64,000 nt of DNA from Zingiber officinale (Eukaryota > Streptophyta > Magnoliopsida > Zingiberales > Zingiberaceae). Positions within the stretch are counted from its first letter, which is position 1. Every line of letters starts with the position of its first letter. The stretch spans positions 130,770,996 through 130,834,995 of the forward strand of contig NC_055990.1 of NCBI RefSeq assembly GCF_018446385.1, written 5' to 3'. The translations under genes and the position numbers were made by a program. Below, piece by piece: positions 1 through 64,000 of the stretch. The notes under the pieces were generated by a model, which saw only the letters and a list, made by a program, of their open reading frames with translations, was not told the DNA's origin and did not search any database.

Positions 1-939
1 CTTTCTATTGCAGTATAGCAGAAAATTAATAATGCTCATCCGTGTAGGTCCTGTCCAACCATCACACATTAATGTAACCCCATATAAGCTCCATTGCTTC
101 TTGCATGATAGGATCCAAGTTTTGATTTCCTCCACTTGTTCATCTAAATACGGACCAGCAATTTCATATGCAGTCGGAGGTTGAATACCAGGTCCAGATT
201 TTTGAATGTTGGATATCATGCTGCGGTAGTATGTGTTATTTGCTGCATTGGGAGGAATTCGATTAAAATGAAAAAATTTAGCAATACTTTGACCTATTGA
301 TTTCTTCTTCTCCCTTGTATAAGCATCATCAATCCTAGTCTGTTTGCTAGCTTGGTCCGGGAATGCTAGTGGATCAATATCAGCAATATCAACTGCACGC
401 CTTCGTCCCATAGAAGGAAAGAAACGACCGATACCACCTTGTGTTGAAGTAACACGAACACTTTCACTCCTCCCCAATGTTGCTGCAGTAGTTGAGCCAC
501 TTCCACTAGCACCAGCTGAGCCACTTCCACTAGCACCAATACTACTATGTTGCATATGTCGCTCATATTCATATTGAGTTCGAGAGGCACTAAGAGCTGC
601 TAAAAATTCTTCATCATTTGGATCTTCACCATGACCTTCAAATTCATCATAGACTGGTGCTTGAGAGCTTCGCCTATCAAGCATTTCACGTTGTTGTTGT
701 TGTTTATGCTTTAATTCTTTTTTGCCATCAAGTTCATCTTTCATTGCACGACGAATTTCTTGAGGCACTTTTGGGCATCTAGAGACATCTGGATATCCAC
801 CAGCAAGATGTTGTTTTAGGCGTGTGATCCCACCACCACGTCCAATCATATCGCAATGCAGACATTGCCAATGAAATCGATTTTCTAATCGACGTGCATG
901 TCTCCAAGCTGGATCATAAGATTGTTGTTTTGGTGCCAT
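1..939 (-). CDS. hAT-superfamily transposase-like protein, N-terminal part (BED zinc finger + DUF659), cut by window edge
   Basis: An uninterrupted reading frame of 313 codons runs from the ATG at 939-937 leftward off the window. Residues 1-60 form a BED-type zinc finger (W12, C26, C29, H44, C55), the DNA-binding module of hAT transposases and their domesticated relatives. Residues ~60-150 are charged and Gln-rich, followed by a Ser/Gly/Ala repeat (GASGSGSA repeated near residues 155-170). The last ~90 residues match the DUF659 region, with the hallmark MCDGWTGPTRMSIINF. The catalytic core and hAT dimerisation domain would lie outside the window. No stop or frameshift is seen, so it may be an active element or a domesticated gene. 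The sequence just upstream of the ATG (CATAG|GTAATGG on the minus strand) looks like a splice acceptor, implying an upstream 5'UTR exon. Terminal inverted repeats were not found. Confidence 0.85.
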   Translation of the reverse strand, partial: MAPKQQSYDPAWRHARRLENRFHWQCLHCDMIGRGGGITRLKQHLAGGYPDVSRCPKVPQEIRRAMKDELDGKKELKHKQQQQREMLDRRSSQAPVYDEFEGHGEDPNDEEFLAALSASRTQYEYERHMQHSSIGASGSGSAGASGSGSTTAATLGRSESVRVTSTQGGIGRFFPSMGRRRAVDIADIDPLAFPDQASKQTRIDDAYTREKKKSIGQSIAKFFHFNRIPPNAANNTYYRSMISNIQKSGPGIQPPTAYEIAGPYLDEQVEEIKTWILSCKKQWSLYGVTLMCDGWTGPTRMSIINFLLYCNRK

Positions 940-3298
940 TACCTATGCGTTATAAAAATGTAAATATTCATAACTATAAAAATTAATAAAATTAAAATTT
1001 TAATTAATAAATATGATAATTATATTATTATTTATCAATTTAATTAATTATCAATTAATTTATATAATATATATCTATATAGTTAGCGTTTATATATTTT
1101 GTACCATATATAATAAAAATTACTATTTATATATTTATATATTATTTTAAAACTAAATTTATTCAAAACATCTAAAATTATATATTTTTAAAAATATGAT
1201 TAATAAATAAATAATTTAAATTATTTTATCAATTAATAAACAATTTAACAATTTTTCTTATAAATTTTTTTAATATATCACAAATTAAATTATTTAAGTA
1301 AACATGAAATAATTAATTTTGATATATATAGAGAATAATTAATAGATAAAATTTACTATAAATTAGTTAATAAATAAAAATTTTAAATTACTTATTCAAT
1401 TCATAATCAATTTATTTTCCTCATAAAATTTTCTAGGATATCACAAATTAAATTATTTAATTATACAGGTAATAAATTATGTAGATATTAAATAATTAAT
1501 AGATAAATTTTAATAGATTTTTTGATAGATTTTATTTGTATTTTTAAAAAATAATTTTAAAATATTAATTTAGATATAATTATATAAATTAATTATTAGT
1601 TCACTTAATTATTTATTTATTTATAAAAATATACTAATTCATGATCATTTATTTAGAAAAAATACATTACAGTTTAATAAAAAAATATGAAAAATTAACA
1701 AAAAAAAAGACTAAAAATATGTATAAAATAAGTAAAAATAAAATGCAAGTGAGGCCTAAATAAATTTTAGATCATTAATGATCAAATTATTAATATTTGA
1801 TTAATTTAAGTTAATTTACTTAAGATAATATTAAGGAATTAATTAGAAAATTAAAAATTAATAAAAAGGATATAAACTTCGATACTGAAAAATAGCTAAA
1901 ATTAAGTTAATTTTTTAAAACTCCAACAAGGAAATTGGTCATCTATTTAAGTTATAATCTACTTTATATAATTCTGTTTATAAATATTCTATATAAGTTT
2001 TATATTAAATAATTAAATGATTTAAATACTATAATTTATATTACAGAAAAATTAAATTTATTTAACAGATTCAAATTTATTTTAATTTTTAATCATTTAT
2101 AAAATTTTTAAACTATTTATAGATTTTATATAAGTTTTATATTAAATAATTAAATTATTTAAATACTATAATTTATATTACAGAAAAATTAAATTTATTT
2201 AAAAGATTCAAATTTATTTTAATTTTTAATCATTTATAAAATTTTTAAACTATTTATAGATTTTTAAATTATTTTAAAATTTTAAACTATTAATATTAAG
2301 GAATTAATTAGAAAATTAAAAATTAATAAAAAGGATATAAACTTCGATACTGAAAAATAGTTAAAATTAAGTTAATTTTTTAAAACTCCAACAAGGAAAT
2401 TGGTCATCTATTTAAGTTATAATCTACTTTATATAATTCTGTTTATAAATATTCTATATAAGTTTTATATTAAATAATTAAATGATTTAAATACTATAAT
2501 TTATATTACAGAAAAATTAAATTTATTTAACAGATTCAAATTTATTTTAATTTTTAATCATTTATAAAATTTTTAAACTATTTATAGATTTTATATAAGT
2601 TTTATATTAAATAATTAAATTATTTAAATACTATAATTTATATTACAGAAAAATTAAATTTATTTAAAAGATTCAAATTTATTTTAATTTTTAATCATTT
2701 ATAAAAAATTTAAACTATTTATAGATTTTTAAATTATTTTAAAATTTTAAACTATTTTATTTATAAAATTAATTTAATATTTAATTTTTTTAATAAATTA
2801 TAAATTCAAAGTTTTTAATTAAATTTTTTTTATTTTTTATAGTTTTAATAATAAATAATAATAATAATATGAATTTATATGTCATAATTATATTAGTTAA
2901 TTATAATTTATATAATAATTAATTAGAAATTATACATATTTTAAATAATTTATTACATATGTATATAATTTATTTTGATTTTTAATCAATTACAAATATG
3001 AATTTAAAATCTAAATACTTTTATTATTAATAAAATAAATTTATATCTTATAATTATATTAGTTAATTGACAATTTATTTAATTAATATTAATTTATATA
3101 TATAATTATCGTTTATATCATAATTAATTAGAAAATAGAAATTAGAAATTATATATATATATATAAAATTTTTTTTAGAAATTTAATATAACACTGTTAT
3201 AATAATTATAACAGTTATAAGTTATAAACGAAACTCTATTCCTTTATAACACTATTATAACATTGTTATAATAATTATAACATATAAATAAATCTTTT
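940..3298. other. AT-rich non-coding stretch, possibly the 5' intron of the hAT-like gene
   Basis: About 2.4 kb made almost only of A and T, with no credible reading frame on either strand. It holds a nested tandem duplication (1826-2755, listed separately) and clusters of TTATAACA-type inverted motifs near 3185-3290. A minus-strand splice donor (CAG|GTAACA at about 3500) and an acceptor just before the hAT start would make this an intron; that is inference only. Confidence 0.5.
1826..2755. repeat. 465-bp tandem duplication with an internal ~133-bp subrepeat
   Basis: The block starting TAATATTAAG at 1826 begins again at 2291, an offset of 465 bp, and the two copies differ at only a few positions. 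Inside each copy a segment containing ATATAAGTTTTATATTAAATAATTAAA followed by ACTATAATTTATATTACAG occurs twice, about 133 bp apart, so the array is a duplication of a duplication. Copies are AT-rich and non-coding. Confidence 0.85.
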
Positions 3299-3340
3299 AT
3301 TTTAATATAACGGTTTTAATTAAAACCGTTATATTAAAAT
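3299..3340. repeat. 42-bp perfect palindrome
   Basis: The 21 bases of 3299-3319 are exactly reverse-complementary to 3320-3340, centred on AATT with TAACGG/CCGTTA arms. The flanks contain related TTATAACA inverted motifs (3185-3290), which suggests a small foldback or MITE-like relic. Confidence 0.85.
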
Positions 3341-3960
3341 TTTTATTAAACGAAACCCTATTCCTATTCCTCCTCTGCGAAGTCGCGATCATCGCGATTC
3401 CGCCGCCATCCTCCTCCTCCTCCTCCTCCTCCTCCTCCTCCTCCTCTGCTCTACTCGCGATTCAGAGCTTCTCTACTTATAAATTGACAATTTACTTTGT
3501 TACCTGCCGAAGATATGTGATCGCCGCCTCACTGCCTCGCCGCGTCGCCTCCTCGCCGCCTCGCCGCCTCGCCTCCTTGCCGCCTCGCTGCCTCGTTGCC
3601 TCGCCGCCTCGACCCAATCTCCGTCGCTGATGCTTCCAGGTAAGTTTTCGTCGTTTATATAAGTTTTTTCCGTGATCTCGTGATCGACAGAAGGAATCCA
3701 ATCGATTCCTCTTGTCGCCCACTGTGCCGCAACTGGACGCACGCGAAGACGCATGCGATGACGATCCGAACTTCACGCCCTCGTGCTGTGTCGGTCGCGT
3801 GCTGTCTCGGTCGCGTGCCGGTGCCGGTCCCTTGTCGGAACGGTAAAAGCCGTGAGTTTCGGGCGGAACGGTTCGGTATTTAAAACCATGCTTCCAATAG
3901 CTATTGGTGTGAGAAGACTCGTTTGAGACACCCATAATTCAAATGGACAAGTGATGTGCT
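3341..3960 (-). other. GC-rich block with CTC and CTCGCCGC repeats; candidate promoter/5'UTR exon of the hAT-like gene
   Basis: GC content rises abruptly against the AT-rich DNA on its left. It contains a (CTC)n tract at about 3409-3446 and degenerate CTCGCCGC repeats at 3525-3615. On the minus strand a good donor (CAG|GTAACA) lies at about 3500, which could join to the acceptor in front of the hAT-like start at 939. Open frames here (for example 3492-3935 minus) are repetitive Arg/Gly/Glu strings with no family resemblance and I do not call them genes. Confidence 0.35.
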
Positions 3961-4988
3961 TGAAATTTAACTAAGAGTACAGAGAATTTTGATGCAATTC
4001 AAGTTTAAGGCCCTCCCCCCTTGTTTAATTTGATGGAGGCAATAGGAGAATTGAAGGACAACAGAATCTACGAATCTAAAAACACACCCATGGAAGAGAA
4101 CTTTGGTGGCTGTGGTATCACGTTCATGAGTTCTCTCATATCCATTTCCCCAACGACCTCAAGTACCACCATCGATCTTTTTACTTCTTCCATCCTGTTC
4201 ACTGACCTTGCCATTTCCCTTGCACTCCCTGATTTCTATTGTCGTTGCAGCTCTCTTCCTTTCCGACCTTGAGCAAAATCCTCACCGCATCTTCTCTGTC
4301 TCTGTTCTCAAGGGCTGTTGCCTTACTCTTTTACAAATGTGTTGCCCCCTCCAAAATAATCTCGCATCAAATAGTGACCTTCAAAAGAATATGAGACTAT
4401 CCATCTATGATGGTAATCCTTTGAATTAGGGAATCCTCAAGGTGATTTAAAGCACACTGGTATTTCTCTTATCAATTTGCTCAACTGTTGATAGCATCAC
4501 TAGCACATTATTCTGCCAATACAATGAAGTGTATACGAACAAGCATACATTTGGAAACTTCAATTAAACGATTAAATATCACCAAGTAGTTGCTCATCAA
4601 CACCTGTTAGTTTGTTAGGTACACAGTAAAGTATGGATTAGCCCATCAAATGGCTAGGGTATTGAGTGTATCAACATTAAGTTGTTCATAACCAAACTCT
4701 AAATTCTCCATGTGCAAATAACAGTGTACCTGATAAAACAAGAATGAGTCTTACACTTAAGGGCACTTGAGTCTGTGATTCCATTGCGCCCAAGAAATAA
4801 CATACATGGCAACTATCTACAGTACAAAATATGTAATGCACCCATAGATTAAGCATCACTGGCGTAAAATTAGTTTTCTGCTAAGTAACTCCTTGATCAA
4901 TTTGTCACCTTTTCAAAAAACTTAAAAATTATTCCCATTTTTGGCTAAGCCTATGAGGTAGCATGTACAAAAATTTTAGATGAAATAC
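3961..4988. other. Unassigned stretch between the GC-rich block and the RFC3 relic
   Basis: Short open frames exist at 4021-4272 and 4208-4429, but none shows a domain I recognise. The last RFC3 exon should lie here or further left; I searched for sequence encoding its expected C-terminal end and did not find it. Confidence 0.4.
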
Positions 4989-6739
4989 CTTCTATGTGGA
5001 ATATGGCCTTTTGTCCAAGTCTCATCCTGTGTTCCTACATATAAACATTGACATAAATTTGGACTACAAAAAGATGCAAAAACATCAAAAAACAAAACAA
5101 AACATGGTTAGTCATCAGAAGATAAAGAAAATATAACACCAGACAATATAGAGGGGGATTTGCCACTGAATAGTAGTACTGTAGAAAGGGGTTGCCATAA
5201 AATTGAATTCACATTATTATCCAATTTACATGGGAAGAAAGAAATTAAAAAAGATAGATATAAAGAGAGATAGAGAGGAAGAATATTTTTATCCACTTGT
5301 TTACTAGGGAAAAAAAAGAGAGAATGAGAATCTTAAACTTTTGCATTGGTTACTTGTGAAGAAAATAGAGAAGAAAAAACATGTAAGTGATTCAGAAAAC
5401 ATTTTAGTTATGGTGCTAATCATGTATTACAACAACAACCAAGCCTTGGCCGGCTGTGCTAATCATGTGTTATAAGAAAAATAACCAAGTTGGTAACTTC
5501 AGTTTTAAATCACTCCTCTGCCATCACTTTTTCCTAGTAATTGAATTGAGAATAAAGATTAAGGTGTTAATCCCTCCAACTTTCTTAAATTTCTTATCCA
5601 AGTAAACAGGATTTTCTAAGTCATTACTCCTACTCCTACTCCTACTCCTAATCCCTCTCCTATTTTTGATTTCTTCTTTTCTTTCTCTCCAAGTAAAGAA
5701 TAAATAGAGACTATACATCAAAGACATATTTTAGTATCATAACAGTTGGATAAAACTAATCAATCATAAGTTTTTTTTGGTGGCTTGTGACAATTTTGGA
5801 ATGATGAGATGCTTCAAAGAGGACTGTGTTATAGTGACACCATTACTATGCCTCGCATGGCATCCATGATCCATTAAAGATGATTCAAGGTAATAAGTTG
5901 GAAATTTTGACACACTATATTAATTTCATGTGGAAGTTATGTGCTATAAAGGGGATTTTTAGGCTTATATGAGTAAATTACTATTAACATTGGCTGAAAC
6001 ATTTTGGGTTGGTGATTGAGAATAAAAAGTTGATAAATCAATTTCCAAATTTAGACAGGTTGTAAAAGATGTAAAAACACTTTAAAGACGTAAATATTGT
6101 CAAGATATAAATGCAAACTTTTAGTGTTTTTTTTTTTTTGTTAATGTGTAGAGGATAGGATGTGCCAGATTAGTGAGAATTCCTACAAGTTTCATGTTTC
6201 TTTTGGAATTTTATTGGTTCTATCTTCTTGGTTCAAAGCCTGTAAATGGATAAAAGTTATAAAGTGATATCAGGGAATGATGTTTCCATCAAATTGTTGC
6301 ACCCTTTGGTTCTCCTTCCTCCATCTAGTCATCTGGTTCTTATCTCAAGCTCCTGTTATACTAATCTTTCTTCCGGTCTCACAAAGAGTAGGAGAGGTAA
6401 TAACAATTTCAATTTGGCTCTTTCCCGGAAGCTTAAGCCTTTTGGATAGGTGATCATTGGTGAAACTTAAGAGAATCAAACCAGATATCGATCAAATAAC
6501 CAACTGGAGAAAATGAAGAGACAAACCTTTAGTTGCTTAGTAATGAAAATCTATATATCAATATACAAGTAGATATGTCAAAGGAATCATCCTTATCCAT
6601 AAGAAAACTCAACCTGATGCAAAATGCCTAGAATCTAGAAAGGCACATGCTCTCACAACACCCCAAACAAGAATAAGCAATTGCTTTAGCCCCACGCCAC
6701 TTGAGAACAAGCACAAAAATACTAGCAAGGTGGGACCTG

Positions 6740-7735
6740 TAAGTACCCCAAGTTGGTTTTGATGTGATCAACCAAATCAAGCTAGGTCCTATTGTATTTT
6801 GATCCTTGTGTCTAAGTGTGTAAGAGCTTAGGATCACAAAAAGTCGAGCGGAAGACGCGACAGACGAGAAGGATGACACGGGATCGAGTTGACAAGCTCG
6901 GTGCATTCGAGGGACGAGAAGTTGTGGAAGAATACACCGGTGGAGCAAGAAAGACGCACACGGCGCTTCTAAGGGACGAGAAGCCGAAGTGGAAGACTGC
7001 TCGAGGACAAGGTCAAGGTTGGTTAGGGTGAGCTCAACTCTGGATGACCGGAGAATCACCTAAGGAACCAAAGCCAAAGTCGAACAAAGGCAACGCTGAG
7101 TTGACCTTGTCCAGGCTCCATGTGCCTGAACTCCGAGCACCCGGAGTGGGCCCGGACCCCCGGCACCATAGGGGCGCCTCGACAAGCTGTTGTTGCGGAT
7201 GATGTCGTATGTCCACATCAGCAACACTCCAGGCGCCCGAACCGAGTCCACAAGCCCGGGCGAGGATAAAATTTTATCTTCAGACCGTTGCGTAGCTGTT
7301 GCGAGCAGATGAGATGCACCGCTGGGGCGTCGGGACTAGGTCCAGGCGCCCGAAGTCGCCACATCAGCAAACAACTATTTTCAACCACTAGACTATAAAT
7401 AAAGCTCCGATCTTCTCATTTAGTGCAAGACTTGACAATACTTTCTGTACTTTCACTTCCACACACTGTACTTTCTTTTCTGTTCTTCAACGCATGTACG
7501 AGGCTTCTCTGCCTCCGAGGATTCGCTCGTAGAAGGAGATAGTAGTGAGCTGTCTTGGAGTAGCAATCTTGATTTCAAACTAAGTAAACCCAGTCGTCTC
7601 GTACTTACTTTTTATTTCATTCTAATTTAATTAAATGCTTGTCTAACTTAAGTCAAAAGTTTTTTAGAAGGGCATTTTTGTATTTTCAAGTAATTCACCC
7701 CCCTATTGTCGGCTGCACGGGACCATCAGACCCAG
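6740..7735. mobile_element. LTR-type repetitive fragment inside an RFC3 intron
   Basis: This stretch is much more GC-rich than the surrounding intron. It contains TTGGTT...AACCAA near 6753-6776, a TATAAATAAAG promoter-like motif at about 7394, a polypyrimidine/terminator-like zone, and ends with TTCACCCCCCTATTGTCGGC followed by a GGGACCATCA-type end. That layout (promoter, short transcript start, C-rich end) is typical of plant LTRs. No gag or pol and no clear target-site duplication were seen, so boundaries are approximate. Confidence 0.45.
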
Positions 7736-7945
7736 GTGCATCATGCGCTCCCTTGACAGCAATGATAGTTTACGTGAATAAAATATACTCACATGATATG
7801 CAACCCAATGACATACTCCATGCTTTAATTCAGTCCAATTTCTTCAATAACTCTGGCAATAGCTTCTGCAAAATCAAAATAAGATAAATACAAGTAAAAA
7901 ATTAGGTTCAGTTAATATAAAATAATATAATATAGTAACTTTCAA

Positions 7946-8110
7946 AAAGAGCAGTCCGGTGCACGAAGCTCCCACCATGCGGAGTCCCGGGGAAGGATCC
8001 ATTGTACGCAGCCTTACCCTGCTTTTTGCAAGAGATTGTTTCCAGGATTCGAACTCGTGCCCTTTTGGTTACATGGCAACAACTTTACCGTTGCTCCAAG
8101 GCTCCCCTTC
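7946..8110 (-). mobile_element. Au-family SINE
   Basis: On the minus strand it starts GAAGGGGAGCCTTGGAGCAA, continues with a tRNA-like box B (GGTTCGAATCC-type) and ends in the Au-SINE tail that includes GGATCCTTCCCCGGGACTCC. It is flanked by a perfect 16-bp target-site duplication, AATATAGTAACTTTCA, at 7930-7945 and 8111-8126. It lies one base from the 5' splice site of RFC3 exon 8 (exon end 8128), in the same orientation as that gene. Confidence 0.95.
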
Positions 8111-11100
8111 AATATAGTAACTTTCACCTTTAGAATAATTTAAGGGGGGATGCAGTTCACAAGAAGTTCATATATTTTTCCATGAACTGCAAATAACCTA
8201 TGGCATTGAGAAAATATAAAGAGAAGAACAATTACAACGAATTGTGGCATTCCTTGAGAAAAGTACAGAAAATAGCATTCTAATATCTAGATGACTTTGA
8301 TGCAACATCAACAGGACCAATAATGGGGATAATCTATGACCACATTCCAGATTCTATGACCCTTGCAAAGATTATACCATGTTCACTTTCATAACAAGGC
8401 AACATTTTGAAATGAAATGACAGACTCAATAAACATGAATTATTGAGAAAGATTCAATTTCTATTCAACAACAATAAACACCAGACATAATATTTAATTT
8501 ACACAAAGTAAACAGAACCTTGTTGCCTATATTGATATTGTAAATTATAAGGAACTGCTAAAAGGTTTCATTATTTTCTTTTTTAGAAAATTCAGAATTG
8601 GAAAAGAATGAGCTCGGAATTAATGCCAACACTATGGTATCAACATATGTACAAGATCCTTTCCTCATAAAATGATGAAAATATACACTCAAATTTATGA
8701 CAGGTGCATGCAACCCAAGTGTCACAGACACATCTGACCACAGGACACCGAAACAGCCTCAACAAGGATGAAAAAATCATGGACTAACAGGTTCAGACAC
8801 AAAGATCATGGCTGAACTTTGTGGGATTGTAACAACTAATAACCGACACTTACTTATCGTTCTCAATGTACAATATGTTTGATCTCATGTGCATAGGTAT
8901 CTAAATTATACATATATATAGACTAATGATTGAGAAAAAAACTGCACCTGATTACTAAATCATAATGAAAATGTTCCACAGCAATGTCGGGTAACAACAC
9001 TAAAACAAAAAGCCAACTTAATGAGAATAAACAATAAATAAAAGCATAATTCTCAACAAAAGAAGTCAGGATATGTTTAGTAGTCATTAAGAAGCATTGC
9101 AGTATTTCAACCAACTGAACAATTACTAATTTTTCAGGCTTACAGCTATGCTGTTCAAGTATTTCAACAATTTCAGGTTTTCTTGCAGAGAAATATGAGA
9201 ATGAACCATTTGAGGGAACCAGTCTAGAAGTCTTTGCCCATGATCAGATCTCACTGCCTATGTTGCTACAGGTTCCAATTGTTTTGGTAACTGGAAGACT
9301 CTAATGTGGTTACTTATTAAACCTATCTTTTCTTCATCTATTGCTCAATCAAATATCAAATCAATCGCTCCTCTAATGCAGATGCTTAGGAACATGTGGC
9401 ATTGCTCTCTTCTTGAGCTTTTCCCCCCAATGTGTATAAATCTAGGACTTATTATAAGAAATTACTTATCCTGGAACAAATCTATGATTGTATTGAACTG
9501 TCATGTCTTCTTCTAAGACTTTATCAGAATATATTACTTGTAGGTATGTGAAAATTGAATTTTCATATGTCGTAGGCATCTGGAAAATGAAAAATTGATC
9601 AACCTTTGCTCTTATAAGTCAGTCAAAGACTCAAGGATCAAAGATGATAGTTATCTGGAAATAAAAACCATGAGATTACTCTTGGATACCCACTCTCTGT
9701 ACAAGTTGGCACAGGTCAACCATGCCAGCATGGTTTAATGGTGGAGCATTTATCGATCACCACCACGTCTTCAAAACTAGTGTTTGCTCATCCTTCCTGA
9801 TGAGAGGAAGGTCTTAGCAGGAACTTCCTTTATGCTTTACCATTGATCACCTTTTCCCAGTTGTCAACAACTTGAAATGGCATATCTGGCATGGTGTCAC
9901 CCTTATAATATTATTCCAAGTTTCAGTGTGAGGTCAGAATGATACATCTAACCTGCATCAAGCTGGACGGCACAAGACTTTAATTGATGCATTGTTTAAA
10001 TACTTTTCTAATAAGCAATGTCTAGGAAATAAAGTTTGAGAAAACCACAGGTGAGAAACAAAGTTCACCTTAAAAGTGAGAAACAAAGTTCACCTTAAAA
10101 GTTTGTCTTATTTGTTTGATTCGGTCCATTAAGATATGAAATGACTGTTGTAAAATAAAGATGATTATATAAATCTAAAAACAAACCTTTTAGGACTCTG
10201 CTCCTTCATTATATCAGATGCTATTTCAGAAACATATTGTTCCCAGTCCAAAGGTGGCAAGGCCTGGTTCGTTGTGAATGGATACCTATACCAATAAAGT
10301 GGCATTCCAAAATAAATGCATTTATTACATAGTTAACGATGCAGTTTCAACAAAAATCCTACAAACTCACATCTATACAATATATAGACAAAAACATGTC
10401 AAGCTCGAATGTTATTATTATATTAATTATAATGTACTTACTGCTGTACTTGACACGATTCAAAAGTTAATATTGCTCTTCTTAAATTACGGTTTGATTG
10501 AGCTGCTATACAAGCTGCAAATCCAGATAGAAGTTGTAGATTTTCTTTCTTGCCAATGAACTCCAAAACTCTAATAATCTAATTGAATAAGATATAAGAT
10601 ACTTTAATCTCTAAAAACAAGGAAAATCACTAGAATATCTAGAAGATCATAAAACATTAGGAGATTACCACTATAATAGAAAACATAACCAAGACATTTC
10701 AAGATAAAACTTAATATCTACAAAACTACAAGAAACAGTCTCACATGCCAATGTTCAAGATCCTAGTTATTCATGCAAGTAGATGGGTATCTCAAATCGT
10801 GGAAGACAACGAATAAATAATCCTTCTACATAAATAGTTCTTAAGTCTATTCATTACAATGCACAATAGATGTTAAGGCAAACATAAGATCAATATACAT
10901 CAAGACAAAAAAATTAATTAGAAAAAGGCCTAAGTGAAGAAAAAAAATAAGGAAAACCAAAGATCAATATTTAAGCTACCGGGGAAGTAGGATAATCAAA
11001 GGCCAAACAACAAGATGGTAATCTATCTCATTCTCCAAAGCAATAAACGATGATAACTAATGAGTTTTATGAAAACTAGTGCCAATGAAATAGCACCAGA

Positions 11101-11729
11101 TCACCAGAAAAACAATGAAAAGATAATTGCAAAGGATCATTCCTTTAGTTGCCATGTCTTTTTTCACTCCACTGACACAACATTATCATAGTGTTTGTGA
11201 CAACCTGCCAACTCTGCAACTCAACCCACCACATTACCAAATAACTTCACATGGAAACTAAATTGATTAGTAGAACATGAACCCATTGTTACCACAGGTT
11301 GTTTGATGTCATTACTTATTAAACAAAATACCGATAATAATCTCACAGTAGACAACAAGGATGGTCAAAATTGCCAATTAAGTCTATCCATCAGATCTTC
11401 CTTTCTCCCCGTAATCCCTGCACTTGTCATTACAATTTGGAATCCACGCCTAAAGGTGATCAACCACGAGAATGGACTTGTATCTCTGCTGCCACCGCAG
11501 AAAGCAACTTACTATGACTGTAAAGCCTTCATAGTTGGTAGCCCTCCTCACTAAGGTGAGAAGGGATCATGTCATAAGCATGAGGAAGAGGAAAAAGAAG
11601 AGAGGGATTAGAAAGTGGGGAGGAAGAGTTTAAAAAATTTGGAATCAGTCAGATGGAAGGAGGAGGAAATGGAGGAGGAAGTAGGTGATTAGGAGGAGAA
11701 AGAAAGGATATGGAGGTGAACAGGAATAA

Positions 11730-12390
11730 GGGAGTACTTGGGAGAACTTTTGCTTATTTAAAAGTGATTTTTATAGAGATTATTTTGAAGTTAGTGAGAA
11801 GCTAAAGTATGGAGTATTTGGAAATAGAAGTCAAAAGCTAATACAAGGTAAAGTTGGAGTGTTTGATGAATAATTACTTCCAAGCTTAATTTTTAGTTAA
11901 ATGACAATAATATCCTTAAACTATATAAATTAGTCTTTTTTAATTATCTAATATAATTTGGATACACTATTTGTTTATATAATTATTATTATATTTTAAA
12001 TATTGTAACAAAATTAATTTTTTAATGAAAAAATATATAAAAATAATAAAAAATGAAAAAATTGAAAAAAAAAATTATATAAATACACAAAAAATTCTAG
12101 AAATATAAATTATATAAAAATATAAAATATTATTTAAGGAATAAATATTGTAGAAGTATGGTGGTAATTATGTAAAATGATAAATTTATTAAGGACATAA
12201 ATGTCAACTTTTAATTTTAGACTACAAACAAAAAAGCATATGCAAGAAAAAGCATCAAATTCGTGCTTCTAGCTTTTGAGTAAAAGTTATCAAAGCTGAA
12301 GCAGAAGTTGTCATTCACAGACACTCAAAAAGTGCTTCCATGTAGCTAGAATCTAAGAAGCGCTTAGTAGAAGCTCTACCAAACACTCCC
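11730..12390. mobile_element. PIF/Harbinger (Tourist-like) MITE
   Basis: The left end GGGAGTACTTGGGAGAACTT and the reverse complement of the right end, GGGAGTGTTTGGTAGAGCTT, are imperfect terminal inverted repeats. A 3-bp duplication TAA flanks both ends (11727-11729 and 12391-12393), the target size of Harbinger elements. The ~660-bp interior is AT-rich and non-coding. It sits in the RFC3 intron between exons 5 and 6. Confidence 0.75.
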
Positions 12391-14839
12391 TAAGAAAGGG
12401 AGGATGGAGCAGGTGGTACCATGGTAGGGAGAAGCGAAAAAGGGACAAAATATTTTATAGAAATCAACTTTGCACATGCCATAACAATATACAAGCTTAC
12501 TTAGGTATTCAGGTAGTTAACAAATGAATCATGCAAAAACACGTAAGTATCAACAAAGATTCCTTGCTGCCAACAAACTGTACATTGGTTGGGGAAAGTG
12601 ATGGAAAATGAAATCAAGTGGAAACTTGAGGTTTGACTCCAGCAAATCAGGTAACCCATTTGTTCACAAAGTGCCCATACCCATCAACTTCTGCTTACAA
12701 GATTCATACAAAGTAAACTGTAACAGAAAAACTTGAAGAAAGAAGTCGGGTTCAAAATTATAAAAAACTTGGTTTTAAGGATAAGAACCAAAAACACTTA
12801 AAAGGAATAACTGAAAATTTGTTCACAAGAAATCCATGCATTGGATTCTAGACGGACTATAATGAGGATGCTGGCATTCACGATCAACTAAGCTCAAGTC
12901 AAACATCATGATAAAGCAAGCTGAAGGTCCCTTTCAGTTTTTTACAGATGGTTAACACTGCTTCTTTCCTCGCTTGACTGCCTTCAAGAAAAGGACTGAA
13001 AGGACAACTTTTTTTCTCATGTTGCCAGGAGGTGTATTGGTAGCGAATATAGAAAATGGTATTCATGGAGGGAAAACATATTATCAGAAAAACTTCAAGG
13101 AAAGAAGTAGAGTTATTTCAATTTTAAAAAAAATGGCTTCGAGGATAAAGAACAAAAAAGAAGATAAGAGGATTAGCACACAACAAACTTGTTCAGAACA
13201 AATCCAGAAGTCAGAACAAAAGGGCATCTGCAGAGGACTAGCATTAAAATATGGAGTAGCATACTGGCAATATTTGTCCATTCCATTTTAAAAACTAACC
13301 TGTTCTTCACTAGGTGCATTGACTCTAATGTTCAGACAGCGAGATCGAACAGCCTCAGTTACTTTTGACGAGCTGTTGCAGCATAAAATTAGCCTGCATG
13401 AAGCACTATATTTTTCCATTGTTCTTCAAAGAGAATGTTGAGCTTCCCTTGACAGCTTATCAACTTGATTCAGCACTAGTACTGCCAGTTAGACTACCAT
13501 ATCAGCATAAGAATAGTTAATATGTATAGCAAGAATTTTTTTCTCTTGAGGTAAACAAACATCAGAAATTCAGCATAACAAAGTCAGAAAAGAAACTACT
13601 ATATGGGGAAGAATAAGTTAGTTAATTTAAGTTTATAATAATAGGTAGAACTGCAGAAGCATCAAGCCATATATTTCATAGTTGCACCTCAATGACTCTT
13701 GCTTCACAATCTATCATTCAAAGAAAATGTCAACCATATGTTGTCTACATTACGGAAGTCAAGGACTGTGGATCACTTTAACAGATAGATCAGAGAATCA
13801 ACTGAGGTCTAGCTATCTAAGCTTCCCAGCAGAACAAACCAAGTAAAATCAACTGAGATCCAGAAGGTCTAATCTTAAGATATTGCATCAATCAAGTTCC
13901 ATAGCTCTGACAATATTCTGTAAATAGTCCAAAATTCCCTATTAACTTAGAAAAGAAAATCAATAAAAGAAACATATTGTAATCTCTCACATTGTATCAC
14001 AGTTTAGAAATAGACAAAAAAATCATCTCATAGTTTGCAACATTCTCCACCTTATATACAAAGACCAAATTACATCTACCTTTGAACCCTCTGTTGCCTT
14101 TCGAATCTATGGGTCTGTTTCTTGCCATTTCCTTAATAAACTCCTGAACTATATATCTGTCCTGAAATCCTGCATCACTAGGATTCATCTCAACGTGATA
14201 AGCACTAGAGAGCATTGCCAGTTCCAACTCAATTTTTCGAGTACCAGCCTAAATTGCAAAAAAAAAAAAAAACAAATATTTTAGTAGATTAAGTGATCAA
14301 ATCATTGGCCAGAGGTGATACATGAAAGAATAATTCTGAGTGGAAAAAAAAAATTCCAGAAGCTACTACACATAAGAAACAAAGGACTAAGACCGAGTCC
14401 AAAGCTTCAACAACTTACATCAATTTTCCACGTCTTGTTCTCCAACTTCACCTGCCGTAGGCACAAAAGAGAACAAAAAAGGATTACCATAATTCTATAT
14501 AGAGACCTTCTCAATCCCAGGGCCAAACATTTGCTTGAGAAGGGCAACGATTAGGGTTTTTTTACCAGCACCAGTCGGGCCATAGAATAGAAGATGAGGA
14601 CAGTCCTGCTCCGTAACCTGAGACAAACGCGCCGCAAGGAGGGGGAAAAAAACATAAGCACTGGCACGTTCAGAATGCAGCGAACATATAGCAGAAAAGA
14701 TCAGCAAAACCCTAGACCAACCAAAACTAAAGGTAGGGTTTTAGATGAGACTCGCCATTTTTTTCAGGTTTCGGGCGATGTCTTCGTGGGAGACGATCTT
14801 GTATAGGGTCCTCGGGGGGTGCTTGTCCACCCACAGCAT

Positions 14840-16544
14840 CGTCGCAGGCGATGGATGGGGCGAGAAGGGGAGAGACGAGAAAAAAGTGGGAGATGAAGCC
14901 CGGAATGGCGGGAAGTCCGGACTGTGCTTATAGAGCCGGCAGGCGCCGCGATTTTCAGGCTTTGTTGGAGGACGGAAGGTACAATTCCTAATAATTGAAA
15001 TGAAGAAACAATTAAATAACTTTTATATCTTATAATTTATTTTTAAAAAATAATTACATATATCTTACTATTTTATTAAAAATCTACTTTTACTAACTAA
15101 CTTTGATAAAACCTAAAATGAATTTACGTTAATATCCTTTTCTCTATTCACACTAAAAATAATTCCAATGTTTATTAGTAATTCTACAATCGAAACAATC
15201 AGTGATTTAGAGTTCGAGACTCAACTGCAGCATATTATTATGAATTTTTCTCATTATTAATTTTCTCTGGTTATTTTATATAAAAAAATATAGTTCTCTT
15301 TAGTCCCACATCTTAGAATTGATAACATTATGATCAAAGAAGCTTCTATAAATATTTTAGGCCAATAATATTAAAAAATATATTTTTCTTAATTTTTTTA
15401 TTAAGATAAGTATAATATTAAATTAAATTAATTTTTTTCATCGGAAGCTGAAAGATACCCAAATAATTCAAATTTTCAAAAGTTAAGTACTTTACCCTAA
15501 TGACTGTACTAATGACTTTACTTTAGTATTTTAATGTTAAAATACTTTAATTAATATAAATTCATTATAAATGGTCAATATGATTTCAATATATTATATT
15601 ACAAACGTGATTTAATTGGTAAAAAAAGAGAGAGAGGGGGAAAAAGAGAGAGAGAGGGGGTTTCAGCCCTTAGTATTTCCCTATTATAACTTATAAAAAT
15701 AAATCAATTCATCTAGATTAAAAACTCTATAGGTAAAATACTTTTATATACTTTTTTTTATAAAATTAATTTAAAATAATCAAAATTATAGTAAAATTAT
15801 TATCGTAATAATTTTGATTTTTTAGGATGATTTTAATTAAAATTGAGCAATATTAATTAAATTGATAAAGAGTTTTTATATAATTTTTTTAAAAAAATGG
15901 GCAAATTAAATTTAAAATTGATTTAATTTAGTGTTAGAATAAAGATAATTTTAGAAATAGGGGATATTTTGATGTTTTAAAAAGGAGAGCCTTCACTAAA
16001 GAGAGGTCGTAAATGAATTGGATGTTTATACATAAGTTTATTGTTTGATGTTTGTTCAATTGTTACTGAATATATAGAATGTATAAATTTGAAAATATTT
16101 ATAAACAATGTTCATGAATCATTTATAAATAAATGTATTTACTAACTTATACAAAATTTAATTATTAAAATAGTATATCTTATAAAAAATATTCTTTCAA
16201 AATTTAGTATTTATGATATGTTAAAAATAATATATATTAGTAATTAAAATTTTAACATACATTATAAGAAAAACAACACTAATAGTTTGAATAATATTCA
16301 TGAATGGTAAAATAATATATCATGATGACATTTACCTCTCTTTCAAATGTCTTATGATAGGTATGAATTGGCATCCGTGATGAGCGCATCCTTTTACCAC
16401 ATGAACAATATCAATAGCCCTGTGGAGTGTCGAGTTGGCATTCGGATGAAGAGTTAATCCAATAGATCTGGAGTTTGAATCATGAAGATAACAGTGGAGC
16501 TTTCTTGTGGACATGACCCCTGGAAGGAAATTTGAACAAAGTGA
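14840..16544. other. AT-rich intergenic region between the RFC3 relic and the CTL gene
   Basis: The first ~100 bases are GC-rich and would be the RFC3 5'UTR/promoter. The rest is AT-rich with a GA-rich low-complexity tract at 15626-15660. A frame at 16514-16332 (minus) resembles nothing I know. Confidence 0.5.
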
Positions 16545-17201
16545 AAATTTGTATGCAATCCCTATTAGTAAATAAATCTTTGCATATAGTCTCCATCCAT
16601 AAAAATCTTTGTTTCCATTCCCTAGTCAAACATATTTATCTAATTGTCCATGATACTTTTAGGTATAAAAAGTCCAAAAATCAATATAATTCCTCTTATA
16701 TTCAGTACATTAAATTAGAATCTAGTATATTTTTTTTTATCAAATTCAGTACGATTTTTTTTTCACCTCAATTGGATAGAAAATATACTAAATTTTCTTT
16801 AAATGGTACTCAATTGGATGAAAAATATACTAAATTTTCTTTAATAGTATATGATGTTGAATTTATAAGGAATTATATTAAGCAGGAAAAAAGTCGTGCT
16901 CAATTTAATAGAAAATAAACTTAATTCTAATTTAATGTGTTTAATTTAATAGGACTATTTATACTGAAAAAAGAGGATTAATTTCGATAGGAAATATACT
17001 CAATTCTAGCATACAGTACTGGATTCTAGTGTAAAGTGTTGAATTTAACAGGAAATATACTCGTTTTTAGACTTTTTATACCTAAAAAATTTGAGGGGTA
17101 ATTTAGGTAATAATATTTACATGAGGGAGTTGAAACAAGTAATACTTTGCATGCAGAGAATGAAAACAAAAATTTTTGTGTTGGGGACTGTATACAAAAT
17201 T
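16545..17201. mobile_element. Probable foldback/MITE-like element
   Basis: Ends AAATTTGTATGCAATCCC and, from the right on the other strand, AATTTTGTATACAGTCCC form imperfect inverted repeats. A second, longer internal pair (TTTAGGTATAAAAAGTCYAAAAA at about 16657-16680 and inverted at 17053-17077) strengthens the foldback. GTGA flanks both sides (16541-16544 and 17202-17205). Two ~35-bp direct repeats (TCAATTGGATRRAAAATAT...) lie at 16769 and 16809. No coding capacity. Confidence 0.5.
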
Positions 17202-17285
17202 GTGATTATGATTAGATATTTTTCTCTACTTTACCGAATACAAATTGTATAAATAAATAAATAAATTTTAATACAATTAAATTTG

Positions 17286-17287
<2 letters not shown>

Positions 17288-17377
<90 letters not shown>
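17288..17377. repeat. (AT)n microsatellite, ~45 units
   Basis: A pure AT dinucleotide run of about 90 bp. It is followed by ACTAGCATAARACGATATGAATTGTT at 17378 and again at 17431, with a shorter AT run between, so the microsatellite edge is itself duplicated with a 53-bp offset. Confidence 0.95.
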
Positions 17378-17378
<1 letters not shown>

Positions 17379-17626
17379 CTAGCATAAAACGATATGAATT
17401 GTTGCTGTCAAATATATATATATATATATAACTAGCATAAGACGATATGAATTGTTACGTATTTGACAGTAACACGGTAATAACTTTCAAATTTTATAAA
17501 CTAGTTTATGCAGCGAGTTAATCTTCCCGAACCGTTTCCCGTGCCTCTTTAATTTGCTACACCAAAACACGAGCGAGCGGGCGAGTGAGCCAGAGAAGAA
17601 AGAGATCGAGAACTCAGAAAAGGGCA

Positions 17627-19756
17627 ATGGCGACGGGCACTGAGCACGGCGAGTTCACCATCCCTACTTCGCGAATCAATCAGGTGGCACCGACGCAGGT
17701 AATCATCAAAGCTTCAATCTCTACCTGTTTTTTGCTTCTGTTTTTTTTTTCCTTGCCTTCTCTCTTCCTCGATCCCTTCTCCGCCTTAGAATTGCTCCGC
17801 CAATCTTCCTTCGTCTGGCCCTCTCTCGATATTTCAGGATACATTTCATTTCGTGTTTCTTTTTTGCTTTATTTTGGTAAATTTTGAATTGTTTATGTTG
17901 ATTTGGGGCTTCCATCGTTCCATCCATCCGCCATGACCGATAGACACAAAGAACTAATCTGTAAAATTTCTCTGGTTTTATTCACCTTCCGTCTACTTTA
18001 TCTCGTCTAATTCTCATGGCATTTTCAGATTTTTTTCCTTTTATTTATCCAGATCTAGATAGCAGTGATAGACATTTAGATTCATGAGAACGTTCTCATG
18101 ATAAGAAACAAACCGTTTGTCGTGAAACGATTAAGCGCCGTACAACGATTATAGAATCGCTCATTATCTTAAGCAGCAAAGCGGCCAACAATGGATGGTC
18201 CATTTAACTTTTGTTTTACTCTTTTTCTTTTCTGTGCGTTGTTGCGGAGTGAGAATTGAGATTGTCCTAAACTAAAGTTGAAGCCCTGTGGCCTCATCTG
18301 CAAGTAAAAGATGATTCTCCACTGGAGTTGCAGTTCTGTGTGATCCGACGATGGCGATTGATGATAAGGAAGATACTCCATAGGCTCGTTTTTTTCCTTT
18401 GCAGGTTGTTGATGTCGCTGAACTCTACAACCACCGAAGGCCCACCACCAACTTCGCCGGCCGGCTAGCCAAGCTTCTCTTCTTCTCTCACCTCATTGCC
18501 ACCGTCATTCTCATCTCCTTCCTATCCATCGCAGCCTTCGTCTCCCCAAGCCTACTGTCCTTCCACTTCCTCCTCCATTGGCACGCCCCTCTCCTTGTTG
18601 CCGCCGCCGCCTCCGCCGCCATTTCCCTCCTGTTCCTGTTCGTCTCCCTCCGCCACCCGGCCACCGCCATCAAGTCTTCTTTCTGGCTCTCCCCCGTCCT
18701 CGCCTGCGCCGTAGCCGTCATCCTCCTCGCTGACGGCACTGCTCTCGGCCTGGCTTTCGCGGTGCCGTTTCTTCTCCTCGCCCTCATCCAATCCCTCCAC
18801 GCCTGCTGGACCGCCCGCCGCCTCCGCCATGCCTACGCGATCCTCTCGGCCGCAGTCGCCTCTGTTCCACCGTCCTTCGCTCTGGTCAACTTCCTCTCCC
18901 TCTCGCTCCTCGCATTACTCGCCTTCTTCGCGCTCTGGACGCTCGGCGCCGGAGGAGTCGCCGCCGGCGTCCACTCGCGATACGACGCGGTTTACCTGAT
19001 CCTTCTGCTGATCGGCCTCTGGTGGACCGCGCAAGCGGTCCGTTACACGGTCTTCGTGGCCGTGGCGCAAATCGCCTACCTTCGGCTGGCGTGCGGAATC
19101 ACGATCCCGGCGGCCGCGGCCTTCGAATCCGCCTCGAAGCGCGCGCTCGGCGACGTTTGCTGCGCCGCCGCCTTGGTGCCTCTGGTGGCGGCGACTCGGG
19201 CCGTGGCGCGGGCCATGAGCGCGGGCGGCTCCGACGAGTTCATGTTCTCCTGCGGCTGGTGCTTCAAGGGTGTGGCCGACGGGGCTGTGGCGCGAGCCAA
19301 CCGGTGGGGGTTGGTGTATGTGGGAGTGTACGGCAGGGGGCTGTGGAGCTCATCAGCGGAGGCGTGGGAGATGTTCAACAAGCAAGGGATGGAGCGACTG
19401 ATCGACCTAGACCTCACCGGGTCGTTCTGCCTATTTTGCGGCGTCGCCGGCGGCGGTGTCTCAACCTTGGTCGCGGGTTCTTGGATGATCGCCGCCGGCA
19501 GTGACCACTCGACGGAGGCCAAGCTCTATGCCTTCATCATCGGCTATTTCATGGTAAGATTACAAAAACCAAATTATGAAATCGATTACGGCGATGAACG
19601 AAAGCTCTCTGTATATTACAGGCTCGAATTGGAATGGCATGGCCTCAAGCTTGTGTGGCGGCCTACCATGTGGTGTTCGCGGAGAACCCGCAGATGAGTT
19701 CCTGCATCGGTGCTCGGATGAGGGAGCTGCAGCAGTCGTCGTCTCCGCCAGATTGA
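17627..19756 (+). CDS. Choline transporter-like protein (CTL/SLC44, PNS1-like)
   Basis: Three exons, 17627-17698, 18405-19553 and 19622-19756, with consensus GT-AG introns of 706 and 68 bp, give a protein of about 451 residues ending in PPD. CTL proteins are multi-pass membrane proteins that move choline or related lipids at the plasma membrane or in membrane traffic. Hydrophobic segments occur at roughly residues 48-70, 86-106, 117-132, 137-154, 184-204 and 217-250, with more toward the C-terminus. The conserved family region reads GWCFKGVADGAVARANRW, then RLIDLDLTGSFCLFCG, then FIIGYFMARIGMAWPQACV and a closing FAENP. The N-terminal ~45 residues are polar and cytosolic-looking. Exon 2 is strikingly GC-rich at third positions compared with the AT-rich surroundings, a bias common in monocot genes. 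No disablement is visible. Substrate cannot be told from sequence. Confidence 0.88.
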
Positions 19757-21444
19757 GTCAACTGAAGTAATTTACTCGAACTGTCTTCCGTTACTGCGTC
19801 GTTTCTGCATTCTTACTTATTCTATTCCCAGATAGAAAGATGAACAAGAAACGTTCTAGTGACAATTTTCTGTAGGAAAAAAATTTCTGATTCATTGCAT
19901 GCAATTTCACAGTAAATGCACACAACTTGTTCTAGATTCCAACTTAAAGTAGGATTATGTTCTTCTATCAGATCCAAACATAATTCTTTGCAACCTGCTT
20001 CATATGTCAATTTAAAGTTCAGCTAAGTTATGCTATTTACCATACTGGTTTGCTGCTATGTTTGATAGGATGGAATGAATGAAATGAAAATGAAAATACA
20101 GAAGAATAAAATAGAATGGCGAAGTGAAAAAAAAATGCTTGTGCCATGAGGAAATTATGAGCAAATGTAGTTTGTTTTGGAATGATTTACAATTGGATGG
20201 AAGCACAAAAAAAAAAAATAATAAACTCAATTAGTTTCATTGACTAATCTGGGGATGACCGGTCTTGCCCCATGAAGTTCTCCCACGAGTAATCTCTCAT
20301 TTTGCTGCATCTTGAGTTCGACAATTGGGCTTGAATGACTGGTCTATAAAAGGTTAGTATCACCTAAATGTGCTTCCGTAATAGGCCAGGCCTATTTGAT
20401 TAAAGGAGGAAGAGGTGCTTAGGCAATGCCTGTTCAAGGCCTTTAATATTTGTGCAGAAATTAAAAGAACATTTGTTTTTTATTCATAGAAGGTGGCTCT
20501 AGTATATTTTAACACTTGTACCAACACATACGAAGAATTGGGATCAGATTGGCAGGTTGTCGACCCTTTCGTCAAGTTGGCATGCCAACACTCCGACACT
20601 GGAATATATATATATATATAGTCATCGACTACATTGGAAGGAACTCTCCAAACTCTCTACTCTAAGCTCCTTGAACTCTCTCCTTCGAACTCCTCGAGCT
20701 CTCTGCTCCAAGCTCTCTCCTGATGCCTTGAGCTCCCCAAGAAGTTCCCTGTGCTAAGTCTGATCTCTCGAGCTTGCCACTTTGCTTGCAGCCCAGTTAA
20801 ACGACCTACAATTATGTGACATAATCAGGCTCTTCCATGATCCGCACTTTTTATAACTCAATTCATAAGGCTCAACAACCTTAGGGTCTAACTCCACGGA
20901 CTATGATACAACGATAGAATACTCATGTAGTCTCCCAAGCATCCACCATTCGATTCTTTATTATGGCGCATTGTTACGTTTTTTCCTCCGGTGGGATGAC
21001 AAATCTAGGATCTTGGTCTGTTGGACAATTTGTTACGAGCACTTTTAGATTTATGTATGATAATCAGTAAGAAATTTTCATAAGACTGAGTCGATCATCT
21101 CCAGAATTAGCTGACCTGAAAAACTAATACTTGGTGCTAGTTAAAAAAAAATAAAAAATAAAAAAATAATCTCATCGTCTAGAGTCTGGATGGATGATTC
21201 ATTTGGACTAAAATTTGTGTATTATCATTTTTAATTATTTAATCACTTGCCTCCTTCAATGAATTTGTTAAAAAAATAATAAAAAATACTATAAAAATAA
21301 AAAATACCTTAAAACATCATACATACATATATTAGCTTAAATTCATTATAACCCAACTTTTAAATCTTAAACTCTAAATACATATAATATATCCGTGAGC
21401 ATCTAAAATTTTAAATTTTGAATACTAGAGAAGAAAGCCTGAAT

Positions 21445-21906
21445 CCTAGAGGAAAAATCTTATTGGCTTAAACTCATTATAACTCAACTTCTAAATTTTA
21501 AAATTTTGAACCTTAAATACATATAATATACCCCTAAAATAAAATTAAAATAAAAAAAACTTAGATGAATACATATGCCTGGAATCATTCCAGGTACCTC
21601 TACTACTCACGACCCCTTGTATTAATTCCAGGTGCCCCGAGTAAAGTGCGGACGAATTCACAAGATATCAACATTTTATATATATACATACCTAGAGGGA
21701 AAATCTTATTGGCTCAAACTCATTATAACACAACTCCTAAATTTTAAAATTTTGAACCTTAAATACATATAATATACCCCTAAAAGAAAATTAAAAACAA
21801 AAAAAAAACTTAGATGAATACATGTGTCTAGAATCATTCTAAGTGCTTGTAATGCTCATGGCTCCTTGATTAATTTCAGGCACCTCGAGTGAAGTGCGGA
21901 CGAATT
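21445..21906. repeat. Diverged ~247-bp tandem duplication
   Basis: The segment starting CCTAGAGG at 21445 recurs at 21691, and the shared end AAGTGCGGACGAATT lies at 21644 and 21892, so the offset is 246-248 bp. A third, partial copy of the TAAATACATATAATAT part lies just upstream (about 21335-21400). The copies differ at many positions, so the duplication is old. Confidence 0.75.
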
Positions 21907-22471
21907 ATATATATATATATATATATGGATTTTTTTTATTGATTATTCTATCCTAAATTATTCATCCAAATATTGCATTGCATTATAAAGGGAATAAATA
22001 TGTTTCATTCTATTTTATCTTATCAAATATGAACTAGATAGATAGAGTCGATTTTTGATCCATGGTTTAATAATGTAGATAGATAAGGAGATGAATGATA
22101 AAGGTAAATAATGTAGATAGAGATCACCTAATTCTATTACAATCCAACTTTAGTAGCTTTAAACAATTAGAAACTCGAAATACTTCACCCTTCTTTAAAC
22201 AATCTAGCCGAACACAATTATTCCCCTATCTATTGAGCATTCCAAACTACTTTTGTTTGAGTATTCCAAACTTTCTTTGTTTGGTCTCCCTTGAGAATAT
22301 TTCTCAGTGGCAGTTGTTGAATTAACTGCCAGTTGTGATCATGCAAAATATAAATCCTTTTAGCAATCATATGCAGTGAGTTAGGCCTGAAAACAAGGAG
22401 AGTTGATAGAACATAAAGATGCTAAGTGTATATCATAATAAAGATTCTTTAATAATAGGTCTCCTTGTCAC

Positions 22472-22504
22472 CATCTTTAGGTATATTATATATACCTAAA
22501 GATG
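22472..22504. repeat. Perfect 15-bp inverted repeat with 3-base loop
   Basis: CATCTTTAGGTATAT is followed after TAT by its exact complement. It is flanked by a direct repeat GATGCTTAGCGTATATCAT-like (22419 and 22501). It lies downstream of the minus-strand A20/AN1 gene's 3' end, but I see no reason to call it a terminator. Confidence 0.8.
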
Positions 22505-22775
22505 CTTAGCGTATATCATTTGGTTTACCTGCTCGCTTAATTCTCACTATTGTTGGGTTATACCTCTTTCAAACTGTGTTTACCCGTAGGGAAAGCAATT
22601 AGGCAGAAGGATGCTATAATATTCATATTGACTTAAACAGGGTTAAACCCATACATTTGATAAAAGTTTCTTTTTACATCAAAAGCGCACTACCATCTTC
22701 AATTCGAAGAATAAAGACTTGGCTATCTGATTTCCAAAGAACATGCCTTCGTATCCCTATTCAAGAACTATGACT

Positions 22776-23282
22776 TCAAATTTTCTCCAACTTCTTTGCC
22801 ATCACAACAGGATTCTCTTTGGCTAACACCACACGGCCAGCGGCCTTGTAGTCAAATGAGCATTCATGTGCCTCAGGGTACCTATGAGAGGAACAAAAGG
22901 CGCCGCCACACCGGCATTTGAAGCCAATCAAACCTATCTTTTTCTGGCATTGGGTGCATCGGTTAGCTGATTGCTTCTTCAACAAGCCCTTCAGTTGATC
23001 ATCAACAACCTTGGGCTCACTTGGCCCATCCCCTTTACTCAAACCTTCAGTGTGGTTGATCTGCACAGAAGAAGATGGAACAATCTTCGGTTTCTCCAAT
23101 TCTGTAATAGGGGAAGAAACCATTGACTCATGTTTCATGGCAATATCCTTGTAGCATTTGGAGCAGAGGTTATTGTTCATGGCAGTTCCAAAAAACCCAC
23201 ATTTGTTTGCACATAAAATGGGGACTTCAGGGGTTTCGCAGTCAGTTTGTTCGGTATCCTTTTTCCAGCTCTCTTGCGCCAT
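22776..23282 (-). CDS. A20/AN1 zinc-finger stress-associated protein (SAP)
   Basis: An intronless 168-codon frame encodes a plant SAP. Residues 24-43 form an A20 finger (C24, C28, C40, C43 in CANKCGFFGTAMNNNLCSKC). Residues 109-141 form an AN1 finger (C109, C112, C123, C125, C130, H133, H139, C141, with the FCSSHRYPEAHEC signature). Length and order, A20 then linker then AN1, are those of the classical family. SAPs act in abiotic-stress responses through ubiquitin binding or E3 activity of the A20 finger and redox/protein interactions of AN1; the specific role here is unknown. The start is supported by family length and by the absence of an upstream in-frame extension. The 5'UTR probably contains an intron, usual for this family. 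No damage seen. Confidence 0.95.
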   Translation of the reverse strand: MAQESWKKDTEQTDCETPEVPILCANKCGFFGTAMNNNLCSKCYKDIAMKHESMVSSPITELEKPKIVPSSSVQINHTEGLSKGDGPSEPKVVDDQLKGLLKKQSANRCTQCQKKIGLIGFKCRCGGAFCSSHRYPEAHECSFDYKAAGRVVLAKENPVVMAKKLEKI

Positions 23283-24085
23283 TCAGACTCGAACAACTTA
23301 CTTTTTCTCCTCTGATTTTTGGTGAGGCAAAATCGAGAGGCAGGTCCCAGATATTCCTGTAGTCATAACAAAATATCAAAAAGATGATCAGCATCGAGAG
23401 AGTCAGGTTAATTCGATCAAGGTAAAACAGAACAAAAGCAAGGGAAAATAAGGACCAAATTGAGCACAAATAAAAGAGAGTTTTATATTTTGATGGAATA
23501 TAGATCGATATTAGCACAGAAGAATACCATAGATATAAAACGATCTGTGGAAGAATAAGAACTCAATTCAGAAGTAGGAACTCAACAAGACCAATTAGAT
23601 GGCAACCAAAATCCAAAAAGAAGGGGAATATAGGAACAAATTCCGATCTTCAGCTTGTAGATATCTCAATTAACAAAGACACAACGAAAAGGAACGATCC
23701 CGCTACAATCATGATCCTCGAAAAGAAAAACACAAAATTAACAAGATAACCCTAAATTTATAAGGAAAAAAAAGGGGGCAAATTGTACAATCCAAAGAAC
23801 TTTGGTTGAATCCCCTTCCAAAAGCCAGAAGGCAACCAAATCCCTCGGTGGAACCAAAAAGAGGAATCCTATCTCAAATCCATAGAAGAATAAACGCTAT
23901 CTCAATCTTGGAAAAAGCGCGAAAAAATCGTATCTTTAAAACTCAATCGAGAGACAGAGACAAGACATACAAGAAGCTGAGCCGATCGAAGCGAAATAGC
24001 AAGTCAGGGATGGTCGAGGACGCGATGGCCTCCACTAAATCGAAGGGCGAACTGAGATCAAAGAGCAGGAGATATGGAGGAGTTA
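23283..24085 (-). other. Probable 5'UTR with intron of the A20/AN1 gene
   Basis: Reading the minus strand, an acceptor CTACAG|GAATATC puts a 5'UTR exon at 23356-23283 right in front of the ATG. A consensus donor TT|GTATGT at 23970 would give an upstream exon of about 23971-24080 and an intron of ~610 bp. Splice sites are by consensus only; no transcript evidence. Confidence 0.55.
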
Positions 24086-24101
24086 GAGAAGGGGGCTGGG
24101 G

Positions 24102-24109
24102 TTTTTATA
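24102..24109 (-). promoter_or_regulatory. TATA box of the A20/AN1 gene
   Basis: The minus strand reads CTATAAAAACCCC, a strong plant TATA element, about 30 bp ahead of the pyrimidine-containing zone where the 5'UTR would begin. It is the only TATA-like motif in GC-balanced sequence upstream of the gene. Confidence 0.65.
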
Positions 24110-24862
24110 GTACAAATTTGGGCGACTGTTGCCATGATTGCGAATAACGATCAAATTTTAGACGCACGCGCTTAATGGCTACCCAGTGTTTAACATTATT
24201 AGTATTGGTGTTGCTCGGGCACCGAAACTATTAGAGGTAAGAATAGGTCTTTTTTAGTAGATCTTTAAAAATTATGTTAATGGTTTGAATTATAAATTTG
24301 TTGGTTTGTTAAAAAAAAAAAATCAGAAAATTTTGTCAATCCGTTACGGCCAAAAAAGGAGATTTTTTTTTTTTTTTTGGCATGTCTGGGTTTAATTAGT
24401 AATTGATACGATCATATCTTAATTAAAATAAATAATTTATCAAACATTACTAAAATAAACTAGGTTAAGTCTGATTTGATGATTACAAATCGTGAAGTTC
24501 CATAAATATCGTGAAGGGAAAAAACTAAGAGAATTTTGAATTGTTTTCATATTGAAATTTATGTATTTATTAATAAAGTTTACTACTACCTATATTTTAA
24601 TATGGCGTAAAGATTATATTGGAGTTCTTGATAAAAATAATTATAATAAATCATGGGTAAAAATCATCAACAACAATAATAAATTAATCTCACTACGTGT
24701 AGTTGATTCTATAGATCATTTTATAATATTAAATTCTATTTCTTACTATATCATCATCTATACTTAAATAAATTTTATTTTGTTTATTATTATTAACCAT
24801 GTCTTTTTTAAACTTCCTCTTACTCATTTAACATATATGTTTGTCATAGTTTCACATTAACT
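24110..24862. other. AT-rich intergenic stretch
   Basis: Contains an oligo-T run near 24362-24380. The frame at 24552-24767 is low-complexity AT-rich sequence. No feature recognised. Confidence 0.5.
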
Positions 24863-24940
24863 AAATGGAACATTAATGGACGTCCAAGTATACGCTCATA
24901 CCGTCTAAAATGTATCTCTCGAAATTTTTTCTCAATAGAT
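24863..24940 (-). mobile_element. LINE reverse-transcriptase fragment, distal (C-terminal) piece
   Basis: The minus strand encodes EKKFREIHFRRYERILGRPL, the segment that follows the RNEISREK-type region in plant non-LTR retrotransposon proteins. It is the direct continuation of the piece at 38584-38988; the CACTA element sits between them. The final three bases (24938-24940, GAT) are the CACTA target-site duplication. Confidence 0.8.
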
Positions 24941-25352
24941 CACTACAAAAAAACAGTCTATTAGGGACGACGGTTTGCAACGAATTTAAAATTTGTTCCA
25001 AACTTTCCAACAAAATTTGCAACAAAATAATAAATTGTTCCGAATTAGCAACAAATTTACCAACAAAATAAATTCGTTGCAAATTAGCAACAAAAGATAA
25101 TTTGTCGCTAATTTTGTTGCAAGTTAACAACAAAAAATAAAATTTGTTGCAAATTTTCCAACGGATATTTAGTTCGTTGCAAATTTTGCAACGAATATTT
25201 TGTTCGTTGCAAATTTTTGCAACGAATATTTTATTCGTTGCAAATTTTTGCAATGAATAGTATATCCGTCGCAAAAATAGCAACGAAACTATTATTTGTT
25301 GGAAATTCCCGACAAATATATAATTCATCGCAAGTTTATAGCAAAAATTTGA

Positions 25353-28300
25353 GGGTAGAGTTTCCAACGAATCTTAAATTTGTTGGAAATGTTTCCAACA
25401 AAAAGGCAGATTCGTTGGAAATGTTTCCAACAAATCTGCTAATTCATTGGAGATTTCCAACAAATTTAGGATTCGTTGGAAACATTTCCAACGAATCTGC
25501 CAATTCGTTGGAAATTTCCAACGAATCGTCCAACGAATCGCAGATTCGTTGGAAAGTATGCTATGATTTAAAAACCCGTTTGACCGACCTAGAGACCTCG
25601 GAATCGGATGAAACAAGTTCCTATATGCTCCTCTTGGTCTCCTGATTCTATAGATGACCTCAAATATTTTTTTTTGAATTAAGATAAATTTTTTTCATCA
25701 AGGTCAATTGGATGAATTTGAATTTGATCATAAATGTGTTAGTGTTTTAAATCAAAATGGAGTTTAGTTGAACTTAATGGATTTCAAAAATGATTTTCGA
25801 GTGCTCAGAATGAGGAGAAATCAGTTTGTTGGGGAGCGTAAGGTTCTCGTGTTTATATCCATGAATTAAAAATAATTACGGAGCTAATTTATTTTGATTT
25901 GTGAATTTTTAAACTTAAATTTAATTTTTCAAACACATTGGGAGTTGAAAAAATAAAAGAAAAAATATATAAAGTAAAAAAAATATTTGAGGGCACATAT
26001 GAAGTCAGGATAAATAGAGGAGCACACAGGAACCGGTTTCATCCAATTCGGAGGTCTCTAGGTCGGTCAACCGTGATTTTAAGAATAGGAAGGGTTTCCA
26101 ACGAATATGAAATTCGTTGGAGATTTCCAACAAAATGGCAGATTCGTTGGAAACGTTTCCAATGAATCTGCCAATTCGTTGGAAATTTCCAACGAATCGC
26201 AGATTCGTTGGAAAGTATGCTATGATTTAAAAACCCATTTGACCAACCTAGAGACCTCGGAATCGGATGAAACAAGTTCCTATGTGCTCCTCTTGGTCTC
26301 CTGATTCTATAGATGACCTCAAATATTTTTTTTGAATTAAGATAAATTTTTACATCAAGGTCAATTGGATGAATTCGAATTTGATCATGAATGTGTTAGT
26401 GTTTTAAATCAAAATGGAGTTTAGTTGAACTTGGTGGATTTAAAAAATGATGTTCGAGTGCTCAGAACGAGAGGAAATCAATTTGTTAGGGAGCGTAAGG
26501 TTCTCGTGATTATATCCATGAATTAAAAATAATTACGGAGCTAATTTATTTTGATTTGTGAATTTTTAAACTTAAATTTAATTTTTCAAACACATTGGGG
26601 GTTGAAAAAATAAAATAAAAAATATATAAAGTAAAAAAAAATATTTGAGGGCACATATGAAGTCAGGATAAATAGAGGAGCACATAAGAACCGGTTTCAT
26701 CCAATTCGGAGGTCTCTAGGTCGGTCAACCGTGATTTTAAGAATAGGAAGGGTTTCCAACGAATCTGAAATTCGTTGGAGATTTCCTACAAAATGGCAGA
26801 TTCGTTGGAAACGTTTCCAACGAATCTGCCAATTCGTTGGAAATTTCCAACGAATCGCAGATTCGTTGGAAAGTATGCTATGATTTAAAAACCCATTTGA
26901 CCGACCTAGAGACCTCGGAATAGAATGAAACAAGTTCCTATGTGCTCTTCTTGGTCTCCTGATTCTATAGATGACCTCAAATATTTTTTTTGAATTAAGA
27001 TAAATTTTTTACATCAAGGTCAATTGGATGAATTCGAATTTGATCATGAGTGTGTTAGTGTTTTAAATCAAAATGGAGTTTAGTTGAACTTGGTGGATTT
27101 AAAAAATGATGTTCGAGTGCTCAGAACGAGAGGAAATCAGTTTGTTAGGGAGCATAAGGTTCTCGTGATTATATCCATGAATTAAAAATAATTACGGAGC
27201 TAATTTATTTTGATTTGTGAATTTTTAAACTTAAATTTAATTTTTCAAACACATTGGGAGTTGAAAAAATAAAATAAAAAATATATAAAGTAAAAAAAAT
27301 ATTTGAGGGCACATATGAAGTCAGGATAAATAGAGGAGCACACAGGAACCGGTTTCATCCAATTCGGAGGTCTGTAGGTCGGTCAACCGTGATTTTAAGA
27401 ATAGGAAGAGTTTCCAACGAATATGAAATTCGTTGGAGATTTCCAACAAAATGGCAGATTCGTTGGAAACGTTTCCAACGAATCTGCCAATTCGTTGGAA
27501 ATTTCCAACGAATCGCAGATTCGTTGGAAAGTATGCTATGATTTAAAAACCCATTTGACCGACCTAGAGACCTCGGAATCGGATGAAACAAGTTCCTATG
27601 TGCTCCTCTTGGTCTCCTGATTCTATAGATGACCTCAAATATTTTTTTTGAATTAAGATAAATTTTTACATCAAGGTCAATTGGATGAATTCGAATTTGA
27701 TCATGAATGTGTTAGTGTTTTAAATCAAAATGGAGTTTAGTTGAACTTGGTGGATTTAAAAAATGATGTTCGATTGCTCAGAACGAGAGGAAATCAGTTT
27801 GTTAGGGAGCGTAAGGTTCTCGTGATTATATCCATGAATTAAAAATAATTACGGAGCTAATTTATTTTGATTTGTGAATTTTTAAACTTAAATTTAATTT
27901 TTCAAACACATTGGGGGTTGAAAAAATAAAAGAAAAAATATATAAAGTAAAAAAAATATTTGAGGGCACATATGAAGTCAGGATAAATAGAGGAGCACAT
28001 AAGAACCGGTTTCATCCAATTCGGAGGTCTGTAGGTCGGTCAACCGTGATTTTAAGAATAGGAAGGGTTTCCAACGAATCTAAAATTCGTTGGAGATTTC
28101 CAACAAAATGGCAGATTCGTTGGAAACGTTTCCAACGAATCTGCCAATTCGTTGGAAATTTCCAACGAATCGCAGATTCGTTGGAAAGTATGCTATGATT
28201 TAAAAACCCATTTGACCGACCTAGAGACCTCGGAATCGGATGAAACAAGTTCCTATGTGCTCTTCTTGGTCTCCTGATTCTATAGATGACCTCAAATATT

Positions 28301-30120
28301 TTTTTTGAATTAAGATAAATTTTTTACATCAAGGTCAATTGGATGAATTCGAATTTGATCATGAGTGTGTTAGTGTTTTAAATCAAAATGGAGTTTAGTT
28401 GAACTTGGTGGATTTAAAAAATGATGTTCGAGTGCTCAGAACGAGAGGAAATCAGTTTGTTAGGGAGCATAAGGTTCTCGTGATTATATCCATGAATTAA
28501 AAATAATTACGGAGCTAATTTATTTTGATTTGTGAATTTTTAAACTTAAATTTAATTTTTCAAACACATTGGGAGTTGAAAAAATAAAAGAAAAAATATA
28601 TAAAGTAAAAAAAATATTTGAGGGCACATATGAAGTCAGGATAAATAGAGGAGCACACAGGAACTGGTTTCATCCAATTCGGAGGTCCTAGGTCGGTCAA
28701 CCGTGATTTTAAGAATAGGAAGGGTTTCCAACGAATCTGAAATTCGTTGGAGATTTCCAACAAAATGGCAAATTCGTTGGAAATGTTTCCAACGAATCTG
28801 CCAATTCGTTGGGAATTTCCAACGAATCGCAGATTCGTTGGAAAGTATGCTATGATTTAAAAACCATTTGACCGACCTAGAGACCTCGGAATCGGATGAA
28901 ACAAGTTCCTATGTGCTCCTCTTGGTCTCCTGATTCTATAGATGACCTCAAATATTTTTTTTGAATTAAGATAAATTTTTACATCAAGGTCAATTGGATG
29001 AATTCGAATTTGATCATGAATGTGTTAGTGTTTTAAATCAAAATGGAGTTTAGTTGAACTTGGTGGATTTAAAAAATGATGTTCGAGTGCTCAGAACGAG
29101 AGGAAATCAGTTTGTTAGGGAGCGTAAGGTTCTCGTGATTATATCCATGAATTAAAAATAATTACGGAGCTAATTTATTTTGATTTGTGAATTTTTAAAC
29201 TTAAATTTAATTTTTCAAACACATTGGGGGTTGAAAAAATAAAAGGAAAAATATATAAAGTAAAAAAAATATTTGAGGGCACATATGAAGTCAGGATAAA
29301 TAGAGGAGCACATAAGAACCGGTTTCATCCAATTCGGAGGTCTCTAGGTCGGTCAACCGTGATTTTAAGAATAGGAAGGGTTTCCAACGAATCTGAAATT
29401 CGTTGGAGATTTCCAACAAAATGGCAGATTCGTTGGAAACGTTTCCAACGAATCTGCCAATTCGTTGGAAATTTCCAACGAATCGCATATTCGTTGGAAA
29501 GTATGCTATGATTTAAAAACCCATTTGACCGACCTAGAGACCTCGGAATCGGATGAAACAAGTTCCTATGTGCTCCTCTTGGTCTCCTGATTCTATAGAT
29601 GACCTCAAATATTTTTTTTGAATTAAGAAAAATTTTTTACATCAAGGTCAATTGGATGAATTCGAATTTGATCATGAATGTGTTAGTGTTTTAAATCAAA
29701 ATGGAGTTTAGTTGAACTTGGTGGATTTAAAAAATGATGTTCGAGTGCTCAGAACGAGAGAAAATCAGTTTGTTGGGGAGCGTAAGGTTCTCGTGATTAT
29801 ATCCATGAATTAAAAATAATTACGGAGCTAATTTATTTTGATTTGTGAATTTTTAAACTTAAATTTAATTTTTCCAACACATTGGGGGTTGAAAAAATAA
29901 AAGAAAAAATATATAAAGTGAAAAAAATATTTGAGGGCACATATGAAGTCAGGATAAATAGAGAAGCACACAGGAACCGGTTTCATCCAATTCGGAGGTC
30001 TCTAGGTCGGTCAACCATGATTTTAAGAATAGGAAGGGTTTCCAACGAATCTGAAATTCGTTGGAGATTTCCAACAAAATGGCAGATTCGTTGGAAATCT
30101 CCAACGAATTGTGGATTCGT
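25353..30120. repeat. Tandem array of seven ~657-bp units in the CACTA left arm
   Basis: Landmarks recur every 656-659 bp: GACCTAGAGACCTCGGAAT at about 25588, 26245, 26904, 27562, 28220, 28877 and 29534; and GTTGAAAAAATAAAA at about 25943, 26601, 27260, 27917, 28575, 29230 and 29888. Each unit holds a cluster of the self-complementary core TTGGAAATTTCCAA flanked by CGAA/TTCG, then ~450 bp of AT-rich spacer. Units are nearly identical, so the expansion is recent or homogenised. The frames that appear in each unit on both strands encode the same FVGN/SLEISNES/RWKFPTN strings simply because the motif is palindromic; they are not genes. Confidence 0.95.
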
Positions 30121-30235
30121 TGCGAATATCCAACAAATAATATTTTTGATGGAAATTTGTTGGAAGATCCCTAATTACATATCCTTACCCGGCCCGATTT
30201 CTTCTCCTCACATCTTCTCTTGACCTAATTTTCCT

Positions 30236-31180
30236 TACGGCGGCTGCGGCAATTTTTTCACCTTCTCTGGACTGGTAAGCCACTCTCGTTCTAGCCCTTC
30301 TTTTTTTCCCGTTCTCCCGGCGTCTCCTTTTTTCCCGATCTCACGGCGTCGCCTGGCGGCTCACGGCGTCGCGTGGCCGGTCGCTGTCGCGCCTTGCCAA
30401 TCGCGCCATCATCTGGCCGCGAGCGGCCGCGCCCGGCCGCGACCGGCCGCGACTGGTGCCTGGTCGCGTGTGGCCGTGAGTGGCTGCGAACAGCGGCGAA
30501 TGGCAGCTCACGGCGGTCCCTGGTAGCTCAAGGTGCTGTCTAGCCCCTTGCGCTGGCGCCTGGCCTTAGCGCCGCTGCCTGGCCGCTCTCGCAGCTTCCT
30601 GGTTGCTCTCAACGGCGCTGAGGTTGGCCACTAGCAGCATCCCTATCCACTGTCGGCATAGGATGGCTGATGGTGGCCTCACTTAGCTGTTGTTTGGCGT
30701 TGGTGATCCCGCTGGCGGCGTAGGCTGGCCACTGGTGACTGATGCTGTCCGCCAGCTGCTGATAGCATTGGGTGACCTCTGTTTGTAAACCGACAGATCA
30801 TTGTTTGATGTCAACTAGTTGTTCTCAATCTTGATTGGTCGTGGGCTGTCTGTGCGTTACAGTGGCACAGCTGTCCGGGGGTCAATGCCTTGCCGTTGGG
30901 GCCAAGAATATATTTGATAATTTCTAGACTTTTTTATTTTATTGTAAATTTAATATTATTGTTTTTGCAGGTTTGGATTTGACGTGGCTGGGAGAGACTT
31001 TCGGTTTTATTTACCTTTGTTAGGTATATTTTTTTACACCTGATATTTTAATAATGATTGCATGCTTTTATTTTCCTATATTATATTTTATTTGTAGTTG
31101 TATGTGAGCTAAGTAATATTGACCATTAGTATTTGTGTTCTAGGAGTTTTTATTACTATATTTTATTTGAAACAGGCAAC
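30236..31180 (+). promoter_or_regulatory. GC-rich leader/promoter region of the CACTA transposase gene
   Basis: At 30240-30750 composition flips to CG-rich, with repeated GGCCGCGACCGG-like words, between AT-rich neighbours. Consensus splice sites suggest non-coding leader exons: donor CTG|GTAAGC at about 30278, acceptor TTTTTGCAG near 30969, donor TTAG|GTATAT near 31023 and acceptor GAAACAG at 31176, just before the ATG at 31181. No coding frame is evident. Confidence 0.5.
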
Positions 31181-34100
31181 ATGCAGAATGAAAGAAGTTG
31201 GATGTATAATAAAAATTTACCTGACCGTGGGGGTTTAACTGATGAGTTTATTACTGGGTTGAGACAGTTTTTAAATTTTGCATCTAGTAATGTTGAGTTT
31301 ATGGATGGTAATCAGATACGATGTCCATGCAGAAAGTGTCATAATGGAAAATTTTTACCATCTAATAAAGTTTCAGAGCATCTTTGTAGATTTGGTTTTA
31401 CTCCGAATTACTATAATTGGACATGTCATGGTGAACCATTCATATCTGATGAGGATTGTTATGGACACAACATACAAGTCTCTAGGGATCAAAGTTATTA
31501 TAATCAATTAAATCCATATCAAAGAATGATATTTGATGCAGCGGCTCCGAATTTAATTCCTGAACCACATGGTGCCAGTTCTAGCTGCCCTCCAACAGTT
31601 GAGCAAATGTTTACAACATATGCATCACCATTAGAAGAGGTACAAGTGCCAGGTGTTGATGAAATTGTGAATAATGAAACATATCTTAAATTTCAGGAAG
31701 TGTTAAGTGCTGCAGATGAACCTTTATGGACTGGTTGTGACAAGCATACTAAATTATCATTCACTGCAAGACTGTTGAATATCAAGGCAGAGTCTAATTT
31801 GTCGGAAGATAATTTCAATAAGGTTGTTCAAGCTATTGAAGAGGCATTGCCCCAAGATAATATACTGCCTAATGATTTTTACAGTATGAAAAAACTTACG
31901 AAAGAATTAGGTCTTCCGGTGGAAAGAATTGACGTTTGCAGAGACGGTTGTATGCTATATTGGGGAGATGATGCAGATGCAAATGTTTGTAGATTCTGTA
32001 ATCAAGATAGGTACAAGATCTCTAGAAGGAGTCAACAACGACGTAAATCATACAGTCAGTTATTTTATTTGCCATTAACTCCTAGGTTACAAAGACTTTA
32101 TACATCAAAGACCACTGCTCAACACATGACTTGGCATGCAAATCATCGAACAGAGGAGGGATTAATGTGTCATCCATCAGATGCAGAGGCATGGAAAAAT
32201 TTTGATAGAACATATCCTGAATTTGCGAAGGAGACTCGAAACATTCGGTTAGGTCTTTGTGCTGATGGTTTTGCTCCATTTAGTAAATCAGGAAGACAGT
32301 ATTCTTGTTGGCCAGTTATATTAACTCCATATAATCTTCCACCTGGGATGTGCATGAAAACACCGTATATGTTTTTAACATTAGTTGTGCCTGGCCCGCA
32401 AAATCCAAAGAAGTTAATAGATTTTATATGCAACCACTGATTGCAGAGCTAAAACAACTATGGGATGAAGGGTTTCCTACATATGACGTCCATACTAATC
32501 AGATGTTTGTTATGAAGGCTGCTCTTCTTTGGACCATTAATGACTTTCCAGCTTATGGAATGCTATCTGGTTGGAGTACTGCGGGAATCTTAGGTTGCCC
32601 AATATGTATGGAGAGATCAAAGTCGATCAGATTGAAATATGGAAGAAAGCCGAGTTATTTTGATTGTCATAGGCAATTTTTACCATTAAATCATAATTTC
32701 AGAAGGAATAAAGATGAGTTCACTAGGAATAGAATTGAAAGAACACCTCCGCCATTAAGATTGACAGGTCAAGATATTTGGTATAGAGTGTGTCACTTTC
32801 CATCTGTTATTGAAGAACCACATGGTACAACATATGAATATGGAAGCACTCATAAATGGACTAAGCGGAGTATATTTTGGGATTTACCTTATTGGTATAG
32901 TAATTTAATTCATCATAATCTGGATGTCATGCATATTGAGAAAAATATTTTTGATAATCTCATAAATACAGTGATGGATATTACCGGAAAAACAAAAGAT
33001 AATTTGAATGCAAGAAAAGATATGCGACTAATTTGTAAACGACCCACTCTTGATGTGGATGAAAGTAGTAGGGGACCAAAGCCAAAGACAATTTATACAT
33101 TGAATAAAGAACAGAGACGTGTTGTTTGTGAATGGTTGAAATCATTGAGATTTCCTGATGAGTATGTCTCTAATCTTGGGAGATGCGTCGATATGAAGGA
33201 ATTCAAATTGATTGGTTTGAAAAGTCACGATTGTCATATATTTATGGAAAGACTTATTCCAATTGCTTTTAAGGAACTCTTACCAAATTTTGTATGGGGT
33301 ACAATTACGGAGTTAAGCATTTTCCTTCATGATATTTCCTCAACAGTTTTGAGATATTCACAGATGGAGAAGTTAGAAAGAGACATTCCAATTATTTTGT
33401 GTAATTTAGAAAGAATCTTTCCACCTTCATTTTTTGATTCAATGGAACATCTTTTGGTTCACTTGCCATACGAGGCCAAAGTTGGAGGACCAGTTCATTT
33501 TCGATGGATGTATCCATTTGAAAGGTATATTTTGTTTTATCTTATATACTTCGTTATTAATGCATTGTAAATTTATAACTTTTTTATATATATTCCTCTA
33601 ATACAAATTGTTATATTTCAATCAGATTTTTATATCATTTGAAGAAAAAAGTAAAAAATAAGGCACATGTTGAAGCCTCTATTGTTAATGCATACATTGT
33701 GGAGGAAGTAACAACTTTTGCATTGTATTATTTTGAGCCTCACATTCAGACCAAAAGACGAAGACCTGGAAGAAATGATGAAGGTCCTATTGATCCCAAT
33801 ACGAACATATTCTCAATTTTTAATTATCTTGGTCGACCGAGTGGACAATGTAAGCAAAGATATTTAACTGATCAAGAATGGCGAGCAGCCCAGACATATG
33901 TTTTACTTAATTGTCCAGAAGTATCACCATATTTCGAGTTAGTATATCTTTCCTATTTTTTTTTATCGTAACTTTTTGTTATTATAATTAAATTTTTTAT
34001 GATAGGATTTTTCAAAACTTGTATTCTGATATGCCAACACTAGAGTTTGATCGTTTCTGCGATCAAGAATTTGCACCTTGGTTCAAATCATATGTAAGTA

Positions 34101-34817
34101 ATTTTTACCTTGTATTCTAATTTACCGTATTGGTATAGTATATTTTAACTGAATAACATATTCATTTGAGTTTAGATTTATGATAATCAAGCTCATCTCG
34201 AACATCAAATGTTATTTCATCTATCTTGGGGTCCAAAAGCAATGGTACACACTTGGCCAGCATATTTCATAAATGGATATAATTTTCATACTCAAGAATA
34301 TGGAAAAGGGAAGACTACAATGAATAGTGGGGTATGTGTTCAGTCATCCAATGATGGAGGTGTAAGCACTGATTTTTATGGTCTACTGGATGAAATTATA
34401 GAGATAGAATACCCTGGTCCAGAAATGCGAGTTATCTTATTTATGTGTCGCTGGTTTGATCCTATCAGAGGGATGAAGGTGCATCCATGTTATAATTTGG
34501 TTGAAATAAATCATAAAAGATTATATAAGAGATATGAACCTTTTGTTTTGGCACAACAAGCGATTCAAGTGTTTTATGCTTCATACCCTAGCTTGAAACG
34601 TGATAAAATGGATTGGTGGGCTGTTTGTAAAACTAAAGCACGGAAAAAAATAGAGGAACATTGGGAAGACATTGCATATCAACAAGAGGAGGTTGTAAAT
34701 ACATTTCAGACCGAGGAATATATTATTCCAACATTACGAGATCCCAGCGGAGTAGTGATAAATGTGGATGCCAGTGAATTTCATGAGGTTGATGATAATG
34801 ATGAAGATGATGATGAT

Positions 34818-34848
<31 letters not shown>

Positions 34849-34907
34849 AGGAAGAGGACGAGGACGAGGACGAGGACGAGGAGGACGACGACAACTTTGA
34901 TTTTTAA
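31181..34907 (+). CDS. CACTA transposase (tnp2 / TNPD-like), one frameshift
   Basis: Encodes the element's catalytic protein. Exons 31181-33524, 33626-33937, 34006-34093 and 34176-34907 join in phase with GT-AG introns. Residues ~5-85 are the transposase-associated domain (RCPCRKCHNGKFL). The tnp2 domain follows, with CADGFAPFSKSGRQYSCWPV then DFPAYGMLSGWSTAG and HNLDVMHIEKNIFDN. After it come DUF4218 (LPIAFKELLPNFVWG to PYEAKVGGPVHFRWMYPFE) and DUF4216 (MCRWFDP), then an extended Asp/Glu tail (34790-34895) ending NFDF. The first frame stops at 32438-32440, while homology continues in another frame from about 32425, consistent with loss of one nucleotide in GATTTTATATG at 32420-32430. Otherwise it is full length. 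The break may be a real inactivation or an assembly error in a T run. Confidence 0.9.
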
Positions 34908-35246
34908 CATGTACGATAAGTTTTTTTATATTTAATTTTAATTTGTAAATTTATAAAATTCATAGTTTAATTAATTGTCTACATAATATCTCATTGTTAA
35001 ATTTATATATGTTATATTTGTGCTGTTTTTTGTTCTATAGGTCATTAGAGGTGAGACATTATCACTGCAGATTCTCGCTCTCTGACTTTTATATTATGGA
35101 TATTGTAAGTTTTTCATATTTCTTCAGCAAGCATTAAGTTTTTTATTTCTTTTATTCTAATTTTGATTTTTGGTTGACAGTTTTGACGGGCACGCCATAG
35201 ACGACACCATTCAAGCATTGGCCAGATTGATTCACCATATGATAGG

Positions 35247-36891
35247 ATGGTACCTACGCCCTCCCCTCAGGCAGGACCTTCTCGTGGGCAGTCGCCAGCA
35301 GAACCTTCTCATGGCCAGTCGCCGGCAGGACCCTCACGTCGACTGTCCCCGGCAGGACCTTCACGTGGCCAGTCACCGGCAGGACCTTCATGTGGCCAGT
35401 CACCGGCAGGACCTTCACATGGCCAGTCACCGGCAGGACCTTCACATGGCCAGTCACCGGCAGGACCTTCATGTGGCCAGTCACCGGCAGGACCTTCACA
35501 TGGCCATTCACCTTCCCCACTTGAGTCGCCGATACCTGCCAGACACTCAACCGTTGATATTGCCGACGCTCGACTGCATATAGTCCCTCTTGGAGACTCG
35601 TAAGTATTAAAATTATTATATTTTAACTATCTTAATTATTTAACGTTGTTTATTGTAATTTTATGATAGATTTGAAAATTCAGTAACTGTTGTTCGTGAG
35701 ATTAATCAAATTGTGAATAACTTTTGGAAAGGAGACTCAATGTCATACTCAAGCACTCCAGCACCCACAAAAGAACTCTGGTGGTGCGAGTTTAAGGTAT
35801 AGTTAATTTATTTTATATATAAAACAATTACGTTCATGTATAATCTATTGTTTTTTTCATTTCAGCGATTATTTAGTTGGGACCCTTATTTTGAGATGGA
35901 AGTTAAAAGAATTTTCAAAAAGAAATGTGGTGATCACATTCGGCATGTATTAAACCATGCCAAAAGTACTGGAAAAAAGCCTCCCTTTATCACGACGGAC
36001 AATTGGGTTAGGATCTGCAATTTTTGGCAAACTGATGAGTGCAAAGAAAGGAGTTTGCGGAATAAAATAAATCAAGCTTATAATTCTGGAGACTCACGTG
36101 CAATATATGCAGGAGGATCTATAAATATCGAGGAGCATTCACGTAGATTGGTAAATTTTCAACTCTACAATTAGATTTTTAATATATTTGTTGTTATTAT
36201 ATTATTTCTAATCGTATTATTTTTAGTCTAGGGATTTGGGAAAAGAGCTCGATTTTATAGACACTTTCGTCCGCACTTTTCAAAAAAAAGACAAGACTTG
36301 GAGTGGAGATAGAGCTAGAATAATTAAGGTTTGATTTAATCTTTAATCATAATTTTAACTTAGATTTTATTACTTATCTATTTGCTCTAATTAAGGTTTT
36401 AATTTTTCATAGGAGAGATATGATGAGCTATCATTATCTCAAAGAAGTTCAGGTGATGGTGATAATATTGAGGGATCTGAGCCGTCTGTTAGTAATAATT
36501 TAGATTTATGGTTAGAGGCCAGTGGGGGAGTCAAAGGGGGAAGGATAATAGGTATGGGTTCTATGAGTAGAATCCATAATGTTCCTCGAAGATCTTTATC
36601 TTCTTCTACCCGACCCGCAGTAACGACACAGATTCATAGCTTAACTGAAGAGGTTGACAATTTGAAAGACATAATATCTCAAAGGGATCAGCAAATTTTA
36701 GAAATTCAAAAACAAAATTCACAAAGAGATCTAGATATGGTTGAAATGCGTAAACAGCAAGCCTTTCTTTACAACAATTTCAACAATTTAGATCGGGTTC
36801 AAGCTATATTCCTCCTGGTATTGGTGATGATGCTAATGACGATGATGATGTCGATGATGATGCCGCCGATGATGTTGATGATGATGCATGA
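35247..36891 (+). CDS. Second CACTA protein, Transposase_24-like (TNPA-type), with a repeat-rich N-terminus and a late frame break
   Basis: Exons 35247-35599, 35670-35796, 35866-36150, 36227-36328 and 36413-36891 join in phase. The N-terminus is a Pro/Ser/Gly nonapeptide repeat (SPAGPSHGQ). Exons 2-4 hold the Transposase_24-like domain with RLFSWDPYFEMEVKRIF, WVRICNFW, and a NKINQAYNSGDSRAIYAGG motif. Exon 5 has a coiled-coil stretch (LTEEVDNLKDIISQRDQQIL) typical of the partner protein that binds subterminal repeats. Near 36790 the frame with homology changes: the reading frame so far runs on into a Met-rich tail to 36901, whereas the other frame gives an Asp-rich tail ending at 36891, as relatives have. 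Start is uncertain; splicing from an upstream leader shared with the transposase is possible. Confidence 0.75.
35259..35514 (+). repeat. 27-bp coding minisatellite (nine-residue SPAGPSHGQ repeat)
   Basis: About nine tandem copies of a 27-bp unit (CCGGCAGGACCTTCACATGG plus GCCAGTCA) in frame within the second CACTA gene. Variants RGQ, CGQ and HGQ show point changes between units. The other frames are open across the array only because the unit length is a multiple of three. Confidence 0.9.
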
Positions 36892-37599
36892 GTGTTTGTA
36901 ATTAGAATTTTTGACTTCTTTTATTTTATCGCTTTTATAAATTCTTAATTTTTGTATTTTGATTAGTATTCTTATTTTTGTTTCAAACAGGGTTGGTAGG
37001 TGAAGATGATGGTGGTATTGATGTAAAAATATGCAAGTCTTTACCTATTTACTTTTGTGTTGGCTTATAAGATTTTCTTTTTCTTTGTTTATCTTTTGAT
37101 GTGGTAGAAGAAGGATTTGGACTGAGAAGGATCTCCATAAGATTATCTTCAACTCTATCTTTTTCATGTTCTTGTATGATATTGGAATTTGGATACTATG
37201 ACATGTTTGTTATAACTTTATTGTAGTGTTTGGTTTAGGGTGTTAGTTGTAGTTGTATATTGTTGTAGTTTGTATTGTTGGATGATGATGTGTTGTATTG
37301 TTAGTTTTATGCTCTTAGTTTAGGTTGTATATGGAACAATATGTTTTAATGGTGCATGTGTTTGGGTTTATATTATTGATGTTTGAATTTATTTTGTTGT
37401 ACACTAATATGTTTGTTGATTTATGATTTATATTTGTGTTATTGTGTTTAGTGGTGAATATGTTGAATCTGTTAATGTGTTTATAGTGCTGGATATGTTG
37501 AATCTGTTTAGTGTGTTATATATGTTGAATCTGTTTGAAAAAAATTGTAATAGGAAAAAATATTGAAATTATATAGGGCTGGATATTTTTTTTTATTTT

Positions 37600-38570
37600 T
37601 GGGACAAATTTTGCAACGAATTTAGATTCGTTGGAAATATCGTATTTTATCAGAATACTGCAACGAAAAATATAAATTCGTTGGAAATTTCCAACGAATC
37701 CATATTTTCGTTGGAAATTTCCAACGAAATATAAATTCGTTGGAAATTTCCAACGAATTATAAATTCGTTGGAAGTTTCCAACGAATTATAAATTCGTTG
37801 GAAGTTTCCAATGAATTATAAATTCGTTGGAAGTTTCCAACGAATTCTAAATTCGTTGGAAGTTTTCAACGACTATGATTTTTGTTGTAAATTTCCAACG
37901 AAAATATGGATTCGTTGGAAGTTTCCAACGAATTTAGAATTCGTTGGAAACTTCCAACGACAATATGGATTCGTTGGAAATTTCCAACGAATTTATATTT
38001 TGTTGGTGATTTCCAACGAATATGAATTTCGTTGGAAATTTCCAACGAAAATATGGATTCGTTGGAAATTTCCAACGAATATAAATTTCGTTGGATATTT
38101 CCAACGAAAATATGGATTCGTTGGAAATTTCCAACGAAATTGTATTATCGTTGGCAATTGCCAACGAATGTACATTTTCGTTGGTAATATTACATTTTGA
38201 AACTTTTCCAACAAATAATTATTCGTCGCAAATCTGTTTGCAACGAATACGTTTTTTAGTTGCTAATTTGCAACAAATTTAGGGTTCGTTGGAGATTTTT
38301 TCTGCTGACATTTCCAACGAATATTTATTTTCGTTGCAGTTTTCCAACGAATTTTGCAACGAATTTTAATTTTGTCGCAAAGTTTCTAACGAATTTTGCA
38401 ACGAATATGATTTTCGTTGCAAAATTTCCAACGAAATCTTAATTTTTCGTCGCAAAGTTTTGGGACGGCAGATTTCCAACGAATTTTTTTTGTTGCATTT
38501 TTCGTCCCAAATCCAATTTCCAACGAATTTTTTTCTAAAATTTGTTGCAAATTTTGTCCCTAAGTGACAG
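37600..38570. repeat. Right subterminal repeats of the CACTA element
   Basis: Dozens of copies of a TTCGTTGGAAATTTCC-type palindromic motif in both orientations, spaced by 5-25 bp. The same motif fills the left arm (24955-25550) and each 657-bp unit. In En/Spm-type elements such subterminal arrays are binding sites for the TNPA-like protein; that function is inferred here. Confidence 0.85.
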
Positions 38571-38583
38571 TTTTTTTGTAGTG

Positions 38584-38988
38584 GATGGAATTCTGACTTT
38601 CTCTCTACTGATCTCATTTCTTATTTTGTCTATCCTCATATAGCCACACATCCACCTTAACATCCTCATCTCTGCAACTCTCATCTTTTGCTCATGTGTT
38701 CTAGTTATAGTCCAACATTCAGCTTCATATAACATAACAGTTTTAACTGCAGTTTTGTAGAACTTTTCTTTAAGTTTTAAAAATACTTTATGATCACATA
38801 AAACATTCGACGCTCTCATCCATTTCAACCATCCTTCTTGTATTCTATGTAAGACATCTCTCTTAATCCTTCTATCATTTTACAAAAATGATCCTAAATA
38901 TTTAAACTCTCGGTTCCAAGCAGCTTGTTATCTTCTATCTTAACAATTATTTTATTACGTCTAATATTACTAAACTTAAATTTCATAT
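38584..38988 (-). mobile_element. LINE reverse-transcriptase fragment, middle piece
   Basis: The minus strand encodes MKFKFSNIRRNKIIVKIED, then after a frame break GWLKW, VLCDHKVFLKLKEKFYKTAV, MLYEAECWTITR, and VAEMRMLRWMCGYMRIDKIR. These are the connection/thumb motifs of plant non-LTR retrotransposon RT proteins. It has internal stops and frame breaks, so it is an old relic. It continues to the left beyond the CACTA insertion and to the right beyond element X. Confidence 0.85.
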
Positions 38989-39215
38989 TGATGACTCCTT
39001 TTTCTACTCGCTTAGGCTCCTCTTTCTTAACAAGTCTTCTTCTCTCGTATCGCCTTATGGATATGAGAAAGTAACATAGATTAAAGTTGGGTTGGCTCCT
39101 CCAAGCGGCCCCTCTAATGTTCAAGTAAGTAATTGATGGAGGGAGAGAGAGTAAAAGAAGAAAAAGAACTTAAAGAAGAAAGAGTTGCCTCCGCTAGTTA
39201 GAAACTAAAGGACAT
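38989..39215 (-). repeat. Element X left LTR, outer part
   Basis: Matches the right-hand LTR from its first base (62871) through GGTTGCCTCCGCTAGTTAGAAACT-like sequence. The Tat-like element interrupts it here; the LTR resumes at 49843. Confidence 0.85.
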
Positions 39216-40005
39216 TGATCCTGTCTGAACATTGAATCAACGGACGCTGGGCACGTGGCGCTCTCCGAACTGTTGACACGGATCTCCAACCGGTCGTACG
39301 GACTTCCGGTGAACCTGCAAGGAAGTCGGGCCGGGAAGGGGTTCCCGGCGACGACCCTCCGACGCTCAAGTCAGGCAAGTGGACAACAAAGAAGTGACTC
39401 TCAATATCAGAGAATGCGTACCTCCGGTGAAGAATGAGGACCCTTATATAGAGCCCGGAAGAGGCTCATGCACACGTACCGAGGCAAATACGTGTCTTCT
39501 CACTATACCTTAGTATGAGCTTGTCAGAAGAGCTTACTTGACATCATACTGCTACAGTCCGAGCATATCTCTGATGGGACAGCGGAACCCTTTGTCGTAA
39601 GATCCTGCGTATGGCCTGGTCGTTGATCATATCCGCTGTCAGAAGTTGTTCCCTTGTCCTTTTGTCTCTTCTTACCCCATGCCGGACGTCCGTCCGGTCA
39701 GCAGTCCCCTCACGTCCGGCCGGTCGTATGTGCTGGTCCGCTCGGGAGATTCCCGGTCGTGTGCTCTGCAGACTGTTCACAGTAATGCTACTTTAGGCCT
39801 TCGGCCGAGTGGGCTCCCCGATCGGCCCGGCGACCCTGTTCCCCATGAGCGTCGGAGACCCGACTCCCCGTCGGGTTGTTTTTGATTCCACTGTGACCCC
39901 GTTCGGCCGACCGGTCTCCCATTTTCAGGTCGGCCATTTGACTCTTTGACTTCACGTGGCGTTGACTTCTCTTAGAGGGGGGTCCCTGTTCTTACCGCTG
40001 GATCA
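39216..40005 (-). repeat. 3' LTR of the Tat-like element
   Basis: Nearly identical to 49054-49842; differences are mainly C/T or A/G transitions. Contains a minus-strand TATATAAGG promoter motif at about 39442-39451. Confidence 0.93.
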
Positions 40006-40677
40006 CTTGCCTCCCCTTCAAGTCTAGTCGAAGGAGGTAATTAGTCCGACTGACTGGACGATTGTTCCGCCGAGCGGCTCATCCAAGAAACCATACTCCG
40101 CTCGGCCGATGTGGTGCTAACTACGGCCTCAGTCAACGCCACCATCCCTCGGATCTCCTCAGAATTCGCGCTAATCTCCATCATTAAGGCCAAGCACGCG
40201 TTCTGTGCCTCGATAAAGCGCTTATTAAATGCTCTCCCGTGGTGGAATGCCACATGGTATTGCTGTCGTCATCGTACGGCGGCGGCGTCGCAGGCGACGA
40301 GACCGAGGCGATTTGAAATGGACGACCCAATGCGTGCTTTGGTTCTTGTGACCTGTATCCAACGGTGGAGGCCGCTCGGGCTCATCCCTATAAAGCCTTC
40401 ACTTTCTCCGCCTTCGCCGCATTTCTGCTCTCGCGTGCCCAGAAGCTTCGGCGTTTTCAGTGCTCCGGCGACTCCGATTCTCCCTTTCCGGTGATCCCGC
40501 GTTCTTCGTCGATCCTCCTTCTTTTCTATAAGGTTTTCCTTCTTTCTCTCTTTGTTTCTTGTGTTTTCTCTGCATTTCTTTCCCGAGTTTCGATCCTCGG
40601 GGCATCGTTTCGTTTGCTGTCTTCTTTCTCCTATCCTCTACCTTTCTTCGCCTTTTTTGATTTCGTCCGCTCGGACA

Positions 40678-42913
40678 ATGGCTAGCTCTTCCCAGCCACA
40701 AGACCAAGCCCTCGGCCCATGGTATACCACCATGGAGTCGCGCTTCGATCGGTGCGACGCCAACATTCCGATAGATAGTTTTGACATTCCTTCTGACCTC
40801 GAAATTATCTTATCCACTCCCTCCTCTCGGCCACACAAACCTCCGCGCGGAGCCTTTTTTGTTTTCCACGACCAGTTCACTGCCGGTCTGCGACTTCCAA
40901 TTCATCCCTTTATCATTGACGTCTGTAATTTTTTAGACGTTCCGCTCGGAAGCCTAGTTCCCAACACTTTCCGCCTTCTATGCGGTGTTGTTGTCCTATT
41001 CAAAATCCATAACATTCCCCTCCGATCGGAGGTTTTCTACTATTTCTACTACCCTAAACAATCTGAGTCGGGCACTTACATGTTCCAGGCTCGACCCGGT
41101 TTAGTTTTCTTCAATAAACTACCTTCTTCCAATAAGCATTGGAAAGAATTCTACTTTTATATTCGCCTTCCCGAGCGGGCCACCTTCCAAACTCAATGGC
41201 AGGTCGGACATCCTCTCTCCCCAGAACTCAAAAGGTTCAAGACCCGACCGGACTATCTTCATGCCGCCAACATGTTGGTCGGTCTGAGGTTTGACATCAA
41301 CAAGTTCCTGCCTGAAGGGGTGATGTATATATTCGGTCTGAGTCCGATCAGGACCCCCCTTCCGAGCGGCTTCGGTAAGAATTTTACTTTGTGAATTCAT
41401 TTTAATTGCTAACTGATTTTCTCTTTTTTCCTTTGCAGCGAACATTGTTATGGAGTCGGTGATGGCTGGAATTTTGAAGAGGAAGGCGGCGGCGCTCGAA
41501 GCCGCGGCGGCCAAAGAGATGGAAGCGCTCGGCATCCAGCCGGTCGGCTCTAATGAGGGGGAGAGCGGGACAAATGCTGGGGAGTCGGCCGCTCAGGCTT
41601 CTCTCCTAGAGCCAGCGGCTGGCGCAACTGCAAGTCGAGAGCCTTCCGCTCGGAAGGAGGGCTCGGCGCAAGAGGAAGAGCGCCCCCTCCGACAAAAAAG
41701 ACGCCGGGCGGAAACGCCACTTCGCTCGGCTACTTCTGCGATCCATCCATCCGAGCGGGTCACCTCCGCTTCTTGAGGCAAAGTTCTAGAGATCGAGGCG
41801 ATTTCGTCCGATCGGACTCCCTCCCAACTTGACGCTTCTGCGGACCCTCTTGAGGCCGTTCCAGTCAGCGTCCTTCCGCCCTCTCCCCGCCAAGTCCATC
41901 GTTCTACAATTTTGTCCCAGTTTTCTGCGCCGGCTTCCGCTCCTTCTCCGGCTTCCGCCCAGACGACCCCCGGTCGACGCCGCACCGTCCGAGTCTCACT
42001 TCACCTCCCGATCGAAGAATTGATGCCCGAGGTCGATCGACCAACCGTGCCCGAGCACATGACCACAATGAAGGGGCCCTTAGCCGAAATGTGGGCCGAC
42101 GCTCGGGCGCGTGTGGCGATGATTTCACTCAGCAACTTGGCCAATAGCCACATGCAACAGGCCACCGGGGTAAGTGCATTTTCTCAAGTCCTTTACACAT
42201 TCTTTCCGATCGGCTACTAACAATTTTTCTTTTGTCAGAGATGGGTGGAGGAGATTGCTGTCTCCAATTGGCTTGCCATGGTGGACGAGGAGCTCAAAAG
42301 GCTACGGAGTTCGGGCGGCGCTCCTTCCCAAGGCCCTTCATATGCCGAGCTTCAGAAGGAGCTCAAAAAGACCCAAGATTTGTTGGAGGCCGAACGGAAG
42401 AAGACGGCCGACCAGGCTCACAATCTGGCCGAACTTGATCGCGTGAATAAATCACTGGATCACAAGATAAGCCTGGCAACCGAGCGGAAGAACACGCCTA
42501 TCTCCGATTTGGAGAAGAAGAATGTAGAGGCTCGGGGGCTGGAGCAAAAATTTAAAGAGCTGATGGAGCAGCTCGATGGGGAGAAGGCAGGCCGCTCGGC
42601 CGATGCAATTAAGCATAAGGACGAACTGAAAACTCTGCAGGAGTCCCTCGCCGCCTCCCAAGCGGCCTTCAAAGAATATCTAGAGGCTGATCCTGGCCGA
42701 GTCGCAGCCTTGAGGCTAAACTACATCCGTTCGGCCGAATTTTCAGAGAAAGTCTGCGAACGGATGTACACTGCCTTTGACCTTGCTATGACCGCCACCA
42801 CAACATATTTGAAGTCCAAGGGTCTTCTTCCCGACTCTGCTCTCATCCCGGTCGCAGATCAAGTGGCGCTCCTTGACAACATCCCGAAGGATCTTTACGA
42901 TTATCTAGAATAG
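40678..42913 (+). CDS. Antisense gene of the Tat-like element (putative gypsy-type transposon domain / coiled coil)
   Basis: Exons 40678-41374, 41439-42169 and 42239-42913 join in phase at GT-AG introns of 64 and 69 bp, giving about 700 residues on the strand opposite to gag-pol. The start MASSSQPQDQALGPWY is followed (residues ~60-230) by a domain like the plant 'putative gypsy type transposon' family (PF04195): HPFIIDVCNFLDVPLGSLVPNT, RLLCGVVVLFKIH, WKEFYFYIRLPE. The middle is Ser/Ala/Arg-rich. Exon 3 is a predicted coiled coil (LQKELKKTQDLLEAERKK) ending YDYLE. One in-frame stop, TGA at 41774-41776, interrupts exon 2. Function is unknown. Upstream, 40380-40677 lies in the leader and has a TATAAAG motif at 40390. 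Long reading frames with proper introns argue that it was selected for coding. Confidence 0.75.
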
Positions 42914-43267
42914 AAGTTTATATGAAATTCGACCGCTCGGCTAAAAACGATCACTTTTTTGTAATTCAGGCGCTCGACCTTAAGGTTTTAAATGCTATCC
43001 TTTCGCTTGCTTTTTCATTTATTAATCAGTATGTGTGCTAGCCGCTCGGATTACCAACTACCGGTCGTATTCCCTTAATTCTCCTTGTCATTCGCCTTTC
43101 CTCCCACCTTTCTCGTGTTCGAAAGGGATTTTTACGAAGTCTTTTGGATAGCTAGTCCACTCGGCTGAATATATCCTGTTTTGCAAACGGGATTTCCGCC
43201 GGACATTTACGAAGTGCTTTTGGTTAGTTGACCGATCGGCCAAATTGACTTACAAAGTCCCTCTTTA
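42914..43267 (+). other. Spacer between the antisense gene and the 65-bp repeats
   Basis: Non-coding, with scattered CCGCTCGG words similar to those in the neighbouring repeat. It would hold the antisense gene's 3'UTR. Confidence 0.5.
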
Positions 43268-43269
43268 TG

Positions 43270-43725
43270 TCTTCTTCCGGCCGGAGGGTTTATAGTCGCC
43301 GGCTCGACTCTTGATTTTTAACGTTGGAACTCGACGGTCTTCCGCTCGGAGGGTTTATAGTTGCTGGCTCGACTCTCGATTTTTAACGTCGGAGCTCGAC
43401 AGTCTTTCGCTCGGAGGGTTTATAGTCACCGGCTCGACTCTCGATTTTTAACGTCGGAGCTCGACGGTCTTCCGCTCGGAGGGTTTATAGTCGCCGGCTC
43501 GACTCTCGATTTTTAACGTTGGAGCTCGACGGTCTTCCGCTCGGAGGGTTTATAGTCGCCGGCTCGACTCTCAATTTTTAACGTCGGAGCTTGACGGTCT
43601 TCCGCTCGGAGGGTTTATAGTCGCCGGCTCGACTCTCGATTTTTAACGTCGGAGCTTGACGGTCTTCCGCTTGGAGGGTTTATAGTCGCCGGCTCGACTC
43701 TCGATTTTTAACGTCGGAGCTCGAT
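43270..43725. repeat. 65-bp tandem repeat array in the Tat-like element (~7 copies)
   Basis: The word GGAGGGTTTATAGT starts at 43283, 43348, 43413, 43478, 43543, 43608 and 43673, an exact 65-bp period. Units contain GCCGGCTCGACTCTCGATTT and TTAACGTCGGAGCTCGACGG. The array lies between the 3' ends of the antisense gene and pol. Confidence 0.97.
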
Positions 43726-43849
43726 GGCCTCTAAGGCTAATTTTAATACTTCCGTTCGGCGAAGATATTTGCTATCTTATCATTTTGCTTCCTGCATTAC
43801 AAGGACATGGACGATCAAAACATATATAAAATTACATTTAGCGCACCTC

Positions 43850-46800
43850 TCACCCAGCTCGGTACGGCTGGAGATGATTCGCGCTCCATGGTCGATCCAG
43901 CCGCTGTCTGCCTTCATCCTCCAAATAATAAACACCCGACCGGAGCTTTTCGATAACTTTGAAGGGGCCCGCCCAAGGAGCCTCCAGCTTGCCAACGTCT
44001 CCGACCGGCTTTACTTTCTTCCAAACAAGGTCGCCAACCTGGAATGCTCTGGGGATTACACGTCGGTTGTAGTTTTGCTTCATCCGTTGCCGGTACACCA
44101 TCAGCCGGACGGACGCCTTGGCTCACTGTTCGTCGACTAAATCCAGCTCCATGTTCCTCCGCTCGGCGTTATCATCATCATAATTCTGGATCTGGACGGA
44201 CTCGACGTCGACTTCGACCAGAATAACCGCTTCGCCGCCATACACCAAATGGAAAGGCGTGATGCCTGTTCCTTCCTTTGGGATCGTGTGGATGACCCAT
44301 AAGACGCCTGGCAGCTCGTCCACCCAGCTTCCTCCCATGTGGTCCAGTCGGGCTCGAAGAATTCTAAGGATTTCTCTGTTGGTTACTTCCGCTTGGTCGT
44401 TGCTTTGTGGATACGGCACGGAAGTGAAGTGTTGTTTAATGCCATAACTTTTGCACCAGTCTTCGAGCTGTTTCCCTGCAAACTCCCGTCCGTTATCAGA
44501 TACGAGCCGACGAGGAATGCTGAAACGACAAATTATATGCTGCCAGATAAACTTCTTGACCATCTGCTCGGTGATCTTGGCTAGTGGCTCGGCCTCCACC
44601 CATTTGGAAAAATAGTCGACAGTCACCAGTAGAAACTTCCGCTGACCGATCGCCATAGGAAATGTACCCACAATATCCATTCCCCACTGGTCGAACGGAC
44701 AGGATACGGTAACTGCTTTCATTTCCTCCACCGGTCGGTGGGAGAAGTTGTGATACTTCTGGCAGGAAAGGCACATCACGAAGGTCCGAGTGGCGTCTGC
44801 TTGCAAGGTTGGCCAGAAGTATCCGGCCAACAGGATCTTCTTAGCCAACGATCGTCCGTCTGGATGCCCTCCGCACGATCCTTGATGCACTTCTTGGAGG
44901 ATGTTGCCGCGTCTTCCGAGCTCACACATTTCAAAAGCGGACGGGAGAAAGCCTTCTTGTAGAGTTGGTCTCCAATGAGCGTGAACCGACCGGCTCTCCT
45001 CCTTAATTGCTGGGCTGCTTCTCGATCGGATGGTGTTGCCCCCGACAGAAGAAATTCTATGATGGCTGTCCTCCAATCGCTCGGAAACTCGAGGCCCTCC
45101 ATCCAGTCAACGTGTGCCACCAAAGATACTTGTTCAATTGGCTGCTGGATGACGACCGGCGTTATTGAACTTGCTAGTTTGGCTAACTCATCTGCCGCCT
45201 GATTTTCCGCTCGGGGTATCTTCTGGATAATGACTTCTCTGAAGTTGGCCTTGAGCTTTTCGAAGGCTTCAGCGTAGAGTTTGAGCCTAGCGTTGTTAAT
45301 CTCAAAAGTGCCAGAGAGCTGCTGAGCGGCCAACTGAGAATCTGAATACAGCGTCACCCGACCGACCCCCACATGCCGGGCGGCCTGTAAGACGACTATA
45401 AGGGCCTCATACTCCGCTTCGTTGTTTGTAACTCTGTAATCCAGCCGGACGGATAAATGCATCCTTCCTTCTTGGGGGGAGAGTAATAGCACGCCAATCC
45501 CACTCCCGAGCCGAGTGGATGATTCGTCCACAAATATTTTCCACATAGCTTCGGGCTCAGACCTTTATACTTCGGTGATAAAATCTGCCAAGGACTGCGC
45601 CTTTATTGCCGAGCGGGGTTGATACTGAATATCAAATTCGCTCAACTTCGTTGTCCATTTGATGAGCCGTCCGGATGCTTTTGCGTTCAACAGCACTCTT
45701 CCCAAAGGGCTATTCGTCTGGACGATGATAGTATATGCCAAGAAATAGGGGCGAAGTCTCCGAGCGGCGAGGCCAAGGCAAAAGCTAGTTTCTCGAGCCC
45801 AATGTAGCGAGATTCAGCGTCTTTTAAAATATGGCTTAAGAAATACATGGGTTCTTCTCCGCTCGCCCTTACTAATACCGAGCCTACTGCTTGCTCGGTC
45901 GAAGATAAGTAAATACAGAGCGGCTCATCCACAACTGGCTTGGCTAGCACAGGCAGAGAGTTCAGATATGCCTTCAGTTCTTCGAACGCCCGATTGTATT
46001 CTTCATCCCAATGAAACTTGGTAGCCTTGCGCAAGATTTTGAAAAACGGGAGACTCCGATCGGTCGTCTTCGAGATGAATCTGGACAATGCTGTTATCCG
46101 ACCGGTCAAGCGCTGTACTTCCCTCAGATTTCTTGGGGGCGGCATATCTTGTAATGCTTTCACCTTGCTGGGATTTGCCTCGATGCCCCGCTCGGTCACT
46201 ATGTAACCCAAGAAACGCCCGCCTTTTGCTCCGAACAGACACTTCTGAGGGTTCAGCTTAACTCCATTCTTCCTCAGCGTTCGGAAAGTCTCCTCCATGT
46301 CTTTAAAGTGATCGGCCGCTCGGACAGACTTGATGAGAATATCATCCACGTACACTTCCAAATTTCGTCCGATCTGCTCCTTGAACACTTTGTTCATCAA
46401 GCGTTGGTAAGTTGCTCTCGCGTTCTTCAGTCCGAATGACATCACATTGTAGCAGTACGTGCCATCGGCTGTAACGAAGCTAACCTTCTCTTGATCTTCT
46501 CAGGCGAGCGACACTTGATGGTAGCCCTGATAGGCGTCGAGCATGCATATCAACTCGCAGCCAGCTGTGGAGTCCACCAGTTGATCGATTCGGAGTAAAG
46601 GATAAAAATCCTTTGGGCATGCTTTGTTGAGATCTCGGAAATCGATGCAAACTCTCCACTTGTTGCCCGGCTTGGAGACTAGTACCACGTTCGGCAGCCA
46701 GCTCGGGAACTGAACTTCGCGTATGTGGCCGGCCTCTAGGAGCTTCTCAACCTCCGCTCGGATGATGACATTTTGTTCGGCGCTGAAGTCCCTCTTTCTT

Positions 46801-47500
46801 TGCTTCACCGGCCGAGCATCCAGTCGGACGTGGAGCTCGTGTTGCGCTATACTTGGCGAAATCCCGGGCAGCTCATGTGTTGACCAAACGAAGACATCAC
46901 AATTTCTCTGGAGGCATTTGATTACTTCCTTATTCTGGCTTGCCTCCAGATCGGGCGCAATGAATGTGGTGGCCTCCGATCGGGTAGGATGAATCTGCAC
47001 TTCCTCTTTTTCCTCATAAACCAAAGAGGGTGGTTTTTCGGTTATAGCGTTCACCTCGATCCGCGGCGTCTTCCGAGCAGAATTAGCTTCAGCTCGGACC
47101 ATCTCGACGTAGCATCGCCGAGCCGCCAGCTGGTCTCCTCGTACTTCTCCCACTTTATCTTCCACCGGGAACTTGATTTTTTGGTGGAAGGTGGAGACGG
47201 CCGCTCGGAACTCGCTGAGCGCCGGTCGCCCCAAAATGACGTTGTATGCTGAAGGAGAGTCGACCACGACGAAGTTGGCAGTCCGCGTCCTTCTGAGCGG
47301 CTCTTCTCCCAGTGAGATAGCCAGTCGGACCTGTCCGACCGGCAGAACTTCATTGCCCGTAAACCCGTAGAGGGGGGTTGTCATGGACAGCAGCTCGGCT
47401 CGATCAATTTATAGTTGGTCGAAGGCCTTTTTGAATATGATGTTGACCGAGCTTCCTGTATCGATGAAAACGCGGTGAATAGTATAGTTAGCTATTACCG
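43850..47500 (-). pseudogene. pol: Pol polyprotein of the Tat-like element (PR-RT-RH-archaeal RH-IN), disrupted
   Basis: Reading the minus strand: protease with FIDTGSSVNII (DTG codons at 47465-47457); reverse transcriptase with RVCIDFRDLNKACPKD and YVDDILIKS; RNase H; a second RNase H starting WKIFVDESSTRLGSGIGVLL, typical of Tat; integrase with HQGSCGGHP / CLSCQKYH zinc-binding residues and the DNGREF core; and a C-terminal end SANHLQPYRAG. Stops: TAA at 47411-47409, TGA at 46502-46500, TAA at 45567-45565 and TGA at 44125-44123. Each is explicable as CAA or CGA changed by C to T. Frame breaks occur near 45770 (RT/RNase H) and 44910 (before the integrase finger). It cannot make a full polyprotein. 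Confidence 0.92.
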
Positions 47501-47687
47501 CTTTAATGAGGAGAGCGTCATTATGTGGCACTTCGACTCCCTCCAAGTCCCTGGGCCCGAAACTGATTTCGGGACCGTTCGCTCGCTCTTGGCTGCAGCC
47601 GACCGCATGGATCTGAAGCTGTCTGACGCTCGCCTTCCTTGCTCTGTTGGAGTCGCCTCCGGTCGGCCCCCCAACAATGATGTTGAT

Positions 47688-48754
47688 TTAGCCTCGGGAA
47701 GTGTTACTTCTATTTTCTTCTTCCCGAGCGGATGACCTAGGCTGCTCCCTAGACCTCCGGGGATTGTCCTCACGCCTCGGAGTATGGTGCCGCTCGGGAG
47801 TCTGTCTTTGTCGCCTGTCGGATATCATCCGATCGGCTTCACGAGGGTGCTGTCGCCTGTCGGATGATGGCGATCGACGGTGGCCACCCCGGGGCACAGG
47901 GTGGGCAATCAGGGGAAGGCTCCGGCAATCTCTTGTATTATGAGTGTCTGTCCGGTGAAATGAGCAAAACATTGGGGTCCATACCTTCTTTTTAGGTTTG
48001 GGCCGCTCGGCAGATACTTCTTGAATGGCGTGGGATCTCGCATGTTGCTGGGGGTGAGCTGCTTCAGCTCATGGCCCTCTGGGTGGCTGATGAGCAGTGT
48101 GCGACTTCCGCTCGGCAGGGGGAGCCCGCTCGGTTGGAGTTTCCTTCCTTCGAGCCGCTTGGGCTTCCTCCATATTGATGTATTCATTGGCCGGTGTAGC
48201 ATATGATCACAGTCTCGGGGCGGCTTCCGAATGAGCGAGCGGAAGAAGTCCCCGTCGATGAGGCCTTGCGTGAACGCATTCATCATCGTTTCTAAGCTGA
48301 CCATCGGAATATCCATGGCCACCTGGTTGAATCGTCGTATATAAGCTCTGAGCGGCTCTCTAGGCTCTTGCTTGATGGCAAATAAGCTGACACTAGTCTT
48401 CTGGTAGCGCCGACTGCTTGCAAAATGGTGGAGGAAGGCCGTGCGGAACTCCTTGAAACTTGTGATGGATCCGTCTGGCAGCCTCCGAAACCACTGTTGC
48501 GCCGATCCCGAGAGGGTGGTAAGGAACACCTGACACTTTACTCCATCTGTGTATTGATGAAGGGTGACTGTGTTGTCAAACTTACCCAGGTGATCATCCG
48601 GGTCAGTGGTTCCATTGTATTCACCGATCGCCGGGGGCACATAGTGCTTTGGCAGAGGGTCCCGCAAGATGGCTTCCGAAAACTGACGGTTGATCCGCTC
48701 GGGGGAGGTGTCCGCTCGGGTAGCCTTGCCTTTTCTGTTGTCTCGTATTGGCAC
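47688..48754 (-). pseudogene. gag: Gag of the Tat-like element, with frameshift
   Basis: Start MPIRDNRKGKATRADTSPER; the retrotransposon gag domain follows with EYNGTTDPDDHLGKFDN, CQVFLTTLSGSAQQWFRRLP and FRTAFLHHFASSRRYQKT. At about 48196 (CACCGGCCAATG) one base is missing: family-like sequence continues in another frame to a CSFHRTDTHNTRDC zinc-knuckle-like segment (about 47965-47920) and an Arg-rich tail ending near 47688. The nucleocapsid part is therefore lost from the main frame. Confidence 0.88.
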
Positions 48755-49053
48755 TTCGTATGATGAAGATCCTCGATCACGATTAACTGCTGCGGCTTCA
48801 GGGGCATGCGGAATAGGGCCCGATGAAATGGAACTGTGGCATGAGGTGCTTCCCCTCAGCCCCCTGATGCTGATGTTGCTTGCTGCTCAATCCGCTCGGC
48901 TTGCAACTTTTGTCTCTGTTCCACAAGCTTAGCTGCTCTTGTCTCGATCAAAGCGTCGAGCTCTTCTGTGGAGAGCATCACCGAGTGCGGTCGTCTAGCC
49001 TCGTCCATTGCTTCCGATCGGATGTAGGAGCGTTCCCACAGACGGTGCCAAAT

Positions 49054-49842
49054 TGATCCTGTCCGAACGCTGAATCAACGGACGCTGGGCACGTGGCGCT
49101 CTCCGAACTGCTGACGCGGATCTCCAACCTGTCGTACGGACCTCCGGTGAACTTGCAAGGAAGTCGGGCCGGGAAGGGGTTCCCGGCGACGACCCTCCGA
49201 CGCTCAAGTCAGGCAAGTGGACAACAAAGAAGTGACTCTCAATATCAGAGAATGCGTACCTCCGGTGAAGAATGAGGACCCTTATATAGAGCCCGGAAGA
49301 GGCTCATGCACACGCACCGAGGCAAATACGTGTCTTCTCACCATACCTCAGTATGGGCTTGTCAGAAGAGCTTACCTGACACCATACTGCTACAGTCCGA
49401 GCACATCTTTGATGGGACAGCGGAACCTTCTGTCGTAAGATCCTGCGTATGGGCTGGTCGTTGAGCATATCCGCTGTCAGAAGCTGTTCCCTTGTCCTTT
49501 TGTCTCTTCTTACCCCATGCCGGACGTCTGTCCGGTCGGCAGTCCCCTCACGTCCGACCGGTCGTATGTGCTGGTCCGCTCGGGAGATTCCCGGTCGTGT
49601 GCTCTGCTGACTGTTCACAGTAATGCTACTTTAGGCCTTCGGCCAAGTGGGCTCCCCGATCGACCCGGCGACCCTGTTCCCCATGAGCGTCGGAGACCCG
49701 ACTCCCCGTCGGGTTGTTTTTGATTCCACTGTGACCCCGTTCGGCCGACCGGTCTCCCCTTTTCCGGTCGGCCATTTGACTCTTTAACTTCACGTGGCGT
49801 TGACTTCCCTTAGAGGGGGTCCCTGTTCTTACCGCCGGATCA
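49054..49842 (-). repeat. 5' LTR of the Tat-like element
   Basis: Starts TGATCCTGTCC on the plus strand and ends GCCGGATCA. A minus-strand TATATAAG motif at 49282-49289 is the likely promoter for gag-pol. Followed on the minus strand by the primer-binding-site-like TGGCACCGTCTGTGGGAA. Confidence 0.93.
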
Positions 49843-50647
49843 ACCATCATGCCTAGAAGCTATCATCTAGGGGGCTTATATAGTTGTTAGAAGAGAATCT
49901 CCATGTCACTTGCCTTCGCACCTTTTACTTTTTCCTGTTTAAGTCAGTGAAGACGTAGTTTCAAATGATTCATTACCGTGCTTCCAATTTTTTACTACCA
50001 TTTAAAGTAAAGAAAGCTTTCAAGGAATCGCTTTTGACACCCATTGCTCATTCTCCATTCATTAATTGCCACGTATTATGAGGAAGGAATCAAGAAAACC
50101 TCCTAAGACATCCATTACTTGCTTTTGCAATCATCAATCGCCACGTAAGATGAGGAAAGGTTTAAAGGAATCGCCTCTGACACTTCTCCATTCAACCATC
50201 ACCACATGTTGTTAAACAGAAGCTTTATGACAAAAGACACACTTAATAATATTGCTCTATGGACCCTAATGTTATTGCCCTATGGAACTTAATGATGTCG
50301 CTCTATAAAACTAAATATTATTGCTCGGCGGACCTCAATAACATTGTTTTGTGAAACTTTGGGAATATTTTCTCTGTGAACCTCCATGTAGTTGCTCTGT
50401 GGAACTAAGCACTATTACTTAGCGAGCCTCAATAAAATTGTTCTGCAAGACTTTGGTGATATTGTTCTACGAACCTCTATGCAGTTGTTTTATGAAAAAT
50501 TAACATTATTGCTCGGTGGACCTGTGGTTGCTCTACGGAAACTTAACATTATTGCTCTGCAATATTTATTCAGCCCTTGAGGAGGAACTTAACTATATTG
50601 CTCGGGAGAACCTGCTATATCTCTTGGGGTAAACCCGTCTATCATCA
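49843..50647 (-). repeat. Element X left LTR, inner part
   Basis: Resumes the LTR interrupted at 39215 and matches 63091-63887. It contains a TTATATAGTTG motif and, at 50244-50570, degenerate ~30-bp units of the type ATTGCTCTATGGAACTTAAT, also seen in the right-hand LTR (63484-63800). Confidence 0.85.
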
Positions 50648-51470
50648 TATATTCCTCATTCAAGTCAGACTGAAGAGTAAGTCAAATGAAGTCTAATTAA
50701 GCGTGTGTTCAAAAATAATATTCTTTAGGAGAAAAAACATGCTTATCATTAGATGCCCTTCATTCAAGTCAAACTGAAGAGTAAAGTTGAATAAAGTATG
50801 ATTAAGTACGAAAAGTATATTATCTCCTTGATTAACCATTGTTATTTTTATACCATTCCAAGTGCTCATTTATATTAACTGCTCGTAAGGTGTTTTGTGA
50901 AAAAATGTCTCTACTTACAATATAAATAATTAAAATCTTTCCATAATCGGGGAGATCCCTATATTGTCTAATTGAGGCATGAATATTAACATAGTTATGC
51001 TTTTATAAATCCAGAATAAATATGACTAGATTGATATGTTTTGCATAAGTTTTGTGGAATAAGTAACACACATATTTTTAAGAATGTAATGACACAATCA
51101 AAAAGGATCATTGAGATGTAAATATAACCCAAGTAGAATTTTAAGGTTATCTCTTCTAGCATATTACTTGGTAGTATAAGGTTTAACAATATAAACTTAA
51201 ATATCTATTAAGATGCTCATAAGTAGTAAGATTAATGTTCAAAGATAATTTGAATATATTTAGCACATTGACTGTTATTAGTGGCTTGGAAGCACTAGTT
51301 ACCTAGCACTTTGGTTATTATAATAATGCTTGGAAGCAATAAAATTAATGCTCGAGGGTAGTGAAAATATATTTGGCTCATTGGTCGTTATTAGTGGCTC
51401 GAAATTATTAGTTATCTGTCACTTAGGTCGTTATAATGATGCAGGGAGCACCAGATAATATCAATCAACC
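50648..51470 (-). other. Element X internal non-coding region
   Basis: AT-rich, no credible frame. Two ~110-bp direct repeats (about 51214-51325 and 51326-51435) share TTTGGCTCATTGGTCGTTATT-like and GCACTTNGGTTATTATAAT sequence. Confidence 0.5.
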
Positions 51471-52326
51471 TCTAGGGTTTCAATGTTTGATAATATAACA
51501 AGATATGATCAAATTGACTAAGGGTTTTATCCAAACATGACTTGATGTTTGAAAGCTAATGAAGTCTAATTAGGTCAAAGTTGACCAGATGACTAGTAAA
51601 GAGAAGTCTAGTTTGGACCAGATAACTAGCAGAGTAAGTCCTAACTGAAGGTTAGGTAAAGGAAAATCCTATTGAGTAAAGATAGATCCTAGTGAGTGAA
51701 GGCAGGAGGGGAAAGTTCTAATGAGTAAAGCTAGTCCCTAATGAGTGAAGTTAGGTAATAAAGTCCTAATCAGTGAATACAAAAGGTAGAAGTCCTAGTG
51801 AGCGAAGTTAGGTATTGAAGATCCTAAGGAGCAAGCTTTAGGTGGCAAAGGATTGGATACAGTCCAAGCATGAAGCCTAATAAGTCTGGTAGACTTACAG
51901 GAATATAGCTTAGTCCTAAGGGATTGACTCTTATGTGGTAAACTTAGAGGATAAGGTTTGATTTAGATATGACTTCATCCAGATAAGAGTTTATTCAAAT
52001 AAGGATCTGATCCAATTCTATAAAAGGAGATTAAGGCTTTACATTCAAAAAAACCTTTTCTATCTTTCTCTTCATCTCTATCCTCAGACAAACGTGCTAC
52101 GAAGTTTTGTGACAAGGGAAACTCCAAGAAGGGTAAGCTGCGCTGAGGGCTTCCAAATAAGCGACAATAGTTTGTTTGTATTTTCTATTTATAAGTTGTG
52201 ATTAATTGTATATCTTATTTGTGCTTGTACTTTGAACTATAAGATGGGTTTCTCCGCCTCCAAAAAAACTCTAGAAAGGAGACCACTATTGGACTGGAGC
52301 CTCCATGATTAAGTCTTAGACATACT
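51471..52326 (+). mobile_element. LTR-like fragment (element Y) nested in X; host site of the copia insertion
   Basis: Begins near TGTTTGATAATATAAC and carries short repeats of AGTCCTAATGAGTGAAGTTAGG (51640-51830), a TATAAAAGGAG promoter motif at about 52019, a leader and a GTTTCTCCGCCTCC tail. It seems to continue after the copia element at 61991 to about 62154 (AACCAAGTAAATCCTAGGAG, then CACCAATCCTACA). Layout is that of a plant LTR; ends and TSD were not resolved. Confidence 0.45.
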
Positions 52327-54912
52327 TGTTAGAGTGTATACTAAAAGCCTAGCTTTTGGTATAAACATTTATCTAGAAATAAGAATCACATTGGTCAAAT
52401 GTCTACATTTATGATAAATGTAGTTGTTCAATTAATTTATATTGTAGATAACATGGCGTGTGGTGTCACACACGGAGGATCATGTTATCAGTATCTTATA
52501 AATTATAAACAGTAGCTCACGACCATAATGGAAAGGAACAAACCATTGGAAGGTCGTAGTGTAATTAGGTATCAGTTTATCTTGACTGTATAATTACACT
52601 AATGCATTCAGAGTGTATTGAGTAGGACCATTTGAGATCGTTTCTTTTATACTGACTTTATAAAGAAACAAAGACCTCGGTTATTATGGAAGTGTGTGCT
52701 CTTAATCCTAATATAATAACAAGCACATATATTTGATATTTATTTCTTTAATTTATCAATGGGTGAGATTTAGTTCGATAAATCAATAAGCCCGATAAGT
52801 TGGAAAATGGTATCACTTATAGTGTGTGTTGTTGATTATAAAAGGAAACTGTGTCCTAGAGATACTAGGTTGATAATGTCCTCAAGAGGAGCTCATAAGG
52901 ATTGTCATGTTAAACCCTGCAGGTGGACTTAGTCCGACATGATAATAAGGTTGAGTGATACTACTCTTGGACTAAGATATTAATTAAATGAGTTGTCAGT
53001 AACTCACTTAATTAGTGGGCATTCGATATCTTAAACACAGGGAGACTAACACACTCATAATAAGAAGGAGCCCAAAAAATGTAATTTGGGATTGGTGCGG
53101 TAGTTCAATAATAGTTCTCTAGTGGAATGAATTATTATTGATAAAATTAAAGTTGTGTGTTCGGGGCGAACACGGGATGCTTAATTTTATCGGGAGACCA
53201 AAACCAATTCCTCCTCTCGGTCCCTATCGTAGCCTCTTATTTATAGAGTACTATACTCACCTATACCCACCTTCATACCCATGAGAAAGGGGCCGGCCAA
53301 GCTAGCTTGTGGTTCAAGCTAGGCCCAGCCAAGCTGCGTGGCCGGCCCTAGCTTGAACCCAAGCTTAGGTGGCCGACCCCCATTAAATTAAAAAGAATTT
53401 TAATTTTAATTTTTATTATGTGGAAGATATAATTTATTACAGAGAATTAAAATTAAAATATCTCTCTTTAAAAGATCTACAAAAGATTAAAAGAAAGAGA
53501 TTAGATCTCTTTCCTTATTTGTAGATTGGAAAGATATTTTATTTTTTCTCTCTGAAAAATTATTCACATGTTGAAAATTAAAATTATAGAAATTTCTTTT
53601 TATCAACCATGAAGGGATTTTAAAAGGAAATTTTATTTTTTAAAATTTCCAAAGACAAAAAAGGAAGTTTTAATTGTTGATTAAAATTATCCTATTTGCT
53701 CTACATGAGGTGGCCGGCCACATACAATTAATTAGGAAAATTTATTTAATTTTTTCTTAATTAATTGTTGTCAAGGAAAGTTAAGAAAATTTTATTATAA
53801 ATAAATTTCCTTATTTGCCAAAGCCAAGGAATATAAAAGAAGGGGTAGGGGTGCCTTCATGGTGAACAACCTCTATTATTTTTCTCCCTCTTTTCCTTGG
53901 AGTGGTGGCCGGCCCTTCCCTTTCTCTCTTCTCCTCTTGTTGGCCGAAACCTATCTTCTTGGTGGAGCTTTTGTTTGTGGCCGGATCAAGGAAGGAGAAG
54001 AAGGAGAGAAAGCAAGTCTCATCTCTAGCATCCCTTGGAGCATTGGTGGTGGCCGAAATTATTCATCCTTGAAGAAAATTATTGTGGCCGACCATCCTCT
54101 TCCTTTCTTCCTCTTTTGTGGTGGCCGAAACTTATCTCTTGCTTGGAGTTCTTGTGGTGGCCGGATACTACTTGGAGAAGAAGAAGAAGAAGGAGAGAAA
54201 GCTTGTATCCCTTGGAGCTTGGTTGGTGTTTTGTTCTTCGTCCTTGGTGAAGCTTCTTTGTGTTGGCCGAACCTAGCTAGGAGAAGAAGAAGGTGCTTGG
54301 TGGTTTCTCATCTCGGAAGATCGTTGCCCACACAACGTCCGAGGTTAGAAGAGGAATACTGTAGAAGATCAAGAGGTTTTCTACAAGGTATAACTAGTAA
54401 TTTTTCTTTCCGCATCATACTAGTTATTTATGGAAATAATACCAAATACAAGAGGCTTACGATTCTAGAATTTCGAATATATTTTTCGATGTTGTGTTCT
54501 TTTGTTTTTTTTTCCTTATGATTTGATTGTTCTTTTCGGTTAACCTAAAGTTATTTTAGGAAATTAAATATTAGCTTTCTATAAAAGGTTTTGTCTAGTC
54601 GGTGGTGGTTGCTCCCATATCCAAGAAGGCCGTGTGCCTCGCCACGTCAGTACTGGGAACCAATTATGGAAATTAATATTTAATGGAATTAATAACTTAA
54701 GGTGATTTGGGTCGAACGTGTTAAGTTCCGCAGGAGACCCAAGTCAAAACCTAAAAGAACAAATATATTAAGTTTTGGATCAAACGTGTTAAGTTCCGCA
54801 GGCGATCCAAAATTTAATTTAAAAGAACACATGGTAGCTAGGAAAAGGTTCAGACCTTTGTACAAAATTTTTGTACAGTGGAACCTCTAGGTTTTCCGAG
54901 TAGCAACCAACA
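52327..54912 (+). repeat. 5' LTR of the copia element
   Basis: Nearly identical to the 3' LTR, but retains an 80-bp piece (54147-54226) missing there. Contains multiple GGCCGGCC words and a TATAAAAGAAGGGG promoter motif near 53832, upstream of the GGTGCCTTCATGG leader. The open frame at 53859-54521 is within the leader and differs after the indel in the other LTR, so it is not called a gene. Confidence 0.95.
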
Positions 54913-54914
54913 AT

Positions 54915-54926
54915 TGGTATCAGAGC
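54915..54926 (+). other. Primer-binding site of the copia element
   Basis: TGGTATCAGAGC, two bases after the LTR end, is complementary to the 3' end of initiator methionine tRNA. Confidence 0.95.
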
Positions 54927-56870
54927 TAGAGTTTTGCCTCTGTGTATTTGGTATTAGTTTAATTATGCACATGTCATACATAATTTAGGCAGGTTAATAG
55001 TAGGATGTGCTAACTTTGTAGATGCCGGATCCAACTATTATGCCTTTTAGTTATTATGTGTGTGATTGGACCCTTGGACATGTCAAGGGCATTTATATGT
55101 GTGTGCATGATTGTATTATAAAATACAGCAGGAGCTGTATTTAGTTTTATTAGGATTTTTTTTTTGATCTAGATACATGTACATTCCTTTTATGGAATAT
55201 AGGATCAAAAATGTAAAATTCTATTTATGTCGCGGATCGAATCTTGCAAAGCGTGGAACCTTCTAAGGACCAGAGGCGCAGCGGAACTAGGAGCAAGATG
55301 GATGCGACAGCTAGACCCGGTGGCGGTGGCCAAATATGGCAGCAGCTTGGGATGACAACACACGGAGGACAACTAGAGATAAAAGCCATAATAGTTGAAA
55401 ATTAGATTTTCTATTTATTGCTTTTATATTGTGCTGTGTGTGCATGTTGGTTTACATATTTAGTAGGCTAGTATAGTTAAAATTCCTCATTTATAAATAA
55501 TTAAGTGGGAGAGGGATTTTTAAGTAAATCCCATGGTCTCCATTACTGGTTTGTAAGTGATGCAAACAAGCTTGCGCGTTGGCTTTGAGTGCCTTCCTCG
55601 ATAACGGATGAGCTTGTTTGTGGATCACTAGAACATACTTCCAATTTTGGATGACTATAGGAAGTTAATTAAGAGCGTGTGATCTTCCCCAACGGAAGGG
55701 GCATAATCTTATTAATGGACTTAGTGTCAAGTAATGGTATACACTTAGACACATTTAATAGTATCTTCCCCAACGGAGTCACTACTATCACTTGTGTGAC
55801 CAAAGGGAAACCAACTATTGATTTATCATAAAACTAGATTGGCAATATAATAAAATTAATAAACCCCTCTTACAAATGTTTGAATTTGTATACGTCCACA
55901 CTAACGTGGCATACAAGATTCATGGTGTTTGAGGTAATTTTATTTGTCAAAAAGTTATATTGACAAGATAGTCAATGGGTAAAACCCTCCTCTTACAAAT
56001 GATGAATTTGTATACGTCCACACTAACGTGGCATGCAAAATTCACGGTGTTTGAGGTGTTGGTGAATTTAAATAATATTGTTTGAGGAATCAATGTTATT
56101 TTAAATTCAAAGAGTTTTGACCAAATATTTGATCAAAGACAGATCAACTATTAATTTTATTCGTCATAAAGTAAAGTTGACGAGATAATAAAATTAATGA
56201 ATAAAATCTCCTCTTCGATTTTGTATATACAAAATTCATGGAGATTTTAAGGAGTTGATCTTGACCAAATATTTTTGTAATTCTTAGGATGTTTGTCAAT
56301 CCCTAGTAGTTATACTATAGAAAAAGACTTAGTAGTCCCAATTGTAATGATTGGAAATAGGACTTGGACATTAAGGTAGTATCTTCTTAGAACTAAGAAC
56401 AATTTAGGTGTATTTAATTCATTAGTTGAAACATGTCTAGTGGTGTTATCTACCAGAACCTGGAGTGTAGATACAAGATGCCATTAATCATGTCTGTAAT
56501 TCATTGCAGGGTTCCAGGAAACCCGACAACTAAATGAAAGGTAAATCACCGTCCACATGGGCACTACTGTAAAAGTGGTAGCTGTTGCAGTGGGAGATGT
56601 TTATCTTTTGATAAGAATAAAATATGGATTTTAAGTAATTGTCTTTACGTACCAAGTTTAGAAAGAACATGATTTCAGTTTCTAAACTATTATAGATATT
56701 GTGTCTATTTTGATAACAAAGTTGTTATCAAGAAAAATAAGGAAGTTATCTATTCTGGTATGATGGTTGACAATTTATAATCCAATAACTCCCACAATGC
56801 AACAAATGGAAATTAGTAACACATCTTCTAATTTTAAGAGAAAACAACCTTTAGAAATGAAACAATTATA
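54927..56870 (+). pseudogene. Gag-side region of the copia element, not readable
   Basis: No long frame. A ~60-bp segment with TGTATACGTCCACACTAACG and TGGCATRCAARATTCAYGG occurs at about 55887 and 55999, an internal duplication. CTTCCCCAACGGA repeats at 55684 and 55764. Gag protein homology could not be followed. Confidence 0.5.
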
Positions 56871-59400
56871 TCTTTGGCATCTAAAGCTAGGTTATACTTG
56901 AGTAGGGTTCATTGGTAGCTGATGAACTTTTGGGTTCATTAGTAGTGGAAATCTTTCCAACCTGCGAGTCTTACTTGGAAGGAAAATAACCAAGAAGCTT
57001 TTAAGTCCGAGGGGTATGGAGTCAAAGATATGTTGAAAACGGTTCATTCTGATTTGTGTGATCCTATGACTATCCAAACAAGAGGTAGTATTGAATATTT
57101 TGTCTATTTTATAGACAACTATTCAAGATACAAATAAATTTACTTAATGTACCGCAAGACTAAGTACTTTGATTAGTTCAAAGAGTACAAGGTTGATGCG
57201 GAGAAATGTTAAAGTAAAAAGTCACTATGGAAGATCGTAGTGGCAAGTACCTCTTGAGAGATTTTAGGAGTCACTTATCAGTAGTTGGATTTCAATCCCA
57301 ACTAACTGCATCTGGTACACCCCAACAGAATGGTGTAGTAGAAAGAAGGTAAAGGACTCTTATGGAATAATTAGATAGATGATGAGTTATTCAGAAAATT
57401 ACCAAATTTGTTTTAAGGATAAACTCTGAAAACGAAAGTGAACATAGTACCTTCCAAGTTAGAACTCTCTACTCATATAGAATTGCTGAATAGGTGAAAA
57501 CCTATTTTGAAGCATATTCGGATTCAGGAAATCCAGCACATATGTTATAGAGAGACAATGATAAGTTGGATAGGAGTTCACTTGTTTGTAAGTTATCCTA
57601 GATAAACAAAAGTAGGTTTATAGTCTTAAAAATCAGAAGGTCATTGTTAGCATCAATGACTGATTTTTAGAAAAGGACTATATAATGAACCACGTGCTCA
57701 TAAGTAAATTTGTTCTTAAGGAAATAATAAAGGACATGTCTAACCTAGTACCAACTGTACAAGATGAGATACCACAAGAAAACTGCAACACGTATCACAA
57801 ATTATACACAATTGCAGAAAGTGCCTTGTCGTAGTGGGAGGGTTGTTAGGCAACCTAAAAAGATTCATGTTTTGGGAGAGTTTTTGGACTCGATCCCTGG
57901 AGGACATGAACCTGATCTCCGGACATATGACGAAGCACTCCAAGATAAAGATGCAATATCTTGGCAAAGAGTAATGAATAACAGAATTAGAATATATGTA
58001 TTCTAATAAAATTTGGAAGCTTGTAGAACCACCAAATGGTGTAAAAACCTTTGGGTATAAAAAGGTCTATAATAGGAAAAGAGGGATAGACAGGGAGGTA
58101 GAAACCTTCAAAGCAAGGCTTGATGAAAAAGAAAACTTTTTTCACTGGTAGCCATGCTTAAGTCTATCCGGATTCTTTTATCTATTTGGCAAGTGGATGT
58201 CAAGACAGCATTCCTTAATGGAAGTCTTGAAGAAAGCATCCATATAAAGCAACCAGAAGGGTTCATTGCAAAGGTCTAAGAGCATCTTGTGTAAAGCTCA
58301 ATCAGTCTATGGACTGAGGCAAAGCTTCAAGGTCTTGGAACATCCGGTTTATCAAAGTAATTCAGACCTATGGATTTATTTAGTAACCGGGTAAGTCTTG
58401 TGTATACAAAAGGTGTGATGGAAGCGTGGTGGTATTTCTTGTACTATACGTAGATAACATTTTTTGGTAGTTGGAAACAATATCAAAATGTTGTCAGAAG
58501 TAAGGGTATGGTTGTCCAAACAATTCGATATAAAGGACTTGGGAGAATGAATATATTCTTGAGATCAAAGTAATAAGGGATTGCAAGAAAAGAATATTTT
58601 ACTTATCCCAAGCTTCATACATCGGAAAAATCCTTGCTCGTTTTAAAGCATGCAAAACTCCAAGAAAGGTTTCTTATCTTTTCAGGATGGAGTAACTTTA
58701 TCTAAAGATATGTCTCTGTAGACATCAAAGGAGATAAAGGAAATAAAGGCAGTTCTTTATGCTTCGGCTGTCGGAAGCCTAATGAATGCTATGCACGAGA
58801 TAAGAAATTTGTTTTGCCAAGGGCATAGTTGGCAGATATCAAAATAACTCTGGACAAGGACAGTGGACTGCAGTAAAGCATATATTGAAGTACCTTAGAG
58901 GCACTAGAGATTATATGCTAGCTTACAAGGCAGTTAATTTGGTCCTTGTGGGTTGCATGGATTTTGACTTCCAATCGGATAGGGACAATAATAAGTCAAC
59001 CTCAGAGTTTTTGTGTTTACTTTAGGAGGTAAAGTCATAACTATGGAAGAGTGATAAGCATAGGTGTTTTTCTGGACTCCACCATAGAAGCTTAGTATAT
59101 GGCAAGCCTCTGAGGTAGCTATAAAAGCTGAATGACTCAATAATCTCAAGATAGACTTAGATATGATTTATGATTTGTCCAAAGATTATTACAATTTATT
59201 GTAATAATATTGGTGCAGTAGCAAACTCGAAGAAACCATAAGTCTATAAAGGCAAGTAAACACAATAGAGCGCAAGTACCACCCAATACGAGAAATCGTA
59301 TAAACGAGGAGAAGTTGTTGCTGCCTAGATTGCATCAGGTGATGACCTATAGATCCTTCCACCGAGGTCCTTAAGGCAAGAGCTTTTGATGGACATGTTG
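56870..59400 (+). pseudogene. pol: Pol remnants of the copia element (integrase, RT, RNase H)
   Basis: Fragments in changing frames: YLWHLKLGYT (integrase start, ~56870), VHSDLCDPM and YFVYFIDNYSRYK (~57045-57140), LTASGTPQQNGVVERR (~57300), SGRVVRQPKKIHVLGEFLDS (57830-57895), DVKTAFLNGSLEESIHIKQP (RT, ~58198), VVFLVLYVDN (~58431, the YVDD box altered to YVDN) and RNase H segments to about 59330. Many stops and frameshifts. Confidence 0.88.
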
Positions 59401-59466
59401 AAGGGTTAGGAATCAGATGTATGACAGCAGATATAGCAGCTTAGTCTTTTAGTATAAGTGGGAGAT

Positions 59467-61985
59467 TGTTAGAGTGTATACTAAAAGCCTAGCTTTTGGT
59501 ATAAACATTTATCTAGAAATAAGAATCACATTGGTCAAATATCTACATTTATGATAAATGTAGTTGTTCAATTAATTTATATTGTAGATAACATGGTGTG
59601 TGGTGTCACACACAGAGGATCATGTTATCAGTATCTTATAAATTATAAACAGTAGCTCACGACCATAATGGAAAGGAACAAACCATTGGAAGGTCGTAGT
59701 GTAATTAGGTATCAGGTTATCTTGACCGTATAATTACACTAGTACATTCAGAGTGTATTGAGTAGGACCATTTGAGGTCGTTTCTTTTATACTGACTTTA
59801 TAAAGAAACAAAGACCTCGATTATTATGGAAGTGTGTGCTCTTAATCCTAATATAATAACAAGCACATATATTTGATATTTATTTCTTTAATTTATCAAT
59901 GGGTGAGATTTAGTTTGATAAATCAATAAGCCCGATAAGTTGGGAAATGATATCACTTATAGTGTGTGTTGTTGATTATAAAAGGAAACTGTGTCCTAGA
60001 GATACTAGGTTGATAATGTCCTCAAGAGGAGCTCATAAGGATTGTCATGTTAAACCCTGCAGGTGGACTTAGTTCGACATGATAATAAGGTTGAGTGGTA
60101 CTACTCTTGGACTAAGATATTAATTAAATGAGTTGTCAGTAACTCACTTAATTAGTGGGCATTCGATATCTTAAACACAGGGAGACTAACACACTCATAA
60201 TAAGAAGGAGCCCAAAAAATGTAATTTGGGATTGGTGCGGTAGTTCAATAATAGTTCTCTAGTGGAATGAATTATTATTGATAAAATTAAAGTTGTGTGT
60301 TCGGGGCGAACACGGGATGCTTAATTTTATCGGGAAACCAAAACCAATTCCTCCTCTCGGTCCCTATCGTAGCCTCTTATTTATAGAGTACTATACCCAC
60401 ATATACCCACCTTCATACCCATGAGAAAGGGGCCGGCCAAGCTAGCTTGTGGTTCAAGCTAGGGCCGGCCAAGCCTTGGTTCATGGGTGGCCGGCCCTAG
60501 CTTGAACCCAAGCTTAGGTGGCCGACCCCCATTAAATTAAAAAGAATTTTAATTTTAATTTTTATTATGTGGAAGATATAATTTATTACAGATAATTAAA
60601 ATTAAAATATCTCTCTTTAAAAAGATCTACAAAAAGATTAAAAGAAAGAGATTAGATCTCTTTCCTTATTTGTAGATTGGAAAGATATTTTATTTTTTTC
60701 TCTCTGATAAATTATTCACATGTTGAAAATTAAAATTATAGAAATTTCTTTTTATCAACCATGAAGGGATTTTAAAAGGAAATTTTATTTTTTAAAATTT
60801 CCAAAGACAAAAAAGGAAGTTTTAATTGTTGATTAAAATTATCCTATTTGCTCTACATGAGGTGGCCGGCCACATACAATTAATTAGAAAAATTTATTTA
60901 ATTTTTTCTTAATTAATTGTTGTTAAGGAAAGTTAAGGAAATTTTATTATAAATAAATTTTCTTATTTGCCAAAGCCAAGGAATATAAAAGAAGGGGTAG
61001 GGGTGCCTTCATGGTGAACAACCTCTATTATTTTTCTCCCTCTTTTCCTTGGTGTGGTGGTCGGCCCTTCCCTTTCTCTCTTCTCCTCTTGTTGGACGAA
61101 ACCTATCTTCTTGGTGGAGCTTTTGTTTGTGGCCGGATCAAGGAAGGAGAAGAAGGAGAGAAAGCAAGTCTCATCTCTAGCATCCCTTGGAGCATTGGTG
61201 GTGGCCGAAATTATTCATCCTTGAAGAAAATTATTGTGGCCGGCCATCCTCTTCCTTTCTTCCTCTTTTGTGGTGGCCGAAACTTATCTCTTGCTTGGTG
61301 TTTTGTTCTTCGTCCTTGGTGAAGCTTCTTTGTGTTGGCCGAACCTAGCTAGGAGAAGAAGAAGGTGCTTGGTGGTTTCTCATCTCGGAAGATCGTTGCC
61401 CACACAACGTCCGAGGTTAGAAGAGGAATACGGTAGAAGATCAAGAGGTTTTTCTACAAGGTATAACTAGTAATTTTTCTTTTCGCATCATACTAGTTAT
61501 TTATGGAAATAATACCAAATACAAGAGGCTTACGATTCTAGAATTTCGAATATATTTTTTGATGTTGTGTTCTTTTGTTTTTTTTTCCTTGTGATTTGAT
61601 TGTTCTTTTCGGTTAACCTAAAGTTATTTTAGGAAATTAAATATTAGCTTTCTATAAAAGGTTTTGTCTAGTCGGTGGTGGTTGCTCCCATATCCAAGAA
61701 GGCCGTGTGCCTCGCCACGTCAGTACTGGGAACCAATTATGGAAATTAATATTTAATGGAATTAATAACTTAAGGTGATTTGGGTCGAACGTGTTAAGTT
61801 CCGCAGGAGACCCAAGTCAAAACCTAAAAGAACAAATATATTAAGTTTTGGATCAAACGTGTTAAGTTCCGCAGGCGATCCAAAATTTAATTTAAAAGAA
61901 CACATGGTAGCTAGGAAAAGGTTCAGACCTTTGTACAAAATTTTTGTACAGTGGAACCTCTAGGTTTTCCGAGTAGCAACCAACA
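59467..61985 (+). repeat. 3' LTR of the copia element
   Basis: Matches the 5' LTR apart from scattered substitutions, a changed GGCCGGCC-rich stretch near 60460-60500 and an 80-bp deletion after 61296, with TTGG at the junction. Confidence 0.95.
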
Positions 61986-62154
61986 ATACTGACCATGGGG
62001 GGTTGAGAACCAAGTAAATCCTAGGAGTATTATTTTCTTTTTGTTTATTATTATTTCGCTACGTACTAATACTCTGTCGAAAGAACGAACCACAAAAATG
62101 TAACAAAAATTGACAGTTTCATCCCCTCCTTTATTGACGCACACCAATCCTACA

Positions 62155-62870
62155 TATACCTCTTGGAACAGGATAAATGTCATAAAAACAATGTAGCAAA
62201 ATTATCAAAGGAAGAGATAAGTCTTGATTTTAGAGTACTAAATCATTATTGTGCTAGCCCAACTAAAGTGGTTAAAAAGACGCAACACTTGACCCCTTTA
62301 GTATATTGATAAAGCACTACTGTATTTTTCAAATCGGCATAGATGATCATCTGGATCTGACTAATCGTTATATTCCATAACATGGGACATACGAAAATGA
62401 CATGTAAATATTTTCATAAAATCTCTTCAAAAAAGGGGATCTATCGAGCAATCATTCTTTTGGAGGAAAAAAATCTAAACAGGATCTTTCTCTAGTAAAA
62501 TATTGTTAAAATGAGACACCATCGATGACTAAACAATAGGTGTATCAATGATAGGTTGTTTGTCATACCAATATTTAAAAGTAACTCCTCTAGAGCTATG
62601 TGAAATAGGAGTAATTACTAGCGGCCTTTTGGCAGGTAGCATTTCTCTTCCTCCAGATGGACGAGGATTACCCTCAAGTCATTGAGCTTCTTCTAAGATT
62701 GTTGCCACCAAACATGAGATTTTCTTTGTAACCTTGAATCTCGACTACCTTTATTAGGGTTTGGAAACGAAGGTTGGGAAGATCCAACCTCCGACTAATC
62801 ATCCATCTTCGCTTTATTGGATTGAGTCATAGTAACTTTTTGTAAGAGTTTCTCACAGATGACGCCAATT
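62155..62870 (-). pseudogene. gag: Decayed gag of element X and its primer-binding-site region
   Basis: From the right: AATTGGCGTCATCTGTGAG (62870-62852), then a start-like MTQSNKAKMDD near 62830 with stops soon after, then (about 62390-62160) fragments resembling SDPDDHLCRFEKYS and CSKRY in shifting frames. These align in order with the gag of the Tat-like element (TDPDDHLGKFDN, SSRRYQKT). The frame ends at SKRY where element Y begins. Confidence 0.6.
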
Positions 62871-63887
62871 TGATGACTCCTTTTTCAAAATGCTCGGACT
62901 ACTCTTTCTCCGCAAGTCCTCTTCTCTCATATCACCTTGTGGATCTAAGAAAGTAACCCGGAATAAAGTCGGGTCGGCTCCTCTAGCGCAGCCCCTCTAA
63001 TGCTCAAGTCAGTAATTAGTGGAGGGAGAGAAAGTAAAGGAAGAAGAAGAACCTAAAGAAAAAAGGGTTGCCTCCGCTAGTTAGAAACTGAAGACCATCG
63101 TGCATGGAAGCTACTATCTGAGGGGTTTATATAGTTGTTAGAAGAGAATCTTCACGCCACCTACCTTCGAGCCTTTTTACTTCTTCCCTCTTGAGTCGGT
63201 GAAGACGCAGTTTCTAATGATCTGTTACCGTGCTTCCAATCCTTGACTACCATGTAAAGTTAAGAAAGCTTCTAGAGAACCGCTTCTATCACCCATTACT
63301 TATCCCTCATTCACTGATTGCCATATATTATGAGGAAAGAATCATGGAAACCTCCTAAGACATCTATTACTTGCCTTTCCAATATCAATCGCCATGTAAG
63401 ATGGGGAAGGAATCAAAGGAACCACCTCTAACACTTCTCCATTCAACCATCACCACGCATTACTAACTAGAATAAAGAGTCGCTTAATAATATTGCTCTA
63501 TGGACCCTAATATTATTGCCCTATGGAACTTAATGATGCCGCTCTATGGAACTAAGCATTATTGCTCGGCGAACCTCATTAGCACTGTTCTTCGGGACTT
63601 TGGTGATATTGCTCTATGAACCTCTATGCGGTTGCTATGTGGAACTGAGCATTATTGCTCGGTGAGCCTCAATAACATTATTCTGCGAGACTTTGGTGAT
63701 ATTGTTCTACGAACCTCCATGCGGTTGCTCTATGAAAACTTTACATTATTGCTCAGTGGACCTGCGGTCACTCTGCGGAAACTTAACATTATTGCTTTGC
63801 AATATTTATTCAACCCTAGAGCAGGAACTTAGTTATATTGCTCAAAAGAACCTGTTATATCCCTTGGGGTAAATCCGACTACCATCA
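62871..63887 (-). repeat. Element X right LTR (uninterrupted)
   Basis: Starts TGATGACTCCTTTTT and ends ACTACCATCA, followed by the CATAT duplication. It shows what the split left LTR looked like. The 63484-63800 part consists of diverged ~30-bp units (ATTGCTCGGCGAACCTCATT-like). Confidence 0.88.
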
Positions 63888-64000
63888 CATATATTATGTC
63901 TTTATTCTACAAAGCCTAAAACTTTTCTCTTCTAGTATTTTCCACCAAGATTTTAGTTTAGTATTTACTCATTCACGTATTTCATCTACTAAAATAATAT
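63888..64000 (-). mobile_element. LINE reverse-transcriptase fragment, proximal (N-terminal) piece, cut by window edge
   Basis: The minus strand encodes IILVDEIRE, a stop, VNTKLKSWWKILEEKSFRLC and RIKT, the segment just after the RT catalytic ADD box (which would be at the window edge). It continues directly, after one copy of CATAT, into MKFKFSNIRR at 38988 leftward. Confidence 0.8.

Follow-up and report, generated by a model that had tools for sequence, protein, structure and literature searches.

Nests of LTR retrotransposons, in which younger elements lie inside older ones, have been reported from plant genomes; such stacks are common in the larger plant genomes, and LTRs are among the least frequent targets (PMC6911290). 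The locus described here resembles these nests in that younger LTR elements lie inside an older one, and it differs from them in that its base layer is a LINE, a CACTA transposon belongs to the stack, and one of the inserts sits in an LTR (PMC6911290). In the light of those findings, the entry of a Tat-like element into an LTR of another element, here designated X, represents a less common target within a known kind of pairing.

The window, that is, the whole stretch of 64,000 nucleotides of Zingiber officinale DNA that was analysed (NC_055990.1, positions 130,770,996 to 130,834,995), contains three pieces of a decayed LINE separated by this stack. Its gene domains and the kinds of element in it point to plant DNA. 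We hold with great confidence that a single LINE relic was hit by a CACTA element and by X, and that X then took in a Tat-like and a copia element. In this reading, an old LINE copy on the minus strand, with its 3' end near 24665, was hit twice at sites that lie 402 bp apart in the relic, the entry of the CACTA DNA transposon duplicating the 3-bp GAT and that of X the 5-bp CATAT; later, a Tat-lineage Ty3 element entered the left LTR of X, and a copia element its interior. The mechanisms would be those of the families concerned, namely cut-and-paste transposition for CACTA and integrase-based insertion for the LTR elements. The earlier note had described ~39 kb growing from this LINE; the growth stands, at 38.55 kb and through two hits plus two more inside X.

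All three LINE pieces lie on the minus strand. The 3'-most piece, at the left (24665..24940, ~276 bp), begins on the left with what looks like a TTG-type tail and terminates in one of the two GAT copies; the middle piece (38587..38988, 402 bp) ends in one copy of CATAT; and the right piece (63893..64000) contributes 108 bp, with the match still running at the window edge. Together (276 + 402 + 108) they amount to 786 bp in the window, open at the right edge. A left edge at 24863 and a length of ~0.6 kb had been proposed, and both fall short, as the match to an uninterrupted relative extends as far as ~24665. We set the LINE end near this position, ~200 bp to the left of the former edge, because of the nucleotide alignment to the relative's LINE end and because of the TTG-type repeat at ~24665, which aligns to a comparable tail of that relative. 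On the minus strand, the join across the CACTA element reads from RIPS into IEKKFREIHF in frame, and the join across X reads RIKT, a single stop codon at the junction and YMKFKFSN, both as the earlier note had it. Its count of only one stop codon is correct at the X junction and does not extend to the relic as a whole, which is decayed, with several stops and at least two frame changes (within the middle and left pieces). We tentatively take the relic to be a plant LINE of the RTE clade, with which it shares the C-terminal part of a reverse-transcriptase ORF and, probably, a short 3' end with a TTG-type tail. It is set apart by its stops and frameshifts and by its extent of 786 bp; the upstream part, in which RTE elements carry an AP endonuclease, falls outside the window.

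A search using 80 residues of the middle piece as the query identified a single uninterrupted LINE relative, in a record entitled 'Alicyclobacillus fastidiosus plasmid unnamed3' (NZ_CP104070.1, 39,760 bp). This record was the sole match among 72,556 plasmid records; among genome contigs, one of 108 pattern matches was confirmed as a LINE relative, again on the Alicyclobacillus record, and none of the 20 pattern matches among viral contigs was confirmed. Beyond the LINE, the rest of the window gave no nucleotide-level match to NZ_CP104070.1. The record carries an IncFIA replicon and catA1, a T7 promoter (9449-9468) and a loxP site (9786-9819); an SP6 promoter was sought in it and none was found. 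Its LINE is of eukaryotic type, and stretches of 29-40% G+C flank a core of 40-50%. The record looks like plant DNA cloned in a BAC-type vector and is probably a mislabelled contaminant.

The LINE peptide of the relative (L001; 328 residues, stops written as X) was aligned first to the whole window and then to the individual pieces. On this peptide, the right piece occupies positions 61-94, the middle piece 97-125 and 125-230, and the left piece 233-252 and 276-316; their order is preserved, and at either junction no more than two residues of the peptide separate neighbouring pieces. The claim that they once formed a continuous stretch is borne out by this collinearity, measured against one relative only. 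The middle piece was detected by tblastn with an E value of 2e-39 (55% over 113 residues, 38906-38568, the last residues overrunning the junction) and reached a Smith-Waterman score of 353, where shuffles attained 60 at most; near the X junction it is read in another frame, where the score of 45 was reached by 2 of 500 shuffles. For the right piece, the corresponding values were E 1e-5 and a score of 83, with the best of 500 shuffles attaining 46. The left piece is absent from the tblastn matches of the relative's peptide to the window at E values up to 10, and its free Smith-Waterman scores in two frames, 34 and 37, were equalled or exceeded in 22 and 17 of 500 shuffles, respectively.

The pieces were also scored in a fixed register, set by collinearity and picked after the free alignment, against all window positions. 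For the 21-residue and 41-residue segments of the left piece, the segment itself is the sole window position to attain its score (1/127,876 and 1/127,756, respectively), and the same holds for the right piece (1/127,798). Shorter segments were less distinctive: 25 of 127,936 positions score as high as the first 11 residues of the left piece alone, and 37 of 127,930 as high as the 12 residues of the middle piece that adjoin the X junction. At the nucleotide level, region 24500-24940 aligned to the relative's LINE end, including the TTG repeat, with a score of 59, compared with a maximum of 48 for window chunks (0 of 290 reaching 59); one of 200 shuffles reached it. Weak when taken by itself, the left piece owes its placement to the collinear register together with this nucleotide alignment.

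CACTA (En/Spm) transposons possess CACTA ends, a 3-bp target duplication, a tnp2-type transposase and repeats near their ends. The plus-strand element at 24941..38583 (13,643 bp) is similar in all four respects, and it carries about seven units of ~657 bp, 92-97% alike in the window self-blast, as a tandem array at 25417..30155. Its ends and its GAT duplication (24938-24940 / 38584-38586) were found exactly where they had been claimed. From 24941 the left end reads CACTACAAAAAAAC, the inverted copy of which ends at 38583, with the first 14 bases of the terminal inverted repeats identical between the two ends; folded as DNA, the left end forms a stable hairpin (z -3.99). The plus-strand ORFs contain Transposase_21, Transpos_assoc, DUF4218 and DUF4216 domains, the tnp2-type transposase being represented by Transposase_21 in two ORFs (E 5e-35 and 3e-38). 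Given the base composition of the window, chance would yield a 3-bp match with a probability of ~0.019 and a 5-bp match with ~0.0013; GAT and CATAT each lie exactly at the ends of elements that are recognised by their own repeats.

LTR element X (38989..63887, minus strand) spans 24,899 bp, of which ~4.6 kb remain once the two inserts are subtracted. It starts with TGATGACTCC at 38989 and ends in CCATCA at 63887, and its bounds, its TG..CA ends and its CATAT duplication (38984-38988 / 63888-63892) agree exactly with the earlier description. Self-comparison of the window reveals an uninterrupted right LTR (62871..63887) and a left LTR in two parts (38989 to ~39215 and ~49843 to 50647), between which the Tat-like element lies; the right LTR matches 38988-39210 (83%) and 49843-50652 (82%), and around ~63093 it represents the unfilled form of the Tat target. 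The option that X consists of two unrelated solo LTRs is ruled out by the target duplication common to its outer ends.

The interior of X adjoining the right LTR (61991..62870, minus strand) contains a gag relic, of which 26 residues are 77% identical to the gag ORF of the nested Tat element (E 1e-9). When 122 ORFs of at least 30 aa from the X and copia interiors were compared with the Tat element at E values up to 0.05, three matches were obtained, two of which are opposite strands of this gag relic; the third, a copia-interior ORF at E 0.02, was taken as chance. On the minus strand beside the right LTR lies a sequence that resembles a primer-binding site and is similar to its counterpart in the Tat element. 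Reverse transcriptase, RNase H and integrase domains were sought in 12 of the 15 listed X-interior ORFs (of at least 45 aa), and none was found. X is perhaps a shrunken element of the Tat lineage.

The element nested in the left LTR of X is a Ty3/gypsy element (39216..49842, minus strand, 10,627 bp; LTRs 39216-40005 and 49054-49842). Tat LTR retrotransposons are described as carrying a reverse transcriptase, its own RNase H, an added second RNase H and an integrase (PMC5348765), and the window element resembles them in all of these components. On the minus strand, gag, RT (RVT_1), RT_RNaseH_2, RVT_3 and rve follow in this order in separate ORFs, with the second RNase H present (RT_RNaseH_2 45690-46499, RVT_3 44779-45564, rve 44126-45106). 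It is this added RNase H that points to the Tat lineage. The element is unlike Tat elements in that its coding region is broken into several ORFs, the longest stop-free stretch of its interior on the minus strand being 327 codons, and in that it carries a Transposase_28 ORF on the opposite strand. The latter is a 299-codon frame at 40495-41394 (plus strand; 'putative gypsy type transposon', E 1e-6); opposite-strand ORFs of this kind occur in RIRE2/Retand-type elements. A 65-bp tandem repeat of about seven copies is also present inside the element (43273-43730).

The second insert in X is a Ty1/copia element with a decayed interior (52327..61985, plus strand), bounded by LTRs of 2,586 and 2,519 bp (52327-54912 and 59467-61985) and by an exact duplication, ATACT (52322-52326 / 61986-61990). 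Pfam analysis of the X and copia interiors covered 10 ORFs and later 42 of the 51 listed ORFs of at least 45 aa, the nine left out being of 45-49 aa, some of them reaching into an LTR. The first 10 ORFs gave two weak, unrelated matches, both in one ORF; the set of 42 gave RVT_2 in two ORFs and three weak, unrelated families in one ORF each. The two RVT_2 fragments, of copia-type reverse transcriptase, lie in different frames within 57978-58276, one scoring E 1.5e-7 and 31.7 bits (cut-off 31.6) and the other E 0.0016 and 18.6 bits, below the cut-off. An intact polyprotein is absent from the copia element, where the longest stop-free stretch on the plus strand is 85 codons, a length reached by 92 of 300 base shuffles. 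The LTRs are nearly identical, yet reading frames in the interior (54913-59466) are as interrupted as in shuffled sequence.

Divergence between LTR pairs orders three of the four insertions, X, the Tat-like element and copia, CACTA having no such clock. The K2P distances are 0.155 (219 sites) and 0.188 (792 sites) for the two parts of the X LTR, 0.042 (791 sites) for the Tat-like element, and 0.014 (2,506 sites; 93 gap columns in 6 gaps) for copia, where 98.6% of the aligned LTR sites agree. The lower divergence of the two inserts makes them younger than X, in accordance with the nesting. Hence, the claim that the Tat-like element lies in the LTR of X and copia in its interior, which the LTR pairs and the split left LTR support, extends to the claimed sequence of events, since divergence and nesting agree that both entered X later. 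Under a grass rate of 1.3e-8, which we apply for illustration only, the ages would be ~6.0 and 7.2 million years for X, 1.6 for the Tat-like element and 0.5 for copia.

Several alternative readings of the locus must be weighed against this one. The LINE pieces could be separate insertions, or derive from different family members, and lie near each other by chance, a reading to which the strong decay of the left piece and its weak free alignment lend some support; yet all pieces share one strand and keep the order of the relative, with gaps of at most two residues at the junctions, and each junction falls on an element end and a target duplication that were established independently. Three independent insertions are ruled out by the collinear, abutting pieces, and the reading in its wider form is extremely improbable. 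Scarcely more credible is an assembly artefact that joined copies of repeated elements in part of the arrangement. The imperfect target duplication of the Tat-like element would be in keeping with it, whereas the duplications of CACTA, X and copia are exact, the two parts of the left LTR of X join up at a single position when set against the right LTR, and LTR divergence is ordered as the nesting demands.

That same imperfect duplication (GACAT against ACCAT, 3/5) could also be explained if the Tat-like element as found here arose by recombination between two copies, rather than by one simple insertion. This is unlikely, though it deserves more weight than the two preceding readings: LTR divergence of ~4% leaves room for a few changes in the duplication, and, measured against the right LTR, the left LTR of X continues beyond the insert from the point at which it broke off. 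A single LINE relic, interrupted by CACTA and by X, remains our preferred reading. As regards how the LTR elements moved, the loss of open frames in copia, combined with LTRs that are 98.6% identical, implies that the element was probably dead before its last move, or that its LTRs were homogenised. In the former case copia would have moved with a helper, its own pol already dead; the alternative is LTR homogenisation by gene conversion. X, too, would have needed a helper. Helper-dependent movement may then have operated at two levels, in a recent copia with a dead pol and in a shrunken Tat-lineage X whose own LTR was later entered by the same lineage, a proposal for and against which we find the case evenly balanced.

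Outside the stack, a 437-codon open frame on the plus strand (18384-19697) matches Choline_transpo (E 2e-16), and an open frame of 168 residues on the minus strand (22776-23282) is an A20/AN1 zinc-finger frame of the stress-associated-protein type. The first codon of the latter (23282) lies ~1.4 kb from the LINE 3' end, which places the stack upstream of this frame.

The nesting at this locus is genuine, well resolved and ordinary in kind. It changes no general picture, and it offers a clean example of a LINE relic that has been enlarged by 38.55 kb, with inserts ordered by LTR divergence.
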